The notes under the pieces are model-generated. The model was not told where the DNA came from. It did not search any database and saw only the letters and a list, made by a program, of their open reading frames with translations. DNA of 64,000 nucleotides from the NCBI GenBank assembly GCA_011109175.1, contig RDEW01000016.1:484811-548810 (forward strand), in the 5' to 3' direction. Of this stretch, positions 1 to 64,000 are shown in pieces (the first letter of the stretch is position 1; the number at the start of each line of letters is the position of its first letter). The DNA comes from Dicyema japonicum. Its lineage: Eukaryota; Dicyemida; Rhombozoa; Dicyemidae. The translations under genes were made by a program, and so were the position numbers.

Positions 1-463
1 ACTAACATAAACCCGCATGTTAATCTTGCAAACTTTTTTTAAAACAGCGTGAAGTGTTTGCACAGGCAATCTCATGCCAAAGTCAGATTACGTCATACGG
101 ACGATTCTCTTCTGTTATTTCATGCTGTTTTCAGAAAAAAATCAATCTGAATCTTCCGTTCATTGACGAAGGCGAGGATCCCATATAAGAAAATCCGGTT
201 TTGCAGTGAGGTCACTGATGAGGCTTCACTCGTCAAACCGAAAAGCTTTCAATCTGAATTGACGTTAAAAAAGATTTGAATCCTAAATAAACCGATTTGT
301 TAGGCATTTATGACACTAGTTATCCGAGCTTTCGTCCCGAGATCGGACGTACTTCCTGTATCCACGAGTTACATTTGGAAATTTTGGATGCGTCCCGTTC
401 TCTCACAAGTGCCTCGAAAAGTTGGGTCTTAGCGGCAAGGAGAAACTTTTTATAGTCCTAGAG
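1..463. other. No recognisable gene
   Basis: I see no coding frame, RNA or complete repeat in this stretch. It runs into the terminal sequence of a decayed hAT element at about 464. Confidence 0.4.
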
Positions 464-1240
464 CAGAGGTTGTCAAACGGTGTGCCGCGAGACAATTTCT
501 AGTGCCAAATACAAATTTGAATAAATTTATATAACATTTTGACCTAATTAATTTAAAAAAAATAAACAAATTAAAATAATTACTAAAATTATAATCATTT
601 TTTTATATATATTAAATGACATTTACATTGGTTAACCATTAATTATTAATTTTTTAATAACGTGCGAATCAACGTGCTTATGTGTAAATCAGTTCGTCGT
701 TCTTATAATGATTCTTATTTGTCATTTGGATTTATATGCAAATAAAAAATAATAAACTACCTCAATGTCTAATTTGCATGAAGTCTTGGCGAATGATGCT
801 ATGATTCCTAGCAAACTAAAGAGAAATGTTACTTCCAAGCATCCAGACTATTCCGAAAAATCTGGGATTAACTTATCCATTTGAAAAAACAACAAAGTAT
901 TATTTAGTATTTTACTATGAATCGTAAATCTAGTCAATGATGTTCAGTGAAACTTTTGTAAACACAAAGGAATCATTGAAATGTTCATACCTGATCTCAG
1001 AATTGATAGCAAAAACAACTAAAACCTCACACAGTATTGGGGAAAATTTGATAATCCCTGCTTGTCGTATTATTGCTCGGACTATGGTCATAAATATGAA
1101 CAAAAAATAATGAAGATACCTTTCTCAGATAACACTGTTTCTCGTCGGATTTGTGCTTTGTTGGAAGAATATTGAAATAATGTTTCATTTTCTATTAAAG
1201 AAACTCTTTTTTTTAATTATTGTCCGTATGTGATAGCGTT
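464..1240 (+). mobile_element. hAT transposon remnant (ZBED5-like transposase)
   Basis: The left end reads CAGAGGTTGTCAAACGG, and an almost identical end in inverted orientation occurs near 20300, so this is a shared terminal repeat. From about 775 the sequence encodes broken pieces of the cellular ZBED5-type hAT transposase: a segment like NDAMIPSKLKR...TSKHPDYSEK from the region after the BED finger, then a segment ending FSDNTVSRRI, a hallmark of this hAT branch. Stops and frameshifts interrupt it, so no functional transposase can be made. The right end was not located. The family call is secure from the motifs; the boundaries are approximate. Confidence 0.6.
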
Positions 1241-1439
1241 AAAAAAATAAATTAAAAATTGTGGCAGATTTTAAAAATTGGCCAATTTAATAAGGAGAAT
1301 AGGATCATGAAGTGTGTCAAATTGGCTTCCAAACTTCTGTATTTACACCTAGTGATTAGGTAAAATTTATTAACCTCAAGCTTGCAATCTTAGGCAAGCC
1401 CAGCACAAACAGTCATAATTAATAAATCCACGGAAGGAA

Positions 1440-1910
1440 CCCAAGGGAGAACGTCTGCTTGTACCGACCAATTAAATTCTCCAATATTCCACTACAGGCT
1501 TCCGAAGAGAGGTTGCTTCATTCTTTAGCGGAGGAGTTTTCATAAAGTAATCTTCACCAGTTGATTTGGTATGGTGAAGAAAGGAAAATCCCTCTTAACA
1601 ACTGTCTCGTTCCAGAAGGACTCGTCGATATGGCTATTTGATTGACATTTTCTATTCTTTCAATCTGCTGACGTCATCAGATCCACCTCACTCAGAAGAC
1701 TCACACTGCCTGACCGGCATTCAAAATGTTTCATTTCTTCATTCCAATGTGAGACTACTTCACTTCTGTCGACGAGTTATGCTAAGACCTCAGTTTCTCA
1801 TGCTGTACCTGGTCGAGAGCTCCACTGGGACGCGTCTGGATCAAGGGATTAGTTAGCTTGTTTTTACTCTGTCTTTGGAATATTTTATTTAATTCTATTC
1901 AGTTCCCTTT
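1440..1910 (+). repeat. Non-LTR element 3' end with recurring tail
   Basis: The end of this stretch (about 1838-1900) matches a tail seen again at 42385-42450 (+), 61200-61250 (+) and 4475-4535 (reverse strand), and more loosely near 19150, 19540 and 33560. The shared core is of the form GGATCAAGG..TTAGTT followed by GGTCTTTGGAAT and an AT-rich end. Recurrence of a fixed 3' end with variable upstream sequence is what target-primed retrotransposons leave. The 72-codon open frame inside has no recognisable domain and is probably residual coding sequence of the element. Confidence 0.4.
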
Positions 1911-1949
1911 TATTCCGTCATTATGCGAAGAATGAGGTCTTTTTTGGAT

Positions 1950-2610
1950 CCCGGCCAGGTATTGGAATTTGATGGATACAATGACTCCTGTAGTAATAGA
2001 AGACAAAAGGTAGAACGGAAATCCTTTGACCACATCACCACACATTAACCACGTGGTTTATTTCAGACAATCACAAACGCGGACTTTAACAAGTGTTTAT
2101 ATTCCTTTACTGCCTAAGCACTGAAATAGGGTTAATTCATAAGTTATGAATATCCTTTTTTCAGATCAATTCCTGCGTTTGCAAGACATAAAGACGTCAA
2201 TTGTTAATAGAGATTAAAGTTCAGATGTTAAAGGTTAACGGGCGTCATGAGATCCACTTGTCCAAGGCGACGCCTAGCGCCTGGACGGCATATAAGGCAT
2301 ATAAAGGATCTCGTTCTTCCCTACTCTAATGAAGTGGTTCCACAATGTTGGATTTGAATGGAAAAAATTCGCCTCATTCTGACTGTGGGATCACTTGTTA
2401 GTTGGAGTTACTCTCTGCGTCAAACCTCGAAGGTATCCTGCGCGTTTTTAATCTGGTATTGCTCCCCCTGTTAGTGGATTAGATATGTGTAGTATTCCAT
2501 ACATTAGCGAGGTCTGAAATAAGCAAAAACAGACAATTTCTTTGATGTTAAAATAATTATGTTGTTCGGTGGTTGGTGTGCAACAGACATGCCAAATATT
2601 TAAATTTTTA
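1950..2610. other. No recognisable gene
   Basis: AT-rich spacer with no supported gene. A short GCCGGCCAGG-type motif near 1950 recurs at 37700 and 42305 and looks like part of a dispersed repeat. Confidence 0.3.
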
Positions 2611-2617
2611 TTTTTTT

Positions 2618-2720
2618 AAATTTATTGAACCAGAAAACACCGTCATAGTCAGAATAAAAAAATCCTGTGTTCTCAGCTTCCCTCAGCAGTCTTCACATGC
2701 TCGGACTTGAAGGAAGTGCC
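2618..2720 (-). repeat. LINE 3' end, paired with 4234-4500
   Basis: The stretch TTGAACCAGAAAACACCG and about 30 following bases are repeated at 4250-4290, both with the 3' end pointing left. Read on the minus strand the repeat ends in an AATAAA-like sequence, as expected for the 3' end of a retrotransposed RNA. Confidence 0.4.
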
Positions 2721-3149
2721 GTCCAGGGGAACTCTTTTGAATATAATTGAGGATGAAGTTCCATGAGCCAAAATGGGAAGAGGAACAGAAGAATCAAAAA
2801 TAATCTTCATTTAATGTAGCCACATAGCCACCAACACTAACTTTGGCGCCACTTGGTATAGTTGCTAAAATAGGAATCAAATATTATGTCGCGAGCGCTG
2901 AAAGTGATGCCAGGTGATTTGCCAGGTGTCAACAGCTATCATGTTTATTGCAAATTAATCAATAATTAAGTTTCTGAATAATTTTGTGCATTTTTTTATA
3001 TAAAATCAATATTTTTACTAATAAAGATTAATCTTAGGTAATAATTTATTATTATGAGTAAAGTATTTTATAAAGATTTACGCCAATTTTTGCTGGCATA
3101 CCATAATTTTTGACAATAAAATCAAAAAACTAGCCAACATCAAGATGTC

Positions 3150-3745
3150 CTGATGCCTAATAAAGTTACCATAAAAACTACTGAAGAGAACAACATTATA
3201 AAATGCATGCTGGAGGGACAAGACCTGAATGTATCAGCAAATCGGAAGTATAGAATAGTTTTTATTTAATTAAAATTTAGGAGAAATAAACAGAAATTTA
3301 ATATTATCGTCGTATGCTCCCATGTTCCGGAATTCGCGGAAGTTGTAGAAAATCCCGACATTTATAATAAAGGTTTTTTATTGTTATTTATTAGTAAAGA
3401 TGATGAGTAACCAGTTAAACTTTGAGAGGGTGAATTTGGAGTCTTCATATTATAGAAGAATGAATAGGAAGATAAGAGTCCATCGATCAAAATATGAGTT
3501 AGATGTTGGAGATATTGAATTCTATTTTTAATCGCTTAAAGGTTCGTATTAAAAAAAATTATGGGACGAATCCATCTCTTCGATTGAAAAAATTTTGAAC
3601 ATCCGTATGGGGATCCAGTTACTATTGTCGAGAAATTGTCTAATAATTTTGTCAAAGTCGAAGATAGTGCTGGTCTATTAAGAAAGTTCATTTAACGACG
3701 ACTAAATTCAAGACGACTTTGAAATAATAGTTAATTATCACTTGT
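3150..3745 (+). mobile_element. Integrase C-terminal remnant (retroelement or KRBA2-like)
   Basis: Broken frames read like the end of an integrase: a segment with YYRRMNRKIRVHRSKYELDVGD (shown only in part of the alignment sense: basic tract, then VGD), followed by PYGDPVTIVEKLSNNFVKV and a glycine-containing turn. The order basic helix, ..VGD.V.., ..GP..I.... is typical of Ty3/gypsy and Ginger/KRBA2-type integrase C-termini. There are several stops and frameshifts. Another integrase remnant, with better catalytic-core sequence, lies at 42.5-43.1 kb. The family is uncertain. Confidence 0.35.
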
Positions 3746-4233
3746 TAGTTGTTAATAATTGACCTTAGTTAACTTTGATGTAATAAATTATTTTTATGAT
3801 CTCAGAGGTTTGGGGTTATTTTTAATTTGTAATTTTTTAAGTTAATGCCGATTTTTATATTTAAAATTTACCAATTTACTATGATTAACAAAATTTACCC
3901 AGTGATGTAGCAAGCGCTGTCCGCTGCGCCGTCATCAACTGGAGGTTCGATTGCCACCTACTTTGTCGAGGAATTCCTTTCTGGTCTTGTCTCCATCTAA
4001 CATGGAGGATACAACCTCTCGATCCCACTCTCAATGGATTCAAAAGACATCGGAAACCTGATAATTTAAAATAAGGGAGCGATTGAGTTATCAATGTCTG
4101 GGCTTGAATTCAAAGCTACCCCATATTGGAGGAACTCGGGTATGCCTGAACCGTATCTGATTGCTTATCGGGACAAGAGAGACAAAAGCTGGCTTATTGG
4201 GCGCATTTACTTACTGATCGTCAAGGGAAATAG

Positions 4234-4500
4234 GTTTTAAATTAAATTTGTTGAACCAGAAAAACACCGTTATAGCCAAAACGAAAAATTCAGATAATCC
4301 CGGTCACTTTCAGTTGCCTTCTATCTTTTCCTGGTGATCAGACTGTGTTCCGGCACATCTACGGTTAGGATATGGTTCACGCGCACGAATCTCTCTGCTA
4401 AAAAATTGCTCCAGTCGCATTAACAATTTTGGACAAAAAACCAACCTTAACTGAAAGCAACTTTTAGTTGTTAGATTTATTCCAAAGACCAAGGGTAACC
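4234..4500 (-). mobile_element. LINE C-terminal and 3' end fragment
   Basis: The minus strand carries a 60-codon frame with the phrase REIRAREPYPNRR; the related phrase RRIRAREPLLRHADAQYEHQ occurs on the minus strand at about 29900. The 3' end matches the 2618 repeat. This is most simply the end of a Jockey/CR1-like ORF2 with its 3' untranslated region. A second recurring tail (see 1440-1910) abuts it in reverse orientation at 4475-4535. Confidence 0.45.
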
Positions 4501-4743
4501 AAATTAACTAACTCCTTGATCCTGACTCGTTCCAGCTTTCCAGAGAAAGAAGTTAAAGTAAACAACTAATTAATGTATCCAGTTTCCACTTCTACAGAAG
4601 CAGAGTCCATCCGGAATCAGCATAAAAGGTAAGACGTCCATTACATGCAGTTGTGGAAACCCCTCCAGTGGAGTGGGGGAGAGCAAATGATCCTTTTTTG
4701 TGCCGGTCTGGCACTGGGCGTCACCTAGACAGGTGGATCACAT

Positions 4744-4755
4744 GAGTTGTTAATT
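4744..4755. repeat. 12-bp target-site duplication, left copy
   Basis: GAGTTGTTAATT here is repeated exactly at 6321-6332, bracketing the LINE at 4756-6320. Confidence 0.75.
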
Positions 4756-6320
4756 ATTATTAGCACTTTCACTAGAGCCATAATATTTATAGCCCCGCAT
4801 GTGCAGCAAAAAATATAAGAGAATTAGTTAGGTTGCTCCACGCTCTTCAGTTCTTTGCTAGGTTCCTTAGTGAGTCTAGATCGTCAACAGATGCCAATGT
4901 TTTCTTCACGGCCTTCAGATCGTTATTTAAAACGACCGGGAGGATAGCTATCGTTGTTCAACGAAAGCAATTTACATCGGAGGAGTAGTGATCTTCCTTT
5001 GCGATATTCGGTTGAGATATCAAGTCCAACCTCTGGAAGTCTTCGAAAATTTTCCAACGAGAGCTAATGATCTTGTGGCTTAATGGAGTAAAATCACGTT
5101 TATTGTGCGTTCCATTCTGCGAGATCCTGGATGGCCAGGACATTCCAGTTATGTTTCGTAGATGATTCCTGTGAAATGAGTCTAGCCTCTTCAATTCCTC
5201 TTTAGAGGTGGCCCAGGTCCCAGAGTTGTATAGTAAGATTGGTTTGATAAAAGTGTCGTATAACATAATCCTTTGTTTTATGTTATATCCTTTCCGTTTT
5301 AGCCAAAGATTTTTTAGCCTTTGTAATGCCGCATTTGCTAATGTTTTTCTCCGTTTGATGTCTTTGCTATCTTCTAGTAGAGAGCCAAGTTTCTTTATGT
5401 GTCTCCATTTTTCTTCGAGTGAGTTGTTCATTCGTCTTATTTCTGTCCGTTCTGTTTTTTCCCTGTTCACGGTGAGAAACCATTTCCCAAGTATATCTTG
5501 TGCATTTTCTAGTACATGCTCCAGGAGTTCTATGTCTTAAGAAATTAGGTCGACATCATCAGCATAAATCACTTCTTCTATTTTTCCTTGATATATGGTC
5601 TCAGTTCCCTCATAGCGGCCTCCAAGTATATTGTGAATAGTAGGGGAGAGAGGGAGTCTCCTTGAGGAGTGCCTGTGTTTGTTTCAAATTTTCTTGAGTA
5701 GGTTTTTCCAACTCTCACAAGGAGCTCTGTGTTAGATAGAAAGATTTGAATCATTCTTAGACTCGATTCGTCAATAAACCCTTCCAGCACTGTCATCAAT
5801 TTTTTCCTGTTAACCGAGTCAAAGGCTGTTGATAGATCTATTCCCAGAATGTGGATAGCATTGAAATATCTTTGATGTGTTGCACATCTCCATCTGTGAC
5901 TCCAGACTGCATCAGCTGTTGATCTTCCTTCTCTGAACTCACTTTGACTTTCTGGTAGGTATTCATAGGCGGGTCCTTTTATTCGTTCCAATACAATGTT
6001 AGCTAAGACTTTCCGTAGAGAATTTGATAATATAATAGGTCGTAAGTTTTCAACCGGTCCTTTGGGTTTATTGGGTTTTTGTATAGGTATTGGTAATCTC
6101 GTTCCCAGGGCAAGTTGAGTTAGTTGAAAACATTTCATTTTGTAGTGTAGCGATTTTTTCAAAAAGGGGGTCAGGCCTGTATTTCAGTAATTCTAGGTTT
6201 ATCGTATCTGGTCCAGGGCTTCTGTTATTTTTTAGTTTTTGACATGCTGTTTTTACTTCCAAAATTGAAATTGGTTCTTTTAAGGGTCTAGGCTTTCCTT
6301 TGAATGGGGGGATTGCTGTA
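4756..6320 (-). mobile_element. 5'-truncated RTE-like LINE
   Basis: This insertion is bounded by 12-bp duplications (4744-4755 and 6321-6332). On the minus strand it encodes an RT fingers/palm: SPGPDTINLELLK, then LRPIILSNSLRKVLANIV, LGIDLSTAFDSVNRKKL, TGTPQGDSLSPLLFTIYLEA and a YADDVDLIS catalytic box just after a frame break near 5575. The thumb and C-terminus run at 5470-4958, ending with a region related to SRWRLFGHVLRLD in the copy at 21.9 kb. The 3' untranslated region (4760-4860) ends in an (AAT)n-like run. The 5' half, including the endonuclease, is missing, and frameshifts make it non-functional. RTE-like is my best call from the C-terminal motifs. Confidence 0.75.
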
Positions 6321-6359
6321 GAGTTGTTAATTGTTTTTATTTAAATAATAAATTTTATA

Positions 6360-6583
6360 AAAAATAATTATTATTAATAATAAAATGTCAACAAAGTGCG
6401 ATTTCTTCTAAAGTATGTAAATAATAAAAAATTATGTAGATCTGATATCCAACACATGAGGACTTTCACAAATATGTGATGTCCTAAGTTATCTTAATAA
6501 TTCTCCTTCCTTGAATCACGGATGAGCTGATTTTTAGATTATTATGACATCAGTTTTCGCATACGTTATCTCAACGAGTATAT
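6360..6583. other. AT-rich spacer
   Basis: Nothing recognisable. Confidence 0.3.
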
Positions 6584-6831
6584 ATGCCACTTGAAAGACA
6601 CCAAATCGAATTTTTGAAATTAAAATTTGAGTCTGAGGTCTATGAGGTTTATGTGCATGTTATATCTGACAATTCACCACAACTGCAAGGAATGGACGTC
6701 TTCTACCCTTTATACTGGTTCTGGATGGACTCGTGTGACGTTGAAGGATACATTGAATTCTGAAACTAAATGCGCTCTAAATGTGTGAAATACAGCCTTT
6801 AAAGCAAATCTGTTGTAAAATATTGTGTTAA
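6584..6831 (+). CDS. Possible 60-aa three-exon gene, unrecognised
   Basis: A frame starting MPLERHQIEFLKLKF can be joined across two GT-AG introns: exons 6584-6646, 6690-6782 and 6805-6831, introns of 43 and 22 nt. The 22-nt intron removes an immediate stop and restores frame (ending ..QICCKILC). The unspliced first exon also reads on to a stop at about 6765, so the first intron is the less certain. No domain is recognised. The style of the second intron matches the introns of the firm genes in this window, which is the main reason to list it. Confidence 0.3.
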
Positions 6832-7639
6832 TCATTGGATCCTTAATATTATCGAAATATTACGTAATTTGTCACATGTGTCTCACAAACCAATACGATA
6901 TGCTGAATGTACAAATAAAGAGTCCTTCATCACTAAATCCTGAATATACACTGTTCATTAAAGCATATCCCAAGAAGCTTATATGTCGACAATCTTCTAA
7001 AAGCAAACTCCCTGTTTTATAATTTTGTTGTTAACTCATGAATTTTGCCACTGAGGAGGCTGGTTATGTTGGGATGATAGAATGTGTTTGTTTGAATGAG
7101 AGTACTGTGAGTAGTTTTGAAATATGTCTGAATATATAATTGATTCTCTGTTTACGTGTGAAGTTGAACTGAGGTTAGCAATAAGCGATCGTTCACTGGA
7201 AAGTGAGCTTTATATTAAATGTTGCACAACATTTTACGTGAAATTACAAAATAGCCAATAAATGTGGAAGGCACTGAGATTTAAGAACGTGATTGTGGCT
7301 AGAGTCTACAAGACTATTGAAGAGGGACAAAGACTTCCTTCTTGTTGAGGCAGCTGTCTCAAATCAATCTCATGGAACTAGAACGATAGAGAAGCGCTTA
7401 GTCTTCTTCCATTAAAGTTGATTTATTCGGAAATCACGTTATTTAAGTGCTACCACGTGTCAAAGTCATGTTCGGTCAGTCAGTCCTGTAAAGGTGACAT
7501 GTTAAATCCGTTGGTTGTTGGAAAGTTGAAATCATCGAGATTCCATAAAATATAAGATCTGAGGATTATGGAGTACTAATTTTAAATATCAATTTTCTAA
7601 ATCTTCATATTCAAATGTCCTCTATGAAGCAATTTGTAT

Positions 7640-7930
7640 TCATGAAATTATTATGAGACTTTGTTGTAGATGCGACAAGTCATCGTATTTGTTGGAGAAG
7701 CGTGGAATCGAGCAACTAGAGACACGATGGATAATTGTTTGAATAAAATAGATGAATTTTGACAAAATGTTCCCGAAATTTGCCCAAGCATTCAATCTGA
7801 ATTTTTGGATATAAATTGTTTTACGGAAAACAGAATTTGGCTAATTGGTTTTTTCCAAAGAAATGTTGATTCCACGAAACATGTGAATCCAACGCAAAAG
7901 ATTTATAGAAACTATTTTTTAGACATTTAA
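7640..7930 (+). mobile_element. pogo/Tigger-like transposase fragment
   Basis: The translated phrase VGEAWNRATRDTMDNCLNK resembles the conserved tail of Tigger/pogo/jerky DDE domains (aW..vt..ti.NC..K). It follows a short basic start and is followed by stops. No terminal repeats were found. Only the motif supports the call. Confidence 0.35.
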
Positions 7931-8035
7931 TTTTATTAATTTTATAATTTTTTGTAAAATAAAATATTTATAGTCAAAATCATAGCAAAAAGGGAGAATA
8001 AAATCCTAATGTAATGATTAGATAATATTCATTAC

Positions 8036-9893
8036 ATGGTAATTATAAGTTTGATTACTGAAAACGATGGATATTTCTTTACAGTCGAAGAATCTGTATA
8101 AATTTTACTAATGTAGACTACCGTCGAGGAATTCAAAGCGGTAATATCATTTACTGAGGTATTAGTCATGCCCTCATATGCATAGGGCATTAACCCAGAG
8201 AACCAACAGCTATTTCACGGTGGGCGATCTCTTCTGGACTCTGAGATCCTAAGCTCCCTTGGTATTATTAATTTAATCTTCATAAAATTAGATTTCGGGG
8301 AAAACACAATCTACTTGTACGGTCGGATTGCAAACGTAAGCATTTTGGCTTACGATAGTTAAACATGTTTAATTTTATTTCTAACGAAATAAAATTAAAA
8401 ATTTACCAACGTGTGACATTATACAAACACTTCCTCAAATGTGCTGGACGGATATTAAGCTCTTTGGAAGTTTGGTGGTAATTAAGACTTAGAACGATAA
8501 CAACGACGACGACTTCACCATTTATGACTATGTTGATGAGGAAGTCAGACGACATTCATCGAGTCCATTCATGCTCCATGCAGGGACTTATGAGAATATG
8601 TTTTTATCGTTTCTATTTGAAGTGACGACTTAAATCCATACATAAATGAGTTATATTCAACGTGTTTTGACCTACAACGGCGATTTAACACAATAAACGA
8701 AACTTCTACAAAAGTTTGGAAGGCGAAAACAACGTAATCTTGATTTTTAAGGATTTCCTTAATATAGAGACCGGATGCTGAAACGTTGAAAAAATTCGAG
8801 TCACGCAGAATTCGATTCACTCATTACATTTCTCATGTTCTTCACGGACTAACGGAGTTTATCATGGCTAAAAATTGGGAGGACCAATACCAGTTTTTTC
8901 TCTACAAGGATCCCAACCATAACATAAATGTCTTACCTTAATATTAGACTTAGACCAGAAGAAATTCACTGGTTTTCGATGACCAATATTTTAATACTAT
9001 GACCTCTGATCCCACGCATGTTCCTGAAAATGCTGTTATTCTTCATAATCGTCCTGGACTGAACTTGTTGACGAAACAACACCTTGCGAGTTCACAGAAT
9101 TCCGACAGAAAATATGTCTTTTATAACCAAATTGGGCATCGTCTTCCTCGACCAGTTGAGAATGACAACCCCCAAAGTACATTCGGAATGGATGTGGATG
9201 ATTCCGTTACAGCGATAGACAAGTTTTTGAGCTGCAATTCAAGCCATTTCCACGAACCAATAAAAGTTTTTTGAATTTAAATTTTATAGAATCATTCATC
9301 TCACGTTAATGTCCGCAGGTCTAGTAGGACTGAGATCCTTCCATCAGATTTGCCGATAAGATCCTTCTACCGGTCTCGTCAATCGCCGATTTGGATTGAA
9401 ACCAACGAAGATTCGTTGATTTCGCCACGGGTTTGGGGTTATCTGAAAAAAGGAAAATATAGAGACTGCTACTACCATCCCCCCATTGAATCTTGAAAAT
9501 CAAGGTCTACGAGATATAAGATTTCGCTATCGGAATTCTTATTTACATGAGTTATTTTCAAAATTTTCTATACCTGTAGGAACTCTGATGAGAGAGCTCG
9601 AAGGATCTCTCGTGAAAGAATTATCATGATAGCTGATGAGATAGATGAAAGGATGACTTTGATGATAAATGAAATGATAACTGATGAAATTAGGAGGATA
9701 TATGGACCTTTCATGTATTAAATTTATTACCGTATTATAAGATCTAGGAATACGGAGTTTAGCACAGACACGGAGACTGATAGTAGCTCCACCGAAATCG
9801 AGGTACAGCAAGTGCTGAGCATTTTACTATTTGTAGGGTATTGAAGAGGATGAACGCGAAGATCATGAGTCTGATACAAACTTTCATTATTAA
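8036..9893 (+). pseudogene. Ubiquitin-like-domain gene, copy A (decayed)
   Basis: This copy is collinear with 26012-27783. After the ATG at 8036 (MVIISLITENDGYFFTVEES) the ubiquitin fold is rebuilt by removing introns 8096-8116 (21 nt) and 8159-8185 (27 nt), giving the helix TTVEEFKAVISFTE and then GINPENQQLFHGGRSLLD, equal in layout to ubiquitin residues K27 to L56. Downstream exons are nearly identical to copy B; the final intron is 9812-9836 (25 nt) and the stop 9891-9893. Damage: the third intron has lost its AG near 8302, a G is missing at the 18-nt intron near 8495, a 1-nt deletion lies near 8702, and an AG is changed to AA near 8680. I therefore call it a pseudogene, although exon frames are still largely conserved. 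Function beyond the UBL domain is unknown. Confidence 0.6.
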
Positions 9894-10537
9894 CGGAATG
9901 ACATTTTGTTGTGTTAAATCTATTTTTTGAAATCAGATTTGTGTTTATGTCGTAGCAATCATGGATTTGGATTATGAATATAACGTTGCTTTCCTTGTTA
10001 GTTTATTAACGGAATAACCATTAAATATAATTCCTTCCCTGTACGCGTAGTGGAATTCTGTTGGATGGCAATATAATTAGTTTTGTATCTTACTTCGGGG
10101 ATGCTTTGACATTTGCTTGGATGTGTGGTGGGATGGTTGACAGGAAACATCCCTATCATGCAGACGACCGCTGAGAGATTCCCTTGCCATGATGAACTGT
10201 CCTGATGACTATCAAAGACGACTGGTTTACCTACTTTCTGGGACATAACATAACATTTTTTTATTAAAGACCAAGACATAGTAATAAATATGGGGGATTA
10301 CGTTATTAAAACCATGCCGTGAGGCCAGGATTCTTTCGCAGTTTTACCCCTATAGCTTCACAGCATCTTCTGATTGAACGTGTCATCCACTTTGGTCCTC
10401 AGGAGAAAACCCCCAATCCGTTCCACTACCACGTCCCTTACTGATTTGATCAGGGTTACCTCCTCATCTAGTGGTTTCACCCCTTTTATAAAGTGCCAGC
10501 TTGATTTCCATCCTCCTCTTATTGTCTAAAAGATTGA

Positions 10538-10962
10538 TTATTCTTTCTCCTTTGGGCAAAAAATACCATCATTCAGATTCGTAGACAAGAGAGGGAAAAA
10601 ATAAAGATAAACGTCTCCTTCTTCAAATTTAGTTTTCGTAGACACATAAAGGCTTGGTAAGCCTTTTTCTTTTTCATTTGACACCTTCAACATAATCTTC
10701 TCTACATCCAAAACAGACACCCAAATAAAGCAAATGATCAACATTGCTGATACCACTCGATGTGTGCTCCTGTTGAAAAAAAAACTTTCTATAATGTGAA
10801 ATTCTCATGTCTTTTGACTTTTCTATTAAGAGACTTAAGCCACGGGATTTACACCACCAGAGAATTTCCTCCAAAAATCCACGTAATCTTTCCTAAGACA
10901 CTACCGGACTTTTCGAGATGTCTGATATCAGTACGTCGTCCGCGTAAATAATCAAAAAAACG
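10538..10962 (-). mobile_element. LINE RT palm/thumb fragment
   Basis: The minus strand reads IIYADDVLISDI at about 10915-10950, the RT catalytic box, followed after a frame slip by EEILWWCKSRGLSLLIEKS and SSGISNVDHLLYLGVCF, which is the palm/thumb of a CR1/Jockey-like RT. It is cut off 17 bp from the start codon of the oppositely oriented element at 10979. Confidence 0.65.
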
Positions 10963-10978
10963 TGGTCTTGTTGTGGTA

Positions 10979-12420
10979 ATGCCTGTTGTGAGAAAATCAC
11001 CAAGAAAGAATATTATTATAAAGAAAAAGGTCGTGTCTGACCAAAGTGTTGAAAAGTTCTTGGAAAAGAACACTGAGGAGAATGCTAAAAATTTCCTAAG
11101 CGAAGTGATGAAAAGTCATCTTTAGAAGTAGCTGCCCAGCATTTGGATATGACTGACTTACTAGTGGTCTCTCTTGAGATCACTAATCCTGAGTTTGGAA
11201 AGATAAATTGTTTTAATACACTGGCCAATTTGGAGATTGCACGTAAAGCTCGAATTAGCCAGAGGAAATCCGGCTCTTTCACTCTTGAATTCTCGAATAC
11301 TAATGACCGTAACCATTTACTAAAGAGCTTGAAAAAAGCTTCCAGTTTGGTGTGGATAGACACAGAGTTTCCACACTGAGGTTACGCCCAGCTGAAGTGG
11401 TTCTGAAGGGGTTCCCCTCATGGGTTACAGACGAAGATCTTTTCGAATTCTTGTTGGAGACTCTTCAGCCAGGATTTTCTTTCAATCGCTTCAAGAAATA
11501 CGGCTACAACCTTACTGCAAATAAATTGACCGTCGAATCGAGAGCTGAGGCTAATACTCTCATTAGATCTGGATTACATGTTGGTTTCAAGAAAATCAGA
11601 TGTAAATGTACCAAGACTCTGCAATCACATATTTCAGATGCCAGAAATTTGGACACGTTGCATCTCGATGCATTGGAAAGGAGAAATGCTTGATTTGTGT
11701 GGATGAGCACGGAATGAGCAGCTGTCTTCCCAAAGAAAGATCAGAGAGGAAGTGCATTAACTGCGAGACTGTTGGTCACCTCGCGTGTTATGGAGGTTGC
11801 CCGGTGGCAAAGTCCTCTATTCAGAAATTGCGCGCCCATAATGCTAACCGTCATGAAGAAAACTTGACTGTGAATAAGAATACTACCAAACCTATCAGAT
11901 GTTAAAGAAGACGGCCCAATAAGTATGGACAAAATCTCGGCTTCTACTTGCGAGACTTTTACGCAAACTGAAGACTCTAAAAAGGCTATACAAACGGAGA
12001 AAATGATTCAAAATAAAATGAAGAATAAAGATTGGGAGAAAATCCCGAACCTAGGTGATAGTGCTCAAAAGAGATGACTTTCATTATCTCCAGGCTCCAC
12101 CACGAATGTTCTAAGGCAAATGTGGATTTACTGGATGTGGTAGCACTAGTTCTGAAGAGGCTAGACCACCTGAAAAGTTTTTGAAAGCAAGGAAATATAA
12201 AAATAATGCTGTGAATTCCAGATCCATTCTGAAAAGACATCATGAACTGGCATTACTGGTGAAAGCCGAGGAGCCTGATATTGTGGTCGTTAACAAGACT
12301 AAAATCAGAGAAGGGGAAGATTTCATCCTTGTGGCTTTTCGTCTGTAGGTACAGGATGAAAGGCAGGAGCTGCTACCGGCACGGGAACAAAATTTTAAGA
12401 GCCACTTTTTATAATAATGA
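10979..12420 (+). mobile_element. LINE with gag-like CCHC ORF1 and start of APE endonuclease
   Basis: ORF1 starts at ATG 10979 (MPVVRKSPRKN). It is interrupted by frameshifts near 11115, 11375 and 11600. The pieces in order are a basic N-terminus, an RRM-like middle region, and two zinc knuckles (CxxCxxxxHxxxxC): CQKFGHVASRC preceded by a changed first Cys, then CINCETVGHLACYGGC. This is the standard ORF1 layout of Jockey/CR1-like elements, an RNA-binding chaperone. Near 12225-12340 the phrase NSRSILKRHHELALLVK followed by EEPDIVVVNKTKI is the start of an APE endonuclease in ORF2 (the motif usually reads ETK). The element is then truncated. Its 5' leader resembles that of the PHD-type elements at 55.1 and 57.5 kb. 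Confidence 0.7.
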
Positions 12421-13330
12421 CAAAATTATATTTATCTAATTTATGAAATAATTGACCCTACAGTTCCTTCCTCAACAGTGTCATGTCTGGGTCGTAGCTT
12501 GCCATTTTAACTAGACAAGATTCCAAATTTGTATCAGTAATTTGACTTGCCACATTTCAAGACACCTTATTAGTTATACTCGCAATTGTTTTTGCGGATA
12601 ACGGTGTATTTTTAATTTAAATTCTCTGTTTTATTCGTAAAATTTTAAGATAGTCGTGACAATTTTAGTAAACAGGTTTTGATGTCACTTGGTTTTCCCA
12701 TTTTTTAAACCTCATGACTGACGATGAATCTTCCAATATTAGTAGTCCTGGCGGACTGCTTGCAATAATTAAATATTGAACCTTCAATTTTAATGTTTGT
12801 TTGGAGTATTCCAAGCTAGTTTTCGTACATCACCAATTGGAATTTTCTTGAAAAATCACCATGCTTTGAATTAAATTGTCTCTCCAGGTTTGAATTTTTG
12901 TTCTGGTTGAATGCTTCGTGGCAAGGGAGACATTATTATATAATAATTGAAGAACCACAAACAGAGTTGATGATTAAGCGAGTAAAATTTTTAAAATTAA
13001 AATATTCAAAAAATTAAGTAATAATTTAAATAATTTAACTATTCAATATAAAATAGCCTCTAAATATTATATATAGTCTAAAAAATACATAAAAAACATT
13101 TTAAAAGAAAAACACTATTTTGAAAATGTTTTTATTGGAGATTCATTCACGTGGAAGAATATTGCCAAAAGTTCTTGTAAAGCATTTAAGAGGCAGGCCT
13201 CCGTGTATACATGGCCAAGTAGAACGCTAACACCGGTTGAGGTGGTGACGACACCTCTATTGCACTATGTTTTATTCGTATTCCTTACCGACTTCTCTGG
13301 GATCTTTCAATTGCAGAGGACTTAAACAAT
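12421..13330. other. AT-rich spacer
   Basis: No gene or complete repeat recognised. Confidence 0.3.
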
Positions 13331-13349
13331 TTTACAAGAAACACAACTG

Positions 13350-13605
13350 GTATGCGATCTAACCAAATATGACGTTTCTGTCTGCTGTCTACAAGAGACA
13401 AAAACGACCGTACAATGGTACTGTTTGGAAATTTCCACCGTCGGCCTGCCGACATTATGGTCTCGGATTTCAGTCCATCAGGACATGATTCACCGCGTTA
13501 CAAGACAGCATCTGATATTATAATGGAAATAGCGGACGACCTAGACTACATAAGAGAACATTGCGCACAGAAGATCATGGTCGAGCTGACGAAAGGATGA
13601 TTCGG
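13350..13605 (+). mobile_element. RTE-like LINE endonuclease fragment
   Basis: CDLTKYDVSVCCLQETKTTV is the N-terminal APE endonuclease motif (D...y.v.i.clQETK). A closely related stretch is on the minus strand at 36040-36130. The rest is eroded. Confidence 0.5.
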
Positions 13606-14192
13606 AATACGGCACAAAGGAAACTTAATTAATTTTATGTTTTTTCGGGAGTGTTTTTAATAATAATAATAAAATAATAAAAAGAGCTACACAAAAAACT
13701 CAAAGAGCCACGGTTGCCGACCTTCCTGCACGTGATGGTTTGGATACAGCGAAATATTTTATAGTGAGCAAATTTATTGATTTATTGCATAGAACCTGAA
13801 AATGGCGGCGAAATTATAGAAGGAATACATATTTCCAGACTTGAATTGATTGATAATTTTTTTAACCAGTAAAACATTTCATATTTGGTATACGAGGAGT
13901 ATGGAAGCAAAGTATAGGAATTTGTCTCGACACACAAAGATTACGAAGTGCAATAGCTTTCTGTAGGTGGAATCCGTGCTACCGTAAGGATTTTTCCAGA
14001 TCAGAACCGTATCCTTTAGCCATCCAAACAGCCTACGCAGCATTCGTTGAACGACATCAAAGTCCCCATTGTAGCAAACCTCCTTCAACTCCACGAATTG
14101 TTGTGGTAGTCTGAAATCTTTGCTGAATACCCCGATACACCTATATCAACTGTAAAACCCCCAATTTTGAAGCCACTTTGACTTTGAAGCAG

Positions 14193-14410
14193 TCAATCAA
14201 ACTTTATTAAAACACAAAAATCAATCAAAATGACCCCCGCCGACATAATTGAAGTTGCGTTGACTTTCACGATAGCAACAGAGAGAAGCCACCGAGTCTC
14301 ACATGTGTCGTGGCTTTTTAATGTAACCAGGCGTCCCAGCCTCTTTAGAAAACGAAGTGATGTCCTGCTTATTTCTTCAGTTGTCTCAACTACTATGGGG
14401 CAGAGAGGTA
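14193..14410 (-). mobile_element. RLE-type element 3' fragment
   Basis: The minus strand encodes VVETTEEISRTSLRFLKRLG, then ETRWLLSVAIVKVNATSIMSA. This aligns with the C-terminus of the intact copy at 44354-45283 (METSGSYSPSTLEFFGRLGN ... ERRWLFERISLAILRGN). It appears to supply the last exon of the adjacent host gene. Confidence 0.6.
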
Positions 14411-14772
14411 ACCGATTGTGTAGCTCTTTGTATTTCTTCTTCGTTTTCATTTTCAATCTGCCTGACAAGCTTATTTCCTTTCTGAATTAGTGTCAGTAGT
14501 CCTTTTCCATAACCTGATATGGTATTGGGGGCAAGTTCTTTAAGCACCACTAAAACAAAGTTAAAGTGGATGACATTATACGAGTAAGTTGTCCATAGCC
14601 ATCTGGCTCACGGAAACTGATATATTGGGATCGTCGACGAAGGATATGCTATTAAAGGATGCTGTTTGATCAAAAGTCTGAGCGAAGGAATTGAAAAAAA
14701 GAAAACCTTCTTTGACTTGTCTTGATAGCAGCGGATTGATCTTCTGCATTGAGGCAAATACTGACGTGGTGA
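14369..14772 (-). CDS. Unrecognised multi-exon gene (3' part)
   Basis: Exons on the minus strand: 14772 or further upstream to 14582, then 14549-14514, 14481-14413 and 14389-14369 (stop). Introns are 32, 32 and 23 nt. The 32-nt introns contain TTTAACT and GACACTAAT near their 3' ends. The first exon contains MQKINPLLSRQVKEGFLFF and continues FVDDPNISVSVSQMAMDNLL; the protein ends EEEIQRATQSLRQLKK. The frame is open throughout once the introns are removed and otherwise meets several stops. The phrase LLSRQVKEGFLFFNSF recalls the V-domain of BRO1/ALIX proteins, but this is weak. The start is not resolved (a Met at 14748 or an upstream exon). The last exon and its acceptor lie inside retroelement sequence. 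Confidence 0.5.
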
Positions 14773-14995
14773 CTCTTCAGTCTTTTAGGCCTCTGTCATT
14801 GACCGTCCAAACGTGGATTAAACACGTGGAGATTGAGTTCACAACCTCAACTACTAAAGTTAACTACTTCTAGTCTTTATCAGTCAAATCAGGCACTAAA
14901 AGCGGCTGACAGGTTTGCGCAAATTTAAAACTGTCGAAATTTCGTTGCGACGACATAACGAACTATAATCGAATATAAACGTAACATCGCGAAAT

Positions 14996-15630
14996 ATGTG
15001 CGATATTCACGGAGATTCATTGATGGATGATAGAGTAAGGAAGAAGAACAGACTGGCGGCAACCAGGTACAGACAAAGGGTGAAATCGAAGATTAGGGAT
15101 CTAGAACATGTATTAGTGTGACTTATATTAGGAATGGAAGTAGTCTTACGATCCTTTTTAAAGTTATCATATTTTTTTAATAATTATTTTTACGTTTTAT
15201 TTTTAATATCTTCCCAGAGATAAACTTCGTGAGATTTAAAGACACATGCAATTACGGTAGCACTAAAATAAACGTCACAGTACTTGTGACTTTTTTTTTA
15301 AATTTATTATTTATTTTAAGTAATAAAAAAATAAAAATTTATTAGGCAATTAAATACAAAAAATAACATTTAGAATTACTGGCTGTTCTTATAACCGAGA
15401 ACGTAATTCTCCTGACGATTTGGAAAGAAATACGCTCGTTACCAGAGAATTAAAAGGAGGAATATTGCAAAAAACTGAAGGAAGTTGTTTTTAAGAGGTT
15501 CTTGGAGGATGTTCTCGCGGGGAAAGAGACGACCCCAGTTGACCGTGAGAAGATCAGATCGATGTCGTACCTTGAGTTTGTGGATTACATTAGAGCTATT
15601 TTCGACAATGCTTATTCATTCCAGTTTTAA
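14996..15630 (+). CDS. Small ATF4-like bZIP transcription factor
   Basis: Exon 1 (14996-15109) encodes a short leader and a basic region KKNRLAATRYRQRVKSKI, in which N..AA..YR matches the DNA-contact residues of bZIP proteins; AATRYRQ is typical of ATF4. A 347-nt intron (15110-15456) follows, and exon 2 (15457-15630) begins in the same frame with the expected amphipathic helix EEYCKKLKEVVFKRFLED and ends NAYSFQF. Total length is 95 aa. It should bind DNA as a dimer in the nucleus, but the zipper is short and poor in Leu heptads. The intron is long only because it holds a repeat also present at 24.8-25.1 kb. The gene is divergent from the gene at 14.4-14.8 kb, so both may share the region 14773-14995. 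Confidence 0.7.
15127..15443 (+). repeat. Dispersed repeat, copy 1 (inside bZIP intron)
   Basis: About 315 bp are collinear with 24826-25140 at roughly 90 percent identity by eye. It carries no recognisable coding sequence. Confidence 0.8.
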
Positions 15631-15880
15631 CCTTTTTTGGTCTTCTTTTTTGGGTTAATGTGGTTAAAATAGGATTGTTTAATTTACCCCTTCACATGTT
15701 AGCATACATTAAGTTGTTCAAAGGGTAGGACTTGACGTTAGGGGACTTGAATGACAGTAAAACCTTTTTTACATTTGAATAAAAATTCTAATTAATGCTA
15801 ATAGAGATGAGTAATTTAATTATAAGACACGTGGTAATTGTGAGTTATTAAGAGACGGGCATTTCTGGTAGATTGGAAGC

Positions 15881-16370
15881 ATGAACTATAAATTATGTAC
15901 GATGACTTTGTTGGCAGTTTTTTGTTTGGTGGATAACTTGTGTAGGGAAGAGTTGAAAGCGGTCATTGACCACGAGGTACCTGAGTATATGAGTATTGAA
16001 CTTACAAATTGGAGGTAGATGGTGAACTGGCATTTAGTCTTGCCTCCAAGAGTTTATGATGTGATTTTTAAAATTGTTAGTTTCATCAGCGATGATGTCA
16101 CTATATCTCGCGAAAGAGATCCTTGGTCAAATGTGACTCCGAGAATGTCGATGTTGAATGTAAAGTTTTGTTGTCGATGAGAACGTTGGACTCAAAGTCG
16201 TAGTGTTTTTGCTAAGAGTCGCTATTGTGCAACCAATGGAATCAGTGTTCAGAATGTTCTGTATGATTCACGTGAGGTTCGATAGTGTCTATCTGTTGGA
16301 GTGAGGAGGATATCACGGGAATATAAGAACAGAAGATAGATTTCCAGGAGGTTGTACAAATAAATCGTAA
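15881..16370 (+). CDS. Unrecognised 125-aa five-exon gene
   Basis: Exons 15881-16014, 16038-16051, 16081-16132, 16166-16300 and 16328-16370; introns 23, 29, 33 and 27 nt, all GT-AG. The spliced frame is open from MNYKLCTMTLLAVFCLVDN to ..FPGGCTNKS with every phase matching. The N-terminus is hydrophobic and could be a signal peptide with cleavage after VDNLC. The middle has KVVVFLLRVAIVQPMESVF, which is also hydrophobic. No family is recognised. Exon 2 is only 14 nt. The evidence is frame closure across four short introns; no homolog supports it. Confidence 0.5.
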
Positions 16371-16603
16371 TTGTCAATCTGACCAAGTCCTCAGTGCCAA
16401 TAGGTTGTGAAATGAAGAGAGTACTCCCCTTATGATGTTTTGTTTGTTCAATAAGAGCATCTTCTGATCAAAAAATATATTTCTATCCACCAGTTACGCG
16501 ACATGGCAAAGAAGTTTCGTCCTCTCAGTAATTGAAAATTTTTCATTTTTAGAGTTTTTTGTACGAGCGTGTATCTCCTGGTCTTTTTTTCTATTATAAA
16601 TGA

Positions 16604-16855
16604 TCATCCGGTTGCCGGGCTAGAGGCCTGAAGGTCGCTAGTTCGAATCCCATACTGTACATTCGGTCGAAGGTTCCACGCATCAATATGCTTTGGCTTT
16701 ACGAGTGACGCCGTCATCAGTGGATACTCACTGCGGAACCGGATCGTCTATAAAGGACATACACTCAAGAAAAAGAAGTGAAGTGCATTCTTTCGTTCTC
16801 CTCATCGACTAGCTATGATAACTGTTCTTTGCTTAAATAAAGTGTGTGTTCTGAA
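16604..16855 (+). mobile_element. tRNA-derived SINE, copy S1
   Basis: The head carries a Pol III B box, GTTCGAATCC (16641-16650), in a tRNA-like context. The body contains GTTCCACGCATC and GTGACGCCGTCATCAGTGGA, shared with copies at 48.3, 49.4-49.7 and 54.5-54.9 kb, and the element ends AATAAAGTGTGTGTTCTG. It lacks the LINE-like tail that S3 and S4 have after this point. Confidence 0.8.
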
Positions 16856-17220
16856 ACCATAAACAGTGTTTACTGGTAACGCGGCTGATCATCCATAAGA
16901 CATGCATTAGGAGTGACTGATAAGTTGCCACAGACTGAATTTGGATTTGGAACCTCTGAAAATTCCATTGACTCTGATTTTTACTGATAATTGACATCAG
17001 CGAGTACTGCATTCCGAAGGCCGTTGATAACTTCGTGCAAACCATTGTCCAGGATTGATTAGCCTCATTGATTTCATATAACTCTGGAGAAAATAATATT
17101 AATAACACAATCAGCTACAACAGTCTTTCCAGAACATTGGAGTCTTAATTGTCCAGATCTCCGAGAACCCACAAGACAAGTCACTCATCTTGTTTAGGTC
17201 GCCTTCGATCTCTTAGAGCA

Positions 17221-17930
17221 ATGGTTCCCAACCTTAAGGTGTACGCGGAACCCTTTTGGGTTAATTTATTTTTTGAGGAACCCTTCCAATTCAATTATTA
17301 GAATTTTCACTTAAAACATAATTGTAATAACCAAAAACAATTTTAATATGAACATCGTTTTGTGCCGGTAGCAATCTGGTGCGGCCGGAAGTATTACAGC
17401 CTCTTTCCTAAAGGAAATCGGAGGAAAATTGGCCCACCGCAAGAAAGACGTGCGGGAAGCGGTCTGGCTTAGGCAAAGAATTGGTATCGCAGTTGTTCGC
17501 GGAAACGCTTACTCCGTGATGTCAGCAGCCGCTTCCTCCATAGTTAATAAATAATATTTTATTGTTAATAAATTTTTGAAATAAAAAAAATATGAACATT
17601 GAGACAACTTTTTTTACCATAGCATAGTTGTATAACGTTAGGAGTTATTGTTGACAACTGTATCCTCATATCAGGGAAGTTTTAGTAAATGTATATATTG
17701 AAAACCCCGACTCGCATAAGTAAGTCGCTGGAAAAAGTACGTATTGGGTATTTTGAAATGCATGATCTCCAATATTAAAAAGGAGTCATTTTATATATCT
17801 GATTTGACGTTGATTTTGATATCACATCAAATTTCTTCCGAAAATATTTCGCAATGTCATCCAAAAAATACCAAATGATCTTTAAAATTTGCGGAACCCT
17901 AATTCTGGCTTCGTGAATCCCCGGGGTTCC
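17221..17930. mobile_element. Non-autonomous hAT-like element with nested insertion
   Basis: The left end, AATGGTTCCCAACCTTAAGG, resembles hAT terminal repeats (CAGTGGTTCCCAA..), and GGAACCC-rich sequence recurs in inverted sense at 17885-17925. No transposase is present. A retroelement fragment is inserted at 17356-17588. Confidence 0.45.
17356..17588 (+). mobile_element. RLE-type element 3' fragment with 11-bp TSD
   Basis: The insert is bracketed by AATATGAACAT (17345-17355 and 17589-17599). It encodes the protein tail AVWLRQRIGIAVVRGNAYSV, homologous to the end of the intact copy at 44.3-45.5 kb, and ends in an A-rich run. It is 5'-truncated. Confidence 0.75.
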
Positions 17931-18089
17931 CCGGAACTAAAGTTCAAATCAAAAATCTTGATTATCAGAATTTTATTTTTTATAGTGGCAACCCTAAATT
18001 TCTAGCGTGTTTCAGAATATTTTTTGTAGTGGTTTCTTACAGAGGATGTGTGAAAGGTGTCTACACCTCATACTTTCATTAATATGTAG

Positions 18090-19190
18090 ATCCCTTCTTC
18101 ATCGTGATCCCAGCCTAGAATTCTTACCCAACTTCAATGACGTTATCATGACCTTAATGCTAAGGACTGTTGATAAACCGTTCCAGCATGGTTTCTAAAA
18201 GGATCGGTCCACAACAAGCTTCCTCACATCCAAGACTCCAGAAAACTGTGTTATGCTCACTAGACGTCCACAAAGCCTTCGAATCTGTGCCGAGGAAGAA
18301 TCTAACATGGAAAATCTACCAATCAGATATCCCTGAAAACCTCAAACGCTGGCTGACAAACTTCCTTAGCGGACGGAGAGGTAGAGTGTGCATTGGAAAC
18401 ATTCATTCTGTCTCCCATTTATTCACAAATGGAGTATCCAAGGGTTCGCCGCTATCACCATTTCTATTCAACCTATTTACAGCTGACATTCCGACGCCGA
18501 ATGGAGAAGTTACCTGCTTCTAGCTTATGCAGGCGACATCGTCTTAGCCTCACGGGATCAGAACACCCAAACAGCGACGGAAAGAATACAACACCACATG
18601 GATCGACTACTCGAGTGGTTTAGTGAAAATCAAATGTCAATCAACACCGAAAAATCTGTTACAGCTCTCTATACCTCGGACAAATAATTGTCGAACAGGA
18701 TAATAGAAGTTACTGCGCAGAAAAGTGGCAAATAATATTGGGTCTGACTTTCGATACACACATGAATTTTACGAGACACGTCACTAACGTGCTGAACAAA
18801 TGTGAGAAGAAAATCAACCTTCTGAAATGCCTGACAGGTCTATGGAAAATTGGATATTAAAACGCTCTACTCACAGTACATCGAACCATGCATATCATAT
18901 GCGTGAACTTCATGGGGACCACTGGCCTCTTATACGAACATCTAGAAAATCTCCGCAACCCAGAAAAGGGCCTTCAAACTAACCGAGAGATGGCATACAG
19001 GGAAAACGCTAAATCACCGACGTCCATGGAGACACTAATCGAAAAAAACAAAAATGGACACCAATGCCAAAAAGGAAGTGCTAGCCCGGAACGAACTTGT
19101 GTATGCTCAAGGGATCAACACCGAGCAAAGATGAGAGCCTTGATCCAATTTGTCGGGATCACTTAGTTTAGTTTTTTCGGTTTAACAGTT
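18090..19190 (+). mobile_element. Jockey/CR1-like LINE RT, decayed
   Basis: Order of RT motifs: LDVHKAFESVPRKNL, RWLTNFLSGRRGRVCIGN, GVSKGSPLSPFLFNLFTADI, then after frame slips YA(D)DIVLASRDQNTQTATERI and SINTEKSVTALYTSDK. The C-terminal region runs to about 19160 and ends in the recurring GGATCACTTAG tail. There are several stops and the Tyr-Ala-Asp-Asp box is split by a frameshift at 18525. Confidence 0.75.
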
Positions 19191-19719
19191 TGGAATTAAT
19201 GACTTTAATGCTAAGGAGTATTCGACTCAGTTAACAGACGAGGACAAACTCAGAACTCGGACACCTTGTCATACTAAACAACCAACACACAAGATGTGGA
19301 ACTCGTCCCGGGGATCCAAACGCATCCCCTGACCTTCCGATATGCTCATCCACGAACGCATTGCTGATTAGCCTAGGTCTCCAGGACCCTACGTCAAAGT
19401 AATGGATCTCTGGAGCGTTTTTCTACGGTTGCCAGTGTCCTAAATGTTAGCGAAATTGGTTAATAATTTAAGATGGAAAGTCCAGATCACCTAATTAATC
19501 AACTAATACGTTTGTTGTCCACCACCTGGATCACTTAATTAGTTTGCTTAACTCTTTCTTTCTTTGTGTTCTTAAGTTAAATAATATTAATCCGTCAAAA
19601 TGGAATAAGCTAGAGAAAATCCAAAGACGAATGACGTCCAATCCATTCCTTGTAGTTGTGGAAACCCCTCCAGTGGAGTGGGATGGGATTAAATAGTTTT
19701 AGATCATTTCATTATTTTC

Positions 19720-20303
19720 CGACAAAGGAAAAATCCGATGAGATTATCTGACAAAGGTACCATCATTATTTTGTTTGTTATGACCAAACATAGTCATAAT
19801 AATGATACGACAAGCATGGATTATCAGCTTTTCGCCAATGGTATGAGGTTTCAGATTTTTTGCTATCAATTCAGAAATATGAATTTTTTAATAATTCAGT
19901 TGAGCTCACAAAAGTATCACTAAACAACATTTGACTGGATCTACAATACATAGTAAAACTAAATAATACTTTTGTTGTTTTTTCAAATGCATAAAATAAT
20001 CCACAGATTTTTCTGAATAGTCCGGATGCTTGGAGTAAAATGTCTATTTATTTTGCTAGGAATCATAGCATCATTTGCAAAACATCGAATTTAGGCATCG
20101 GGTAGTTTTTTTATCATCGCATGTAATTCCAAATGAAAATAAAAATCTTTATATGAGCGACGAATTGATTTACTCATTTTAAACCAAAAAAATGTGAATA
20201 AATTTTTTCAAATTAGTATTTGTCTGGCGGCACACTACTAATTGTCTCGAGGCACACTAAGTGTGCCGCGCCAGACCGTTTGACAATCTCTGTTTTAGAT
20301 AAT
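19720..20303 (-). mobile_element. hAT transposon remnant
   Basis: The right end is the inverted form of the terminal sequence at 464 (CAGAGATTGTCAAACGG). Minus-strand translation gives broken pieces parallel to the 464-1240 copy. It is therefore the same family in opposite orientation. Confidence 0.55.
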
Positions 20304-20624
20304 TCAATTATGCTTCTCTGACACCTAAGCGAATGGAAGATTCAAAGAATTGTTCTAGTCAGTTGAGAAGTCACATAATTCGTTCTTAAATAGATAATTA
20401 TTTGTTTTAGAAGAGATTTAAATTTTCAAAAAACCGATTGAAGAAAATTCAAGTTTATACAAAGCTATAAATAGGAGACAATGTATATAATAATATTTTA
20501 TCATTTAATCGAGATGAGGTTAAACATATTAAATTAATAAATAAAAATTCCATATGATCTGTGGGAATGGCAAGGCTTAAAATTGCTAATTTAATACAGT
20601 TATTCTTTAAACTTGATAAATTGA

Positions 20625-21035
20625 TTGATATTCGCTTTCCTCTCTGACCACCGTTGCATTTTGGAGCTGACTGAATTCACCCAAGAGGATGGCACACGCC
20701 CCTACGAAACTATAACATTTCATTTTGATAATGGTTGGATCCTGGTTTGGGACGCTACATATGTTGTCGAAGAATTTGCCGTTTCACCATCGGATCCAGG
20801 TCATGCTTCAAAACAGAAGAGAAAGAAGTATCGAAGCATCTCGAGGATCACTTGTTTCCCATATGCTGTCAAGACGTCAGTAATCATAGGCCCACAAGCT
20901 GACGATCTACTACGCAAGATCGGCTCATGATCCAAAGGACTATCAAGGATCTAAGTGAGACTGGGTGGCTTCGAGAGTGTATCTCGACGGCCATTGTGAT
21001 AGGAAGCAGTACAGCTATTCGAGATCCCTAAAAAA
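20625..21035 (+). mobile_element. RLE-type element, endonuclease C-terminal fragment
   Basis: A 101-codon frame contains EDGTRPYETITFHFDNGW followed by ILVWDATYVVEEFA. Compare RPDGMTIFPFEAGKPLVWDV in the intact copy: the PD-(D/E)XK-like core with RPD changed to RPY. The frame continues to the C-terminal GWLRECISTAIVIG after a break. Confidence 0.7.
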
Positions 21036-21224
21036 GTGCTCTTTTAACTGTTTAATTTTTTGGTTCTTATTTAGAATCTGATAGCCACTTTCCTGCAACA
21101 AAATCAATATATGAAATTTTTAGTTTACAAATAAATTTTTAATTATTAATTACCTACGATTAATTTAATTATTTATTTAATTTTTTTAAAATAATTGCAA
21201 CACATTTTGAGAAACCTTTCAATG

Positions 21225-22125
21225 TGACGACAGCAATCCCCCCAAGGAAAGCCAAGACCCTTAAAAAAACTAATTAAAATTTTGGAAGTAAAAACAGCAT
21301 GGCAAAAACTAAAAAACAACAGAAGCCCTGAACCAGACACGATAAACCCAGAATTACTGAAATACGGCCATGACCCACTTTTTGAAAAAAATCGCTACAC
21401 TACTAAATAAAATATTTTCAACTTACTCAACTTTACCCCTGGGAACGGGATTACTAGTACCTACACAAAAGCCCAATAAACCCAAAGGACCGGTTGAAGA
21501 CTTAGGACCAATTATATTATTGAGTTGGTTCGTAAGATCGGCTCCATGATTCAAGCTGTGACAAGGATCCGCGAGAGACTGGTTGGTTCCGAGAACGTAT
21601 CTCGTTGGCTATTGTTAGGGGAAATAGCATGGCCATTCAGATGCCTTAATTTAATTTTTATTCATTTGAAGATTCTAAATTGAAAAAAAAATTATATTAT
21701 CAAATTCTCTACGGAAAGTCTTAGTTAAGATTGTATTGAATCGAATAAAAAGACCCGCCTATGATTACCGAAAGTTAAAGAAACATAACTGGAATGTCCT
21801 GGCCATCCAAGATCTCGCGGAAAGGACTGTACAATTAGTGTGACTGTACACCAATGAGTCTCGAGATCATTAGCTCTCGTTGGAGACTTTTTGGACACGT
21901 CCTGAGGTTGGACCCGATATTCCCCTGAATATCGCAATGGAAGATTACTACTCCTCCCATGTGAAACGCTTTCGTGGAAGACCGAGAACAACTCTCCCGG
22001 TCGTTTTAAAAAACGATCTGAAAGCCGTAAAAAAACATTGGCATCAACTGACGACCTGGACATACTGAGGGATCTGGCTAAGAACAGAAAAGCCTGGAAC
22101 TCCATCGTGTTGATTACAAATTAAT
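21225..22125 (+). mobile_element. RTE-like LINE, internally deleted, second copy
   Basis: It starts ACAGCAATCCCCCC, the same point at which the 4756-6320 copy starts, and reads NNRSPEPDTINPELLK, then, after a nested insert, LSNSLRKVL. It jumps by deletion to the C-terminus: SSRWRLFGHVLRLDP, NIAMEDYYSSHVKRFRGRP, then NDLKAVKKHWHQL and a final DLAKNRKAWNSIVLITN. Stops are present. The C-terminal W..fGHv.R pattern supports an RTE-like clade. Confidence 0.7.
21521..21689 (+). mobile_element. RLE-type 3' fragment nested in RTE-like LINE, 11-bp TSD
   Basis: Flanked by AATTATATTAT at 21510-21520 and 21690-21700. It encodes GWFRERISLAIVRGNSMAIQ, the end of the RLE-type protein. The RTE-like reading frame resumes exactly after the second repeat, so this insertion is younger than the host LINE. 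Confidence 0.8.
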
Positions 22126-22249
22126 TTCTTTGATTTGCGGCAAAATATGGAGCAATCTGCAAGACCAATATAAGGATACGTTCCGGTATTATTCGTGGTT
22201 ACATATCTATGTGCATGGTTAGAGAACTCTAATGTGAATTTTGTAAGAT

Positions 22250-22480
22250 GCAATTCGCTTTATTTTTATGTGGAATTCTAAAATTGCGATGCAGAGAATC
22301 GCCAAAAACAATCTTGGCTGGAGTTCGACAAGTGTAGACTGGCACATGTATATCAGAGTTCTGAGCACATCAATTGATTACTTCGTTAAAATTGATATTA
22401 TCTGTTTAATGAAGGGATGACAGTAGAAATAGATGAAAGTCATTTTTCCAAGCTAAAAATATTGCTATTAAATTAATTGT
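22250..22480 (+). mobile_element. Merlin-like (IS1016/ISXO2-type) transposase fragment
   Basis: The phrase MTVEIDESHFSK is the first Asp motif of ISXO2/Merlin DDE transposases (VEIDES.fgk). Upstream frames give NNLGWSSTSVDWHMYIR, also in keeping with this family. No terminal repeats were identified. Confidence 0.45.
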
Positions 22481-23380
22481 TGGTTAAATGAAGTGGGTTG
22501 GATATTACTATTAAATTTTCAAATTATTCGTAAGCGAATAAAAATTGAATATTTAATTTTTAACAAAATAATTTTTTTAACAATTAAACATTTAACTAAA
22601 AAAATTATCATATATTGATTTTTTTAGCAGATGGTTTATAGCATTAAAAAATTTGAAAAAATAAAATCATTGATAGATTAATAGTTAAAATCCCAAGGTT
22701 AAAACCACAAAAATGTAACCAAAGACCGGTACGTCATGTGAATTAATAAATGATACAGTGTATCTATTCGAACTGTTTAGAGCTTCCAAATTATAAAAAA
22801 AGTCTTCACAGCACGTGTTGATGGATTTTTGTGATTAAGGAAAAAATTAGTGAAAATTGCAATTTTGAGATCATCACTCTCAACGACGAAGTGGGGGCTA
22901 TTATATTTGCCAACATTGCGCCATTCTTACTTTCCTCTTCCTTAAAGTGTTTTTAAGGACGCCACTGAGGAATTGAGAGGAAAATTTTTAATGTGATTTT
23001 TTTAATTTAAAGTATTTCTGATTTAATATTAATAAACAGTTAAACAAAAAAATATCTAAAAGATGTCGTCGACTTTTGTGAGAAAGTTAAAAACGAGTGT
23101 CCCCAAGTAATGATGAGTTCAATATCTGTTGGTGAACTGACCAAAAAATTCTTCGATAAAAATCATTATTGATTTGTAAAAGGAAAGGATGAGACTGAGA
23201 TGACATCAATATACTCGTAACCCCCAATTTCTATTAGAGGTGGGGAATCTGATTAATTGATGTGAGGTCCACCCGTTTCCAGATTTGCCGGAGATTTCGC
23301 GTATTTTGTCTCTCGATGTATTATCTGAGTTACAGGCTTAGAATTATTTCACTCTCTGTCTCCTCAACTTTTTGTTTTAG
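22480..23380. other. Mostly AT-rich spacer
   Basis: No supported gene. A short frame at 23063 (MSSTFVRKLKTSVPK) could be an upstream exon of the gene at 23383, but I could not join it. Confidence 0.3.
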
Positions 23381-23382
23381 TC

Positions 23383-24087
23383 ATGGATCTCTTTATCAAA
23401 ATTTTAAATAATAAATTTCCAAAATTGTCCATTTCCCAAAGTAATTCATCATTGATGACGTATTCAACCAATCACTTGATGACGATGCTTTAACAGCGAT
23501 GAAGCGGTTAGATTCACTTATGCAGAATTTACGGCGTCAAGAAGTCAAAGAAACTAAAGACGCATTCTATCAATTCCATAGTCAATACCAGAGTTGAAAT
23601 CCGGGTGGACACATCCATAAAGACAGATTCTCAGTCAGGTTCAATAATATTTTTGTCCACCATAAAGTAAGAACTGAAATTTTACTTAATGAAATTGGAA
23701 TTACTTCTCAAGGGTTATTGAAGCACACTGAAGTAGAAATGTTTCAGAACTACGATTTATTGTTTGGAGAGCTCAACTTGCTTTATGGTGCTCCAGTCTA
23801 AGTCATACCTATTGTTTTAACCTGAGACGGTCTCGTTTCGAAGGATCTCACTTGGGAGCCATCGTAATCGATGCGCCAACAGAACATGCATCCAATCCGT
23901 TGTCCTCAAAAAAACGTTGAGAGCATGTTGGAGGAGTGTAAGTACGATCGAGGAAGAGCTGGTTACAGCAACCAATCACCTGGTGGAGTTGGCAGTCCAG
24001 TTCAATGACGTTCCAGGTAACCTGACTGAGGTGGAAGCGGATGGGATCCAGGTCAACGACTTCTCTTCTAAGGGGAGAAAGGTTTAG
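23383..24087 (+). CDS. Unrecognised 190-aa five-exon gene, probable coiled coil
   Basis: Exons 23383-23440, 23497-23543, 23560-23638, 23668-23795 and 23827-24087; introns 56, 16, 29 and 31 nt. The 16-nt intron is GTCAAAGAAACTAAAG. Every phase fits, and stops in the unspliced frames disappear. The protein starts MDLFIKILNNKFPKLSISQ, has a central segment TRVEIRVDTSIKTDSQS and EILLNEIGITSQGLLKHTEV, and a C-terminal helix STIEEELVTATNHLVELAVQ. A paralogous fragment at 25413-25590 preserves the central segment, which supports the exon calls. No family is recognised; a helical complex subunit is possible. Confidence 0.6.
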
Positions 24088-24099
24088 AAGCGATTAGTA

Positions 24100-24600
24100 A
24101 TTTTGATTTAATTGTGTCTCCTTAAAAAATAAAACTCGTTTTTTAATAAAAATACATTTTTGGAAATTTTAAACATTTTAAAAAAATATGAATTTATGTT
24201 CGTTTCAGTAAAAATTTTCTAGTTAATAAAATACTTAAGCGTCACATCGAAGCACGGAATTTTCTCAGCAAGAAACAATTGGGATTTCTCCTCAAATATT
24301 GATCTGGTTGGAGGACAAATTTGATTGCCGGATGATTGAGTGTTCGGTGACAGTGTGACCTCATTTGGTTATAAAATCGAACGTAATAATCCTCATGATT
24401 GTCTGCGGCACTTTACAGCGCTACTTTGGTAAGTAAATTCAATTCAGGCCGAGTTCGAATAATGGGGGAAGCAACACGGAAGTGATCTAGAAAAAAAGTT
24501 ATAATATTCAAATAATCGAGAAACTACTACGCACGTTAATTACCCACTCTATGGTATACCACACAACTGACGGTCCCATCCTACTATACAACATAAGAAG
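24100..24600. other. Possible coding fragments, unresolved
   Basis: Frames near 24240-24420 (for example SVTSFGYKIERNN) look protein-like, but I cannot assemble a gene. Confidence 0.2.
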
Positions 24601-24622
24601 TCGTCTTCTATGATCCTCGTAT

Positions 24623-24812
24623 ATTATTATTATTACAGCACTTATCGCCTTGCCATAATAGTTATAGCAAAGCATGTGCAATACAAGAAACAATGTTATT
24701 AGTTAGCCTCTTCATCCTCCACGGTTACACGCAGTCGATCTCAGCATGTCCAGATCGTCCCGTCTTTAGGCATTTCTTCATCCTTTGGAGGTCTTTGTGC
24801 AGCATGATAGGT
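24623..24812 (-). mobile_element. RTE-like LINE 3' end, 10-bp TSD
   Basis: Bracketed by ATCCTCGTAT (24613-24622 and 24813-24822). The minus strand encodes the end of the ORF (LHKDLQRMKKCLKT), then the same 3' untranslated region as the copy at 4756-6320 (GCACATGC..GCTATAA..TATTATGGC), finishing in an ATT/AAT repeat. It is a severely 5'-truncated insertion. Confidence 0.85.
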
Positions 24813-24825
24813 ATCCTCGTATAAC

Positions 24826-25140
24826 ATTAGAAGTAGTCTTACGATCATTTTTAAAGTTATCATATTTTTTAATAATTATTTTTATGTTTTATTTTTAATA
24901 TCTTCCCAGAGATAACCTTCGGAGAGATTTAAAGACACATGCAATTACTGTAGCACTAAAATAAACGTCACAGTACTTGACCTTTTTTCTTTTTTTAAAT
25001 TTATTATTTATTTTAAGTAATAAAAAATAAAAATTTATTAGGCCAATTAAATACAAAAAATAACATTTAGAATTACTGGCTGTTCTTATAACCGAGAACG
25101 TATTTCTCCTGACGATTTGGAAAGAAATACGCTCGTTACC
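24826..25140 (+). repeat. Dispersed repeat, copy 2
   Basis: Collinear with 15127-15443 in the bZIP intron. The RTE-like insertion at 24623-24812 sits at its left edge, with matching repeat sequence continuing upstream of it. Confidence 0.8.
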
Positions 25141-25412
25141 CAGCTCCTTTCTCTTCTATCATTTTTCATCTTCGCGATGAGCGATCTGATTATGTTCAAC
25201 AGGGTCTGTGATTTTTATTATTAATAAAAAATGAAAAAAGTAAACACAGCGAATGTGACTGACCTTATTTACCACCGTCGCGTAATCAGTTTTGTTCAAG
25301 AGTGAATTTATGCTATTTCGATTCCTCCATGATTTGTAGAGAAAGTCTACTGTTTTTAGATGCCTTCATTTAAATTTTTGTCGATAATATTAAATATTCA
25401 AAAAAACTAAAG

Positions 25413-25592
25413 ACTCACTCTGTCCAGTCAATAGTAATAACTATAATGCGGAGACTCGAGTTGAACTATCGGCTGATGTTAGATACAGCATGACAAGCCG
25501 GACTACGATAGAAGTTGGAATCACTTTTCATGAGATGTTGAAGGTAGATGAGGTAGAAAAACTCAACAAATACGACTTTTTTGCCTGAGTGC
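25413..25592 (+). pseudogene. Paralog fragment of the 23.4-24.1 kb gene
   Basis: After an AACTAAAG acceptor at 25405-25412 the frame reads THSVQSI, a 20-nt intron (GTAATAACTATAATGCGGAG), then TRVELSADVRYSMTSRTTIE and ITFHEMLKVDEVEKLNKYD. The 190-aa gene has THSINSIVNTRVEIRVDTS and ITSQGLLKHTEVEMFQNYD at the same place. A stop follows FFA, and I find no C-terminal exon, so this is probably a broken or diverged duplicate. Confidence 0.5.
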
Positions 25593-26011
25593 TGTTTCAA
25601 ATATACAGCGCCGAAATTAGGATTATTCCTATTATGGAAGGGAATTGTGAGTAAATTCATAAGATGTTTTGGGAATGGAGATACTCTTAAGGGTGATGTT
25701 GGTGAAGTTATTCATTACCTACAACAAAAGTCTTTTGGACAGCCGTGGACAAAGTCTCGTAATTCACCCACGTGGCTTTGGAATCCAGTAGCCACAAATA
25801 TAGGGAGGAAGCGATGAATGGGACTTTTCTATCATGGGGGATGTACAATAATATCAAATATATTACCAGTGAGCTAACACGTGCAATATTCTCTGTGATA
25901 ATTAATATAATAAATAATATTCCAAAACCTCCGTAAAAAATATTTATAGTCAAAATCATAGCAAAAAGGGAGAATAAAATCCTAATGTAATGATTAGATA
26001 ATATTCATTAT

Positions 26012-27783
26012 ATGGTAACCATAAGAGTGATTACTGAAATCACAGAATATTCCTTTACAGTCGAAGAATCTGTATAAACTTTACTAATGTAGACTACCGT
26101 CGAGGAATTCAAAGCGGCAATATCATCTACTGTGGTATTGGTCATGTCCTCATGCATAGGGCATTTGCCCAGAGAACCAACTGCTATTTCACCGTGGACG
26201 ATCTGTTCGGAACTCTGAGGTCCTAAGCTCCCTTGGTATAAATTATTGAATCTTCTAGAATTTAGATTTATGGGAAGACGGAATCTACTTGTACAGACGG
26301 ATTACTAACATAGCGACTGTCCCCCAATCGGCTAGTGGAAGCGTTAGCATTTTTATCTTCCGCTAGTCTCACTTTCTTAATTCCCATTCTGACCCAATAT
26401 TCTTCCAAATATGCAAACGTGTGACATTGTACCAACACTTCATCAAATATGCTGGACGGATATTAAGCTCTTTGGAGGTTTGGTGGGTAATTAAGACTTA
26501 GAACGATAACAACGACGACGACTTCACCATTTATGACTATGTTGATGAGGAAGTCAGACTACATTTATCGAATCTAAAATATCCCTTTGTAGAGAGTTCT
26601 GGTATTAGGTTTTTCCTCGTTTTTATTTCGAGGCCTGGCCAAACCTCATTCATAAATGAGTTATACACCACGTTTTCGACCTACAGCGGCGATTTAACAC
26701 AATAAACGAAACTTTCTACAAAAGTTTGGATGGCGAAAACAACGTAATCTTGATTTTATGAATATCCCTTAATTTAGAGACCGGATGCTGAGACATTGAA
26801 AAAATTCGAGTCACGCAGAGTTCGATTCACCCATTACATTTCTCACGTTCTTCACGGACTAACCGAGCTGGTTGGGATCATGACTAAAGAGGGGGAAGCC
26901 GAATACCAGTTTTCTCTCCATCAGGACCCCTCACTTAACTTAAATGTCTTCTTTAAGATTATTCGTAGACCAGAAGAAGAAATACACTAATTTCCGCTGA
27001 CCAATATTTTAATATGATTACCTACAATCCCATATTTGTTCCTGAAAATGCTGTTATTCTTCATAATCGTCCTGGACTGAACTTGTTGACGAAACAACAC
27101 CTAGCGAGTTCACAGAATTCCGACAAAAAATATGTATTTTATAACCAAATTGGGCATCGTCTTCCTCGACCAGTTGAGGATGACAACCCCCAAAGTACAT
27201 TCGGAATGGATGTGGATGATTCCGTTACAGCGATAGACAAGTTTTTGAGCTGCAGTTCAAGCCATTTCCACGAACCAATAAAAGTTTTTTGAATTTAAAT
27301 TTTATAGAATTATTCATCTCACGTTAATGTCCGCAGGTCTAGTAGGACTGAGATCCTTCCATCAGACTTGCCGATGAGATTTTTCTACCGGTCTCGTCAA
27401 TCGCCGATTTGGATTGAAACCAACAACGATTCGTTGATTCCGCAAGGGGTTTGCGGTTATCTGAAGATAGGAATATTCAGAGACTGCTTATACCATTCCC
27501 ACATTTAATCGGGAAAATCCACAAGAACAGATTTCGCATTTTTTTAGAATTATCTAGTGTCATTAGGTCGCCTGATGCGATGGCGAGGATATTTGTTTTT
27601 TTCATATATTAAATTTATAGCGTGGTATAAGATCTGGGAATACGGAGTTTAGCTCAGATACGGAGACTGATAGTAACTCCACTGAAATCGGGCTACAGCA
27701 AGTGCTAAGCATTTTACCACTTTTAGGGGATTGAAGAGGATGAACACGAAGATCATGAATCTGACACAAACTCTCACTATTAA
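26012..27783 (+). CDS. Ubiquitin-like-domain protein, copy B
   Basis: The N-terminus from ATG 26012 forms a ubiquitin fold: MVTIRVITEITEYSFTVEES, intron 26072-26092 (21 nt), TTVEEFKAAISSTV, intron 26135-26159 (25), GICPENQLLFHRGRSVRNSE, intron 26236-26258 (23), then GNLDLWEDGIYLYRRI. Later exons include VTLYQHFIKYAGRILSSLEV, a 15-nt intron (26487-26501), an acidic NDNNDDDFTIYDYVDEEVR, RRFNTINETFYKSLDGENN, intron 26744-26777 (34), FTHYISHVLHGLTEL, intron 26946-26968 (23), the 92-codon block with VPENAVILHNRPGLNLL, intron 27284-27307 (24), RFFYRSRQSPIWIETN, and a Ser/Thr/Glu-rich C-terminus with a 25-nt intron (27702-27726). Joins at 26300-26420, 26590-26680 and 27500-27620 are unresolved. Only the UBL domain is identified. 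Confidence 0.65.
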
Positions 27784-27789
27784 CGGAAT

Positions 27790-28395
27790 GACATTTTGTT
27801 GTGTTAAATCTATTTTTTGAAATCAGAAATGTGTTATCTGTCTTAGCAATCATCAAGTATGAATATAACGGAATAACCATTAAATATAATTCCTTCCGTA
27901 GTGGAATTCTGCTGCATGGCAACACAATCGTCCTTCGGTTATGCTTTGACATCTGCTTGGAACACCGATGCAAATGTGGTGGGATAGTTGACAGGAAGAC
28001 GTAGTCTATAGATCTTATATTTTTAATGTTGATAGTCGTGGAATATTTGTAGAAAATTGAGAATTGATTTTAGAACTTGTTTTAAATTCCTGAAATATTG
28101 TGGGAGTAAATTTTAGATAAACAAATAATTGCAACTGTTGGAATTGCCTTAGTCGAGGGTAATGGTACCTGTCTTTTAAATTAAATGGCAGTCCTCACTG
28201 AATCGCATGGAATTACGTTTTGTTTAATAAATTGACTTAAGGAAATTAAATAATCTATTTTCCTTAACATTAATTTTTTATAACAAAAATAAATAACTTT
28301 GCGTTATTCCTTCCATAGTAGAACATTGACTACAGTCATAAAACAAACACATCGGCCCAATCAACACAATAACCAATAAATGATATCAATACCTA
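27790..28395. other. AT-rich spacer
   Basis: Nothing recognised. Confidence 0.3.
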
Positions 28396-28399
28396 CAAA

Positions 28400-28613
28400 T
28401 TACACATATAAACGCACGTGGTCTTTCATTTCACAGTCAACAGTCCCACTCCCGTCGTTCAACCTCACACCCAGTGACCATCCAATTCCTCCATTACTGA
28501 ACGGAAAATTGGAAAGGACGTACTCCTCAAAGCAAACTTGTAAACTCAAGTACTCCGTAAAATCAAAGTGGTACTTCAGTGTCCTCAAAAGTTATCCCTT
28601 CAATCCACATCAT
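28400..28613 (-). CDS. Probable 63-aa two-exon gene, unrecognised
   Basis: The minus strand starts MMWIEGITFEDTE (28613-28575), has a 22-nt intron (28574-28553, GT-AG, phase 0), and continues YLSLQVCFEEYVLSNFPFSN and RLNDGSGTVDCEMKDHVRLY to a stop at 28400-28402. Joining the exons gives a balanced, non-repetitive protein. Further upstream exons are possible because the frame is open above the ATG. No family recognised. Confidence 0.4.
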
Positions 28614-28689
28614 AATCCGCAGTTTTGGAGGAATCTGAAGATTTCTAAGGTAACTTAGTGGAATACTAAAAGTTATTCACTTCACGAAA

Positions 28690-29255
28690 ATTGTCGAAAT
28701 CGTTAGCATATTCCTCCTCTGCTCCACAATCCCTGAGAATGAGGATCAAGGCAACAGTAAATGTTTCAAAAATTAAGCATATTTGTAAGAAGTGGACTCC
28801 AGTATTTGAATATTTGGCTCTCAGCAGAAAAAAGCCATTTCTGCAAAGAATTGATCCGGAAACGACCACCAGAGTAAACTAAGCCAAAACCTTTGTGCCA
28901 GGACTAAGATCGGTCTTCAATTTAGGAATAAAGTCACATTCAGTAGCCTTGAGTTCTACTGTTCCATCAGTCAAACATAGTTAAATTATTTTGTGAGTCT
29001 CCTTTAAAAGCTACAAACCCCTTTTTGGAAAATTTCCCGATTCATCATTGGTTTCTTCTATTTGGAGTACTGAATGCAAAAGAAACGACTCACATCTGCC
29101 AGGGATTTTATCTGCATTTAGTCAAATTGTTAACCTGGAAATCAAAAGATCCTTTGATGAGGTCTTTTTGTGGTTATTACAGAGAAGAGAACGTTCTTGG
29201 AGTTTTTAATATCAGAGACAAGCCGAAGTATATCAACATTAAAATTGTGTTGTAA
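28690..29255 (+). CDS. Possible exons of an unrecognised gene
   Basis: Two protein-like stretches on the plus strand: one containing ICKKWTPVFEYLALSRKKPF (with a potential 21-nt intron GTAAATGTTTCAAAAATTAAG just before), and one with KPLFGKFPDSSLVSSIWSTE and SQIVNLEIKRSFDEVFLWLL. I could not connect them without stops. They may be host exons or remnants of a transposon. Confidence 0.25.
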
Positions 29256-29489
29256 TCAAATTAAGTAGTCTACATGAATTTTAAGTAAAATTTGATCGGA
29301 AGTAGTGAGCCACTCAGCACAATTTGAAATCCAACTAAAAATAATTGATATTGAAAAGTTCCATTATTTTATCAACATCGAATGAAACCGCAATTCCCGC
29401 CATTATTTGAATATTTATTTAATTTTATTTGAAAATAAATTTTTTATTTCATAAATAAAACTCTAACAATTCCACCCTACATCGGAAGT

Positions 29490-29745
29490 CGTAAATGATA
29501 TTCTTCTCACTTATGCGGACGACATCGTCATAGCTTCACGTGATCGGACATCCAGACTGTTACTTCAAAATTGCAACAAACCTGGACCACCTTACCGAAT
29601 GGCTGCTGAAGAACCGCCTATCGACTTGCACTGAGAAGTCTGTCACAACTCTCTTCACATCAGACAAGAGTCTGGGAAGATGGACGGTTCATTTAAAAAC
29701 AAACAATAGTGTTTTCCAGTTTAGAAAATCTTAAAAGATCCTTAA
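29490..29745 (+). mobile_element. LINE RT palm fragment
   Basis: LTYADDIVIASRD is the RT catalytic box, matching the family at 18.1-19.2 kb (SYADDIVLASRDQN). It is followed in another frame by LTEWLLKNRLSTCTEKSVTT. Frameshifts abound. Confidence 0.6.
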
Positions 29746-29839
29746 GGTACACATGGCAATCTCCCCCTATGTTCGAAATTGTTGTAACAAATGTGAAAAG
29801 AAGACTAAGGTATAGAAATGTCTCGACCTCTCTCAACAG

Positions 29840-31020
29840 TCTTTGCATCTTTATCTGGTGTTCATACTGTGCATCGGCATGTCTAAGGAGGGGTTCACGC
29901 GCACGAATCCTCCTCCAGAAAATTGCCCCACTCGCATTAATCATAGTATCAAAGCTTCTGGGGTGGTTTCTATGAAAGAAGACTTCTTCGAAGTTTCGTC
30001 ACCTTTGAGAGAACGTTATAGATCTCGGTCAAGTTCGTTACGACAATGTTTGTCCCCCAAGCAGCAAATGCGAGAAAAAGTTTTCCCATCTAACTTGACG
30101 TCAGTTTATAGGTACCCTTGTCTTCTCTATGATGTGGAAAAAGTCATACTTACTTTTCTGGACTGTCCTGTAATCTTCCCCTTGATAATGCTGACATCCA
30201 ACGACTATATAGTCGGCGTAGGACAGTAATGTGTCGTTGTCATCTTGTGGAATTGGTAGGTCATTCGTAGTAGATTGAATAAGAGGGGAGATTATGGGGA
30301 ACCTTTAGTAACGATTTGGTAATAGTCTTAATGCAGAACATCGATTGCCCTGACGTACTCAGGATATTCCCCAACTATAACTCAGGTTTGCGCCAATGTT
30401 CGAAGAATAAATTTTATGATTTTCCTTGGAAGAAACTCCAAATACTTTAGATTCCCCCTCGTGTCTGGTTGTTGTTTCCCATACAATGAAGGGTGTTTGG
30501 CGTTAAAGTCCTCGAATACTAACAAGTTTTCAAATTTTCGAGGTCAGACAAATCCACGAAAATCCTTTGGCACAAGATCTTTGAAGGGGAACATAGATTT
30601 TGCATGTCATCTGAACCGCGAGACGACGAGTTATTTATTTTCCTGATTACCGAGTGTACCATTGACGGGTTAAAGAAAGTCATGTTGGGACATTTATTCC
30701 TTCGACCATTGCCAGAACGAACATTCAGGATTTGGACATGGCTCTCGATGTCCAATTAAATGCGGAGAGCACTTCTTGAGCCTTCTTATCGATTTCCATA
30801 ATACAGTGGAGGAAGATTGTTACGTCCACTGATTGTCTTTCGAATTTATCAAATTATTTCTCGTTTGGATTAGAGCTCGCGTTTCAGCATCAATTGGGTG
30901 TGATGGACGTTGAGGACAACAACCCATCGGAATTTATCCTTTGCGAGCTCGGAGTATAATCTCGTTGAGGTATTTGACAGCAACATCGACATTCAGAAGT
31001 TCTTTATCTGGAAGGCCGCC
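29840..31020 (-). mobile_element. Decayed LINE (endonuclease, RT and C-terminal pieces)
   Basis: The minus strand has FEDFNAKHPSLYG near 30520 (APE motif, usually GDFNAKH), VTKGSP.SPLLFNLL near 30290 and a catalytic box YADYIV near 30205 in which the second Asp is Tyr. RRIRAREPLLRHADAQYEHQ near 29900 is shared with 4310-4492. The order of pieces and frame breaks show a dead, possibly rearranged copy. Confidence 0.5.
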
Positions 31021-31045
31021 ACTTTTTTGCAATAAAATCAATATA

Positions 31046-31151
31046 ATAATATTAACAGCCTTTTTACGAGAGCCATAATATTTATTGCTCCGCATAGGCA
31101 GGACACATTTATTTAAGTAAAGAACAGTTAATTTTAACTAATCGTAGAACC
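31046..31151 (-). mobile_element. SINE/LINE 3'-tail insertion, 11-bp TSD
   Basis: Bracketed by AAATCAATATA (31035-31045 and 31152-31162). It contains AACTGTTCTTTACTTAAATAA and the LINE-like tail with AATATTATGGCTC on the minus strand. The sequence around it matches 21097-21150 without the insert, giving an empty-site comparison. Confidence 0.75.
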
Positions 31152-31409
31152 AAATCAATATATGATAATTTTTAGTTACAAATTAAATATTAAATTTTTA
31201 TTTTCTTACGAATAATTTTATTTTCTATATAATAATTTTTTGAATTTATTATCTACAAATGTATGCCATTCGTTAAGTGTAATTTTTCGTCACTTCATAC
31301 TGGGTTTACGAGGAGTATAGGAGCAACATTTAAATGGGAATTCTTTCTCCTTCAATCAAGTGGAAAAAATGTTTTATTGCTAAAGTAAAGTTGTTGTGAC
31401 CTGCAGCCA

Positions 31410-31604
31410 TTAAGCACTAAATGGGAGTAACCTCTCGTAATCACGAGCCCAATGTTCTGGAAAAGCCATCGCGTCATTCCAGGTTCGTCTTTTTTCTTCT
31501 CCGCAAGGCGTCTGAGAGATAAAAATTGTCTTGTCAAAAAGTAAATGGTAAGACAAATTTACTATTTCATTAAATAAATCAATTTCGTTTCCGTTGATGA
31601 ACAT
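31410..31604 (-). CDS. Small ORF 18 nt downstream of DCTN6
   Basis: A 64-codon frame, MFINGNEIDLFNEI.., ends RTWNDAMAFPEHWARDYERL and PFSA. A 51-nt in-frame GT-AG segment (GTAAATTTGTCTTACC...CTCAG) could be an intron, since removal keeps the frame. The ATG follows TTCCTAG directly, an acceptor-like site, after only 18 nt from the DCTN6 stop. This layout suggests a two-gene transcript resolved by trans-splicing, or a downstream cistron. No family recognised. Confidence 0.4.
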   Translation of the reverse strand: MFINGNEIDLFNEIVNLSYHLLFDKTIFISQTPCGEEKRRTWNDAMAFPEHWARDYERLLPFSA

Positions 31605-31622
31605 ACCTAGGAATAGATCTTT

Positions 31623-32212
31623 TCAGGAGATCAACAAGGACAACAATTTGCGACTACAATTCACATCACAGTATACTGAGTAAGTCTTTTGGGGAGGACA
31701 AATCCGCAGAGTATTTTCACTCCCATATATAACACTTCCATCAACCAGACTCCCATCTACTTTGCATCCACATCCAACATGACAGCTATTCCCCACAATT
31801 ACTAAATCACCCACGTGGGCTAACATTAACTACTAAAATACCCATAATATCGATCATATTACAACTCCCAATAGAGGAGTACACCTCTATATTATGGAAT
31901 ACGACAACCTGCACCAGTCTTTAAGTGATTATAGTTCCCGATAGTGAGGACCGAGTTCTTAGAGCCTCTAAAATTCCAAATAACAAAACCTATTACAAAT
32001 AATCACATTTTCCTCGATTATGTTGTAGTTACCGATGACGACTGGGCCGCTCACAGCTATTATTTTACTGAGAGGGTGGATTATTACATTTGAGCCTGCT
32101 TTATGACTTAGTAATACCAATAGTTATGTTTCCAACCAATTCTGCCTCAGCAGCTATGAATGAAGTTGAATTTGACTTGGTACTAGATTATGTTTTAATT
32201 GTATCACCTCAT
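31623..32212 (-). CDS. DCTN6: Dynactin subunit 6 (p27)
   Basis: Six exons on the minus strand: 32212-32208, 32182-32118, 32098-31990, 31967-31909, 31886-31842, 31819-31623; introns 25, 19, 22, 22 and 22 nt. All phases match and the spliced frame codes 159 aa. The protein is a left-handed beta-helix of hexapeptide repeats: AEAELVGNITI, VIIHPLSKIIAVSGPVVIG, NYNIIEENVII, then HVGDLVIVGNSCHVGCGCKV and DGSVIYGSENTLR. This follows the known order of metazoan DCTN6 ([20 protein letters not shown] in the human protein). It belongs to the pointed-end complex of dynactin, the dynein cofactor. Exon 1 is only 5 nt (ATGAG). The length is slightly under the usual 180-190 aa because the C-terminus is short. 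Confidence 0.88.
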
Positions 32213-32269
32213 TCTAGTGTACGCAATAATATTTAAATTTAGTTTTTATTTTATTAATAATTATTATCA

Positions 32270-33350
32270 TTGACTATCGGAAATTTTTTGATTCCGTTAT
32301 ACATGACAAGCTGTGGTCCGCTTTAAAAGAATTTGGATTCGATGCCCATCTAATATCGCTTATCAAATCTCTTTATAAGGATCAAGGAGCTATTTTAGAA
32401 CAGTGTAGGGAGATACCGATTGGTTCAAAATTGGTAAAGGAATAAGATAAGGATGCTTATTATCTCCCATCTATTCAATATTTATGCCGAAATGATCATG
32501 ACTAAATTAAATACTGTATCAAATAGCGGGATTAAATTTGAAGGCAGGAACATCAATAATTTACTACCTTACTGGATTAAACAGAGGATGTCCTCAGGGA
32601 GTTGATTCTAAGATTCAGAGAAGAGAGCGCCGTATTTGGTTTATTGTTAAATGTCAAGAAGACGACTGCTAATAATGGAATAATGGAACTAAAAATTGGG
32701 AATGAGAAAATAGAGAGTTGTGATAATATTGTCATTTTGGGTTGTCTAATTAATCGGAATGGTGACGAAGGTTTTGAAATCAAAAGGCGAATTGCCATGG
32801 GACGAGACTTCCAGAGAATGAATAGAATTTGGGAAAGCAGATAGCTTAAGGACCAAATACAGACTGGTTAATGCAATCGTGTTCCGGTTTTTTTATACGG
32901 CGCAGAATCATGGATACTGAAATAGGCGGATAGACGAAAAATTGATGCTTTTGAACTTTGGTGCTGGAGGAGTTTACTAAGAATCTCTTGGACTTCCAAA
33001 ATAACAAACACCGATGTACTCAAACGGGTGGAGACGGATATTTCGCTTGAAGGAAAAATTGTAAAAAACAGATTGGCATTCTTTGGGCATGTTTCCGCTC
33101 TGATTCACTGGAAAGAAGCATTGTGCTGAGCAATATTACTGGAAGAGAAGACCTGGTCGACCGAAGACTCGGTGGCTATCCATGGTAGAAGACGTCACGG
33201 GAAACCTATACATCAAGGCTACTCCGAATTGCGACGGATCGGAGAAAGTGGAGAAAATTGGCTCATGAGATCTCCAAGGGTCAAACACGACTGAATTTGG
33301 ATAACATAACATTATCATTTAATCCAATATCAATTCAAAAGTTTTAAGAT
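32270..33350 (+). mobile_element. RTE/BovB-like LINE RT and C-terminus
   Basis: Plus-strand frames give FDSVIHDKLWSALKEFGFD, LISLIKSLYKDQGAILEQC, then VFGLLLNVKKTTANN, IESCDNIVILGCLINRNGDE, GFEIKRRIAMGRDFQRMNRI, LYGAESWILK, KIDAFELWCWRSLLRISWTS and RLAFFGHV. The string of motifs is the usual one for the RTE-type endonuclease-RT proteins found across animals. The catalytic YADD region (about 32540-32600) is destroyed. Many frameshifts. Confidence 0.8.
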
Positions 33351-33379
33351 AAGTTGACATTCATTGCACAAAATTTCTA

Positions 33380-33610
33380 CTTTGCTTCATAATTTATGAA
33401 AATAACCGAACCGGACTTACGCCTCTTGAGGCCCTTATGAGACTAGACTCCAGATCACGGGAATGTGGTCCTGAAAATTCAGGCAGTCCTGTACGTTTAT
33501 GCGCGGGTACGAAGGAAGAACACATGCAAAGATGAGGTCTCTGTTAAAATGCATCGGGATCACGTGATAACTAGCTTGTTTTACCGTGGTCTTGGGTTAA
33601 ATAAATAAAA
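33380..33610 (+). repeat. Jockey-like LINE 3' end
   Basis: Ends with CGGGATCACGTGATAACTAG and a GGTCTTGGG tail, similar to the 3' end at 19090-19190. Confidence 0.4.
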
Positions 33611-33815
33611 AGATAAGTAAAAGTCTAAGAAATCGAGATCACCTGACGGCCACGAATCCCCTTTTTAATTTATCTATGATTCTTAGTTATAATAAATAAG
33701 TAAAAATCGCGAGGACTGACACAATAGACCGAAGAAACTTAATTAGAAATAATAGGGATTTAATATCCCCCCTATATCACATCGAATTGTAGGATAAATG
33801 AAAGTAAATGATTCT

Positions 33816-34125
33816 TTAAATGCCAGGTACAAAGGGTGGTAGGCGCGGCAGAGATGTGCGAATTACGGGCCTATACTCTCGTGAATTCCTAGGTTGTGCC
33901 ACAAAAAGACGTTTCTTGCCAAGTTTGCTGATAGATTGATCTTTTTGGACAAGTATCTTGTTCTTATGCTCAAAAATTGTTTCCTGCTTACCAAAATGTT
34001 TTTCAACTTCCAAAGTTCCTCTTACTACGATGAAGAGACTCTCCTTGATGATTAAATTAAGTAAACCCTTGAAGCAATTACATATTTACATTATGATGAC
34101 TATGGACGGCTTCAGGCGACTTTGC
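33816..34125 (-). CDS. Possible coding sequence, basic C-terminus, unrecognised
   Basis: The minus strand is open for about 90 codons: LLNLIIKESLFIVVRGTLEV, EKHFGKQETIFEHKNKILVQ and ending RTSLPRLPPFVPGI. A 22-nt GT-AG segment (GTAAATATGTAATTGC..CAAG) lies just upstream and could join further exons, but the frame is unclear. The Lys/Arg-rich, low-stop frame is not typical of the noncoding DNA here. Function unknown. Confidence 0.35.
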
Positions 34126-34269
34126 CTGTTTGTTTTGGTGGATTTAGGATTACCGTACCTTTGGATGCCGCATTAAGCCACATTTGTTCTCTAATAGTTC
34201 CTAATCAGAAAGCGTATTCGAGACTTGAAAAAAGGGAGAATCTTGAGAGCACTGAGAATGCGAGAAGAC

Positions 34270-34765
34270 ATAGCCGTTTGATCTATCCACATAGCTAACA
34301 TCCACTGTTGTGCAGGTTGAGCGCAGGCCTTTTCCGTAGGCATGCCTGCCTCAACAGACGTTGAAAAACGCACTTTCCTCTGCTGGCCACCACTGCATTT
34401 TGGAGCCAATTGGTCTCATCTGAGAAGATGGAAAATGTCCAGACAGGATCAAAACATTCCCTTTTGCTAATGTTTGGAACCTGGTTAGGATGCACGGGTT
34501 TTGATAAATACTCTCAAAAAAATTTGGTTACCTCAGTCTCGGACCCATGTCATGTTCTAAGCAAACCGAAAATCAGAAGAGAATAAAGTACCAAAGCATT
34601 TCGGAGGATCACTTGATGTCTCATTTGAGATGAATCTTTGTTCCACAAGCTGACTGGCTCAATGATCTAAATGGTAACCAAGGATCCACGTGAGGCTGTA
34701 TGGATTCGATAATGTATCTCGTGAGCTATCGTCAGAAGTAACAGCACGGTCATTCAAGCTCCCTA
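34270..34765 (+). mobile_element. RLE-type element C-terminal fragment
   Basis: Frames give ACLPQQTLKNALSSAGHHCI then LEPIGLI and, after changes, KCPDRIKTFPFANVWNL. This is the CCHC-to-PD(D/E)XK segment of the endonuclease (H..LN..lk.al..AG....EP.gl...gkRPD). It ends with the C-terminal region near 34750. Several stops. Confidence 0.65.
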
Positions 34766-34799
34766 AATTAAGTGTTCTTTTGACATTTTTAATGAAGAA

Positions 34800-35192
34800 T
34801 AATAATTAGCGTGGAGTCACCGGATTCAACAATTCTGGAGGCGCTCAGAATGCTCTTAAAGCAGGGGTGGTCAACCGGTCGATCGAAGAGGATTTTTTGG
34901 TTAATCGCAAAGATCCTAGCCCATAGTGCTTGTTTCCACCTGGAAGGAAGATTAGTCGGAAGTTCCCATGTTGTTCTTCGATCCCGTTTATAAGTTTGGT
35001 CTCCTGAAGGCAGGCGATTGAAACCTTGTATTTTGAAAGATCCTCGACCAGTTCCTTCCGTTTCCAAACGCTAGAGAGTCCCCTGACGTTAAACGTGAGA
35101 AGGGAGAAGTCCGATGACTTGAAACTGTGTTTTCCAGACATTGAGATCAAGAGCCACGTCACCAGCTCAACCAAAAACAATACATGCCCCAA
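34800..35192 (-). mobile_element. RTE-like LINE APE endonuclease, N-terminal part
   Basis: The minus strand from 35192 has LLTFNVRGLSSVWKRKELVE, DLSKYKVSIACLQETKLING, the start of an APE-type endonuclease (TFNVRG and QETK motifs). The frame shifts near 34850. No RT follows. Confidence 0.7.
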
Positions 35193-35990
35193 TCTTGGAA
35201 AATAATTAATTATTTACCTGAGTTTTGGAGTCTTTACTTCTTTTGCCAGAGAGGAGCGCCACAGACATAAAATACTGATCCCATGATAAATAATTCTCAC
35301 GCTTTTGGCTTTTCATTTGTAGTTTAACAGTTTCAAATATTATTTATACTGACAATAATATTTAATAAATTGTAATATTGTTTCTCCGATTTAACATTTT
35401 TTTGCAAATTGAAAATCTCGGACCTAACAATGTGAGATCACCATTCCAGAATATGATTCTATCATTTTTTCATTCTAACATATTCCAGGCTTCAGAGAAC
35501 TCAGCACATCAGATCAAATTACTACTGTACCCTCATTCGAGGAATTAGTTCACTATGATGTTGACCAAAGTCAGAAACCACGGAACCCACTGAACTCTTT
35601 AGTTGATCTAGATAGGTATCGTTGAGAGGATACACCGTGCCACTCGAGTCAGCAATCAATTAGTTTATTGAATTTTAGAATTAACATTTTGATTACATTT
35701 ATTACTATCTACAACTACCTTCCGACATGTTATCAGCAATTTTTATTGTCCCAGGGGCTATGTGGTGGAGTAATTTCTGATTCATATTCAACAATCATTG
35801 ACATATTTGAGAGAACTGGAATTGCACATTGGTTAGTCATATCTGAATCAATAGAGTTTACATGACAAATCAACTTAATACAAGTATAAATTTATTAAAA
35901 TAAAGATTTGGTTATGGGAGTCTCATTTAGGACCTAATAGTCTCCCAAACCTGATCTGAATCCCCTATTATTAAAACGCACTCCCAAGAA
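35193..35990. other. AT-rich spacer
   Basis: No gene recognised. Confidence 0.3.
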
Positions 35991-35999
35991 AACATAAAA

Positions 36000-36140
36000 T
36001 TAGTTACTTTTCCTTTGTGCCTCATTTCTAAACAGTTCTGTACACTGAACGGTCGTTTTCGTCACTTTTAGAAAGCAGACAGAGATGTTGTATTTTGCTA
36101 GATCGTATGTCAGTTGGTGTTTCTTGTCCTTTGCAATTAA
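36000..36140 (-). mobile_element. LINE endonuclease fragment
   Basis: TYDLAKYNISVCFLKVTKTT matches the 13.35 kb fragment (CDLTKYDVSVCCLQETKTT); the catalytic-region QETK has become KVTK. Confidence 0.45.
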
Positions 36141-36469
36141 AAGTTCCCAGAGTAAACGGAAAAGTAGGTAAGGAATACAAATAAGACATAGAGACGTCAT
36201 CACCTCAACCATTAATTGCCTACAAAAAATAGTAAAGTTCCAACTAAAGGATGGAAGCGGTAATTTGATTTTAATCAAGTTCATCTGCCAGATTACTAGC
36301 ATATCTCATCGATTGATCGACAGTTCTACTAGAATACTTCTCTCGTCACTTGGGCAATTTTTGTCAATAAAGTAAAAAATTCACATGCCCTTAAAATTGT
36401 TTAAAACTTATAAAAATGTGATTTTTTAGGTCAATGTAGAAAACATTTTTATTGATTTTTGTTGATTCA

Positions 36470-36957
36470 TTTTTAGAGTTTTTGAATAACGTGTCATCAA
36501 CTGTTATGCATCAATCAATCAGAAGTCATTGAAAAGGTAGGACTGTTATTATAAAATATCCTGGTGAAGTTTTTTTAAACTTACATTTTATTAGTATTTT
36601 ACATTGTGCTACTGTAATATCTTGATTTTCTCATTTCCATCTACCTATCTAGGATCAGTGATGTCACTTGTGCTTAGAATATGATTTTCATGCATAAGTT
36701 GAACAGTAAAGTTTACAAAACCTTTTTTTGAAGGTATTGGATATCGACTTCTTCTATGCAAACGTGTCGAAAATCTTCCAAGGTAACTTGACCGAGCATT
36801 TGAGTTTTTTTACATAGTTAGAAAAATTGGTTTGATTTACGAAAAATCGATAATGTGAATACACATAAATTTCTTCCATAAACAGAAAATTTATGAACTA
36901 TTTTAAAAATTGTATTTCAGTAACGATTATGCGGAATTAAGAAGTATCTGAAATCTA
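36470..36957. repeat. Segmental repeat, copy 1 (of 43322-43790)
   Basis: About 480 bp are collinear with 43322-43790: both begin TTTTTAGAGTTTTTGAATAA and end in a GGAATTAAG..TATCTG..TCTAG stretch. Divergence is moderate with indels. No gene identified in either copy. Confidence 0.7.
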
Positions 36958-36963
36958 GTATTG

Positions 36964-37414
36964 TCATAGCGTTTGCAGTTGAGACACCTCAGCGGACCTC
37001 TTCTGTACTATTCGCATGTGATTGGCACGTGAGCAATGTTGAAACAAGTCGGACAAGCGATGTTGATTCCGCCTTTAATCCAACTGGAACCTTTACAAGA
37101 GGGAGTCTCCATCTGCCTTGTAGAAGCATAAGTTCGTGGTAGAGGGGGCTAATTCCTTGACAAATTAATGAAGGTCGTTATCATTTACCCATAAGGGCAG
37201 GTTGTTCAACTCAATTTCGGAAGATCTCGTCGGAGTTAACTAAGCAATAGATTCCAAGACCATAAGGTGAAGTAGGATCCACATGATCATAAAAGTTCTT
37301 TGTCCCTCCTTTCTGAATTCGAAGCGGAAGATCCCTGAGCCTTCGTGGCTCAATCTGATAAATCCTGTAAAAGTCGAACGAGTACAGCACGTTAGAAATT
37401 TTGATAGCCCCCAT
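36964..37414 (-). CDS. Unrecognised 120-aa four-exon gene
   Basis: Exons on the minus strand: 37414-37241, 37209-37189, 37155-37097, 37072-36964; introns 31, 33 and 24 nt. The spliced frame runs from MGAIKISNVLYSFDFYRIYQ through IEPRRLRDLPLRIQKGG, GLGIYCLLNNLPLWELAPST and FYKADGDSLLRNQHRLSDLF to SAEVSQLQTL. Each intron removes a stop and keeps phase. Exon 2 is 21 nt. An upstream exon may exist because the frame stays open to 37444 without an ATG. No family recognised. Confidence 0.5.
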
Positions 37415-37826
37415 ATTCGATGTCACAGAAATCTGAGTAAACACATTGCCAGAGTATACAAAGCTGGAGGATCATGAGGAATATACTACGTTTCAGTTCC
37501 TGTAGATGTGCAAACAGTCTGGATCTCGTCTTCAAACTTTTTCACAGATTTAGCTCCTGTAGCTCCTGAAAAGTAATAACTTTTACTGTCGCACTTTTTG
37601 ATTACATTTGAACTAACTTTTGAACCATTTTTTTCCGGCCATTGTCACAAAGACTTCACAACCACGTTTTTTTCAAAAATAGTTGTGTACTTTTGATGCC
37701 GGCCAGGCATTGGGTCTCCTTAGTAAAGTGGATCCAATTACGCCATCAGGCGTAATAAATTGTTTTTATATATTTTATTTATATAATTAAAATAATAAAA
37801 TAAATAATTCAAAAAATCTGTGTTGT

Positions 37827-40488
37827 ATGTCACGGGATAGCAGTTCTTCTAGTTATCGAAGTAGAGATAGATCACATGAACGGTAATTAATAAAACACAT
37901 TGATAGATCAAGAAGGCGTCGTTCTAATAGAAGACATAGTCCTGAAGATAGAAGACAAAGAAAAATCTACTCTCGCAGTCATAGACGACATTCTAAGTAC
38001 AATTTTCTCATTATTGTGTTATAAACTGATTATATTTCTTTCATACTAAATATTATATTTCCAAATAATTATTCTATTCCAATATGGCCTGATATTTCTC
38101 TTATATCCTCTTATTGTGCTTAATATAAAATTCCCATGCTAAATTTTTGTACCTCACCAATTATGCCTAACTATTGTTCCAGGACAGACGAAATGTTTCT
38201 CCTGCTAAATTTGCTATATATAAAATTCCCATGATAAATTTTATTTATCCTATTAATTATGTTTAATTATATTTTGATACATCGTAAGTTACTAATCCTC
38301 AACATTACACTAAATTTATATTCTTTCCACGATGAACGTTATTTAGCCTTCCAATATGGTTGACTACATTTGATAATTCGTAAAATTTTTCTCCTTAATA
38401 TTACACTAAACTTTAATATTTCCATGATAACTTTTGTTTAGCTGACTAATTATGTTTAACTACTTTTTGATGCTTCTTAAAATGTTACTTCAGCCAAATT
38501 TTGTTATACCTAAATTTTCCATGATAAAGTTTGTTTAGCCACCAAATATGGTTAATTACTATTTGATGCACCCTAAAATTACTACGTCTGCCAATTTTAC
38601 TAAACATACAAAATTTCCATGAAAGTTTGTTTAGCTTACCACTTATTGTTAATTACTGATTGATTTTTTTAATATAAAATTCCCATGGTATACTTTATTT
38701 AGCCTACCAATATGCTTACCTGCATTTGTTGCATCTTAAAATTTTTCCTTACCTATCATACTTGTGTGTTTTTTAATAAATATATATCTATCTAATCGCT
38801 TATAGTACTAGTGAATATAGCAGTGAGTATGGTAATCCGTCCAAAATTATAATGCTGCAACAACTTCCTCTTTTTGTTACTGAGAAAGACGTGTGGATAG
38901 TACTTTACCCTTAGATTATGGATAACATGTCTGATCAACGACCTCACTCCATTAGACTCCTCCCAGGTAGTCCGTACACTCATTCAAGGGACCTCACGTG
39001 CCTTGGTTGAATTTAAAAACACTCAGGAGGCCCAACAGTGGATGAAAACATGCAAGGTACCACAACCGTTCTAACACAGGGTACATGGTCTTTAATGGGT
39101 CGGTATGATGTCCCTCTTACCTACGCTGAGTCCCAACCCCTCGAGGAGATGCAGGACTGGACATGTAGTAAGGTAGTCTCCCTTGTGAGCACAGTGTCAT
39201 ATATACAACTTCAAAAAGAGGAACTTTTGCTTTCGGTGTAATATATCCCGCCAAGAATCCTTCGCCAATGTGGGGGAGAACCAAATTGCGAGTGATCCTA
39301 GCAGCAGTACTTCTCGATAATATGTAGCCCTCATACTGAGAGGACTGGATGAATTGACTGATGAGAGTTCCCTAATTTCGGGGTTTTCCAGAATAACCAG
39401 TACCCCCCTCATGAATATGCACGTAGTTAGGGATAGAGACACTCAAAAGTCAAAAGGATTTGCATTTGCCGAGTTATCCACCATCTCAGAAACTTCTGCC
39501 GTGGTGGAAGAGATATCTTTCGGCGGGAAAAGGTTGAGAGCTGATGGAAAAGATGTGCAAGTCGACTTTGCACGTGACTCATTCGACTCAATGTATGGCG
39601 GAGAGTTACAGTAGAATGAATTCGATGGAGAATTGGCCCAAGAAGCCAGAATTCCAGTATTCTGAGGTACTCTTTGGTCTTAGTTTGCGAGGGGTACCAA
39701 GCCGACACGAGCAATGTTGGAGCAGCAGCAGCCCAGGCAGCGATGAATAAGGGGAAGACTAAAAGGAAATCTAGTTGTACTCAGAACCGTGTGTTTTTGG
39801 TGTTATTTGGGGATAGAGACCTCTTCCTATGTTTATGATGAGTCCTCTGGTTATTACTACGACACAGTAAATGGGTTGTACTATGACCCTGTTTCCACTG
39901 TAAGGGATTTTTGTGGTTATTTGACAGTATTTTTACAATCCTATTACTGCACAGTATTTATATTGGAATGGGACCTCATTTGTGCTGCATGTCCAACAAG
40001 AACCTGATAAACAGCCTGAAAAGCCCGCCAAGAAAATTGAATTGAAAAAAGAAAGTGTACAAGTTAAGGCGGCAAAAAAGATCAAACGTGACATGGATAA
40101 GTAGGCCTCTAATCAGAATTCAGTTAAAGTGGACTCTTCCGTGAACATTGATGCTCCAACTCAGTTTGTCCTTCCAGTCGAAAGCCAGAAGGTTGAAATT
40201 GCTGAGAACTTGGTTAATTGGAGTCGTTTAGTGTGTCTTCTATGTAAAAGACAGTTTAATAGTCGTGAGGTGTTAGAAAAGCACGTTAGATTGTCACAAT
40301 TGCATGCGGTTGACCTTTTGATTGATTTCTAGAAAAATCTAGAAGCTTTGAATAAACCACATGGGACGACTGAGAGAGGGAATTTTTTCGATGTATCGGA
40401 CGAGCCAAGTCAGCGACAATATCGTGATAGAGCTAAGGAAAGGCGTGATAAATATGGAGTGTCTGAGCCACCTGGTGATGTTTCCTAA
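37827..40488 (+). CDS. RBM5: RBM5/RBM10-like RNA-binding splicing factor
   Basis: Thirteen exons: 37827-37882, 37907-37996, 38806-38890, 38915-38966, 38989-39056, 39080-39172, 39195-39291, 39328-39592, 39615-39666, 39692-39788, 39817-39899, 39928-40308, 40333-40488. Introns: 24, 809, 24, 22, 23, 22, 36, 22, 25, 28, 28 and 24 nt. The 524-codon frame has an RS-rich N-terminus, RRM1 (about 60-125), a RanBP2 zinc finger (WTCSKC...NFCFRC, about 143-170), RRM2 (181-262, KSKGFAFAEL), an OCRE domain (322-370, DESSGYYYDTVNGLYYDP), and a C2H2 finger (C449, C452, H465, H472), then QYRDRAKERRDKYGVSEPP. This is the RBM5/6/10 order, a nuclear alternative-splicing regulator. Odd points: TAG at 40102-40104 (codon 405) where relatives have Trp (RDMDK-W-ASN), and no G-patch before the stop. 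It may be a recent null allele, a readthrough or a base error. Confidence 0.88.
38040..38760 (+). repeat. Intronic minisatellite
   Basis: Intron 2 of the RBM5/10-like gene is filled with about seven to eight diverged tandem units of roughly 90 bp, each with a CCATGATAA..TTTGTTTAGCC core, then AATATGGTTAAT-TAC and TTTGATGCATC..AAAAT. It explains why this is the one long intron of the gene. Confidence 0.7.
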
Positions 40489-40608
40489 ATTACATTTTCT
40501 TTTATTAATAAGTTTCCTACATGTGAATTGTGACATCTTTATATGACTGGTGTTAACCATCTTGTAATATGTTGGAATAGTGGAATTGTTTAAATTACGG
40601 TTATGATT

Positions 40609-40614
40609 AATAAA
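40609..40614 (+). promoter_or_regulatory. Candidate poly(A) signal of the RBM5/10-like gene
   Basis: AATAAA lies 121 nt after the stop codon, in AT-rich sequence with no further coding frame. Confidence 0.5.
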
Positions 40615-40689
40615 ATTGAGTCATTAATCATTATAAACGCCTGCCCCTTGCAACCTACTCCAAAGTGCCTCTGGAATTCTTGAGTCATC

Positions 40690-40810
40690 TAGGGAATCAG
40701 ATTTCTGCGTGAACAGGAGATCCTCATGAGCGCTGTTCGCTATTTGAGAGAATCTCGCTGTCCATCCTAAGAGGGAATAGCCTCGCAGTAAAGGTGGCCA
40801 CTGTATGAAC
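40690..40810 (+). mobile_element. RLE-type 3' fragment
   Basis: LFERISLSILRGNSLAVKV is almost identical to the C-terminus at 44.36 kb (LFERISLAILRGNSHAVRA). Confidence 0.75.
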
Positions 40811-40819
40811 TATTGTTAT

Positions 40820-41330
40820 TTTTATTTTGTCATCAATGAATCAATTTTATGAAAAAATTCTAAGATTTGATTATCTATTGAGTTATATTTTTATAAACAC
40901 TGAGAATAACTGCAGTCAACTTTAGCAAATTGGCCACTTTTTGGTTACTTAGAATTTGTGGCCAATTTGAAAAGTGGATAATCTGAAAAAATAAAATTTT
41001 AAAGAATTTTTTTAGAAAAACGACTTTGATCAAAAACGTATTTAATTCCTAATTGTTTTTTTCCTTAATTAATACCTTCTTTGTATTTTTTAATTAAAGA
41101 AATTAAAAAACTTTGTCCATTCTCATTATTAGCTAAAAGTTCCATCTCTATTGCAGTTAATAATAACAAAAATATTCATTTTGTCTAAGGTCTTTCCTTT
41201 TCCGATTCTTGTTCACTATTTTATGATTTTTCTAATGAATTTTCATTAAATTTTTAATTCCCTGTGTATTCAATGTTTAAAAAATCCTCAACTTTTAGAG
41301 GATCGAAAATGTCTGTTATTCTGATTGCTA
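40820..41330. other. AT-rich spacer
   Basis: Nothing recognised. Confidence 0.3.
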
Positions 41331-41337
41331 ATTTAAT

Positions 41338-41658
41338 TTAATTAAAGCACATCCCCGTTACCAGTACATACTGTTTATGGTTTCGCTTGTGCCATGTTTT
41401 TTCGACTATCCTTTCCGTTAGCCTTCTCCATCCCTTTAGTTGTCGTGCTTGCCCCCTGATTTCGTCCAGATTGTCTGCATCCATCAGTCGGCAGCCAATC
41501 GCACATAATCCTCCAAAGTGACTTGGAAACAAAACTTCTTGGACGTCCTCTGAATGTAGAAGATTAAGTATGGTCGAAAAATTCTTCGTTGGTGGCATAA
41601 AATGGTGTTTCTTCACGCATCCGTAGAATATGTCCAAAAAGGTGCCAGCGGGCTTCAA
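41338..41658 (-). CDS. 106-codon ORF, unrecognised, possibly LINE-derived
   Basis: One of the longer open frames. It reads LLHSEDVQEVLFPSHFGGLC and WRRLTERIVEKTWHKRNHKQ. SHFGGLC recalls the FGGLGI motif after the thumb of the RLE-type RTs (RFGGLGI at 45.3 kb), so I suspect a diverged retroelement C-terminus. No other support. Confidence 0.35.
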   Translation of the reverse strand: MKPAGTFLDIFYGCVKKHHFMPPTKNFSTILNLLHSEDVQEVLFPSHFGGLCAIGCRLMDADNLDEIRGQARQLKGWRRLTERIVEKTWHKRNHKQYVLVTGMCFN

Positions 41659-42319
41659 GTACGTTAACGCCTGAGGTCCACAATCAGTGAAAATTGGTGT
41701 ATCATTAATGTCAATTTCAAGATTTTCGCTATTCGATTTAATTAAAACTCTGAAACGATTCCTGTCTTCGGATATGTCTTCCCACGCTACTTTTGGAAAA
41801 AACCGTATCTTTTAAAATCAATTTCTTGTAGGAATCATAGATCGAAACATTGTAAAAAAGACCTTCAATTAAAATAATTATGTTAATAGATTAGCCTGAG
41901 CATGGTATAATTACTCTTAAAGATTTTATAATGCCAATATTGATGGATTGAAGTAAACCGGTGAACGATGTGATCGTCAGAGCTCTGAAGGCTACAGGCT
42001 TCCCATCACAACTTTAAACCGTGGGTCTCGATCGAGGAAATGGTTTGCAATGTTGATAGTCCCGAATCCACTTGTAATTTATATTCCAGATATTTCCGTG
42101 GTCTTTCTTCGAATGGGAGGTAGTTAATGGTCCTTTTTTGCGGTGCATTAAGTGCACCCTGAGCGTATGCAGAACTTCCGCAACTGGTAGACCACATGAC
42201 GCCACGTTTGCGTTATTTTACATAACAATAAGATTATGATATCAATTTATTATATATTAAAAAAACACTAGTTTTATCAAAATTAAAGAACAGACGCCCA
42301 ATGCCTAGCCGGCATCAGG

Positions 42320-42450
42320 AGGATCCACTATCCTTTCCCCGGGACAATTTCGTCACCTGGAGACAAGTTCTGGGTCGCTGGAACTAGTCACGATCAAGGA
42401 GTTAGTTTGGTTACCCTTGGTCTTTGGAATTATTTTAATTAATTTAATCT
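42320..42450 (+). repeat. Recurring LINE-type 3' tail
   Basis: Matches 1838-1900 and 61060-61250 (CGGGACAATTTCGT..., then GGAGTTAGTTTGGTTACCCT, then GGTCTTTGGAAT). Confidence 0.5.
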
Positions 42451-42499
42451 ATTCCACGCGATAAATGAGTCACCTGAGTCTGCCACACCAGGAAATGGA

Positions 42500-43130
42500 A
42501 ATAATAAAAATTAAAATAAATTATGATTGTCCTCAAATTCCTAAAAGCCAAAAATATAGGCTCAATAAATTGTCTGAATCTTTTGAGTTTGAAGATGAAA
42601 AACAATTTACCTGAAAATGGATTAAGGATGAGATTTTCTACCTCTGGTCAAACAGAATTAAAGATTCTATCGATTCAGGTAACCACTGTTGCTGATCTGA
42701 AAATAGGCTGACCACTATTGGAGGCCATTTGGAAAAACAGGTTATACAGTCTTTTAAAAAAAATGTACGATTTAACGAGAAAAGAAGTTCAAGAAGTAAT
42801 AACTTAGTTCACCTTCTGTAAACCACAAGAATGATGTCGACAGAACCTCCAATTAGGCCAATAATTGAAAAAAGACCTCGTGACATCTATCTAGCAGATC
42901 TTATTGACTTGCATGGGTATTATCACATAAACGACGAATACTCGTGGGTATTAAAAAAAGTAATTAAAAGGTTATGGCATTAATCGACAGTTTTTCAAAA
43001 TACGGAATTGTCAAACTACCCGAAAAAAGTAGAGTCACGTGAGAGGATTGTTTATAATGAAGAAGACACCTCACTAGATGACGCGAAAAGGCATACAAGA
43101 ATCGACATATTTGTGGCGAATATATGTCTA
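42500..43130 (+). pseudogene. KRBA2/Ginger-like integrase gene remnant with a short intron
   Basis: First part: DCPQIPKSQKYRLNKLSESF, then IKDEIFYLWSNRIKDSI. Second part: EKRPRDIYLADLIDLHGYYH and DEYSW, a 23-nt GT-AG segment (GTATTAAAAAAAGTAATTAA and AAG), then VMALIDSFSKYGIVKLPEKS. D-LIDL followed by ALIDSFSKYG is the integrase core pattern. The integrase frame is only restored by removing the 23-nt segment. Stops elsewhere (for example after EDEKQFT) suggest decay. Confidence 0.5.
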
Positions 43131-43321
43131 AAAAAGACGGTGGAAATTTGACAAAGAGGAGATCAATATTGGAGATTGTGTTTTGCCGTCATGACGCAGA
43201 TGCCAACATGCAAAATAGAAAATGCCCGCTAATTTCACAATACACGGAGATGGGAATATTATAAAAAATGTGCATTTTTCAGGATTAAAAATAATAAAAA
43301 CTTGATTATAATTTTTTTAAT

Positions 43322-43790
43322 TTTTAGAGTTTTTGAATAAAATACTGACGTGTGTCATCAACTGTCATGCGTCATTCAATCTGGAAGATCATTGAAAAGG
43401 TTATGACTGTTGTTAGAAAATATCCTGGAGATTTTTATCCTTTTATTGAAACGTTCGTCTAAAAAATTCAAATTACCAGGTTTATCATTTTATTACTATT
43501 TTTCAGATTTCACTGTGATTTTCTCATTCCATCTAAAGACCATAGATCAATGAGGTCACTAATGCTTACTCGAATCTGATTTTCTCTGCATAGGTTGAAC
43601 TTTAAAGTTTACGAACGTGTTTGAGGGTATTCCATATCGACTTCCTTCTATACAAAAGTGTAGAAAATTTATGCCAAAGGTAACTTGACCTGAGCCTATG
43701 CGTTTACCCGTATAAGATGTTGCTAGCATATTCAAAAATTGCATTTCAGTTACGATTTATGTGGAATTAAGAGGTATCTGGATTCTAGAC
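43322..43790. repeat. Segmental repeat, copy 2 (of 36470-36957)
   Basis: See 36470-36957. Confidence 0.7.
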
Positions 43791-43794
43791 CGAA

Positions 43795-44295
43795 ATTTTA
43801 ATCTAAAACGTTTTTCATTACATTATTCTATATTTTAATAAAGTTTTTGATTAGCAGTTTTCATATTAAAACTGTTTTTCTAGATAAATTTTTCATAACG
43901 TCAAAAATAAAGTCATTTTCATAAATTCGGATTTATAAAGTCAAAATAAATCGCCCAAGTAATAATATGGACTTTTTGATGGAAACATAAGACTAGCGAA
44001 CATATTGATGACTTACACTTTGGTGCAACCTAAAGTGTAGAGAATAATAACAGAATCTTCACTAAGGGAGGTAGTAAAAACACGTAAGAAAAAAATAATT
44101 ACTCCTTTTTTCGATAAAAATTTTTTTTTCATTATAATTATGATAAATTTACAACGGATTTGTGATCGTGCCTTGGACTCTGCTGGACACCGCTTCATAT
44201 TGTAGCCACTCGGACTGCTCAGAGGAGACGGAAAGACGTTGGTATGTGTTGTACCTACATTTACTCCCTTTGTCTTTCCTCAAAAGTCATATCAA
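43795..44295. other. AT-rich spacer
   Basis: Nothing recognised. Confidence 0.3.
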
Positions 44296-44306
44296 GCTGA
44301 TATCCT

Positions 44307-45536
44307 TTTTTTTTTAATTTTTATTTTGGCTTTATAAATTTAAACAATAGAAGTCAGGTAGTTGCCGCCCTCACCGCGTGGCTGTTCCCTCTCAAAATTG
44401 CGAGCGAAATTCGCTCAAATAGCCAGCGGCGTTCACGGAGATCTCCAGTGCATGAGGTGATCCGGTTTCCAAGACGTCCGAAAAACTCGAGTGTAGAGGG
44501 GGAGTAGGATCCGGAAGTCTCCATAGCAAGGGGAACAAATTTGACATCATCGGGAAGGTCGACGTATTTAACGAGTTTGGCCTTCTCCGCCTTTACGGAT
44601 GCTGAACAGGCCCTTGTAGCACTCTCGTGAAGATTTTTCTGGGCAAACGTGTCTGTACATGTCACATCCCAAACCAGTGGTTTCCCGGCCTCAAATGGAA
44701 ATATGGTCATCCCGTCCGGTCGTTTCCCGTCACTTCTGCATAACCCGACCGGTTCAAGAATGGCCGAGTATCCAGCAGCATCCATAGCTCGCCTGACAAT
44801 TTCATTCAGAGCCTTGTGCCTTGGGGATCTGCCAGCGCTCCTCCTGCAGGCGAGAGGGTGCAGACCATAGCAGTCTATCAGGATGCCACATCGGCACGGG
44901 TGAGGTACACATACTTTTAGTCCCAGCCGCAGAGAGATACCAGTTCTAACGCATTCATCATCCAGAAAAGTGCCCAAAGCTCCATTGGGGATGGCGTTTA
45001 GCCAAGCTCCGCTCTCAGGGGAAGCCCCCGAAAGCAAATAAGCGCGTCGGTGCTGATTGGCAGATTCTAGTAAGAGTCCAAATGATTTCCAGCATAATAA
45101 GTTGTCCAGGTTTCGCTGGCGATCTTGGGAAGGAGGCAGGGGGAGGTTGGTGGCATTCCAGGCTTCTCGTGCGTGGATTATCTCTTGGTCAGTTGAGAAT
45201 TCGGGTGGGGAGTGTAGAATCCTCCTGACCAAAGGTTCGCAGGCCGTGAGTGATGATAAATGAGCGGGAAGTGAGACGTCCAAAGTTCGACGATTCCAAG
45301 ACCCCCGAATCTAACTGGGAGTGTAGCCTGCATCCATGTATCATCGTCGAATCGGACATTAAATATTTGCTCCGTCGAGCTGAGGAGAGACAAATCAAAA
45401 TTCTCGAGCAGCTCCAGTTGAGAATAATATGGAGCTGTCCTTAGTAGATAAGAGATTCTCTGGATGTTGAGACTTCTTTTCAATAGGAATAGTGCTGTGT
45501 GCAAGTCCAGCAGCTGTAATCAATAGGAATAGTGCT
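44307..45536 (-). mobile_element. RLE-type LINE, best-preserved C-terminal half, 11-bp TSD
   Basis: Bounded by GCTGATATCCT (44296-44306 and 45537-45547) with a 3' A-run at its left end. The minus strand codes the RT thumb (HTALFLLKRSLNIQRISYLL, LPVRFGGLGIVELW, 45504-45178) and, after one frame slip, a 309-codon ORF (45283-44354). In that ORF, residues 130-160 carry the zinc-binding C-x-C...H...C...H pattern (CRCG, GLHPLACRRS, RHKALN), E177 and RPD188-190, and the WDVT motif at 205-208, that is, the PD-(D/E)XK-like endonuclease of R2/NeSL-type elements. The protein ends LFERISLAILRGNSHAVRA. The endonuclease half looks intact. The 5' half, including the catalytic RT box, is absent, so it is not autonomous. 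Confidence 0.85.
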
Positions 45537-45596
45537 GCTGATATCCTACAATTATTATTTATCAATGAATTTAACTTTTAAATCTATGATCAAAAG

Positions 45597-45602
45597 AAAA
45601 AA
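45597..45602 (-). terminator. Pol III terminator of tRNA-Leu
   Basis: On the minus strand a T6 run begins 4 nt after the discriminator base, with a second T4 run following. Confidence 0.75.
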
Positions 45603-45606
45603 TAAA

Positions 45607-45688
45607 TACCAACAGTGGGATTCGAACCCACGCATCCGAAGATAACAGCACCTTAAGCTGCCGCCTTAGACCGCTCGGCCATGTTGGC
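45607..45688 (-). tRNA. tRNA-Leu(AAG)
   Basis: 82 nt on the minus strand with a full cloverleaf: acceptor GCCAACA/TGTTGGT with a G-U first pair and A discriminator, D-arm GCC..GGC with the GAGCGGTCTAA loop (A box), anticodon stem GCAGC/GCTGT around loop TTAAGGT (anticodon AAG), a long type II variable arm closed by TTCG, and T-arm GTGGG-TTCGAAT-CCCAC (B box). The long variable arm and A discriminator fit leucine identity. No intron and no encoded CCA. It looks functional, unlike the tRNA-like SINE heads in the window. Confidence 0.95.
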
Positions 45689-45984
45689 TTCCTATGCTAT
45701 TTATCCTCATAGAAGATTAATATAATATTTTCATTTTTTAATCAAATAAATCAAACAAATATGAGCAACAATTTTTTTAAATGATTGAAAATTCTTCAGT
45801 TAAACGATCAAAAAATTTTTTGTTTCACTTTATAAATTCAGTAAGTCAAGTTATTAATTTGTCAAGGTTGGAATGATGTGAGCTGAAAGCCTACCTTATT
45901 TGAAAAGCACGAATAACCGATAAAGTAACTTCGTTAATGAAAATTTGATAGATAAATCAAAATCCAAAAAATAGTTTGAAATTT

Positions 45985-46285
45985 TATTTAGTGAATTGCA
46001 TCAAGATGCTGCTGACGAGGACATTAGAAAAAGTTGCTTCGTCTACCATGATACTTCATTCATCGGTATTTAATCTGGTAGTCTTCAACAGCGACTTCAA
46101 GTAAGGCACGATTTACACTGCAGAAATCATGCGTATTGAATTGCCTCAAAAAATAACATGGATGATTGTGTCCATGATTTTGGTATATGGGAACGTTCAA
46201 TTATATTCATCCTACATCCGTCCTATGTTGTTATGATTGGATTTCTTCTTGAGTCTCGGATAAAGCCTTGGATCTAGCAAAAACT
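45985..46285 (+). CDS. Possible exons of an unrecognised gene
   Basis: After an ATTTTATTTAG acceptor-like site, the frame reads ELHQDAADEDIRKSCFVYHD, has a possible 16-nt GT-AG segment (GTATTTAATCTGGTAG), and continues. A second stretch reads MDDCVHDFGIWERSIIFILH and GFLLESRIKPW. The two cannot be joined cleanly because a TGA lies between. Confidence 0.25.
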
Positions 46286-46689
46286 CTACAACCTGACTTC
46301 TCTCTAATGTTTCATAAGGACGGGCGTTTCATAGGAAATTAACTTTGAAGTTATCATAGATTTCTCACCCAAAATGTTAACAAAAAAGATCATATCAATT
46401 AATTGTTGAGACGACCACCAAAAATGAAAATATAGAATCCTAAGATTAATGAAACTCGATAACTTATACCCCACATTGAGATATTCCATGATCTACTGCT
46501 GACAATATTATTCTTTTTTATTCTGATATCACAAATTCTACTTCTGACAATCCCATCTCTCTATTTTTGAATAATCACGTGGCTCTTTTCAGCTCAACTC
46601 TTATGCTCTTTCCAATAATGATAAAAGTTGAGCATTTGTCTAGTACGGTAGTGTGTGTGTCCCTGCGCTATTGGTAACCCAACATGAGT

Positions 46690-46905
46690 AGAAATTTTTT
46701 TCAGACCGTTGAGGGACGAGATGACTCGAATTACAACGTCTGCCAACAGTACTCTGATCATCTTTCGGAATTCTCGTCCAGTATTGTTTTGATTGTGTTT
46801 ATTAATTTTCCCCTGTTTACTGTGTCAAATGGTCTTGAGAGGTCTATTCCGAGGATATATTTCTTTCTTGTACCTTCATGTCATAGCGAATCTTGATCAA
46901 TGGCC
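46690..46905 (-). mobile_element. RTE-like RT fragment
   Basis: The minus strand has GIDLSRPFDTVNRGKLINTI, matching GIDLSTAFDSVNRKKLMTVL of the 4.8-6.3 kb LINE. Confidence 0.6.
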
Positions 46906-47056
46906 CATTGAAATTTTATTATGGCATCATTTTTTGGATAGCTTTCATTTGTTAACAAAAATTTTTAAAAATAAAAAATATGTAGTCAGTTTTCCAAACA
47001 AGATGAATAGAAAGCAATTATAAGAAAAAAATCACACGTCTTGTGGTGTCTTAAAA

Positions 47057-47620
47057 ATGGAAAACGTGGAAAAGAAGAGATTTGAAATAATCAACAAAAT
47101 TGACAAAATAAAAGGACAATCCACTTTACAGTTTGTTCGTGAAGTTTCCATGTCTTTTGTCGGAATGATGAAAAAAATTATTGACTTTATAAAAATAGGT
47201 ATTGTCACTTCTACCAAAAATACCACATGCTCAGCTGTTCACGTTCCTTCTGAACAAGTGTCTTTGAAACATCAGAAAAGTACTTGAATTGGTTTCTAAT
47301 TTGTCGTCCAGACTCCCTATTAGGGGTTCACAAAGCTACTCGTATATATCTCGCAGACTGCCTGTACAAGTGTATTAGGAAGGCAGTCTCTTAAGCTTAC
47401 TGTGTTCAAGTTACGATTATGTGGATTATGCATACTCCATTGGAAGGGAAAAATCACTTACATCAATAGTGAAGGAATATATCAACATATTTTCATCGGA
47501 GGCTTATTGGTTGACTCCAAAAAACACAAAAATCCCAAAAATGCAAGACCTCATTTCTTAGAACATGAGTACCTATGGCGTCAGCTTGTGATGGCTACCA
47601 CAAAACTAATCAACCCCTGA
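47057..47620 (+). CDS. Unrecognised 156-aa four-exon gene
   Basis: Exons 47057-47198, 47235-47279, 47312-47385 and 47411-47620; introns 36, 32 and 25 nt. The product begins MENVEKKRFEIINKIDKIKG, passes through LLGVHKATRIYLADCLYKCI and LRLCGLCILHWKGKITYINS, and ends WRQLVMATTKLINP. All four phases fit and stops in the unspliced frames vanish. The 210-nt last exon has the best coding character. The first half is charged and helical, the second half has several Cys and aromatic residues. No family recognised. Confidence 0.6.
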
Positions 47621-47860
47621 AATAATTCGCCACATCTACACAGCTACTCCCATTTAATTAAAGGGAAAGAGGAATAAGCCTTATTGTTGTGCTCCCCCTC
47701 AGTATAGGATCCATGTGCATAGATCCTATGGAAAACCGTACTTATCAGCCAATACTTAACTTCCCCATTCTCTACAGTTAAAAAAGTGGACCCACCGGGT
47801 CATGATCTGTTCCGTCCCGGAATAGTCGATATCATAAGATATGTTATACACTTTTGAAGG

Positions 47861-48085
47861 TTATACATTGATGATTGCACTGTGGGCAGCCAACCAATGA
47901 ATGTGCTGTATGTCTGAGTAATTTAAGGTCAACAATTTATGATTTTTGCAACCTGAATTGAATTCGATCCTTTCTAGTTCAAAGAGATCATTCTGAAGGC
48001 CACAGAGACTCAAGAACAGGGTGGAATCAGTGACAAAGTGCAAAAAATAATCTAATTTCTTCGGGGGAACCTTAATCCTGAAAAT
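47861..48085 (-). CDS. Probable exon of an unrecognised gene
   Basis: A 70-odd-codon frame reads FRIKVPPKKLDYFLHFVTDS and LCGLQNDLFELERIEFNSGC, ending HWLAAHSAIINV. A TTTTCAG acceptor lies just upstream of its start in the minus direction. Further exons at 48100-48250 are likely but unresolved. Confidence 0.35.
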   Translation of the reverse strand: MFRIKVPPKKLDYFLHFVTDSTLFLSLCGLQNDLFELERIEFNSGCKNHKLLTLNYSDIQHIHWLAAHSAIINV

Positions 48086-48269
48086 GCAACAGCTCAAAAC
48101 AATCTACTACCGTTCGCTTCGGCAGTGAGAAATTTACTCCACCGAGGATTTAACGCACCCTACATATACTTGATCATGATGATTCTTCGAATTCCTAAAC
48201 CAACAGCAAACGCCTGTCTGGCCACTGGAGATGTTAGGGAACCACGCGTGGGTTAATGCTCTCCCTATC

Positions 48270-48475
48270 AAAGGCCGAATGGCGCAGAGTTACTAGTGCT
48301 GGACCAAAATCATGCGGTCCTGGTTCGAAACCCACTGCTTTCTATTCGGTTGAAGGTTCCACACATCTATGATGCTTTGGCTTGATCAGTAACGCCGTCA
48401 TCAGTGAACATCTCACTGCGGGACTGGGTAGTCTACAAAAGGACTCACACCAAACAAAAAAGAAGTTGAGACCAT
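48270..48475 (+). mobile_element. tRNA-derived SINE, copy S2
   Basis: The head has A-box-like TGGCGCAGAG and B box GGTTCGAAACC, then the family body (GGTTCCACACATC, TAACGCCGTCATCAGTGAA, CTCACTGCGGGAC). The 3' part after AAGAAGTTGAG diverges. Confidence 0.8.
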
Positions 48476-48699
48476 TTCTTGTTCTAGACGAAAAACGAAC
48501 GGACGTACAAAGGAACAGAGGACATCTTCCGTATCATCAGTTTATTTACGTAGGTATGTAGAGAGGAGTGTTTCCCTAAAGTATACTATCCACATTTATC
48601 TTGATGTCCATCGGAAGAAAGGATGATTGACTTACTTTGTCCTCAATCACTATGCAGTGGTTCATTATAAATCTGTATTATAATTAAGCAACACAAGTA

Positions 48700-48935
48700 A
48701 AAACATAAAAGCCATAGTGAGCGGTTCAACCATCAGCGGTCATGCCCAACCTCTCTCAAGTTCCCAATCTCATTTTTCTATTGACGTACTTGATCACATT
48801 CACTATCCCAGGAAGTGTGACTCGTGGGCGTTTACAGAAACGTTCTCAACCAAGTACTCCACCATCGCTATATTAGCTGGGGTATCCACTCCAAATCTCA
48901 ATATATAGCCTCCATCTCAAATCGGTGATCACGAG
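48700..48935 (-). mobile_element. RTE-like LINE C-terminal fragment
   Basis: The minus strand reads RFGVDTPANIAMVEYLVENV and, in another frame, RPRVTLPGIVNVIKYV, corresponding to PANIAMEDYYSSHVKRF and RPRTTLPVVLKNDLKAV in other copies. Confidence 0.45.
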
Positions 48936-49311
48936 ACTTAAAGGACCAGTTGAGCAAACATTATATAAAGCATTCTTGTCTATTTTCTTAGGCCAATTCA
49001 TTGTCCTGAGCTGCCTTCGATGAAAGGAGTCTATCTCCTGTTCTCAACAAGTGTTGGGATATGGATATTTATGAATATGCGATTTTTTGACAAGGATGTA
49101 ATTAAGATCAACGTGATTGTAAGATTCAATCAGAATGTGTGTCCGATGGGGGTATCACAGATTTGCGGATCAGGTGAGTATTATATTACCCATATGTTTG
49201 AATTCAACAATCACGGTGACGATTGAGAAGTCTTTAAACTTTGGAAGAATTGATTTTTCTGAATATTTCTGTTTCCTGTAAGGAAATATCAATTTTTGAA
49301 TGACAAGAAAG

Positions 49312-49366
49312 GCACGAGCGAACCCTAGGCATTTTACGTGCTTATGGCAACGCGGTAGTGCTTAAT
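49312..49366 (+). repeat. SINE/LINE tail fragment, inverted to 54549-54601
   Basis: GCACGAGCGAACCCTAGGCA through GGCAACGCGGTAGTGCTTA is repeated inverted at the 3' end of SINE S4. It is thus the orphan tail of another insertion. Confidence 0.7.
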
Positions 49367-49417
49367 TTTTTAAGAAAAGCAACAAATACAATGGATTTGT
49401 GTTTAAGGCCATTTATA

Positions 49418-49733
49418 ATAATGTTCGCACTTTCCGAGGAGCCATATCAGTTATCGCTCCCCGCAGGCAGAACACACACTTTATTTAGGTGAAGAACAGT
49501 TATATTAACTAATCGTAGAGGGAGAACCAAGGAATGCTCTTCACTTTTTTGTTTTCTTTCTCTTGTGTGTATGTCCCTTTAGACTATCCAGTTCCGCAGT
49601 GAATCTCCACTGATGACGGCACTCGTCAATCCGTTTAAGCAACGTAGATGCGTGGAACCTTCCACCAGGTGAACAGCAGCGAGAATCGAACCCGTGACCT
49701 AAGTCACTTAGCCCGACACTTAACCAATGTGCC
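49418..49733 (-). mobile_element. tRNA-derived SINE, copy S3, 13-bp TSD
   Basis: Flanked by AAGGCCATTTATA (49405-49417 and 49734-49746). Read on the minus strand: tRNA-like head with TTGGCACATTGG and B box GGTTCGATTC, family body, AAATAAAGTGTGTGTTCTGC, then a LINE-like tail GATAACTGATATGGCTCCTC and a short ATTATT end. Length is 316 bp. A complete, fairly young copy. Confidence 0.88.
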
Positions 49734-49749
49734 AAGGCCATTTATACGT

Positions 49750-50300
49750 TCAGATATTTCCCGTTTTGTAGAGTCCTGGGTTCTGTTCTTTGTTTCCAGT
49801 GATGATTAGGAAAAACCAATTCTATATTTGGAGCGAACAACTTCCCGCTTGGCGACAGCCATCATCCAGTTCGACTTCCTTGAAGAACAGGTGATAGGGC
49901 GTAGTGCGGTTTTTTTAGTTGCCGAATGGAGTCCAATTTTCGCCTGTAAAGGTATTCCACGTGAAGATCAAAAATCACGATGCAAGTGAAACCCAGTGAA
50001 ATATATCTGTCATACTCAAAATTAAACGAGTTGGAATACACATTTTGGTTTTGTTCAAAAAATCATTATTAACACAACGTCGATAATGTCGGGGGGGTCC
50101 ACTTTGGATGGATGGCTGTGTTAATTTAATTATTTAAATAATTTATATTTTATTATATAAACTTAATATTAGTCGGTTAGCCAAATAAGAAAAATTATAT
50201 AATTTTTTTTGAAAAGAGCGGGAAAAATGAAAAAATATTTCATCTGATTTAACGTTAGAAAAATTTTTTCCGTTCGTCTAAAAGAAAACGTTCCGATAGA
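49750..50300. other. AT-rich spacer
   Basis: No gene recognised upstream of the start at 50304. Confidence 0.3.
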
Positions 50301-50303
50301 ATT

Positions 50304-51577
50304 ATGTTTAATGAGATAAAATCAAGACAAGAGAAATTGAAATTTAACCAAAATAACTTCTCTTCGCTTTCCCCGTATCTCAAATTATCAATTATAGACA
50401 CATTTGACAGTAACTTCGCTAAATATCATATATTAGGCCAAACTTTGGGATCCTTTAGTTTGACTAGTCACGAAAATCACGAAATTGTGACTTGGATGGT
50501 CAGAAATAGCAACAAACTAACGTTCTCAGCCGACCAATTCAAAAAGGATTTGCTTACTAGGAAAGAAAATTCGTGAAAACGCAAATTTTTATCGCAAATT
50601 TACTGTTTTATGGCCGATTCAGCAAAAAATGGAATTATTAGACGAATTCATAATAAAAGTACTTTAACTAACAACTTAGAACATCGACTTATGTTTAACA
50701 AACGATGTTGGAATTGGAAAATTTAGGGATATTTATGAACATTTTCACAAATTCCTGGACTCGCACGCAATTGAAAAATTTGTTCTCTCAGTTTTTTGAG
50801 AAGACTAGTATAGTCACATTCATAACCCGGACAATCGAGGCAATAAACGGTAATTAATTAAAAAAATTATTAGTTGACGTGGACAACTCAACAACGGAGC
50901 AACTGAGACTGCGAGTATTTTGCCAAAAAGTTATTCATTACCAAGGAATACCAACTGGAGTGGTTCTCCATGGCAACCGCATATTTGTCGCACTGTGAGA
51001 CGGCCAGGCTGCTATACGTAATTTTCGGACCCCTCTATAAAGGTGATCACAGTTGACATGGTAGGACTGATTCTGTGGCATGAAATGACTGAGAGCACAG
51101 CTGAGAGTCTTCAACAGGCCAACGAGCACTTCTCCCAACTGGCAGTGGTTCTTCTGTTTTTCACTCACGACGGGTCGGTCCCACGATAAACCAATGATAT
51201 AATAAGAAATCTAACTCGTAAAATAATTTCACATGTAGTGTTCCCCTTTGAATGGCTGCCTGAGAACTTGGCTTGTCTGTTGAATTTAGCTGGGTATAAA
51301 ATCACCGTCGATAAGCTTGAGGCTGACTTTCTTAGCGGACTTGTCATTGACGTGTCACAGACGATTGCCGCCTTCTTCTTTGTAAACAAGTTTAACATAA
51401 AAGATTTCCAAACGGTTCCTCCTTCAAAGCAGTTGGTTGTTTGCCTTCCTGAGAGACCTGATAAAATCAGCCGAGAATGCTGGAAAGTCATGCCTTAAGC
51501 AGCATTTGTTTGTAGGACTTAGTCAGGTGTTGATTCAAACTGCAGTGGACGCTAAAGACTATCAATTAAGTGAATGA
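50304..51577 (+). CDS. Unrecognised 361-aa nine-exon gene, mainly helical
   Basis: Exons 50304-50498, 50530-50658, 50680-50781, 50804-50849, 50874-50914, 50931-51017, 51043-51173, 51207-51486, 51503-51577; introns 31, 21, 22, 24, 16, 25, 33 and 16 nt, all GT-AG and all in phase. The 21-nt intron contains TTAACTAAC. The product runs from MFNEIKSRQEKLKFNQNNFS through KIRENANFYRKFTVLWPIQQ, KFRDIYEHFHKFLDSHAIEK, LEWFSMATAYLSHCETARLL, LILWHEMTESTAESLQQANE and FPFEWLPENLACLLNLAGYK to VGLSQVLIQTAVDAKDYQLS. It looks like an all-alpha scaffold or complex subunit, with no signal peptide or clear membrane span. I do not recognise the family. Two 16-nt introns are near the physical minimum. Confidence 0.7.
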
Positions 51578-51789
51578 TTTGTTTATATTAACAGATCAAC
51601 ATTTTAATATGGCTGTAGATGGGATTCGACAATTTATAGAAGAATTAATGACAATCACGTTTCCTTAGTTTATTAAACAATGTTTGTTTATGTGGATTGA
51701 GTCATTTCATAATTATAAACATATAACTTGATGATTTTTATCAAACTATTGTGGACAAATTATAATGTCATACTTTGATATTGTAAACC

Positions 51790-52005
51790 ATCGGAATTAT
51801 AATTGGACATTTTCGAACCAGTCGCAGTGGAAACGTCAAGAATTATAGGAAGCAGGTCACTGATCCTGCTAAACAGATTCGGTTCGCTCATCCCAAAAAG
51901 GAAGAATCGGAGAGAAAGGAGCTGGCTCATTGAGCGCATTTCCTTGCAAATTGTCAGAGGAAATGCGTTCTCAATTATGAGAGCAGCCAGCAGTTGTTGA
52001 CAGTT
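51790..52005 (+). mobile_element. RLE-type 3' fragment
   Basis: FEPVAVETSRIIGSRSLILL and SWLIERISLQIVRGNAFSIM correspond to the final 65 residues of the intact copy at 44.36 kb. Confidence 0.75.
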
Positions 52006-52539
52006 AATTTTTGGCTATGATTGTACTAAACTATCATATCCTTCTATTAGACATTTACTTTAAAATTATTATCGCTTCTGTAAATATTTATTGATACAAG
52101 GCTTACAATCTTTGATAAGTCAAGCAAAAACAGTCATAACTAAATAATCAAAATTTCTAGGCCTTTATTGAACATCTTAGCTTTGATGAAATCACTGCCC
52201 GGAACATTATTCTTGACAGCTCTTATTGCTATTTTCAGCTCTGCTAGAGAGATCTCTATAAATACTGTTTTCTCCGACAATGGTTCGTAACAAGTATTCT
52301 CCGCGATGACATCCACTTCAAATATCTTTTTAAGTTGTGTCTCAAAAACTAGAGGTATTTCTTCTTCAGCATAAGAGGTGCTATCCGGTTTCTTGAACAC
52401 AATCTTGTTTTCGATTGACTCTAAGTTCTTCGCTCTTCGGTATACCTTCCAGAAAGAAGCATTGTACTTGTTTAGCTTCCCTAGTTGAGAGTTCCACTTA
52501 TTCTCATTTCAACTTCCGAATTAGATAGATATTTTTATT

Positions 52540-53160
52540 AACATAACTTGGCCTGGTGGCCTAATAGCGCTCTTAAGAAGAGAGGACGGCCACCAAATAA
52601 ATCAGATATAACCAGGATTACCCTGGTTAATGCCCGCTTTCGTAGGAAACGGGCTCCGGGGCTGATAGCTTTTACCAGCGCTGTTGAGATGGATGAATTA
52701 ATTATTAATACAAAGATGAAAAAACCTGGAATTAGTAATATCCCTGGTTATAATTCGATTGATATTCCAAGGCGTCCAGGTGCCATATCTGGTACTGGCA
52801 TTTTTATACAAAAAGTGTATTAAAACGCGATTGCCAAGAATTATCGAAGAGAATGTCTGCGAATTATTACTAATTTATTTATTAACCCCGGGATCACCGA
52901 GAAAGAAAGACAAAAAATGTTAACTAGAGATTCTGTCAGCAGGGGAGGTATTTTTGTTCTACATTGTGGTCCCAGTCTTATGAATTGGAGTGATGAGCGA
53001 GTTCTTCCATATTTGAGGGATAGTGTTCCAGTTAACGGACAGGTTTAAAATTTCCGTTAGGTAGCTAATCGTATTTTCTTAAGTGTTTCGGGTGAATTGA
53101 AGATACTTTGTCCGGGCCACAGACCCGTGAGTTCTTTAATCCGTGATAACCTCTGAGACC
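52540..53160 (+). other. Unidentified coding-like insert within the CR1-like LINE
   Basis: The plus-strand frame reads KKRGRPPNKSDITRITLVNA and KKPGISNIPGYNSIDIPRRP, then MLTRDSVSRGGIFVLHCGPS and WSDERVLPYLRDSVPVNG, with one or two stops. It lies between two parts of the opposite-strand LINE. It may be an ORF of another transposon; no domain recognised. No clear target duplication was found. Confidence 0.3.
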
Positions 53161-54183
53161 TGCTTGTCTAAGAATAGTTCTTGGTAAGGTTCATTTTTCG
53201 GTTTGCGGGCACGTACTTTGATGTCCATTTCAACTTCGTAAGATGGCATTTTTTCATTTGGTTCCTTCGTTTTATGAGTGTAAGTGTCCGGGAATTGAGG
53301 GTAGGTATAAAATTCGTGTATGATGAGAGAGGAATAAATTTGTTGTCAGCCTTTTGAATGGCCACACTGATGATTTTTGAGGCTTCATCTATCAAACGTA
53401 TATGGGATGATAGTCCTTTGACCAATTCCAGGTCTACCAAGTCAGAAAAGCCAGACGAGTCAACCTTCTTATATTTCTTGAAACTTTTCACTTCGGTCAG
53501 CAATGTCCGGCGTCTCCGAAATCCTCTTAACGTAAGAAGGATTGGATTATGGTGGCTGAGAAACCATAGTTCACATCCAATGTAGTGATTCCTGCTAAAG
53601 AGGGAGAACATTAGGTTAAATCAAGAGAGGTGCAGCCATCAGTGCTCCTTAAAGGGGTTCTTGTGTGTAATTTAGGATCATTCAAGATAATCATATCAAC
53701 AAGATCATTTAGGATGAACTCGGTTCAGCTGTCAGAGGACTGTGAAGTTAGCCAAACGGGGTGTCGGGCATTTAGGTCACCTCATATTAGAGCGTTCTTT
53801 AGTACTGAGAGGCGGGGTATATTTAGGGTGCAGGATTTTGGGCAGGATCCTTGTGATGGAATAGATAGGTTATTCAAGTTGATCCAAAGGACGAGTACAG
53901 CTCCATTTTGATGGTGATCTGCTCCATGGAATCGTCCGTCGACTCACGTCAATGAAAGGTATACCGTTTTTTATAATTGAGAGTAGTCCTCCACCTGGTC
54001 TTCCCTAATGATCCTTACGGATTTATGTGTATTCCTGGAAAGAAGGTGTTGGCGTGAAGGATGAGAGCTTGGATTCGTGGATGAGAGCAAGGTCAGCTCG
54101 ATATGCTGAGAGGAGAGCTCGAAGTTCCAGAATCTTCCTTTTAATTCAAATGTATTTGGTTGTAGAATTATTATGTCTCCACG

Positions 54184-54213
54184 TGGACCAGGGTTTGTTT
54201 CAATGTCGCCACA
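54184..54213 (-). other. 2A-like ribosome-skipping motif
   Basis: The minus strand encodes CGDIETNPGP, matching the D-x-E-x-N-P-G-P consensus of 2A-like sequences known at the N-terminus of some CR1, L2 and Rex-type LINE proteins. It is preceded by a hydrophobic Leu-rich stretch as usual. Confidence 0.65.
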
Positions 54214-54429
54214 TAGCAGGATCCAAAGTCCAGAACAGTGATGACACAAGACGGAGTCGGATACACATAAGTTACGGGAACCCCCAAGAGGTGGGGAGAA
54301 GTTAATGGCTCTTTTCGTTCCTTTCCGAAATAGGTGACACCTTATCGGGTGAACCACAAGACACCACAGCACATAATCATGCAACCTCTGCCAATTATTA
54401 TGCATCGATTTGTACACTTCCATTGGTTG

Positions 54430-55135
54430 GAAAACAAAGTGGAATTTACTCCAAAAGATTAAGGAATTATTCGAGGATTATAAAAGATTTTTTCGTTAAT
54501 AATGAAAACCCAATCCTTGTGGGAGATTGTAGGTGAGTAAAAAGAGTAAGCACTACCGCGTTGCCATAAGCACTTAAAATGCCTAGGGTTTCGCTCGTGC
54601 AGAACACACACTTTATACAAGTAAAGAACAGTTATTATAACTAATCGTAGAGGGAGAACCAAGGAATGATCTTCACTTTGTTTTTTCTTTTTTTTGGGTG
54701 TATGTCTTTTTGACTATCCAGTTCCGCAGTGAACCTCCATTGATGACGGCGTCACACGTCAAGCCTTTTAGCATCGTAGATGCGTGGAACCTTCCACCAG
54801 GTGAACAGCAGCGAGAATCGAACCCGTGACCTAAGCCACTTTGCCACCCGGCTGGGAGATTGTAATGCAAAAAATATTGCATTTGGTTGTGTGAAAACTA
54901 GTTCTGATGGCTAATGTTTATTGGAAATAATGGAATCAGAAAATTCAGAAGTTTTTACGTCTAAAAAACTTAATCATTTCCAACAACGGAGTGCTGATAG
55001 ATTGGGTATTTTCGTTATGCAAGAAAACCTCGCTGTGAGCGGATCCCTATGTCGAAAATGATATAGGGACTTATAAACTTGGAGCTGCGAACTGGACCCG
55101 TTTTTGAAGATGAAATATTTCTTGGAGATAAAAAT
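54430..55135 (+). mobile_element. LINE APE endonuclease, split by SINE S4
   Basis: Joined across the SINE the frame reads RIIKDFFVNNENPILVGDC then NAKNIAFGCVKTSSDG: the APE motif ILVGDxNAK. The SINE's duplicated site lies inside this motif. Downstream the frame decays before the PHD-type element at 55.16 kb. Confidence 0.55.
54532..54853 (-). mobile_element. tRNA-derived SINE, copy S4, 11-bp TSD
   Basis: Flanked by GGGAGATTGTA (54521-54531 and 54854-54864). The minus strand reads an A-box TGGCAAAGTGG, B box GGTTCGATTC, the shared body, TATAAAGTGTGTGTTCTGC, then a tail ACGAGCGAAACCCTAGGCAT ... GGCAACGCGGTAGTGC that differs from the tail of S3 but keeps the TATGGC..C.CGG..AGTGC skeleton. Length is 322 bp. 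Confidence 0.88.
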
Positions 55136-55158
55136 TTTAACAACGTGGTGGTCTTGTA

Positions 55159-57390
55159 GTGAGTAATTGTAACATCATGGAGCGTCGTTCATATAATGGA
55201 GCAACACACATTACACCCAAGAGACTGGACACTACATGCTCTTTATGCGGTTATAGTAATGCACGCAAATATGGACTTTTCTGCTCGTCTTGCGGTGACT
55301 TTTTCCACCTTGGATGCATAAAGATGTCTCAGCGGGCTGCATGCTCGCTCTGCCTGTGGAACTGCAGTATCTGCATGGGCACTGGTCGGAAAACCCAGAG
55401 GATCATTCCAAACGAGCACGTCGAACCAAATGAGCCTTTAGACTTCAATGATATGGACAACCTCTTGCTCTTCTTGTCGGATCTAAGGAAAGCCAGGAAG
55501 ATCCCAATCAGGATCCCAAGACCCGTCCGGATTCCCGCGGCTACATGCCTGGCCTCTGCAATTGACTATACTTTCACGTCCGACGACCTGGAGGCCTACT
55601 AAAACTCCTCAGTTTTGCTCGATGGCCCTTGGAATTCCATTTATCGACTCAAAGGAGATCACAGAATACAGAGAAAGCACGACACTTAGGAACTCCCTTT
55701 CCTCAAAAATGAATAAGAACATCCAGGTTTTCTATTTGCATTCTCTCACCAAGACGGAAGTCATGAAATCAAACATTCTGATTCCAATCCTTTGGTTTAT
55801 TTGAATGGCCCGGACAAACTTGGAGAGAGAGTCAACCGCAAACTATGTGAAAGCAACGTCCGAGCGGCGTTGCGCGTCGTCGCCAGCGACGAAACTATTA
55901 TGGCTGCGACACCTAAGGTGTTGGAACTACTCAGACAAGAACATCCATGTCCTCCGGAAAATTACCGCCCATTCGTGCTTCCGGGAATTTTGTCAAGGAT
56001 GACCGTCACCGAAGGCGAAGTGCGACGCGGCACTTCGTCGTTTGCGGCGAGTAGCAGTGAAGGTATCGATGGCTTGTGGCCGGGTCACATCAAGATCTTA
56101 TGGTGGAGGCTACTGCATAATATGGCTGCAACCTTGTCAAGTCAATCACAAAACTGGTTATGCGTATTTTGAACGGAGATATTCTCCCCACGCAAGGGAG
56201 CTTCTTTTCAGTGCACATCTACTGGCCTTCTAAAAAAGCCCGAAGGAGGGGTCCGCCCCATCGCGGTCAACAACTATTTCAGAAGACTGACAGCAAAAAT
56301 CGAATGCACCACTGTCTGTCCGAAAATATCTGAAGAATTTTCCCCCTCCAACTGGGGGTTGGTGTAAGGAACGGATGCGAGGCTGCGAGGTGTTTTTTTG
56401 GACAGAAAGACGAACAGAATCCACACATTGGGGTCAAGCTGGACATTTGCAATGCCTTCAATTCATAGAGGAGGGATCAAATTTTCAAAACTACAAGCAA
56501 ACGAGCCCCGCAACTTATTCAACTTGTCTTCCTCGCTTACGGAACCAATTCTTCACTAATTTTCGGGGACAAGATTATCTGTTCGAGACCGGAGTTCAAC
56601 AAGGGACCCACTTGGTCCACTACTCTTGCGCTATTCATTGATGAAATTGTCCGCTCTATAAACACACAACTAAACCTCTGGTATCTTGATAACGTCACGA
56701 TTAGAGGGCCGTGGAGAAAAGTACACGACGTTCTATCACATGCCGTGCCGGCACTACGAAACCTCGGACTTGAGATAAACATAAAGAAATCGGAGCTAAT
56801 AAACATCACATACTCGGAGAGTGATTTCATCAACGTGGTCGAGTCTTTCAACTCGGTACTACCTGGAATTACTGTCGTACTCAGGGAACGGACATACTTT
56901 CTTGGGTGCCCACTTGACGAAAAGGAACTGCGGAGCCATCTACAGACAAAAGAGGATGAACTCTCCAGAGTCACGGAGAAACTCTCCTTACTCGATAGTC
57001 ATACAGCGTTCTTCCTTTTGAAGAATAGTATCGACTTGCCCAAACTCCTATTGCTCTCCGATGTTCTCCCTGCTTCAGACATCGTGACATCCTCCTTCAC
57101 TAGATAGGACATTGAGAAAATCAGCTGAATTGCTTCTAAACATCCACTTTGATGTGCCGAGTTGGAACCAATGCAAACTTCCTACACGCCTCTAAGGAAC
57201 GGGTCTCAGGTCGGCGCTGGAGATCGCCTATTAAGCATATGTGTCATCGCTCTCAAGTGGAAGCCTTCTGGTCCAAGAAATCCTACGTAAATTGTACAAA
57301 GGCCTGACTGAGGAAGAGAACAAACTTGTGAGGCCAGTAAGAGAGGATATTCAAAACTGGATGCTTAACTATCTTGACTAGTAATTGGAT
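55159..57390 (+). mobile_element. LINE with N-terminal PHD-type finger and RT
   Basis: ORF from GTG 55159 or ATG 55177. Residues C27, C30, C42, C45, H50, C53, C69, C72 with W67 form a C4HC3 PHD-type finger (CSSCGDFFHLGCIKMSQ). After frameshifts the RT follows: SSSEGIDGLWPGHIK, KKPEGGVRPIAVNNYFRRL, an F-N-S-I-E-like motif, VQQGDPLGPLLFALFIDE (frame-split), a catalytic box WYLDN, LRNLGLEINIKKSELI, TYFLGCPL, and the thumb SLLDSHTAFFLLKNSIDLPK. The thumb matches HTALFLLKRSLNIQ of the 44.3-45.5 kb RLE-type copy, linking the PHD 5' half to the RLE 3' half. It is dead: many frameshifts, and the second catalytic Asp is Asn. Confidence 0.75.
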
Positions 57391-57475
57391 ATCAAGGAAA
57401 AAAAGGGTACCCGGATGAACAGTCCAGGCCAACCGGTGGACTGATAGTTATTTCAATATATTTTCGTGTTGTTGT

Positions 57476-58600
57476 GGACGGACGCACGTTATTATGATTA
57501 TGCCTGTTGTGAGAAAAGCACCTGAAAATAATTTTCCCACTTCGAAGAAAAAAGTACCAGTCAAGTCAACTGAGATGTGTTCGTCTTGTCGGCTTGTCAG
57601 AACTCGTAAGCGTGGGGTTTCCTGCTCTGCTTGTGGAGATTTCTTCCACCTCAGGTGTATCAAGCTATCCCAAGCCGCAGCGAGCGTGCTTGGAGTATGG
57701 CACTGCCAGTCATGCTTCAGCTTATGCAGGGAGGTTCCCCGTGCCCGTGCCAACGTTAACTCTCCCGTTAATTACCCATCAACCACGGACCCAGAAACAT
57801 TCATACGTCTCATCTCTGAATTACGTTCTTCACGGACCATCCCTGTGAGGATTCCCAAAGCCATACGACCTGTTTCTGCGGAGGCCTTTTCCAAAACGAT
57901 TGAAGATGCTTTCCGGACTAACGCAGTACATGATTGGATGCGCTTATTCAGTTTTGCGCTTTCCGCAAAGGGACTTGATCGGGAGGATCACGGAAAGGAG
58001 TCTCTCGCTACCATTATAAGGACCAACATTCGTTTTTTTTGGGAGGTATCCACATCCCCAGTTGTCCCATGGCTTTTAACAGTACGAGGGATACACGTGG
58101 TCATAACGAGGAAGTAGAAGGGCTCCGTCTTAAGAGAACTGTCCGGTCGAAGTTAATCGAATGTGACACCCGCGCAGCCATCATGGCACTTTCCTCGAGT
58201 GGATTACGAAAACCGACTCCAGACGCCTACAATATTTTACTGAACAAGCATCCACTGCCACCCCAAAACTTACGCCAAGTCGCTCCCGTATCCGGAGTGA
58301 TTCCTCTGATTGCATCAAACGATGAAGTTTCCTCGCAATTTGGAATTTTGCTTTTAGTAGCAGTGGCGGGGTCGACGGAATGAGACCTGGCTACCTGAAA
58401 GATCTAACCTCTTTGTCCGTAAGAGACCAGGGACTTCGTCTTACGAATTCAATTACTTAACTTATGAACCGGATCATGTCTGGAGTTCTTCTCGAAGTTA
58501 TCCTCCATGTCCTGTTCTTGACAATTTGATAGCCTGTGATAAGAAGGGAGGCGGTTATTTGCCTCTTGGTGCAATTCCGTACCATTCGAAACTCTAAATT
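57476..58600 (+). mobile_element. Second PHD-type LINE, 3'-truncated
   Basis: ORF from ATG 57494 (or Met3, MPVVRK): C29, C32, C44, C47, H52, C55, C71, C74 with W69 is a PHD-type finger nearly identical to that at 55.2 kb. An open frame of 207 codons continues to 58117, then with frameshifts the region before the RT (GVDGMRPGYLKDL) and a start of the RT fingers (LIACDKKGGGYLPLGAIPY). It stops near 58600. The PHD ORF itself is intact to the first frameshift. Confidence 0.75.
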
Positions 58601-58604
58601 ATTT

Positions 58605-59035
58605 GCATTTTGTTATTTTATTTATTAAAATACATGTCATTTTAAAACACAACCTTGCTTGGCCGTTTTCGATAACCTTTTGTGTAAATTTTTTGACACC
58701 TCAAGAAATCCACTTATCTCATTCATTTCTCAAATATGATTTGAATGCAGAATTAACTCTTACATCCCACGGTTGAAGATATGGAATTGTTTTCGCAGGC
58801 GAGTCAGTTTTAGTCCTCAAGAACACAAAGAATATAAATATCTGAGTATTACTTAAATTCTTAAGTTCATTTTTATGCCCGATACAAAGCGACAAATTAC
58901 TGAAGACAAACGTAGAAGAGCAGCGTTATTATGTAAGACGTCTTTAAATGAAGGGATTTATGCTATTCGCTGCTAAACCACCACATAGGCATTGGCTTCA
59001 GATCTTGGTTTATGAGCAGATCTCAGAATGAGCAA
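58605..59035. other. AT-rich spacer
   Basis: Nothing recognised. Confidence 0.3.
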
Positions 59036-59039
59036 AGTG

Positions 59040-59165
59040 AAGAAGGTATCTACACAAGTTACATCCCAAACCAATGATTTTCTCAAAAACTGTCACAAAG
59101 CTCGGGAATATATCTCGATGGCTATTAACAGTATATTGCTTTGCTATTCAAGCGCCTAGATTAGT
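59040..59165 (+). mobile_element. RLE-type 3' fragment, strongly eroded
   Basis: The phrase REYISMAINSILLCYSSA corresponds to RERISLAIVRGNSMAIQ of other copies. Confidence 0.45.
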
Positions 59166-59467
59166 ATTTGTTTCATTTGATATATTTTATTAAAAAAATA
59201 GTAGCATAAAAAAGAATAACGACTTATGAAATTTAATAAGTCTAAATTTATTTGTGCACATTAATATTAAAATAATATTTTGGAATTCATACTGAGTAGG
59301 GACAAAATGAACTGGTCTCTAGTAAAAATAATACATCTGGCTGTGAGCCAATAGAACTGACACCTCTCAGCTGCAATCAAAATCAATAAGTGAATATTTT
59401 AAGTAAAATAAACTATTAACCCAATTTAACCAATAAAGAATCATAATTAGCTTAACTAAAGAAATGG

Positions 59468-60015
59468 TTAGGTGAAGAATGATTTTTTACGAGATTTCAT
59501 TTTGATATAAATATTACCAATGACGTCAGTAAGTATTATAAATAGTACCAATGACAACACTAGTCCGACAACTCCACACACGATTCCAATTATTCGATGT
59601 GTCGTCAGTTTTTTTATGGATTCACTTTCAGACGATATTAGTTCTTTAAAACTTATTTTATCTAAAATTCAAACAAATTTACTCACCATCTGCAATATTA
59701 TGATGTTTAATCGTGGTTTTTTTTCTTTAATTTCAGTAGATGATTGTGTTTCAAAGCATCCTTCATCTAAAATCAGACAGATTTATTAAAATTCTCCAAT
59801 AAATTCAAAAATCAAATCATTGCGGAAAAATTGAAATTTGAGAGATGAAATTTTGATAGTCACATTACTATAGCTTTGTGAGATGATTCCACATTGATAA
59901 AATCCTCCCATTTAGATTTGTTTAAATTGTTTTTGAAGTGAAACGCATTTATTTCTTCTATACCCAACACAAACAGAAAAATTATGAATATGATATTTAT
60001 TCTCAAATTTTTCAT
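59468..60015 (-). CDS. Putative type I membrane protein gene, exons unresolved
   Basis: On the minus strand an ATG at 60015 starts a classic signal peptide (MKNLRINIIFIIFLFVLG). The C-terminal exons read DEGCFETQSSTEIKEKKPRL, a 21-nt intron (GTAAATTTGTTTGAATTTTA and G), NKISFKELISSESES, a transmembrane helix RIIGIVCGVVGLVLSLVLFI, and a short basic tail KMKSRKKSFFT with the stop at 59468-59470. The middle join is unclear: a long intron from about 59965 to 59768 in phase 1 would work. The fragment KSKWEDFINVESSHKAIV resembles the N-terminus of the neighbouring lectin-like gene. It may be a separate paralog or the stalk and anchor of that gene. Confidence 0.45.
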
Positions 60016-60124
60016 ACGCCATAATAGTTATTGTAGCATGTTTACTAGTCAATACATATTTATAGTAACTATAATAATATGTTAAAATATTATAATCATA
60101 ATCACTGAAATGCTCATCTGTTAT

Positions 60125-60778
60125 CTAAGAATCAATGTTCACGTGTACAATTTTGTTATTGTCAATATATGAAATTTTGATATTTCCACTTATTACTCCT
60201 CTGATCCTCTTTTCTTTAAATAAAAACCAAATCGGCGTATTTGGGTCATTATTTGGGTTACAGTCGTTTGCTAAATAAATCTTAATTAAAACCTTTTCCA
60301 GTAAAATAATTCAAAAAACCATTATCGTGATATTGCAACTTGTTTGAATAAATTGTAACAGATAAATTATTCGTAAATCTAATATGAGTAAAACCACATC
60401 GGTAGTAATCCCCATATTTAGTTTGTGGTCTCTTTGTGATATTTTTATAATGTTTACCACCTTAAGTACAACAAAAAAGTACCATAAACAATTTCTGTTA
60501 TTAAGTCAATAGTATAAAACTCATCGTAAAAGTGTGGAATAAGTTTAAAATTCATATTATCTAAATATAAACTATAATCTCCAATAGTTTTCCAGTCATC
60601 TATATGTTGATCCCTATTTAACATCCATAAACTAGATTCCTAAAGTTAACGAAATATATACTTTAGAAGGAGTTTTCAGAATTGCATATGAGTCAATTAC
60701 TATATATCTCCAATCACATTTTATTTTAACGATTTTGCTGAAAAGAATAAATATTACAAAATGAATAGTTCTGTTCAT
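60125..60778 (-). CDS. Secreted or luminal protein, L-type-lectin-like
   Basis: Exons on the minus strand: 60778-60662, 60639-60483, 60460-60293, 60270-60125; three introns of exactly 22 nt. Product 195 aa: signal peptide MNRTIHFVIFILFSK, then CDWRYIVIDSYAILK, ESSLWMLNRDQHIDDWK, and RCGFTHIRFTNNLSVTIYSN ending at a second Cys 38 residues later. In the L-type lectins of the ERGIC-53/VIP36 family a pair of Cys with almost the same spacing flanks a similar R....(x)..v.Y....L pattern, and the N-terminal W...A.L....P...S..W order is shared. The match is by pattern only, and calcium- and sugar-binding residues are not clear. The frame may continue past the stop through an 18- or 24-nt intron. Confidence 0.5.
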
Positions 60779-60829
60779 GTAATCTAAATTTTATTAGGTC
60801 AAATTTTATTTTATTTAACATTTCAATAT

Positions 60830-61055
60830 AATTTTTTTATTTAATTATTACTTAATATCTATAATAATAGATATTTTATAACGATTTTTTATTATTAGTC
60901 AAAAATTTTAGCATGACGAATTTCTCTTGATAAATATTTTTCAATATCTTGACAAGGCGGCAAACGCCTTGTTGTGTTATATAGTTATTTGATTAAATTT
61001 TTTTCGTTCTATCTAATGTTTTCATTAAATCCTACTAACTCAAGGGACGGCAAAT
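60830..61055. other. AT-rich spacer
   Basis: Nothing recognised. Confidence 0.3.
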
Positions 61056-61059
61056 GTTT

Positions 61060-61255
61060 GTCAGCATTCAAAAAAATAAACTATTCATCCCACAGGGAGA
61101 CAATTTCGTTCCCTGCCGACAAGTTCTGGAATTGATCTCAGCTTTTCGGTGGACGTCTTCTGGATCACTGTTCTTGTGTGATGGTTTTTCTGGAATACGT
61201 CAGGATCAGTAAATTTGATTGGTTTTACTTTTGGTTTTCGGAATAATTATTTATT
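61060..61255 (+). repeat. Recurring LINE-type 3' tail
   Basis: GGGAGACAATTTCGTTCCCT and the following TGGTTTTACTTTTGG / GGAATAATTATT end match 42320-42450. Confidence 0.45.
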
Positions 61256-61789
61256 AATGGAAATTCACTATTATAAATAAATGTGTCAAATTCAGGACTT
61301 TGTGTATTCACGGTGCATGAAAAAGTAATTGTTTGACAAGATTTCAAAATAATAACAACAGCTTTTATTTAGAGGAATGTGAATGTTTCCACTTTTGCAG
61401 GAGGATATATATGTCGTGTCCCGCACGAGTTACTCTACCCATCCCGTGTTGGTTACAAATCACCTGTCAATCAACCCGTAGCCTGTCATTCAATCAATAT
61501 TAATTTTTTTATGATAACTGTTATACTGAACTAATTTGAAGAAAGAAAATAGAATAAAAGGTTATATAGAGGCTGCTCTTCTCGGCCTTCTCATTGGCAG
61601 AACAGCTCCAGAGACAGAGAGAATGCTCCAAACTCTATTGTAATAATCCTAAATTCTGGAACTTTTTTGGATAGGAAAGGTGAAAAGGTGAATCTTAAGT
61701 TTCCTGACGGCATTCGGATCCCAAAAGAAAAGTTCCTGATGTCTTAAGATAATAACTTGCAGAAATACAAGAATTGGGTCCTCTGTTAA

Positions 61790-63800
61790 TTTTTCCCCGA
61801 GGCATACAAACTAGTTTTTTTTAAGAGGAGCCATCCTCGCTTGTGGAAGGCCTGTGTGGAACTATTTCTATGGAGGAGGTAATTCTTGCTATCAATGGAT
61901 ATAAAAATAAAGCTCCGGAATGGGATTTTATCCCCCCTGACTGTCTTCAAAAATGCTGGAATGCCATTATTGAAAACGTTATGGACTTTATTTAATTCTT
62001 CGTGGTGTTCTAGACATGTTCCTTCACGTGGATAAGGTCATTTGTACGGATGATCCCGAAGAAGAGAAAATCTAGTTTAAATCCAGAAAACTATAGGCCA
62101 ATAAACCTGATATGTAGTATTTCAAAAATCATGGAAAAAATCATTTTTAACAGATTATCTAAGTATATTGAAAATAAAAAATTTTTCAGTGGGGTTTTCG
62201 CCCCACTAGAAGGACTGGAGATTGTTTTTCAATATTATCAAATTTTATATGTATTGCGAAAAAGAATAGAGAATGTCTTACGGCTGTATGTCTAGATTAG
62301 TGCTTCTCAGACTTTTTCATGCGGCACTTGGCGTAAAAATAATTTCATGCGGCACACCTTCACCAAATAAAGAGCGTACAATTATTTTGCTGGCAGAAAT
62401 GATTAAATTTTCTCCAATTGTATGGGCTTTCATTTGAGAAGCAATTAATTCCGCAACAACATAACTACATTTAATATACAGTAAACTTTTCCAAATTTGC
62501 AATTTTTGGTTCCAGCATTTTTTGCGGCAAATTTCAGAATTTAATCAATAATTTAAAATAGTCATTGGAGAAATTTCTCGCCGATGAAAATAACTAAATT
62601 TGATTTTATTACAAATACAAAATTTTTTCAAAAAAGTATTAACTATTAAATTCTATCAAAATAAATTCAATTCCCAGATATCCCAATTTTTGACTATTAA
62701 AGTGGACCTTGAATGTTTTAATATATTTTCAAATCCATTGGCTGAGTTATTCCTGTAGCATTTTTAGGAAAAAAATTATTTTAATTTTTTCCAAATTCGA
62801 TGCCAAGCAATGAAAGGACAATTATCTATAAGGAGCGAAATTGACTTCTCTGCCCTCAAAGGGTTATTGAAGTTTATCATCCAGTTAGTAAAAATAAATC
62901 CGGTCATCCATTCTCTTTTGGAACTGTAATACGAAATAGCACACCGATAATCATATTTTTTTCGAAACACGTGGCATTTTAATTTTCCAATCAATAATGG
63001 ATTTAATTTATGATTTTCAGACGTATTTTCGCATAACATCACAGATACTCTATCTTTGAAGTAAGGTTTCGTCAAAATCAAATGCCATTTCATCAACCAT
63101 TGAATCAAGTATTTCTTTGACAGCTGGTAATATTAAGGACTCTCCAGTAGTATGAGGTATTCCTGATAACATCTGCATCAAATTTCTCAGGATGAAAAAT
63201 CTTAAGATGATTTGACATTCTTGAGGGTTAGGTAATCCCAGTTCCCGCAATCAAACGAGCCAGGAACGAAAAGAGCCATCAACTTTTCCCCACCACGGGG
63301 GTTCCCGTTTTACTTTTTTATCACAATCTATAAAATATTAAATACAATTAGAAAATATTTATAAATATATCAGTAAATAATTTTTTAGAAAAGTACACAC
63401 AAGAAAAGTATAATTAATTAGAACAAAAAAAATATTTATAATAATTAAAAAAATTAAAATTCCAGCGCCCCTAATATGTTCCAACGTCCCCGTTAAGAAC
63501 CACTGCTTTAGAAGGATGGTACGATTCAAAAAAGAGAGACTCTATCCTCAAGAAATTTGAGAAAACGCAAAATTTTGCTTTAAAGCTTGCTTACAGGATA
63601 AGTCCTCCCATGGAAGGAAAAATTTCCTATAGTTGAAAGGAAAAATGTGCAAGGTTGGCGGAACTATAGAAAATCTTATTGAGGTTTCAAAAATTGCACT
63701 AAAGTATCTGTCACATCTTCAGAGATGACCCTGTGTTTACGGATTATTTTGGGAAGACTGTCGGGGTAGAAGTTGGTTGGCATGCCCTACCGTTTCATAT
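61790..63800 (+). mobile_element. CR1/Jockey-like LINE, interrupted by a hAT-like element
   Basis: The left part (to 62297) has the RT start: PKKRKSSLNPENYRPINLIC and SKIMEKIIFNRLSKYIENKK. The right part (63516-63800) has an ORF2 C-terminus: KKRDSILKKFEKTQNFALKL and HIFRDDPVFTDYFGK. The segment between is an inserted hAT-like element plus a likely internal deletion. Confidence 0.6.
62298..63515 (-). mobile_element. hAT-like element with two transposase fragments
   Basis: The ends TAGTGCTTCTCAGAC (62298) and the inverted CAGTGGTTCTTAAC (63490-63503) are imperfect terminal repeats. The minus strand encodes VAELIASQMKAHTIGENLII and, separately, IPHTTGESLILPAVKEILDS, two copies of the ZBED5-type hAT motif HTIGE.LI.PA.k.Iv. 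In the first copy the coding sequence runs straight into the terminal repeat, so at least part is an internally deleted derivative. A target duplication is not clear (TCTAGAT against TTTAGAA). Confidence 0.5.
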
Positions 63801-64000
63801 TATTTCCCCCATCACTTAATTTACAGTGTTTTTTATAATAGCTTACTTACACTTTATCTTTAAAATAAATTAGTCATGCTAACTAATTTTCTTAACTTTT
63901 TTGTCTCGTCAGTCTTTTATAGGCTCTGGTTTGGCATTCACTGAAGGCGGCGTCACTCGTTTCCTTCAAGATTTGTAAAGAAATTTGCTAAATAAGCACA
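63800..64000. other. Window edge with possible SINE body fragment
   Basis: GAAGGCGGCGTCACTCGT near 63945 on the plus strand resembles part of the SINE body (GACGGCGTCAC..); too short for a firm call. Confidence 0.25.

Follow-up and report, generated by a model that had tools for sequence, protein, structure and literature searches.

Ultrashort GT-AG introns of 21–28 nt are marked by length, U-richness and an adenosine near the 3' end

The window, the whole stretch of 64,000 nucleotides analysed here, carries an RBM5/10-like gene, a DCTN6 (dynactin p27) gene and two paralogous ubiquitin-like-domain genes, all with short introns. The RBM5/10-like gene, which has an OCRE domain (1.9e-13), lies at positions 38852–40488 on the forward strand and has 58 homologs, the best with an E-value of 5.9e-55. 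The gene model gives it 11 introns of 21–36 nt, and five GT-AG introns on the same strand have been verified by homology. The 23-nt intron at 39057–39079, absent from the gene model, was identified by spliced alignment to P0001, and the 22-nt intron at 39173–39194 by spliced alignment to both P0001 and P0030; the other three are 21 nt (39307–39327), 28 nt (39900–39927) and 24 nt (40309–40332) long. A 21-nt model intron at about 39006–39026 was rejected, being coding by alignment.

The DCTN6 gene, with introns of 22–25 nt, occupies positions 31410–32212 on the reverse strand (PDB 5afu_U, E 1.9e-17), and the 3' end of its model is uncertain. Two 22-nt GT-AG introns on this strand, at 32096–32117 and 31820–31841, are homology-verified. 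Two more 22-nt GT-AG introns on the same strand, at 31968–31989 and 31887–31908, come from the gene model and inspection by eye; there the aligner favoured variants of 19 and 16 nt, respectively, with poor flanks. The sequence-only reading had called RBM5/10 and DCTN6 certain by homology, and the five and two introns verified there bear this out. The ubiquitin-like-domain paralogs UBL-A (8036–9893; PF00240, 1.1e-8) and UBL-B (26012–27783) are both on the forward strand and have 13 model introns each, of 21–36 nt in UBL-A and, for 11 of them, 21–34 nt in UBL-B. Many of these are equal or nearly equal in length between the paralogs, and the model scores support the short introns of both.

A trained gene model placed 11 genes with 70 introns in the 64-kb window, whereas 30 third-order Markov shuffles gave on average 0.7 genes (at most 3) and 3.4 introns, with no null score above 8.6. 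Judged by their model scores, UBL-A (38.6), UBL-B (34.9), RBM5/10 (30.4) and DCTN6 (17.1), all four members of the training set, are short-intron genes clearly above the null. The sequence-only reading had counted at least ten such loci, a number that is not established. Four further models exceed the null maximum (20.7, 13.2, 11.6 and 9.9) and contain few introns of 21–28 nt, while a 270-aa model at 50610–51577 scores 5.3, under that maximum. By eye, the four further models look in part like frames of mobile elements. A phage search gave no match. Two other kinds of model were dropped: self-training models with a uniform distribution of intron lengths, to a maximum of 400 nt, diverged and absorbed intergenic DNA, and a codon-only gene model was too weak.

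The genome that holds the window measures 64.7 Mb with a GC content of 37.4% (over the 264 kb used), against published dicyemid values of 67.5 Mb and 36.7%; in size it is close to the D. japonicum genome. Its Pax6 has the Pax6 of Dicyema acuticephalum as best match (52% over 93%, E 1.4e-113; next match 9.2e-82), and by this match the host genome is that of a dicyemid. Dicyemids are tiny parasites of octopus and squid. The comparison with dicyemids and their mean intron length of about 26 nt, drawn in the sequence-only reading, was therefore the correct lead. The D. acuticephalum Pax6 has been reported from genomic and cDNA clones. When it was aligned to the DNA without splice rules, four of ten gaps (24, 23, 25 and 31 nt) fitted a fixed-length GT-AG intron and six did not.

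Proteins of other organisms were likewise aligned to the DNA free of any rule on splice signals. In the fixed-length gap test, 28 of 74 gaps were dropped for poor flanks and 46 were counted. GT-AG occurred at the exact gap length in 33 of the 46, the ends of U2-type spliceosomal introns at boundaries set by homology, and failed in 13; the next-best dinucleotide pair reached 12 of 46. LIS1 was left out, as a PDB search gave a WD-40 repeat protein first. Among 53 GT-AG introns with good flanks, 45 are 21–28 nt long (median 23), from 11 genes on 8 contigs, so the bulk is below 30 nt, as expected of dicyemid ultrashort introns; this verified set is small and drawn from genes picked for conservation. 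The statistics on the 45 leave out a 20-nt Pax6 intron that is coding by the D. acuticephalum alignment, a 30-nt and a 31-nt intron that are doubtful (the gene model reads coding sequence at the former and uses 25 nt at the latter), and five long gaps of 51, 97, 150, 245 and 1797 nt. Since longer GT-AG introns with good flanks also occur, for example that of 97 nt, a single ruler does not account for all introns.

Closing a reading frame is cheap: when three shuffled windows were given to a laxer, permissive model, it closed 13, 10 and 7 spurious "genes" containing 65, 98 and 48 introns, and frame closure alone is therefore weak evidence. This would suit the view that errors of assembly, or frameshifts in pseudogenes, lie behind the gaps and are closed by chance in a GT-AG search. 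That view has next to no probability, because the gap lengths are held tightly at 21–28 nt, 33 of 46 fit GT-AG unasked, the verified introns are spread over many genes and contigs, and gaps of this kind are needed to align a dicyemid Pax6, itself known from cDNA, with its ortholog. Assembly artefact, which the sequence-only reading had named as its own refutation, is thus excluded for the verified introns, and its ultrashort spliceosomal introns are real at 21–28 nt.

Below 21 nt, no intron has been verified. The sequence-only reading had taken introns down to 15–16 nt, near the limit known from Stentor, and some of that length do occur in gene models without outside homology. Under a flat 15–34-nt prior without a signal model, however, the counts at 15–20 nt (7, 8, 3, 9, 8 and 4) are at noise level; they rise to 15, 40, 42, 31 and 24 at 21–25 nt, and are 8, 4 and 8 at 32–34 nt. 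Of the 20-nt introns only one got through the flank filter, and it is the coding segment matched by D. acuticephalum Pax6; without regard to flank quality, a single further 20-nt gap is found among 41 gaps compatible with GT-AG. An extension to 15–16 nt is accordingly very improbable. The lengths of model introns depend on the prior. In curated genes, a model with learned signals placed 49.0% of its 347 introns at 20–28 nt when the prior was flat over 10–100 nt; when the prior was centred on 23.5 nt the share was 84.2% of 330, and the two runs had 191 introns in common. The length claim is therefore based on homology and on the flat-prior (15–34 nt) peak. A deficit of lengths divisible by three was looked for in the 45 verified introns and was not seen (14, 17 and 14 for remainders 0, 1 and 2); gene-model sets are unfit for this test because stop-free introns of such lengths are invisible to the models.

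The marks of these introns are their length, their U-richness and an adenosine 7–9 nt before the 3' end. T makes up 0.473 of the introns and 0.264 of 983 same-length exonic GT...AG decoys (AUC 0.89), whereas the match to U1 separates introns from exonic decoys with an AUC of 0.73 and the match to U2 with 0.65. The adenosine occupies one of these positions in 40 of the 45 verified introns (shuffles 23.6±3.3, maximum 33 in 1000), in 36 of 41 gaps found without a signal rule (21.0±2.9) and in 172 of 203 introns of a gene-model output that includes some false calls (125.6±6.5). If the doubtful 30- and 31-nt introns are kept, it is found in 42 of 47 (24.8±3.3). This positional adenosine would be the branch point.

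A conventional CTAAC-like branch motif pairing with U2 could be expected instead, since the genome keeps the canonical branch-recognition loop in U2, the best U2 complementarity is slightly over that of shuffles (4.80 versus 4.34±0.11 of 7), and a few introns, for example that at 39057–39079, do carry the motif. The CTAAC, CTAAT and CTAAG motifs pointed out from the sequence alone are not enriched, however: CTAA[CTG] near the 3' end occurs in 8 of the 203 model introns (5.4±2.2 in shuffles) and in just 2 of the 45 verified ones, and the commonest branch hexamer reported for Dicyema acuticephalum reaches only 4.88% (PMC2483917). Recognition through such a motif is thus improbable. The 5' site is likewise very weak, with 0.82 bits at +3 to +6, from which a small-sample correction would take about 0.18, and GTRAG is present in 3 of the 45 verified introns. 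A very weak 5' site without a branch motif is also the pattern described for dicyemids (PMC2483917). No length peak emerged when GTRAG-like donors were scanned for together with CTAA-like sites, which the rarity of both motifs explains in retrospect.

The major spliceosome is conserved in the parts checked. The genome has U1, U2 and U6 RNA genes with canonical recognition sequences, namely the 5' end of U1, the branch-recognition loop of U2 and the ACAGAGA of U6, as in U2-type splicing; the best U1 match has 69.0 bits, under the Rfam cut-off of 69.5, and its 5' end is intact. Genes for SF1, a U2AF65-like, a PUF60-like and a U1C-like (zf-U1) protein are present, and for U2AF65 no exon matched up to the family cut-off. 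With a probability of about 0.92, the introns are ordinary U2-type GT-AG spliceosomal introns of a dicyemid mesozoan, shrunk genome-wide to 21–28 nt. They would be removed by this major spliceosome, and in the mechanism proposed here too little room would have led geometry and composition to supplant the sequence consensus. The intron would be defined jointly by GT, a U-rich and G-poor interior, the adenosine at 7–9 nt and a minimum length close to 21 nt; an intron of 22–24 nt would form a lariat loop of about 13–17 nt with a tail of 6–8 nt. The U-richness may be read by the U2AF65-like or the PUF60-like protein, or both.

Human short introns that depend on SPF45 (PMC8363638) offer a precedent for splicing without room for a normal pyrimidine tract, which 22-nt introns lack as well. 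Those introns are described as below about 100 nt and were tested on one of 56 nt (PMC8363638). In the present genome, a search for the SPF45 UHM hit two places only, the PUF60-like model and the U2AF65-like gene (labelled by eye; a gene split by exons may escape), without a separate SPF45 match, and the genome retains SF1 as well as the U2AF65-like gene. An SPF45-based mechanism would therefore seem unlikely, and definition by geometry and composition is preferred. The human A complex is quoted as occupying 79–125 nt (PMC8363638). Dicyemids keep SF1, a U2AF65-like gene and normal snRNA recognition sequences, yet their introns are far below that size, which makes them a test case for intron finding at almost no consensus.

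Ultrashort introns of dicyemids have been known since 2007, and their short length, very weak 5' sites and lack of a branch consensus were published between 2007 and 2019. Mean or median lengths are given as 26.2±1.9 nt (mean, n=16) in Dicyema acuticephalum (Aruga et al., 2007, PMC2222250), 27 nt (median) in Dicyema sp. (PMC6543705, which also cites Ogino et al., 2010, Gene 449:70, on dicyemid ultrashort introns) and 38.2 nt (mean) in D. japonicum (PMC6736024). The present genome resembles these accounts in intron length class, in many introns per gene and in its Pax6 ortholog; it differs in a verified median of 23 nt, and the present analysis puts numbers on the abrupt increase at 21 nt, on the U-richness and on the positional adenosine. 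Dicyemid 5' sites were reported as the weakest known (0.5 bits), with no branch-point signature (Irimia and Roy, 2008, PMC2483917); the weak 5' site is shared, but a branch-like adenosine at -7 to -9 is seen here despite the missing motif. In Stentor coeruleus (PMC9505925), AU-rich introns likewise combine a weak branch consensus with a branch adenosine at a fixed place and kept snRNAs. The Stentor introns are described as 15–16 nt long with a 5-nt tail, whereas the introns studied here, at 21–28 nt with a proposed tail of 6–8 nt, do not reach that size. Gene finders with an intron minimum of 30–50 nt will mis-annotate dicyemid genomes, and such a minimum may have inflated the published D. japonicum mean of 38 nt.

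Neither a fixed-distance adenosine nor a minor spliceosome of dicyemids was found in print. We tentatively propose, at somewhat less than even odds, that in dicyemids distance to the 3' end (7–9 nt), within a U-rich segment, selects the branch adenosine in place of a motif, and that a minor spliceosome is kept for AT-AC introns with a size floor of about 48 nt. If so, the minimum intron size would differ between the two spliceosomes of one animal. Genes for U12 and U6atac are present in the genome. A strict U12-type pattern (ATATCCTTT donor, TCCTTAAC branch, AC end) is not enriched by count, with 8 matches versus 5 in a reversed control, and the claim is confined to the three of the eight across which the coding frame is continuous. 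These three lie in conserved genes at separate loci (L053, L054 and L056) and are candidate AT-AC introns 48–58 nt long; the coding sequences on either side of the junction are homologous to a single protein, clearly for GGPS and more weakly for PI-PLC and ArfGAP.

Deleting GT...AG segments to close a reading frame is weak evidence for an intron, as three shuffled windows yielded 13, 10 and 7 intron-bearing "genes" under a permissive gene model. The short introns were therefore tested by homology. Foreign proteins (rows of PDB alignments for RBBP4, PLRG1, PRP17, BTRC, GNB1 and DCTN6, together with the RBM5 relative P0001; ten alignments) were aligned with the DNA under no splice-site rule, gaps of at least 9 nt being admitted at a fixed cost. 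Well-aligned flanks on both sides were present for 46 of 74 gaps, and 33 of these 46 could be slid, at exactly the inferred length, so as to be bounded by GT and AG; in the same test the next-best dinucleotide pairs fit only 12. All but one of the 33 measure 21–28 nt. Among the other 13 gaps, seven need a shifted or changed length to become GT-AG and six have no such pair nearby. A second round, with GT-AG imposed and with Pax6 and a second RBM5 relative included, gave 53 introns with good flanks. Leaving out one of 20 nt, doubtful ones of 30 and 31 nt and five long ones, 45 introns of 21–28 nt remain (median 23 nt), spread over 11 genes and 8 contigs and called verified below. The 20-nt candidate passed the flank filter and was rejected as coding sequence by comparison with Pax6. 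The ultrashort introns proposed for the window by the sequence-only reading are thus real and the proposal is correct in substance, and such introns have already been published for dicyemids, as parts of three papers state (PMC2222250, PMC6543705, PMC6736024); a further report, Ogino 2010, is known through a citing paper. The phenomenon is genome-wide: introns of 20–30 nt occur in the central gene models of all 20 10-kb stretches sampled on 13 contigs, under a model prior that favours that length, and curated genes carry about one intron per 44 codons (330 in 14,564).

Pax6 is an instructive case because the Dicyema acuticephalum gene has been cloned as both genomic DNA and cDNA, according to excerpts of PMC2222250. 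In the genome that holds the window (64.67 Mb in 191 contigs; 67.5 Mb is the size given for D. japonicum in a passage of PMC6736024), a Pax gene was located on contig C13 with PF00292 and then rebuilt. When it was searched against about 5.8 billion proteins and 7,939 candidates were scored, D. acuticephalum Pax6 came first (E 1.4e-113, 52% identity, 93% query coverage), followed by a shrimp Pax6-like protein (9.2e-82, 56% coverage). Judged from sequence, the genome holding this gene is that of a dicyemid, and one other than D. acuticephalum given the 52% identity of Pax6. Aligned without splice rules, D. acuticephalum Pax6 gave GT-AG at fixed length in 4 of 10 gaps (24, 23, 25 and 31 nt); the remaining six (583, 11, 36, 36, 27 and 11 nt) did not fit and lie mostly in divergent parts.

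The lower length limit was examined under a flat 15–34-nt prior with the signal model left out. Counts at 15–20 nt (7, 8, 3, 9, 8, 4) stay at the level of the background on the long side (8, 4 and 8 at 32–34 nt), and those at 21–25 nt are 15, 40, 42, 31 and 24. None of the verified introns is below 21 nt, and when flank quality is ignored a single 20-nt gap remains among 41. Introns under 21 nt are therefore abandoned, and those of 15–16 nt, which had also been proposed, are most likely mis-joined frames.

The donors are nearly GT alone. GTRAG opens 4 of 203 gene-model introns and 3 of 45 verified ones. In a set of 47 introns, +3 to +6 together contain 0.82 bits, from which roughly 0.18 would come off as small-sample correction. 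No enrichment of CTAA[CTG] was detected (8 of the 203 model introns vs. 5.4±2.2 in shuffled ones; 2 of 45 verified), so the CTAAC-type motif described near the AG is withdrawn. Both results agree with Irimia and Roy (2008), whose dicyemids have, according to excerpts of the paper, a 5′ score weaker than any other known (0.5 bits) and lack a branch signature (PMC2483917). T makes up 47% and G 17% of the interiors of the 45 verified introns, whereas 983 length-matched exonic GT...AG decoys have 26% and 25%; composition separates the two with an AUC of 0.89, compared with 0.73 for the U1 match and 0.65 for the U2 match. GT...AG pieces beyond predicted genes hold 31% T, thus the T-richness of introns is more than that of AT-rich non-coding DNA. 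An adenosine sits 7–9 nt before the 3′ end in 40 of 45 verified introns (23.6±3.3 when shuffled, maximum 33 in 1000 shuffles), in 36 of 41 gaps obtained free of signal rules (21.0±2.9) and in 172 of 203 model introns (125.6±6.5); at other positions between −15 and −4 the enrichment never exceeds z 1.6. This positional adenosine is a modest addition to what is known of dicyemid introns. We infer that it may be the branch point, in which case an intron of 22–24 nt would form a lariat loop of about 13–17 nt with a tail of 6–8 nt, and U-richness and the distance to the AG could stand in for a consensus. The loop and tail of Stentor, given in part of PMC9505925 as 10–11 nt and 5 nt, are somewhat shorter.

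The splicing machinery is not visibly reduced in the parts checked. U1 has 11 matches, none at cut-off (best 69.0 bits vs. a gathering score of 69.5), and the copies shown keep an intact 5′ end, ACUUACCUG. U2 has 25 matches (best 155 bits) with a canonical GUAGUA, and U6 has 10 with a canonical ACAGAGA. SF1 is present with KH and helix-hairpin domains, a U2AF65-like gene has three RRMs with no individual exon at the family cut-off, a U1C-like gene has one zf-U1 match, and a gene labelled PUF60-like by eye has two RRM-like stretches and a UHM. An SPF45/RBM17 UHM query matched the PUF60-like and U2AF65-like places only, a search that exon-split genes may escape. A stretch of some 111 kb on one contig (C115:851074-962467) contains a cluster of at least six matches to U2 snRNA, the best at 153 bits.

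Components of the minor spliceosome were also found, with one match each, outside the window, for U12 (85.4 bits against a cut-off of 53) and U6atac (37.0 bits against 33). The strict U12-type pattern has 8 matches vs. 5 with the reversed control, so their number by itself is uninformative. Three of the eight, all outside the window and in conserved genes, can be read as AT-AC introns whose coding flanks join in frame. A 52-nt candidate lies in a geranylgeranyl pyrophosphate synthase, where 73 residues of the joined peptide align ungapped with PDB 2q80 (E 3.1e-9) and the peptide reaches only 14.3 bits in Pfam, under cut-off. Removing a 58-nt candidate from a PI-PLC Y domain raises the score from 64.4 bits for the downstream flank alone to 75.1 for the joined peptide; 5 of 23 PDB matches (best E 1.2e-10) span the junction and the others are confined to the downstream side. 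For a 48-nt candidate in an ArfGAP, the upstream flank by itself scores 14.7 bits and the joined peptide 25.2, neither of which reaches the cut-off. These candidate U12-type introns seem to be about twice as long as the U2-type introns of the same genome. No paper describing a minor spliceosome or U12-type introns in dicyemids was found in the literature searched; PMC2483917, as far as its available text goes, is the only one found with both Dicyema and U12, and a pan-eukaryotic survey lacks "dicyem" in its main text and leaves out introns under 30 nt (PMC10639083). The minor spliceosome of a dicyemid is a modest addition.

On the window itself, the trained model gives 70 introns in 11 genes, compared with means of 0.7 genes (maximum 3) and 3.4 introns in 30 Markov shuffles, whose top score is 8.6. 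Four short-intron genes lie far over this null, namely two UBL paralogs (38.6 and 34.9), an RBM5/10-like gene (30.4) and DCTN6 (17.1), all of which belonged to the training set (14,564 codons); a count of at least ten loci is not established and is dropped. Four other models over the null (20.7, 13.2, 11.6 and 9.9) have few introns of the short class and, by eye, partly resemble mobile-element frames, and those at 50610-51577 (5.3), 28278-28613 (2.8) and 37211-37710 (1.8) are indistinguishable from chance against the shuffles. Homology verifies five introns in RBM5/10 and two in DCTN6, where two further 22-nt introns are clean by eye and the aligner chose shorter variants with poor flanks. The model has errors in RBM5/10: it calls one intron in coding sequence and misses one of the verified ones. 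The RBM5/10-like frame closes at 40475-40488 with no G-patch match, and at that place aligners propose a long intron of 245 or 1797 nt; the gene is either truncated or runs on downstream. Directly upstream of it, diverged copies of a 96-bp unit form a tandem repeat (38219-38664). The UBL-domain paralogs (8036-9893 and 26012-27783) are about 16 kb apart with 89% mean column identity in DNA, and paralog A has no Pfam match beyond its N-terminal ubiquitin-like domain. Retroelement frames, reverse-transcriptase-like and PHD-like by eye, occupy 4847-6138 (−), 18188-19402 (+) and 55177-58597 (+), in agreement with the 49% repeats reported in D. japonicum. The sole tRNA gene found in the window is a tRNA-Leu (AAG) at 45607-45688 (−).
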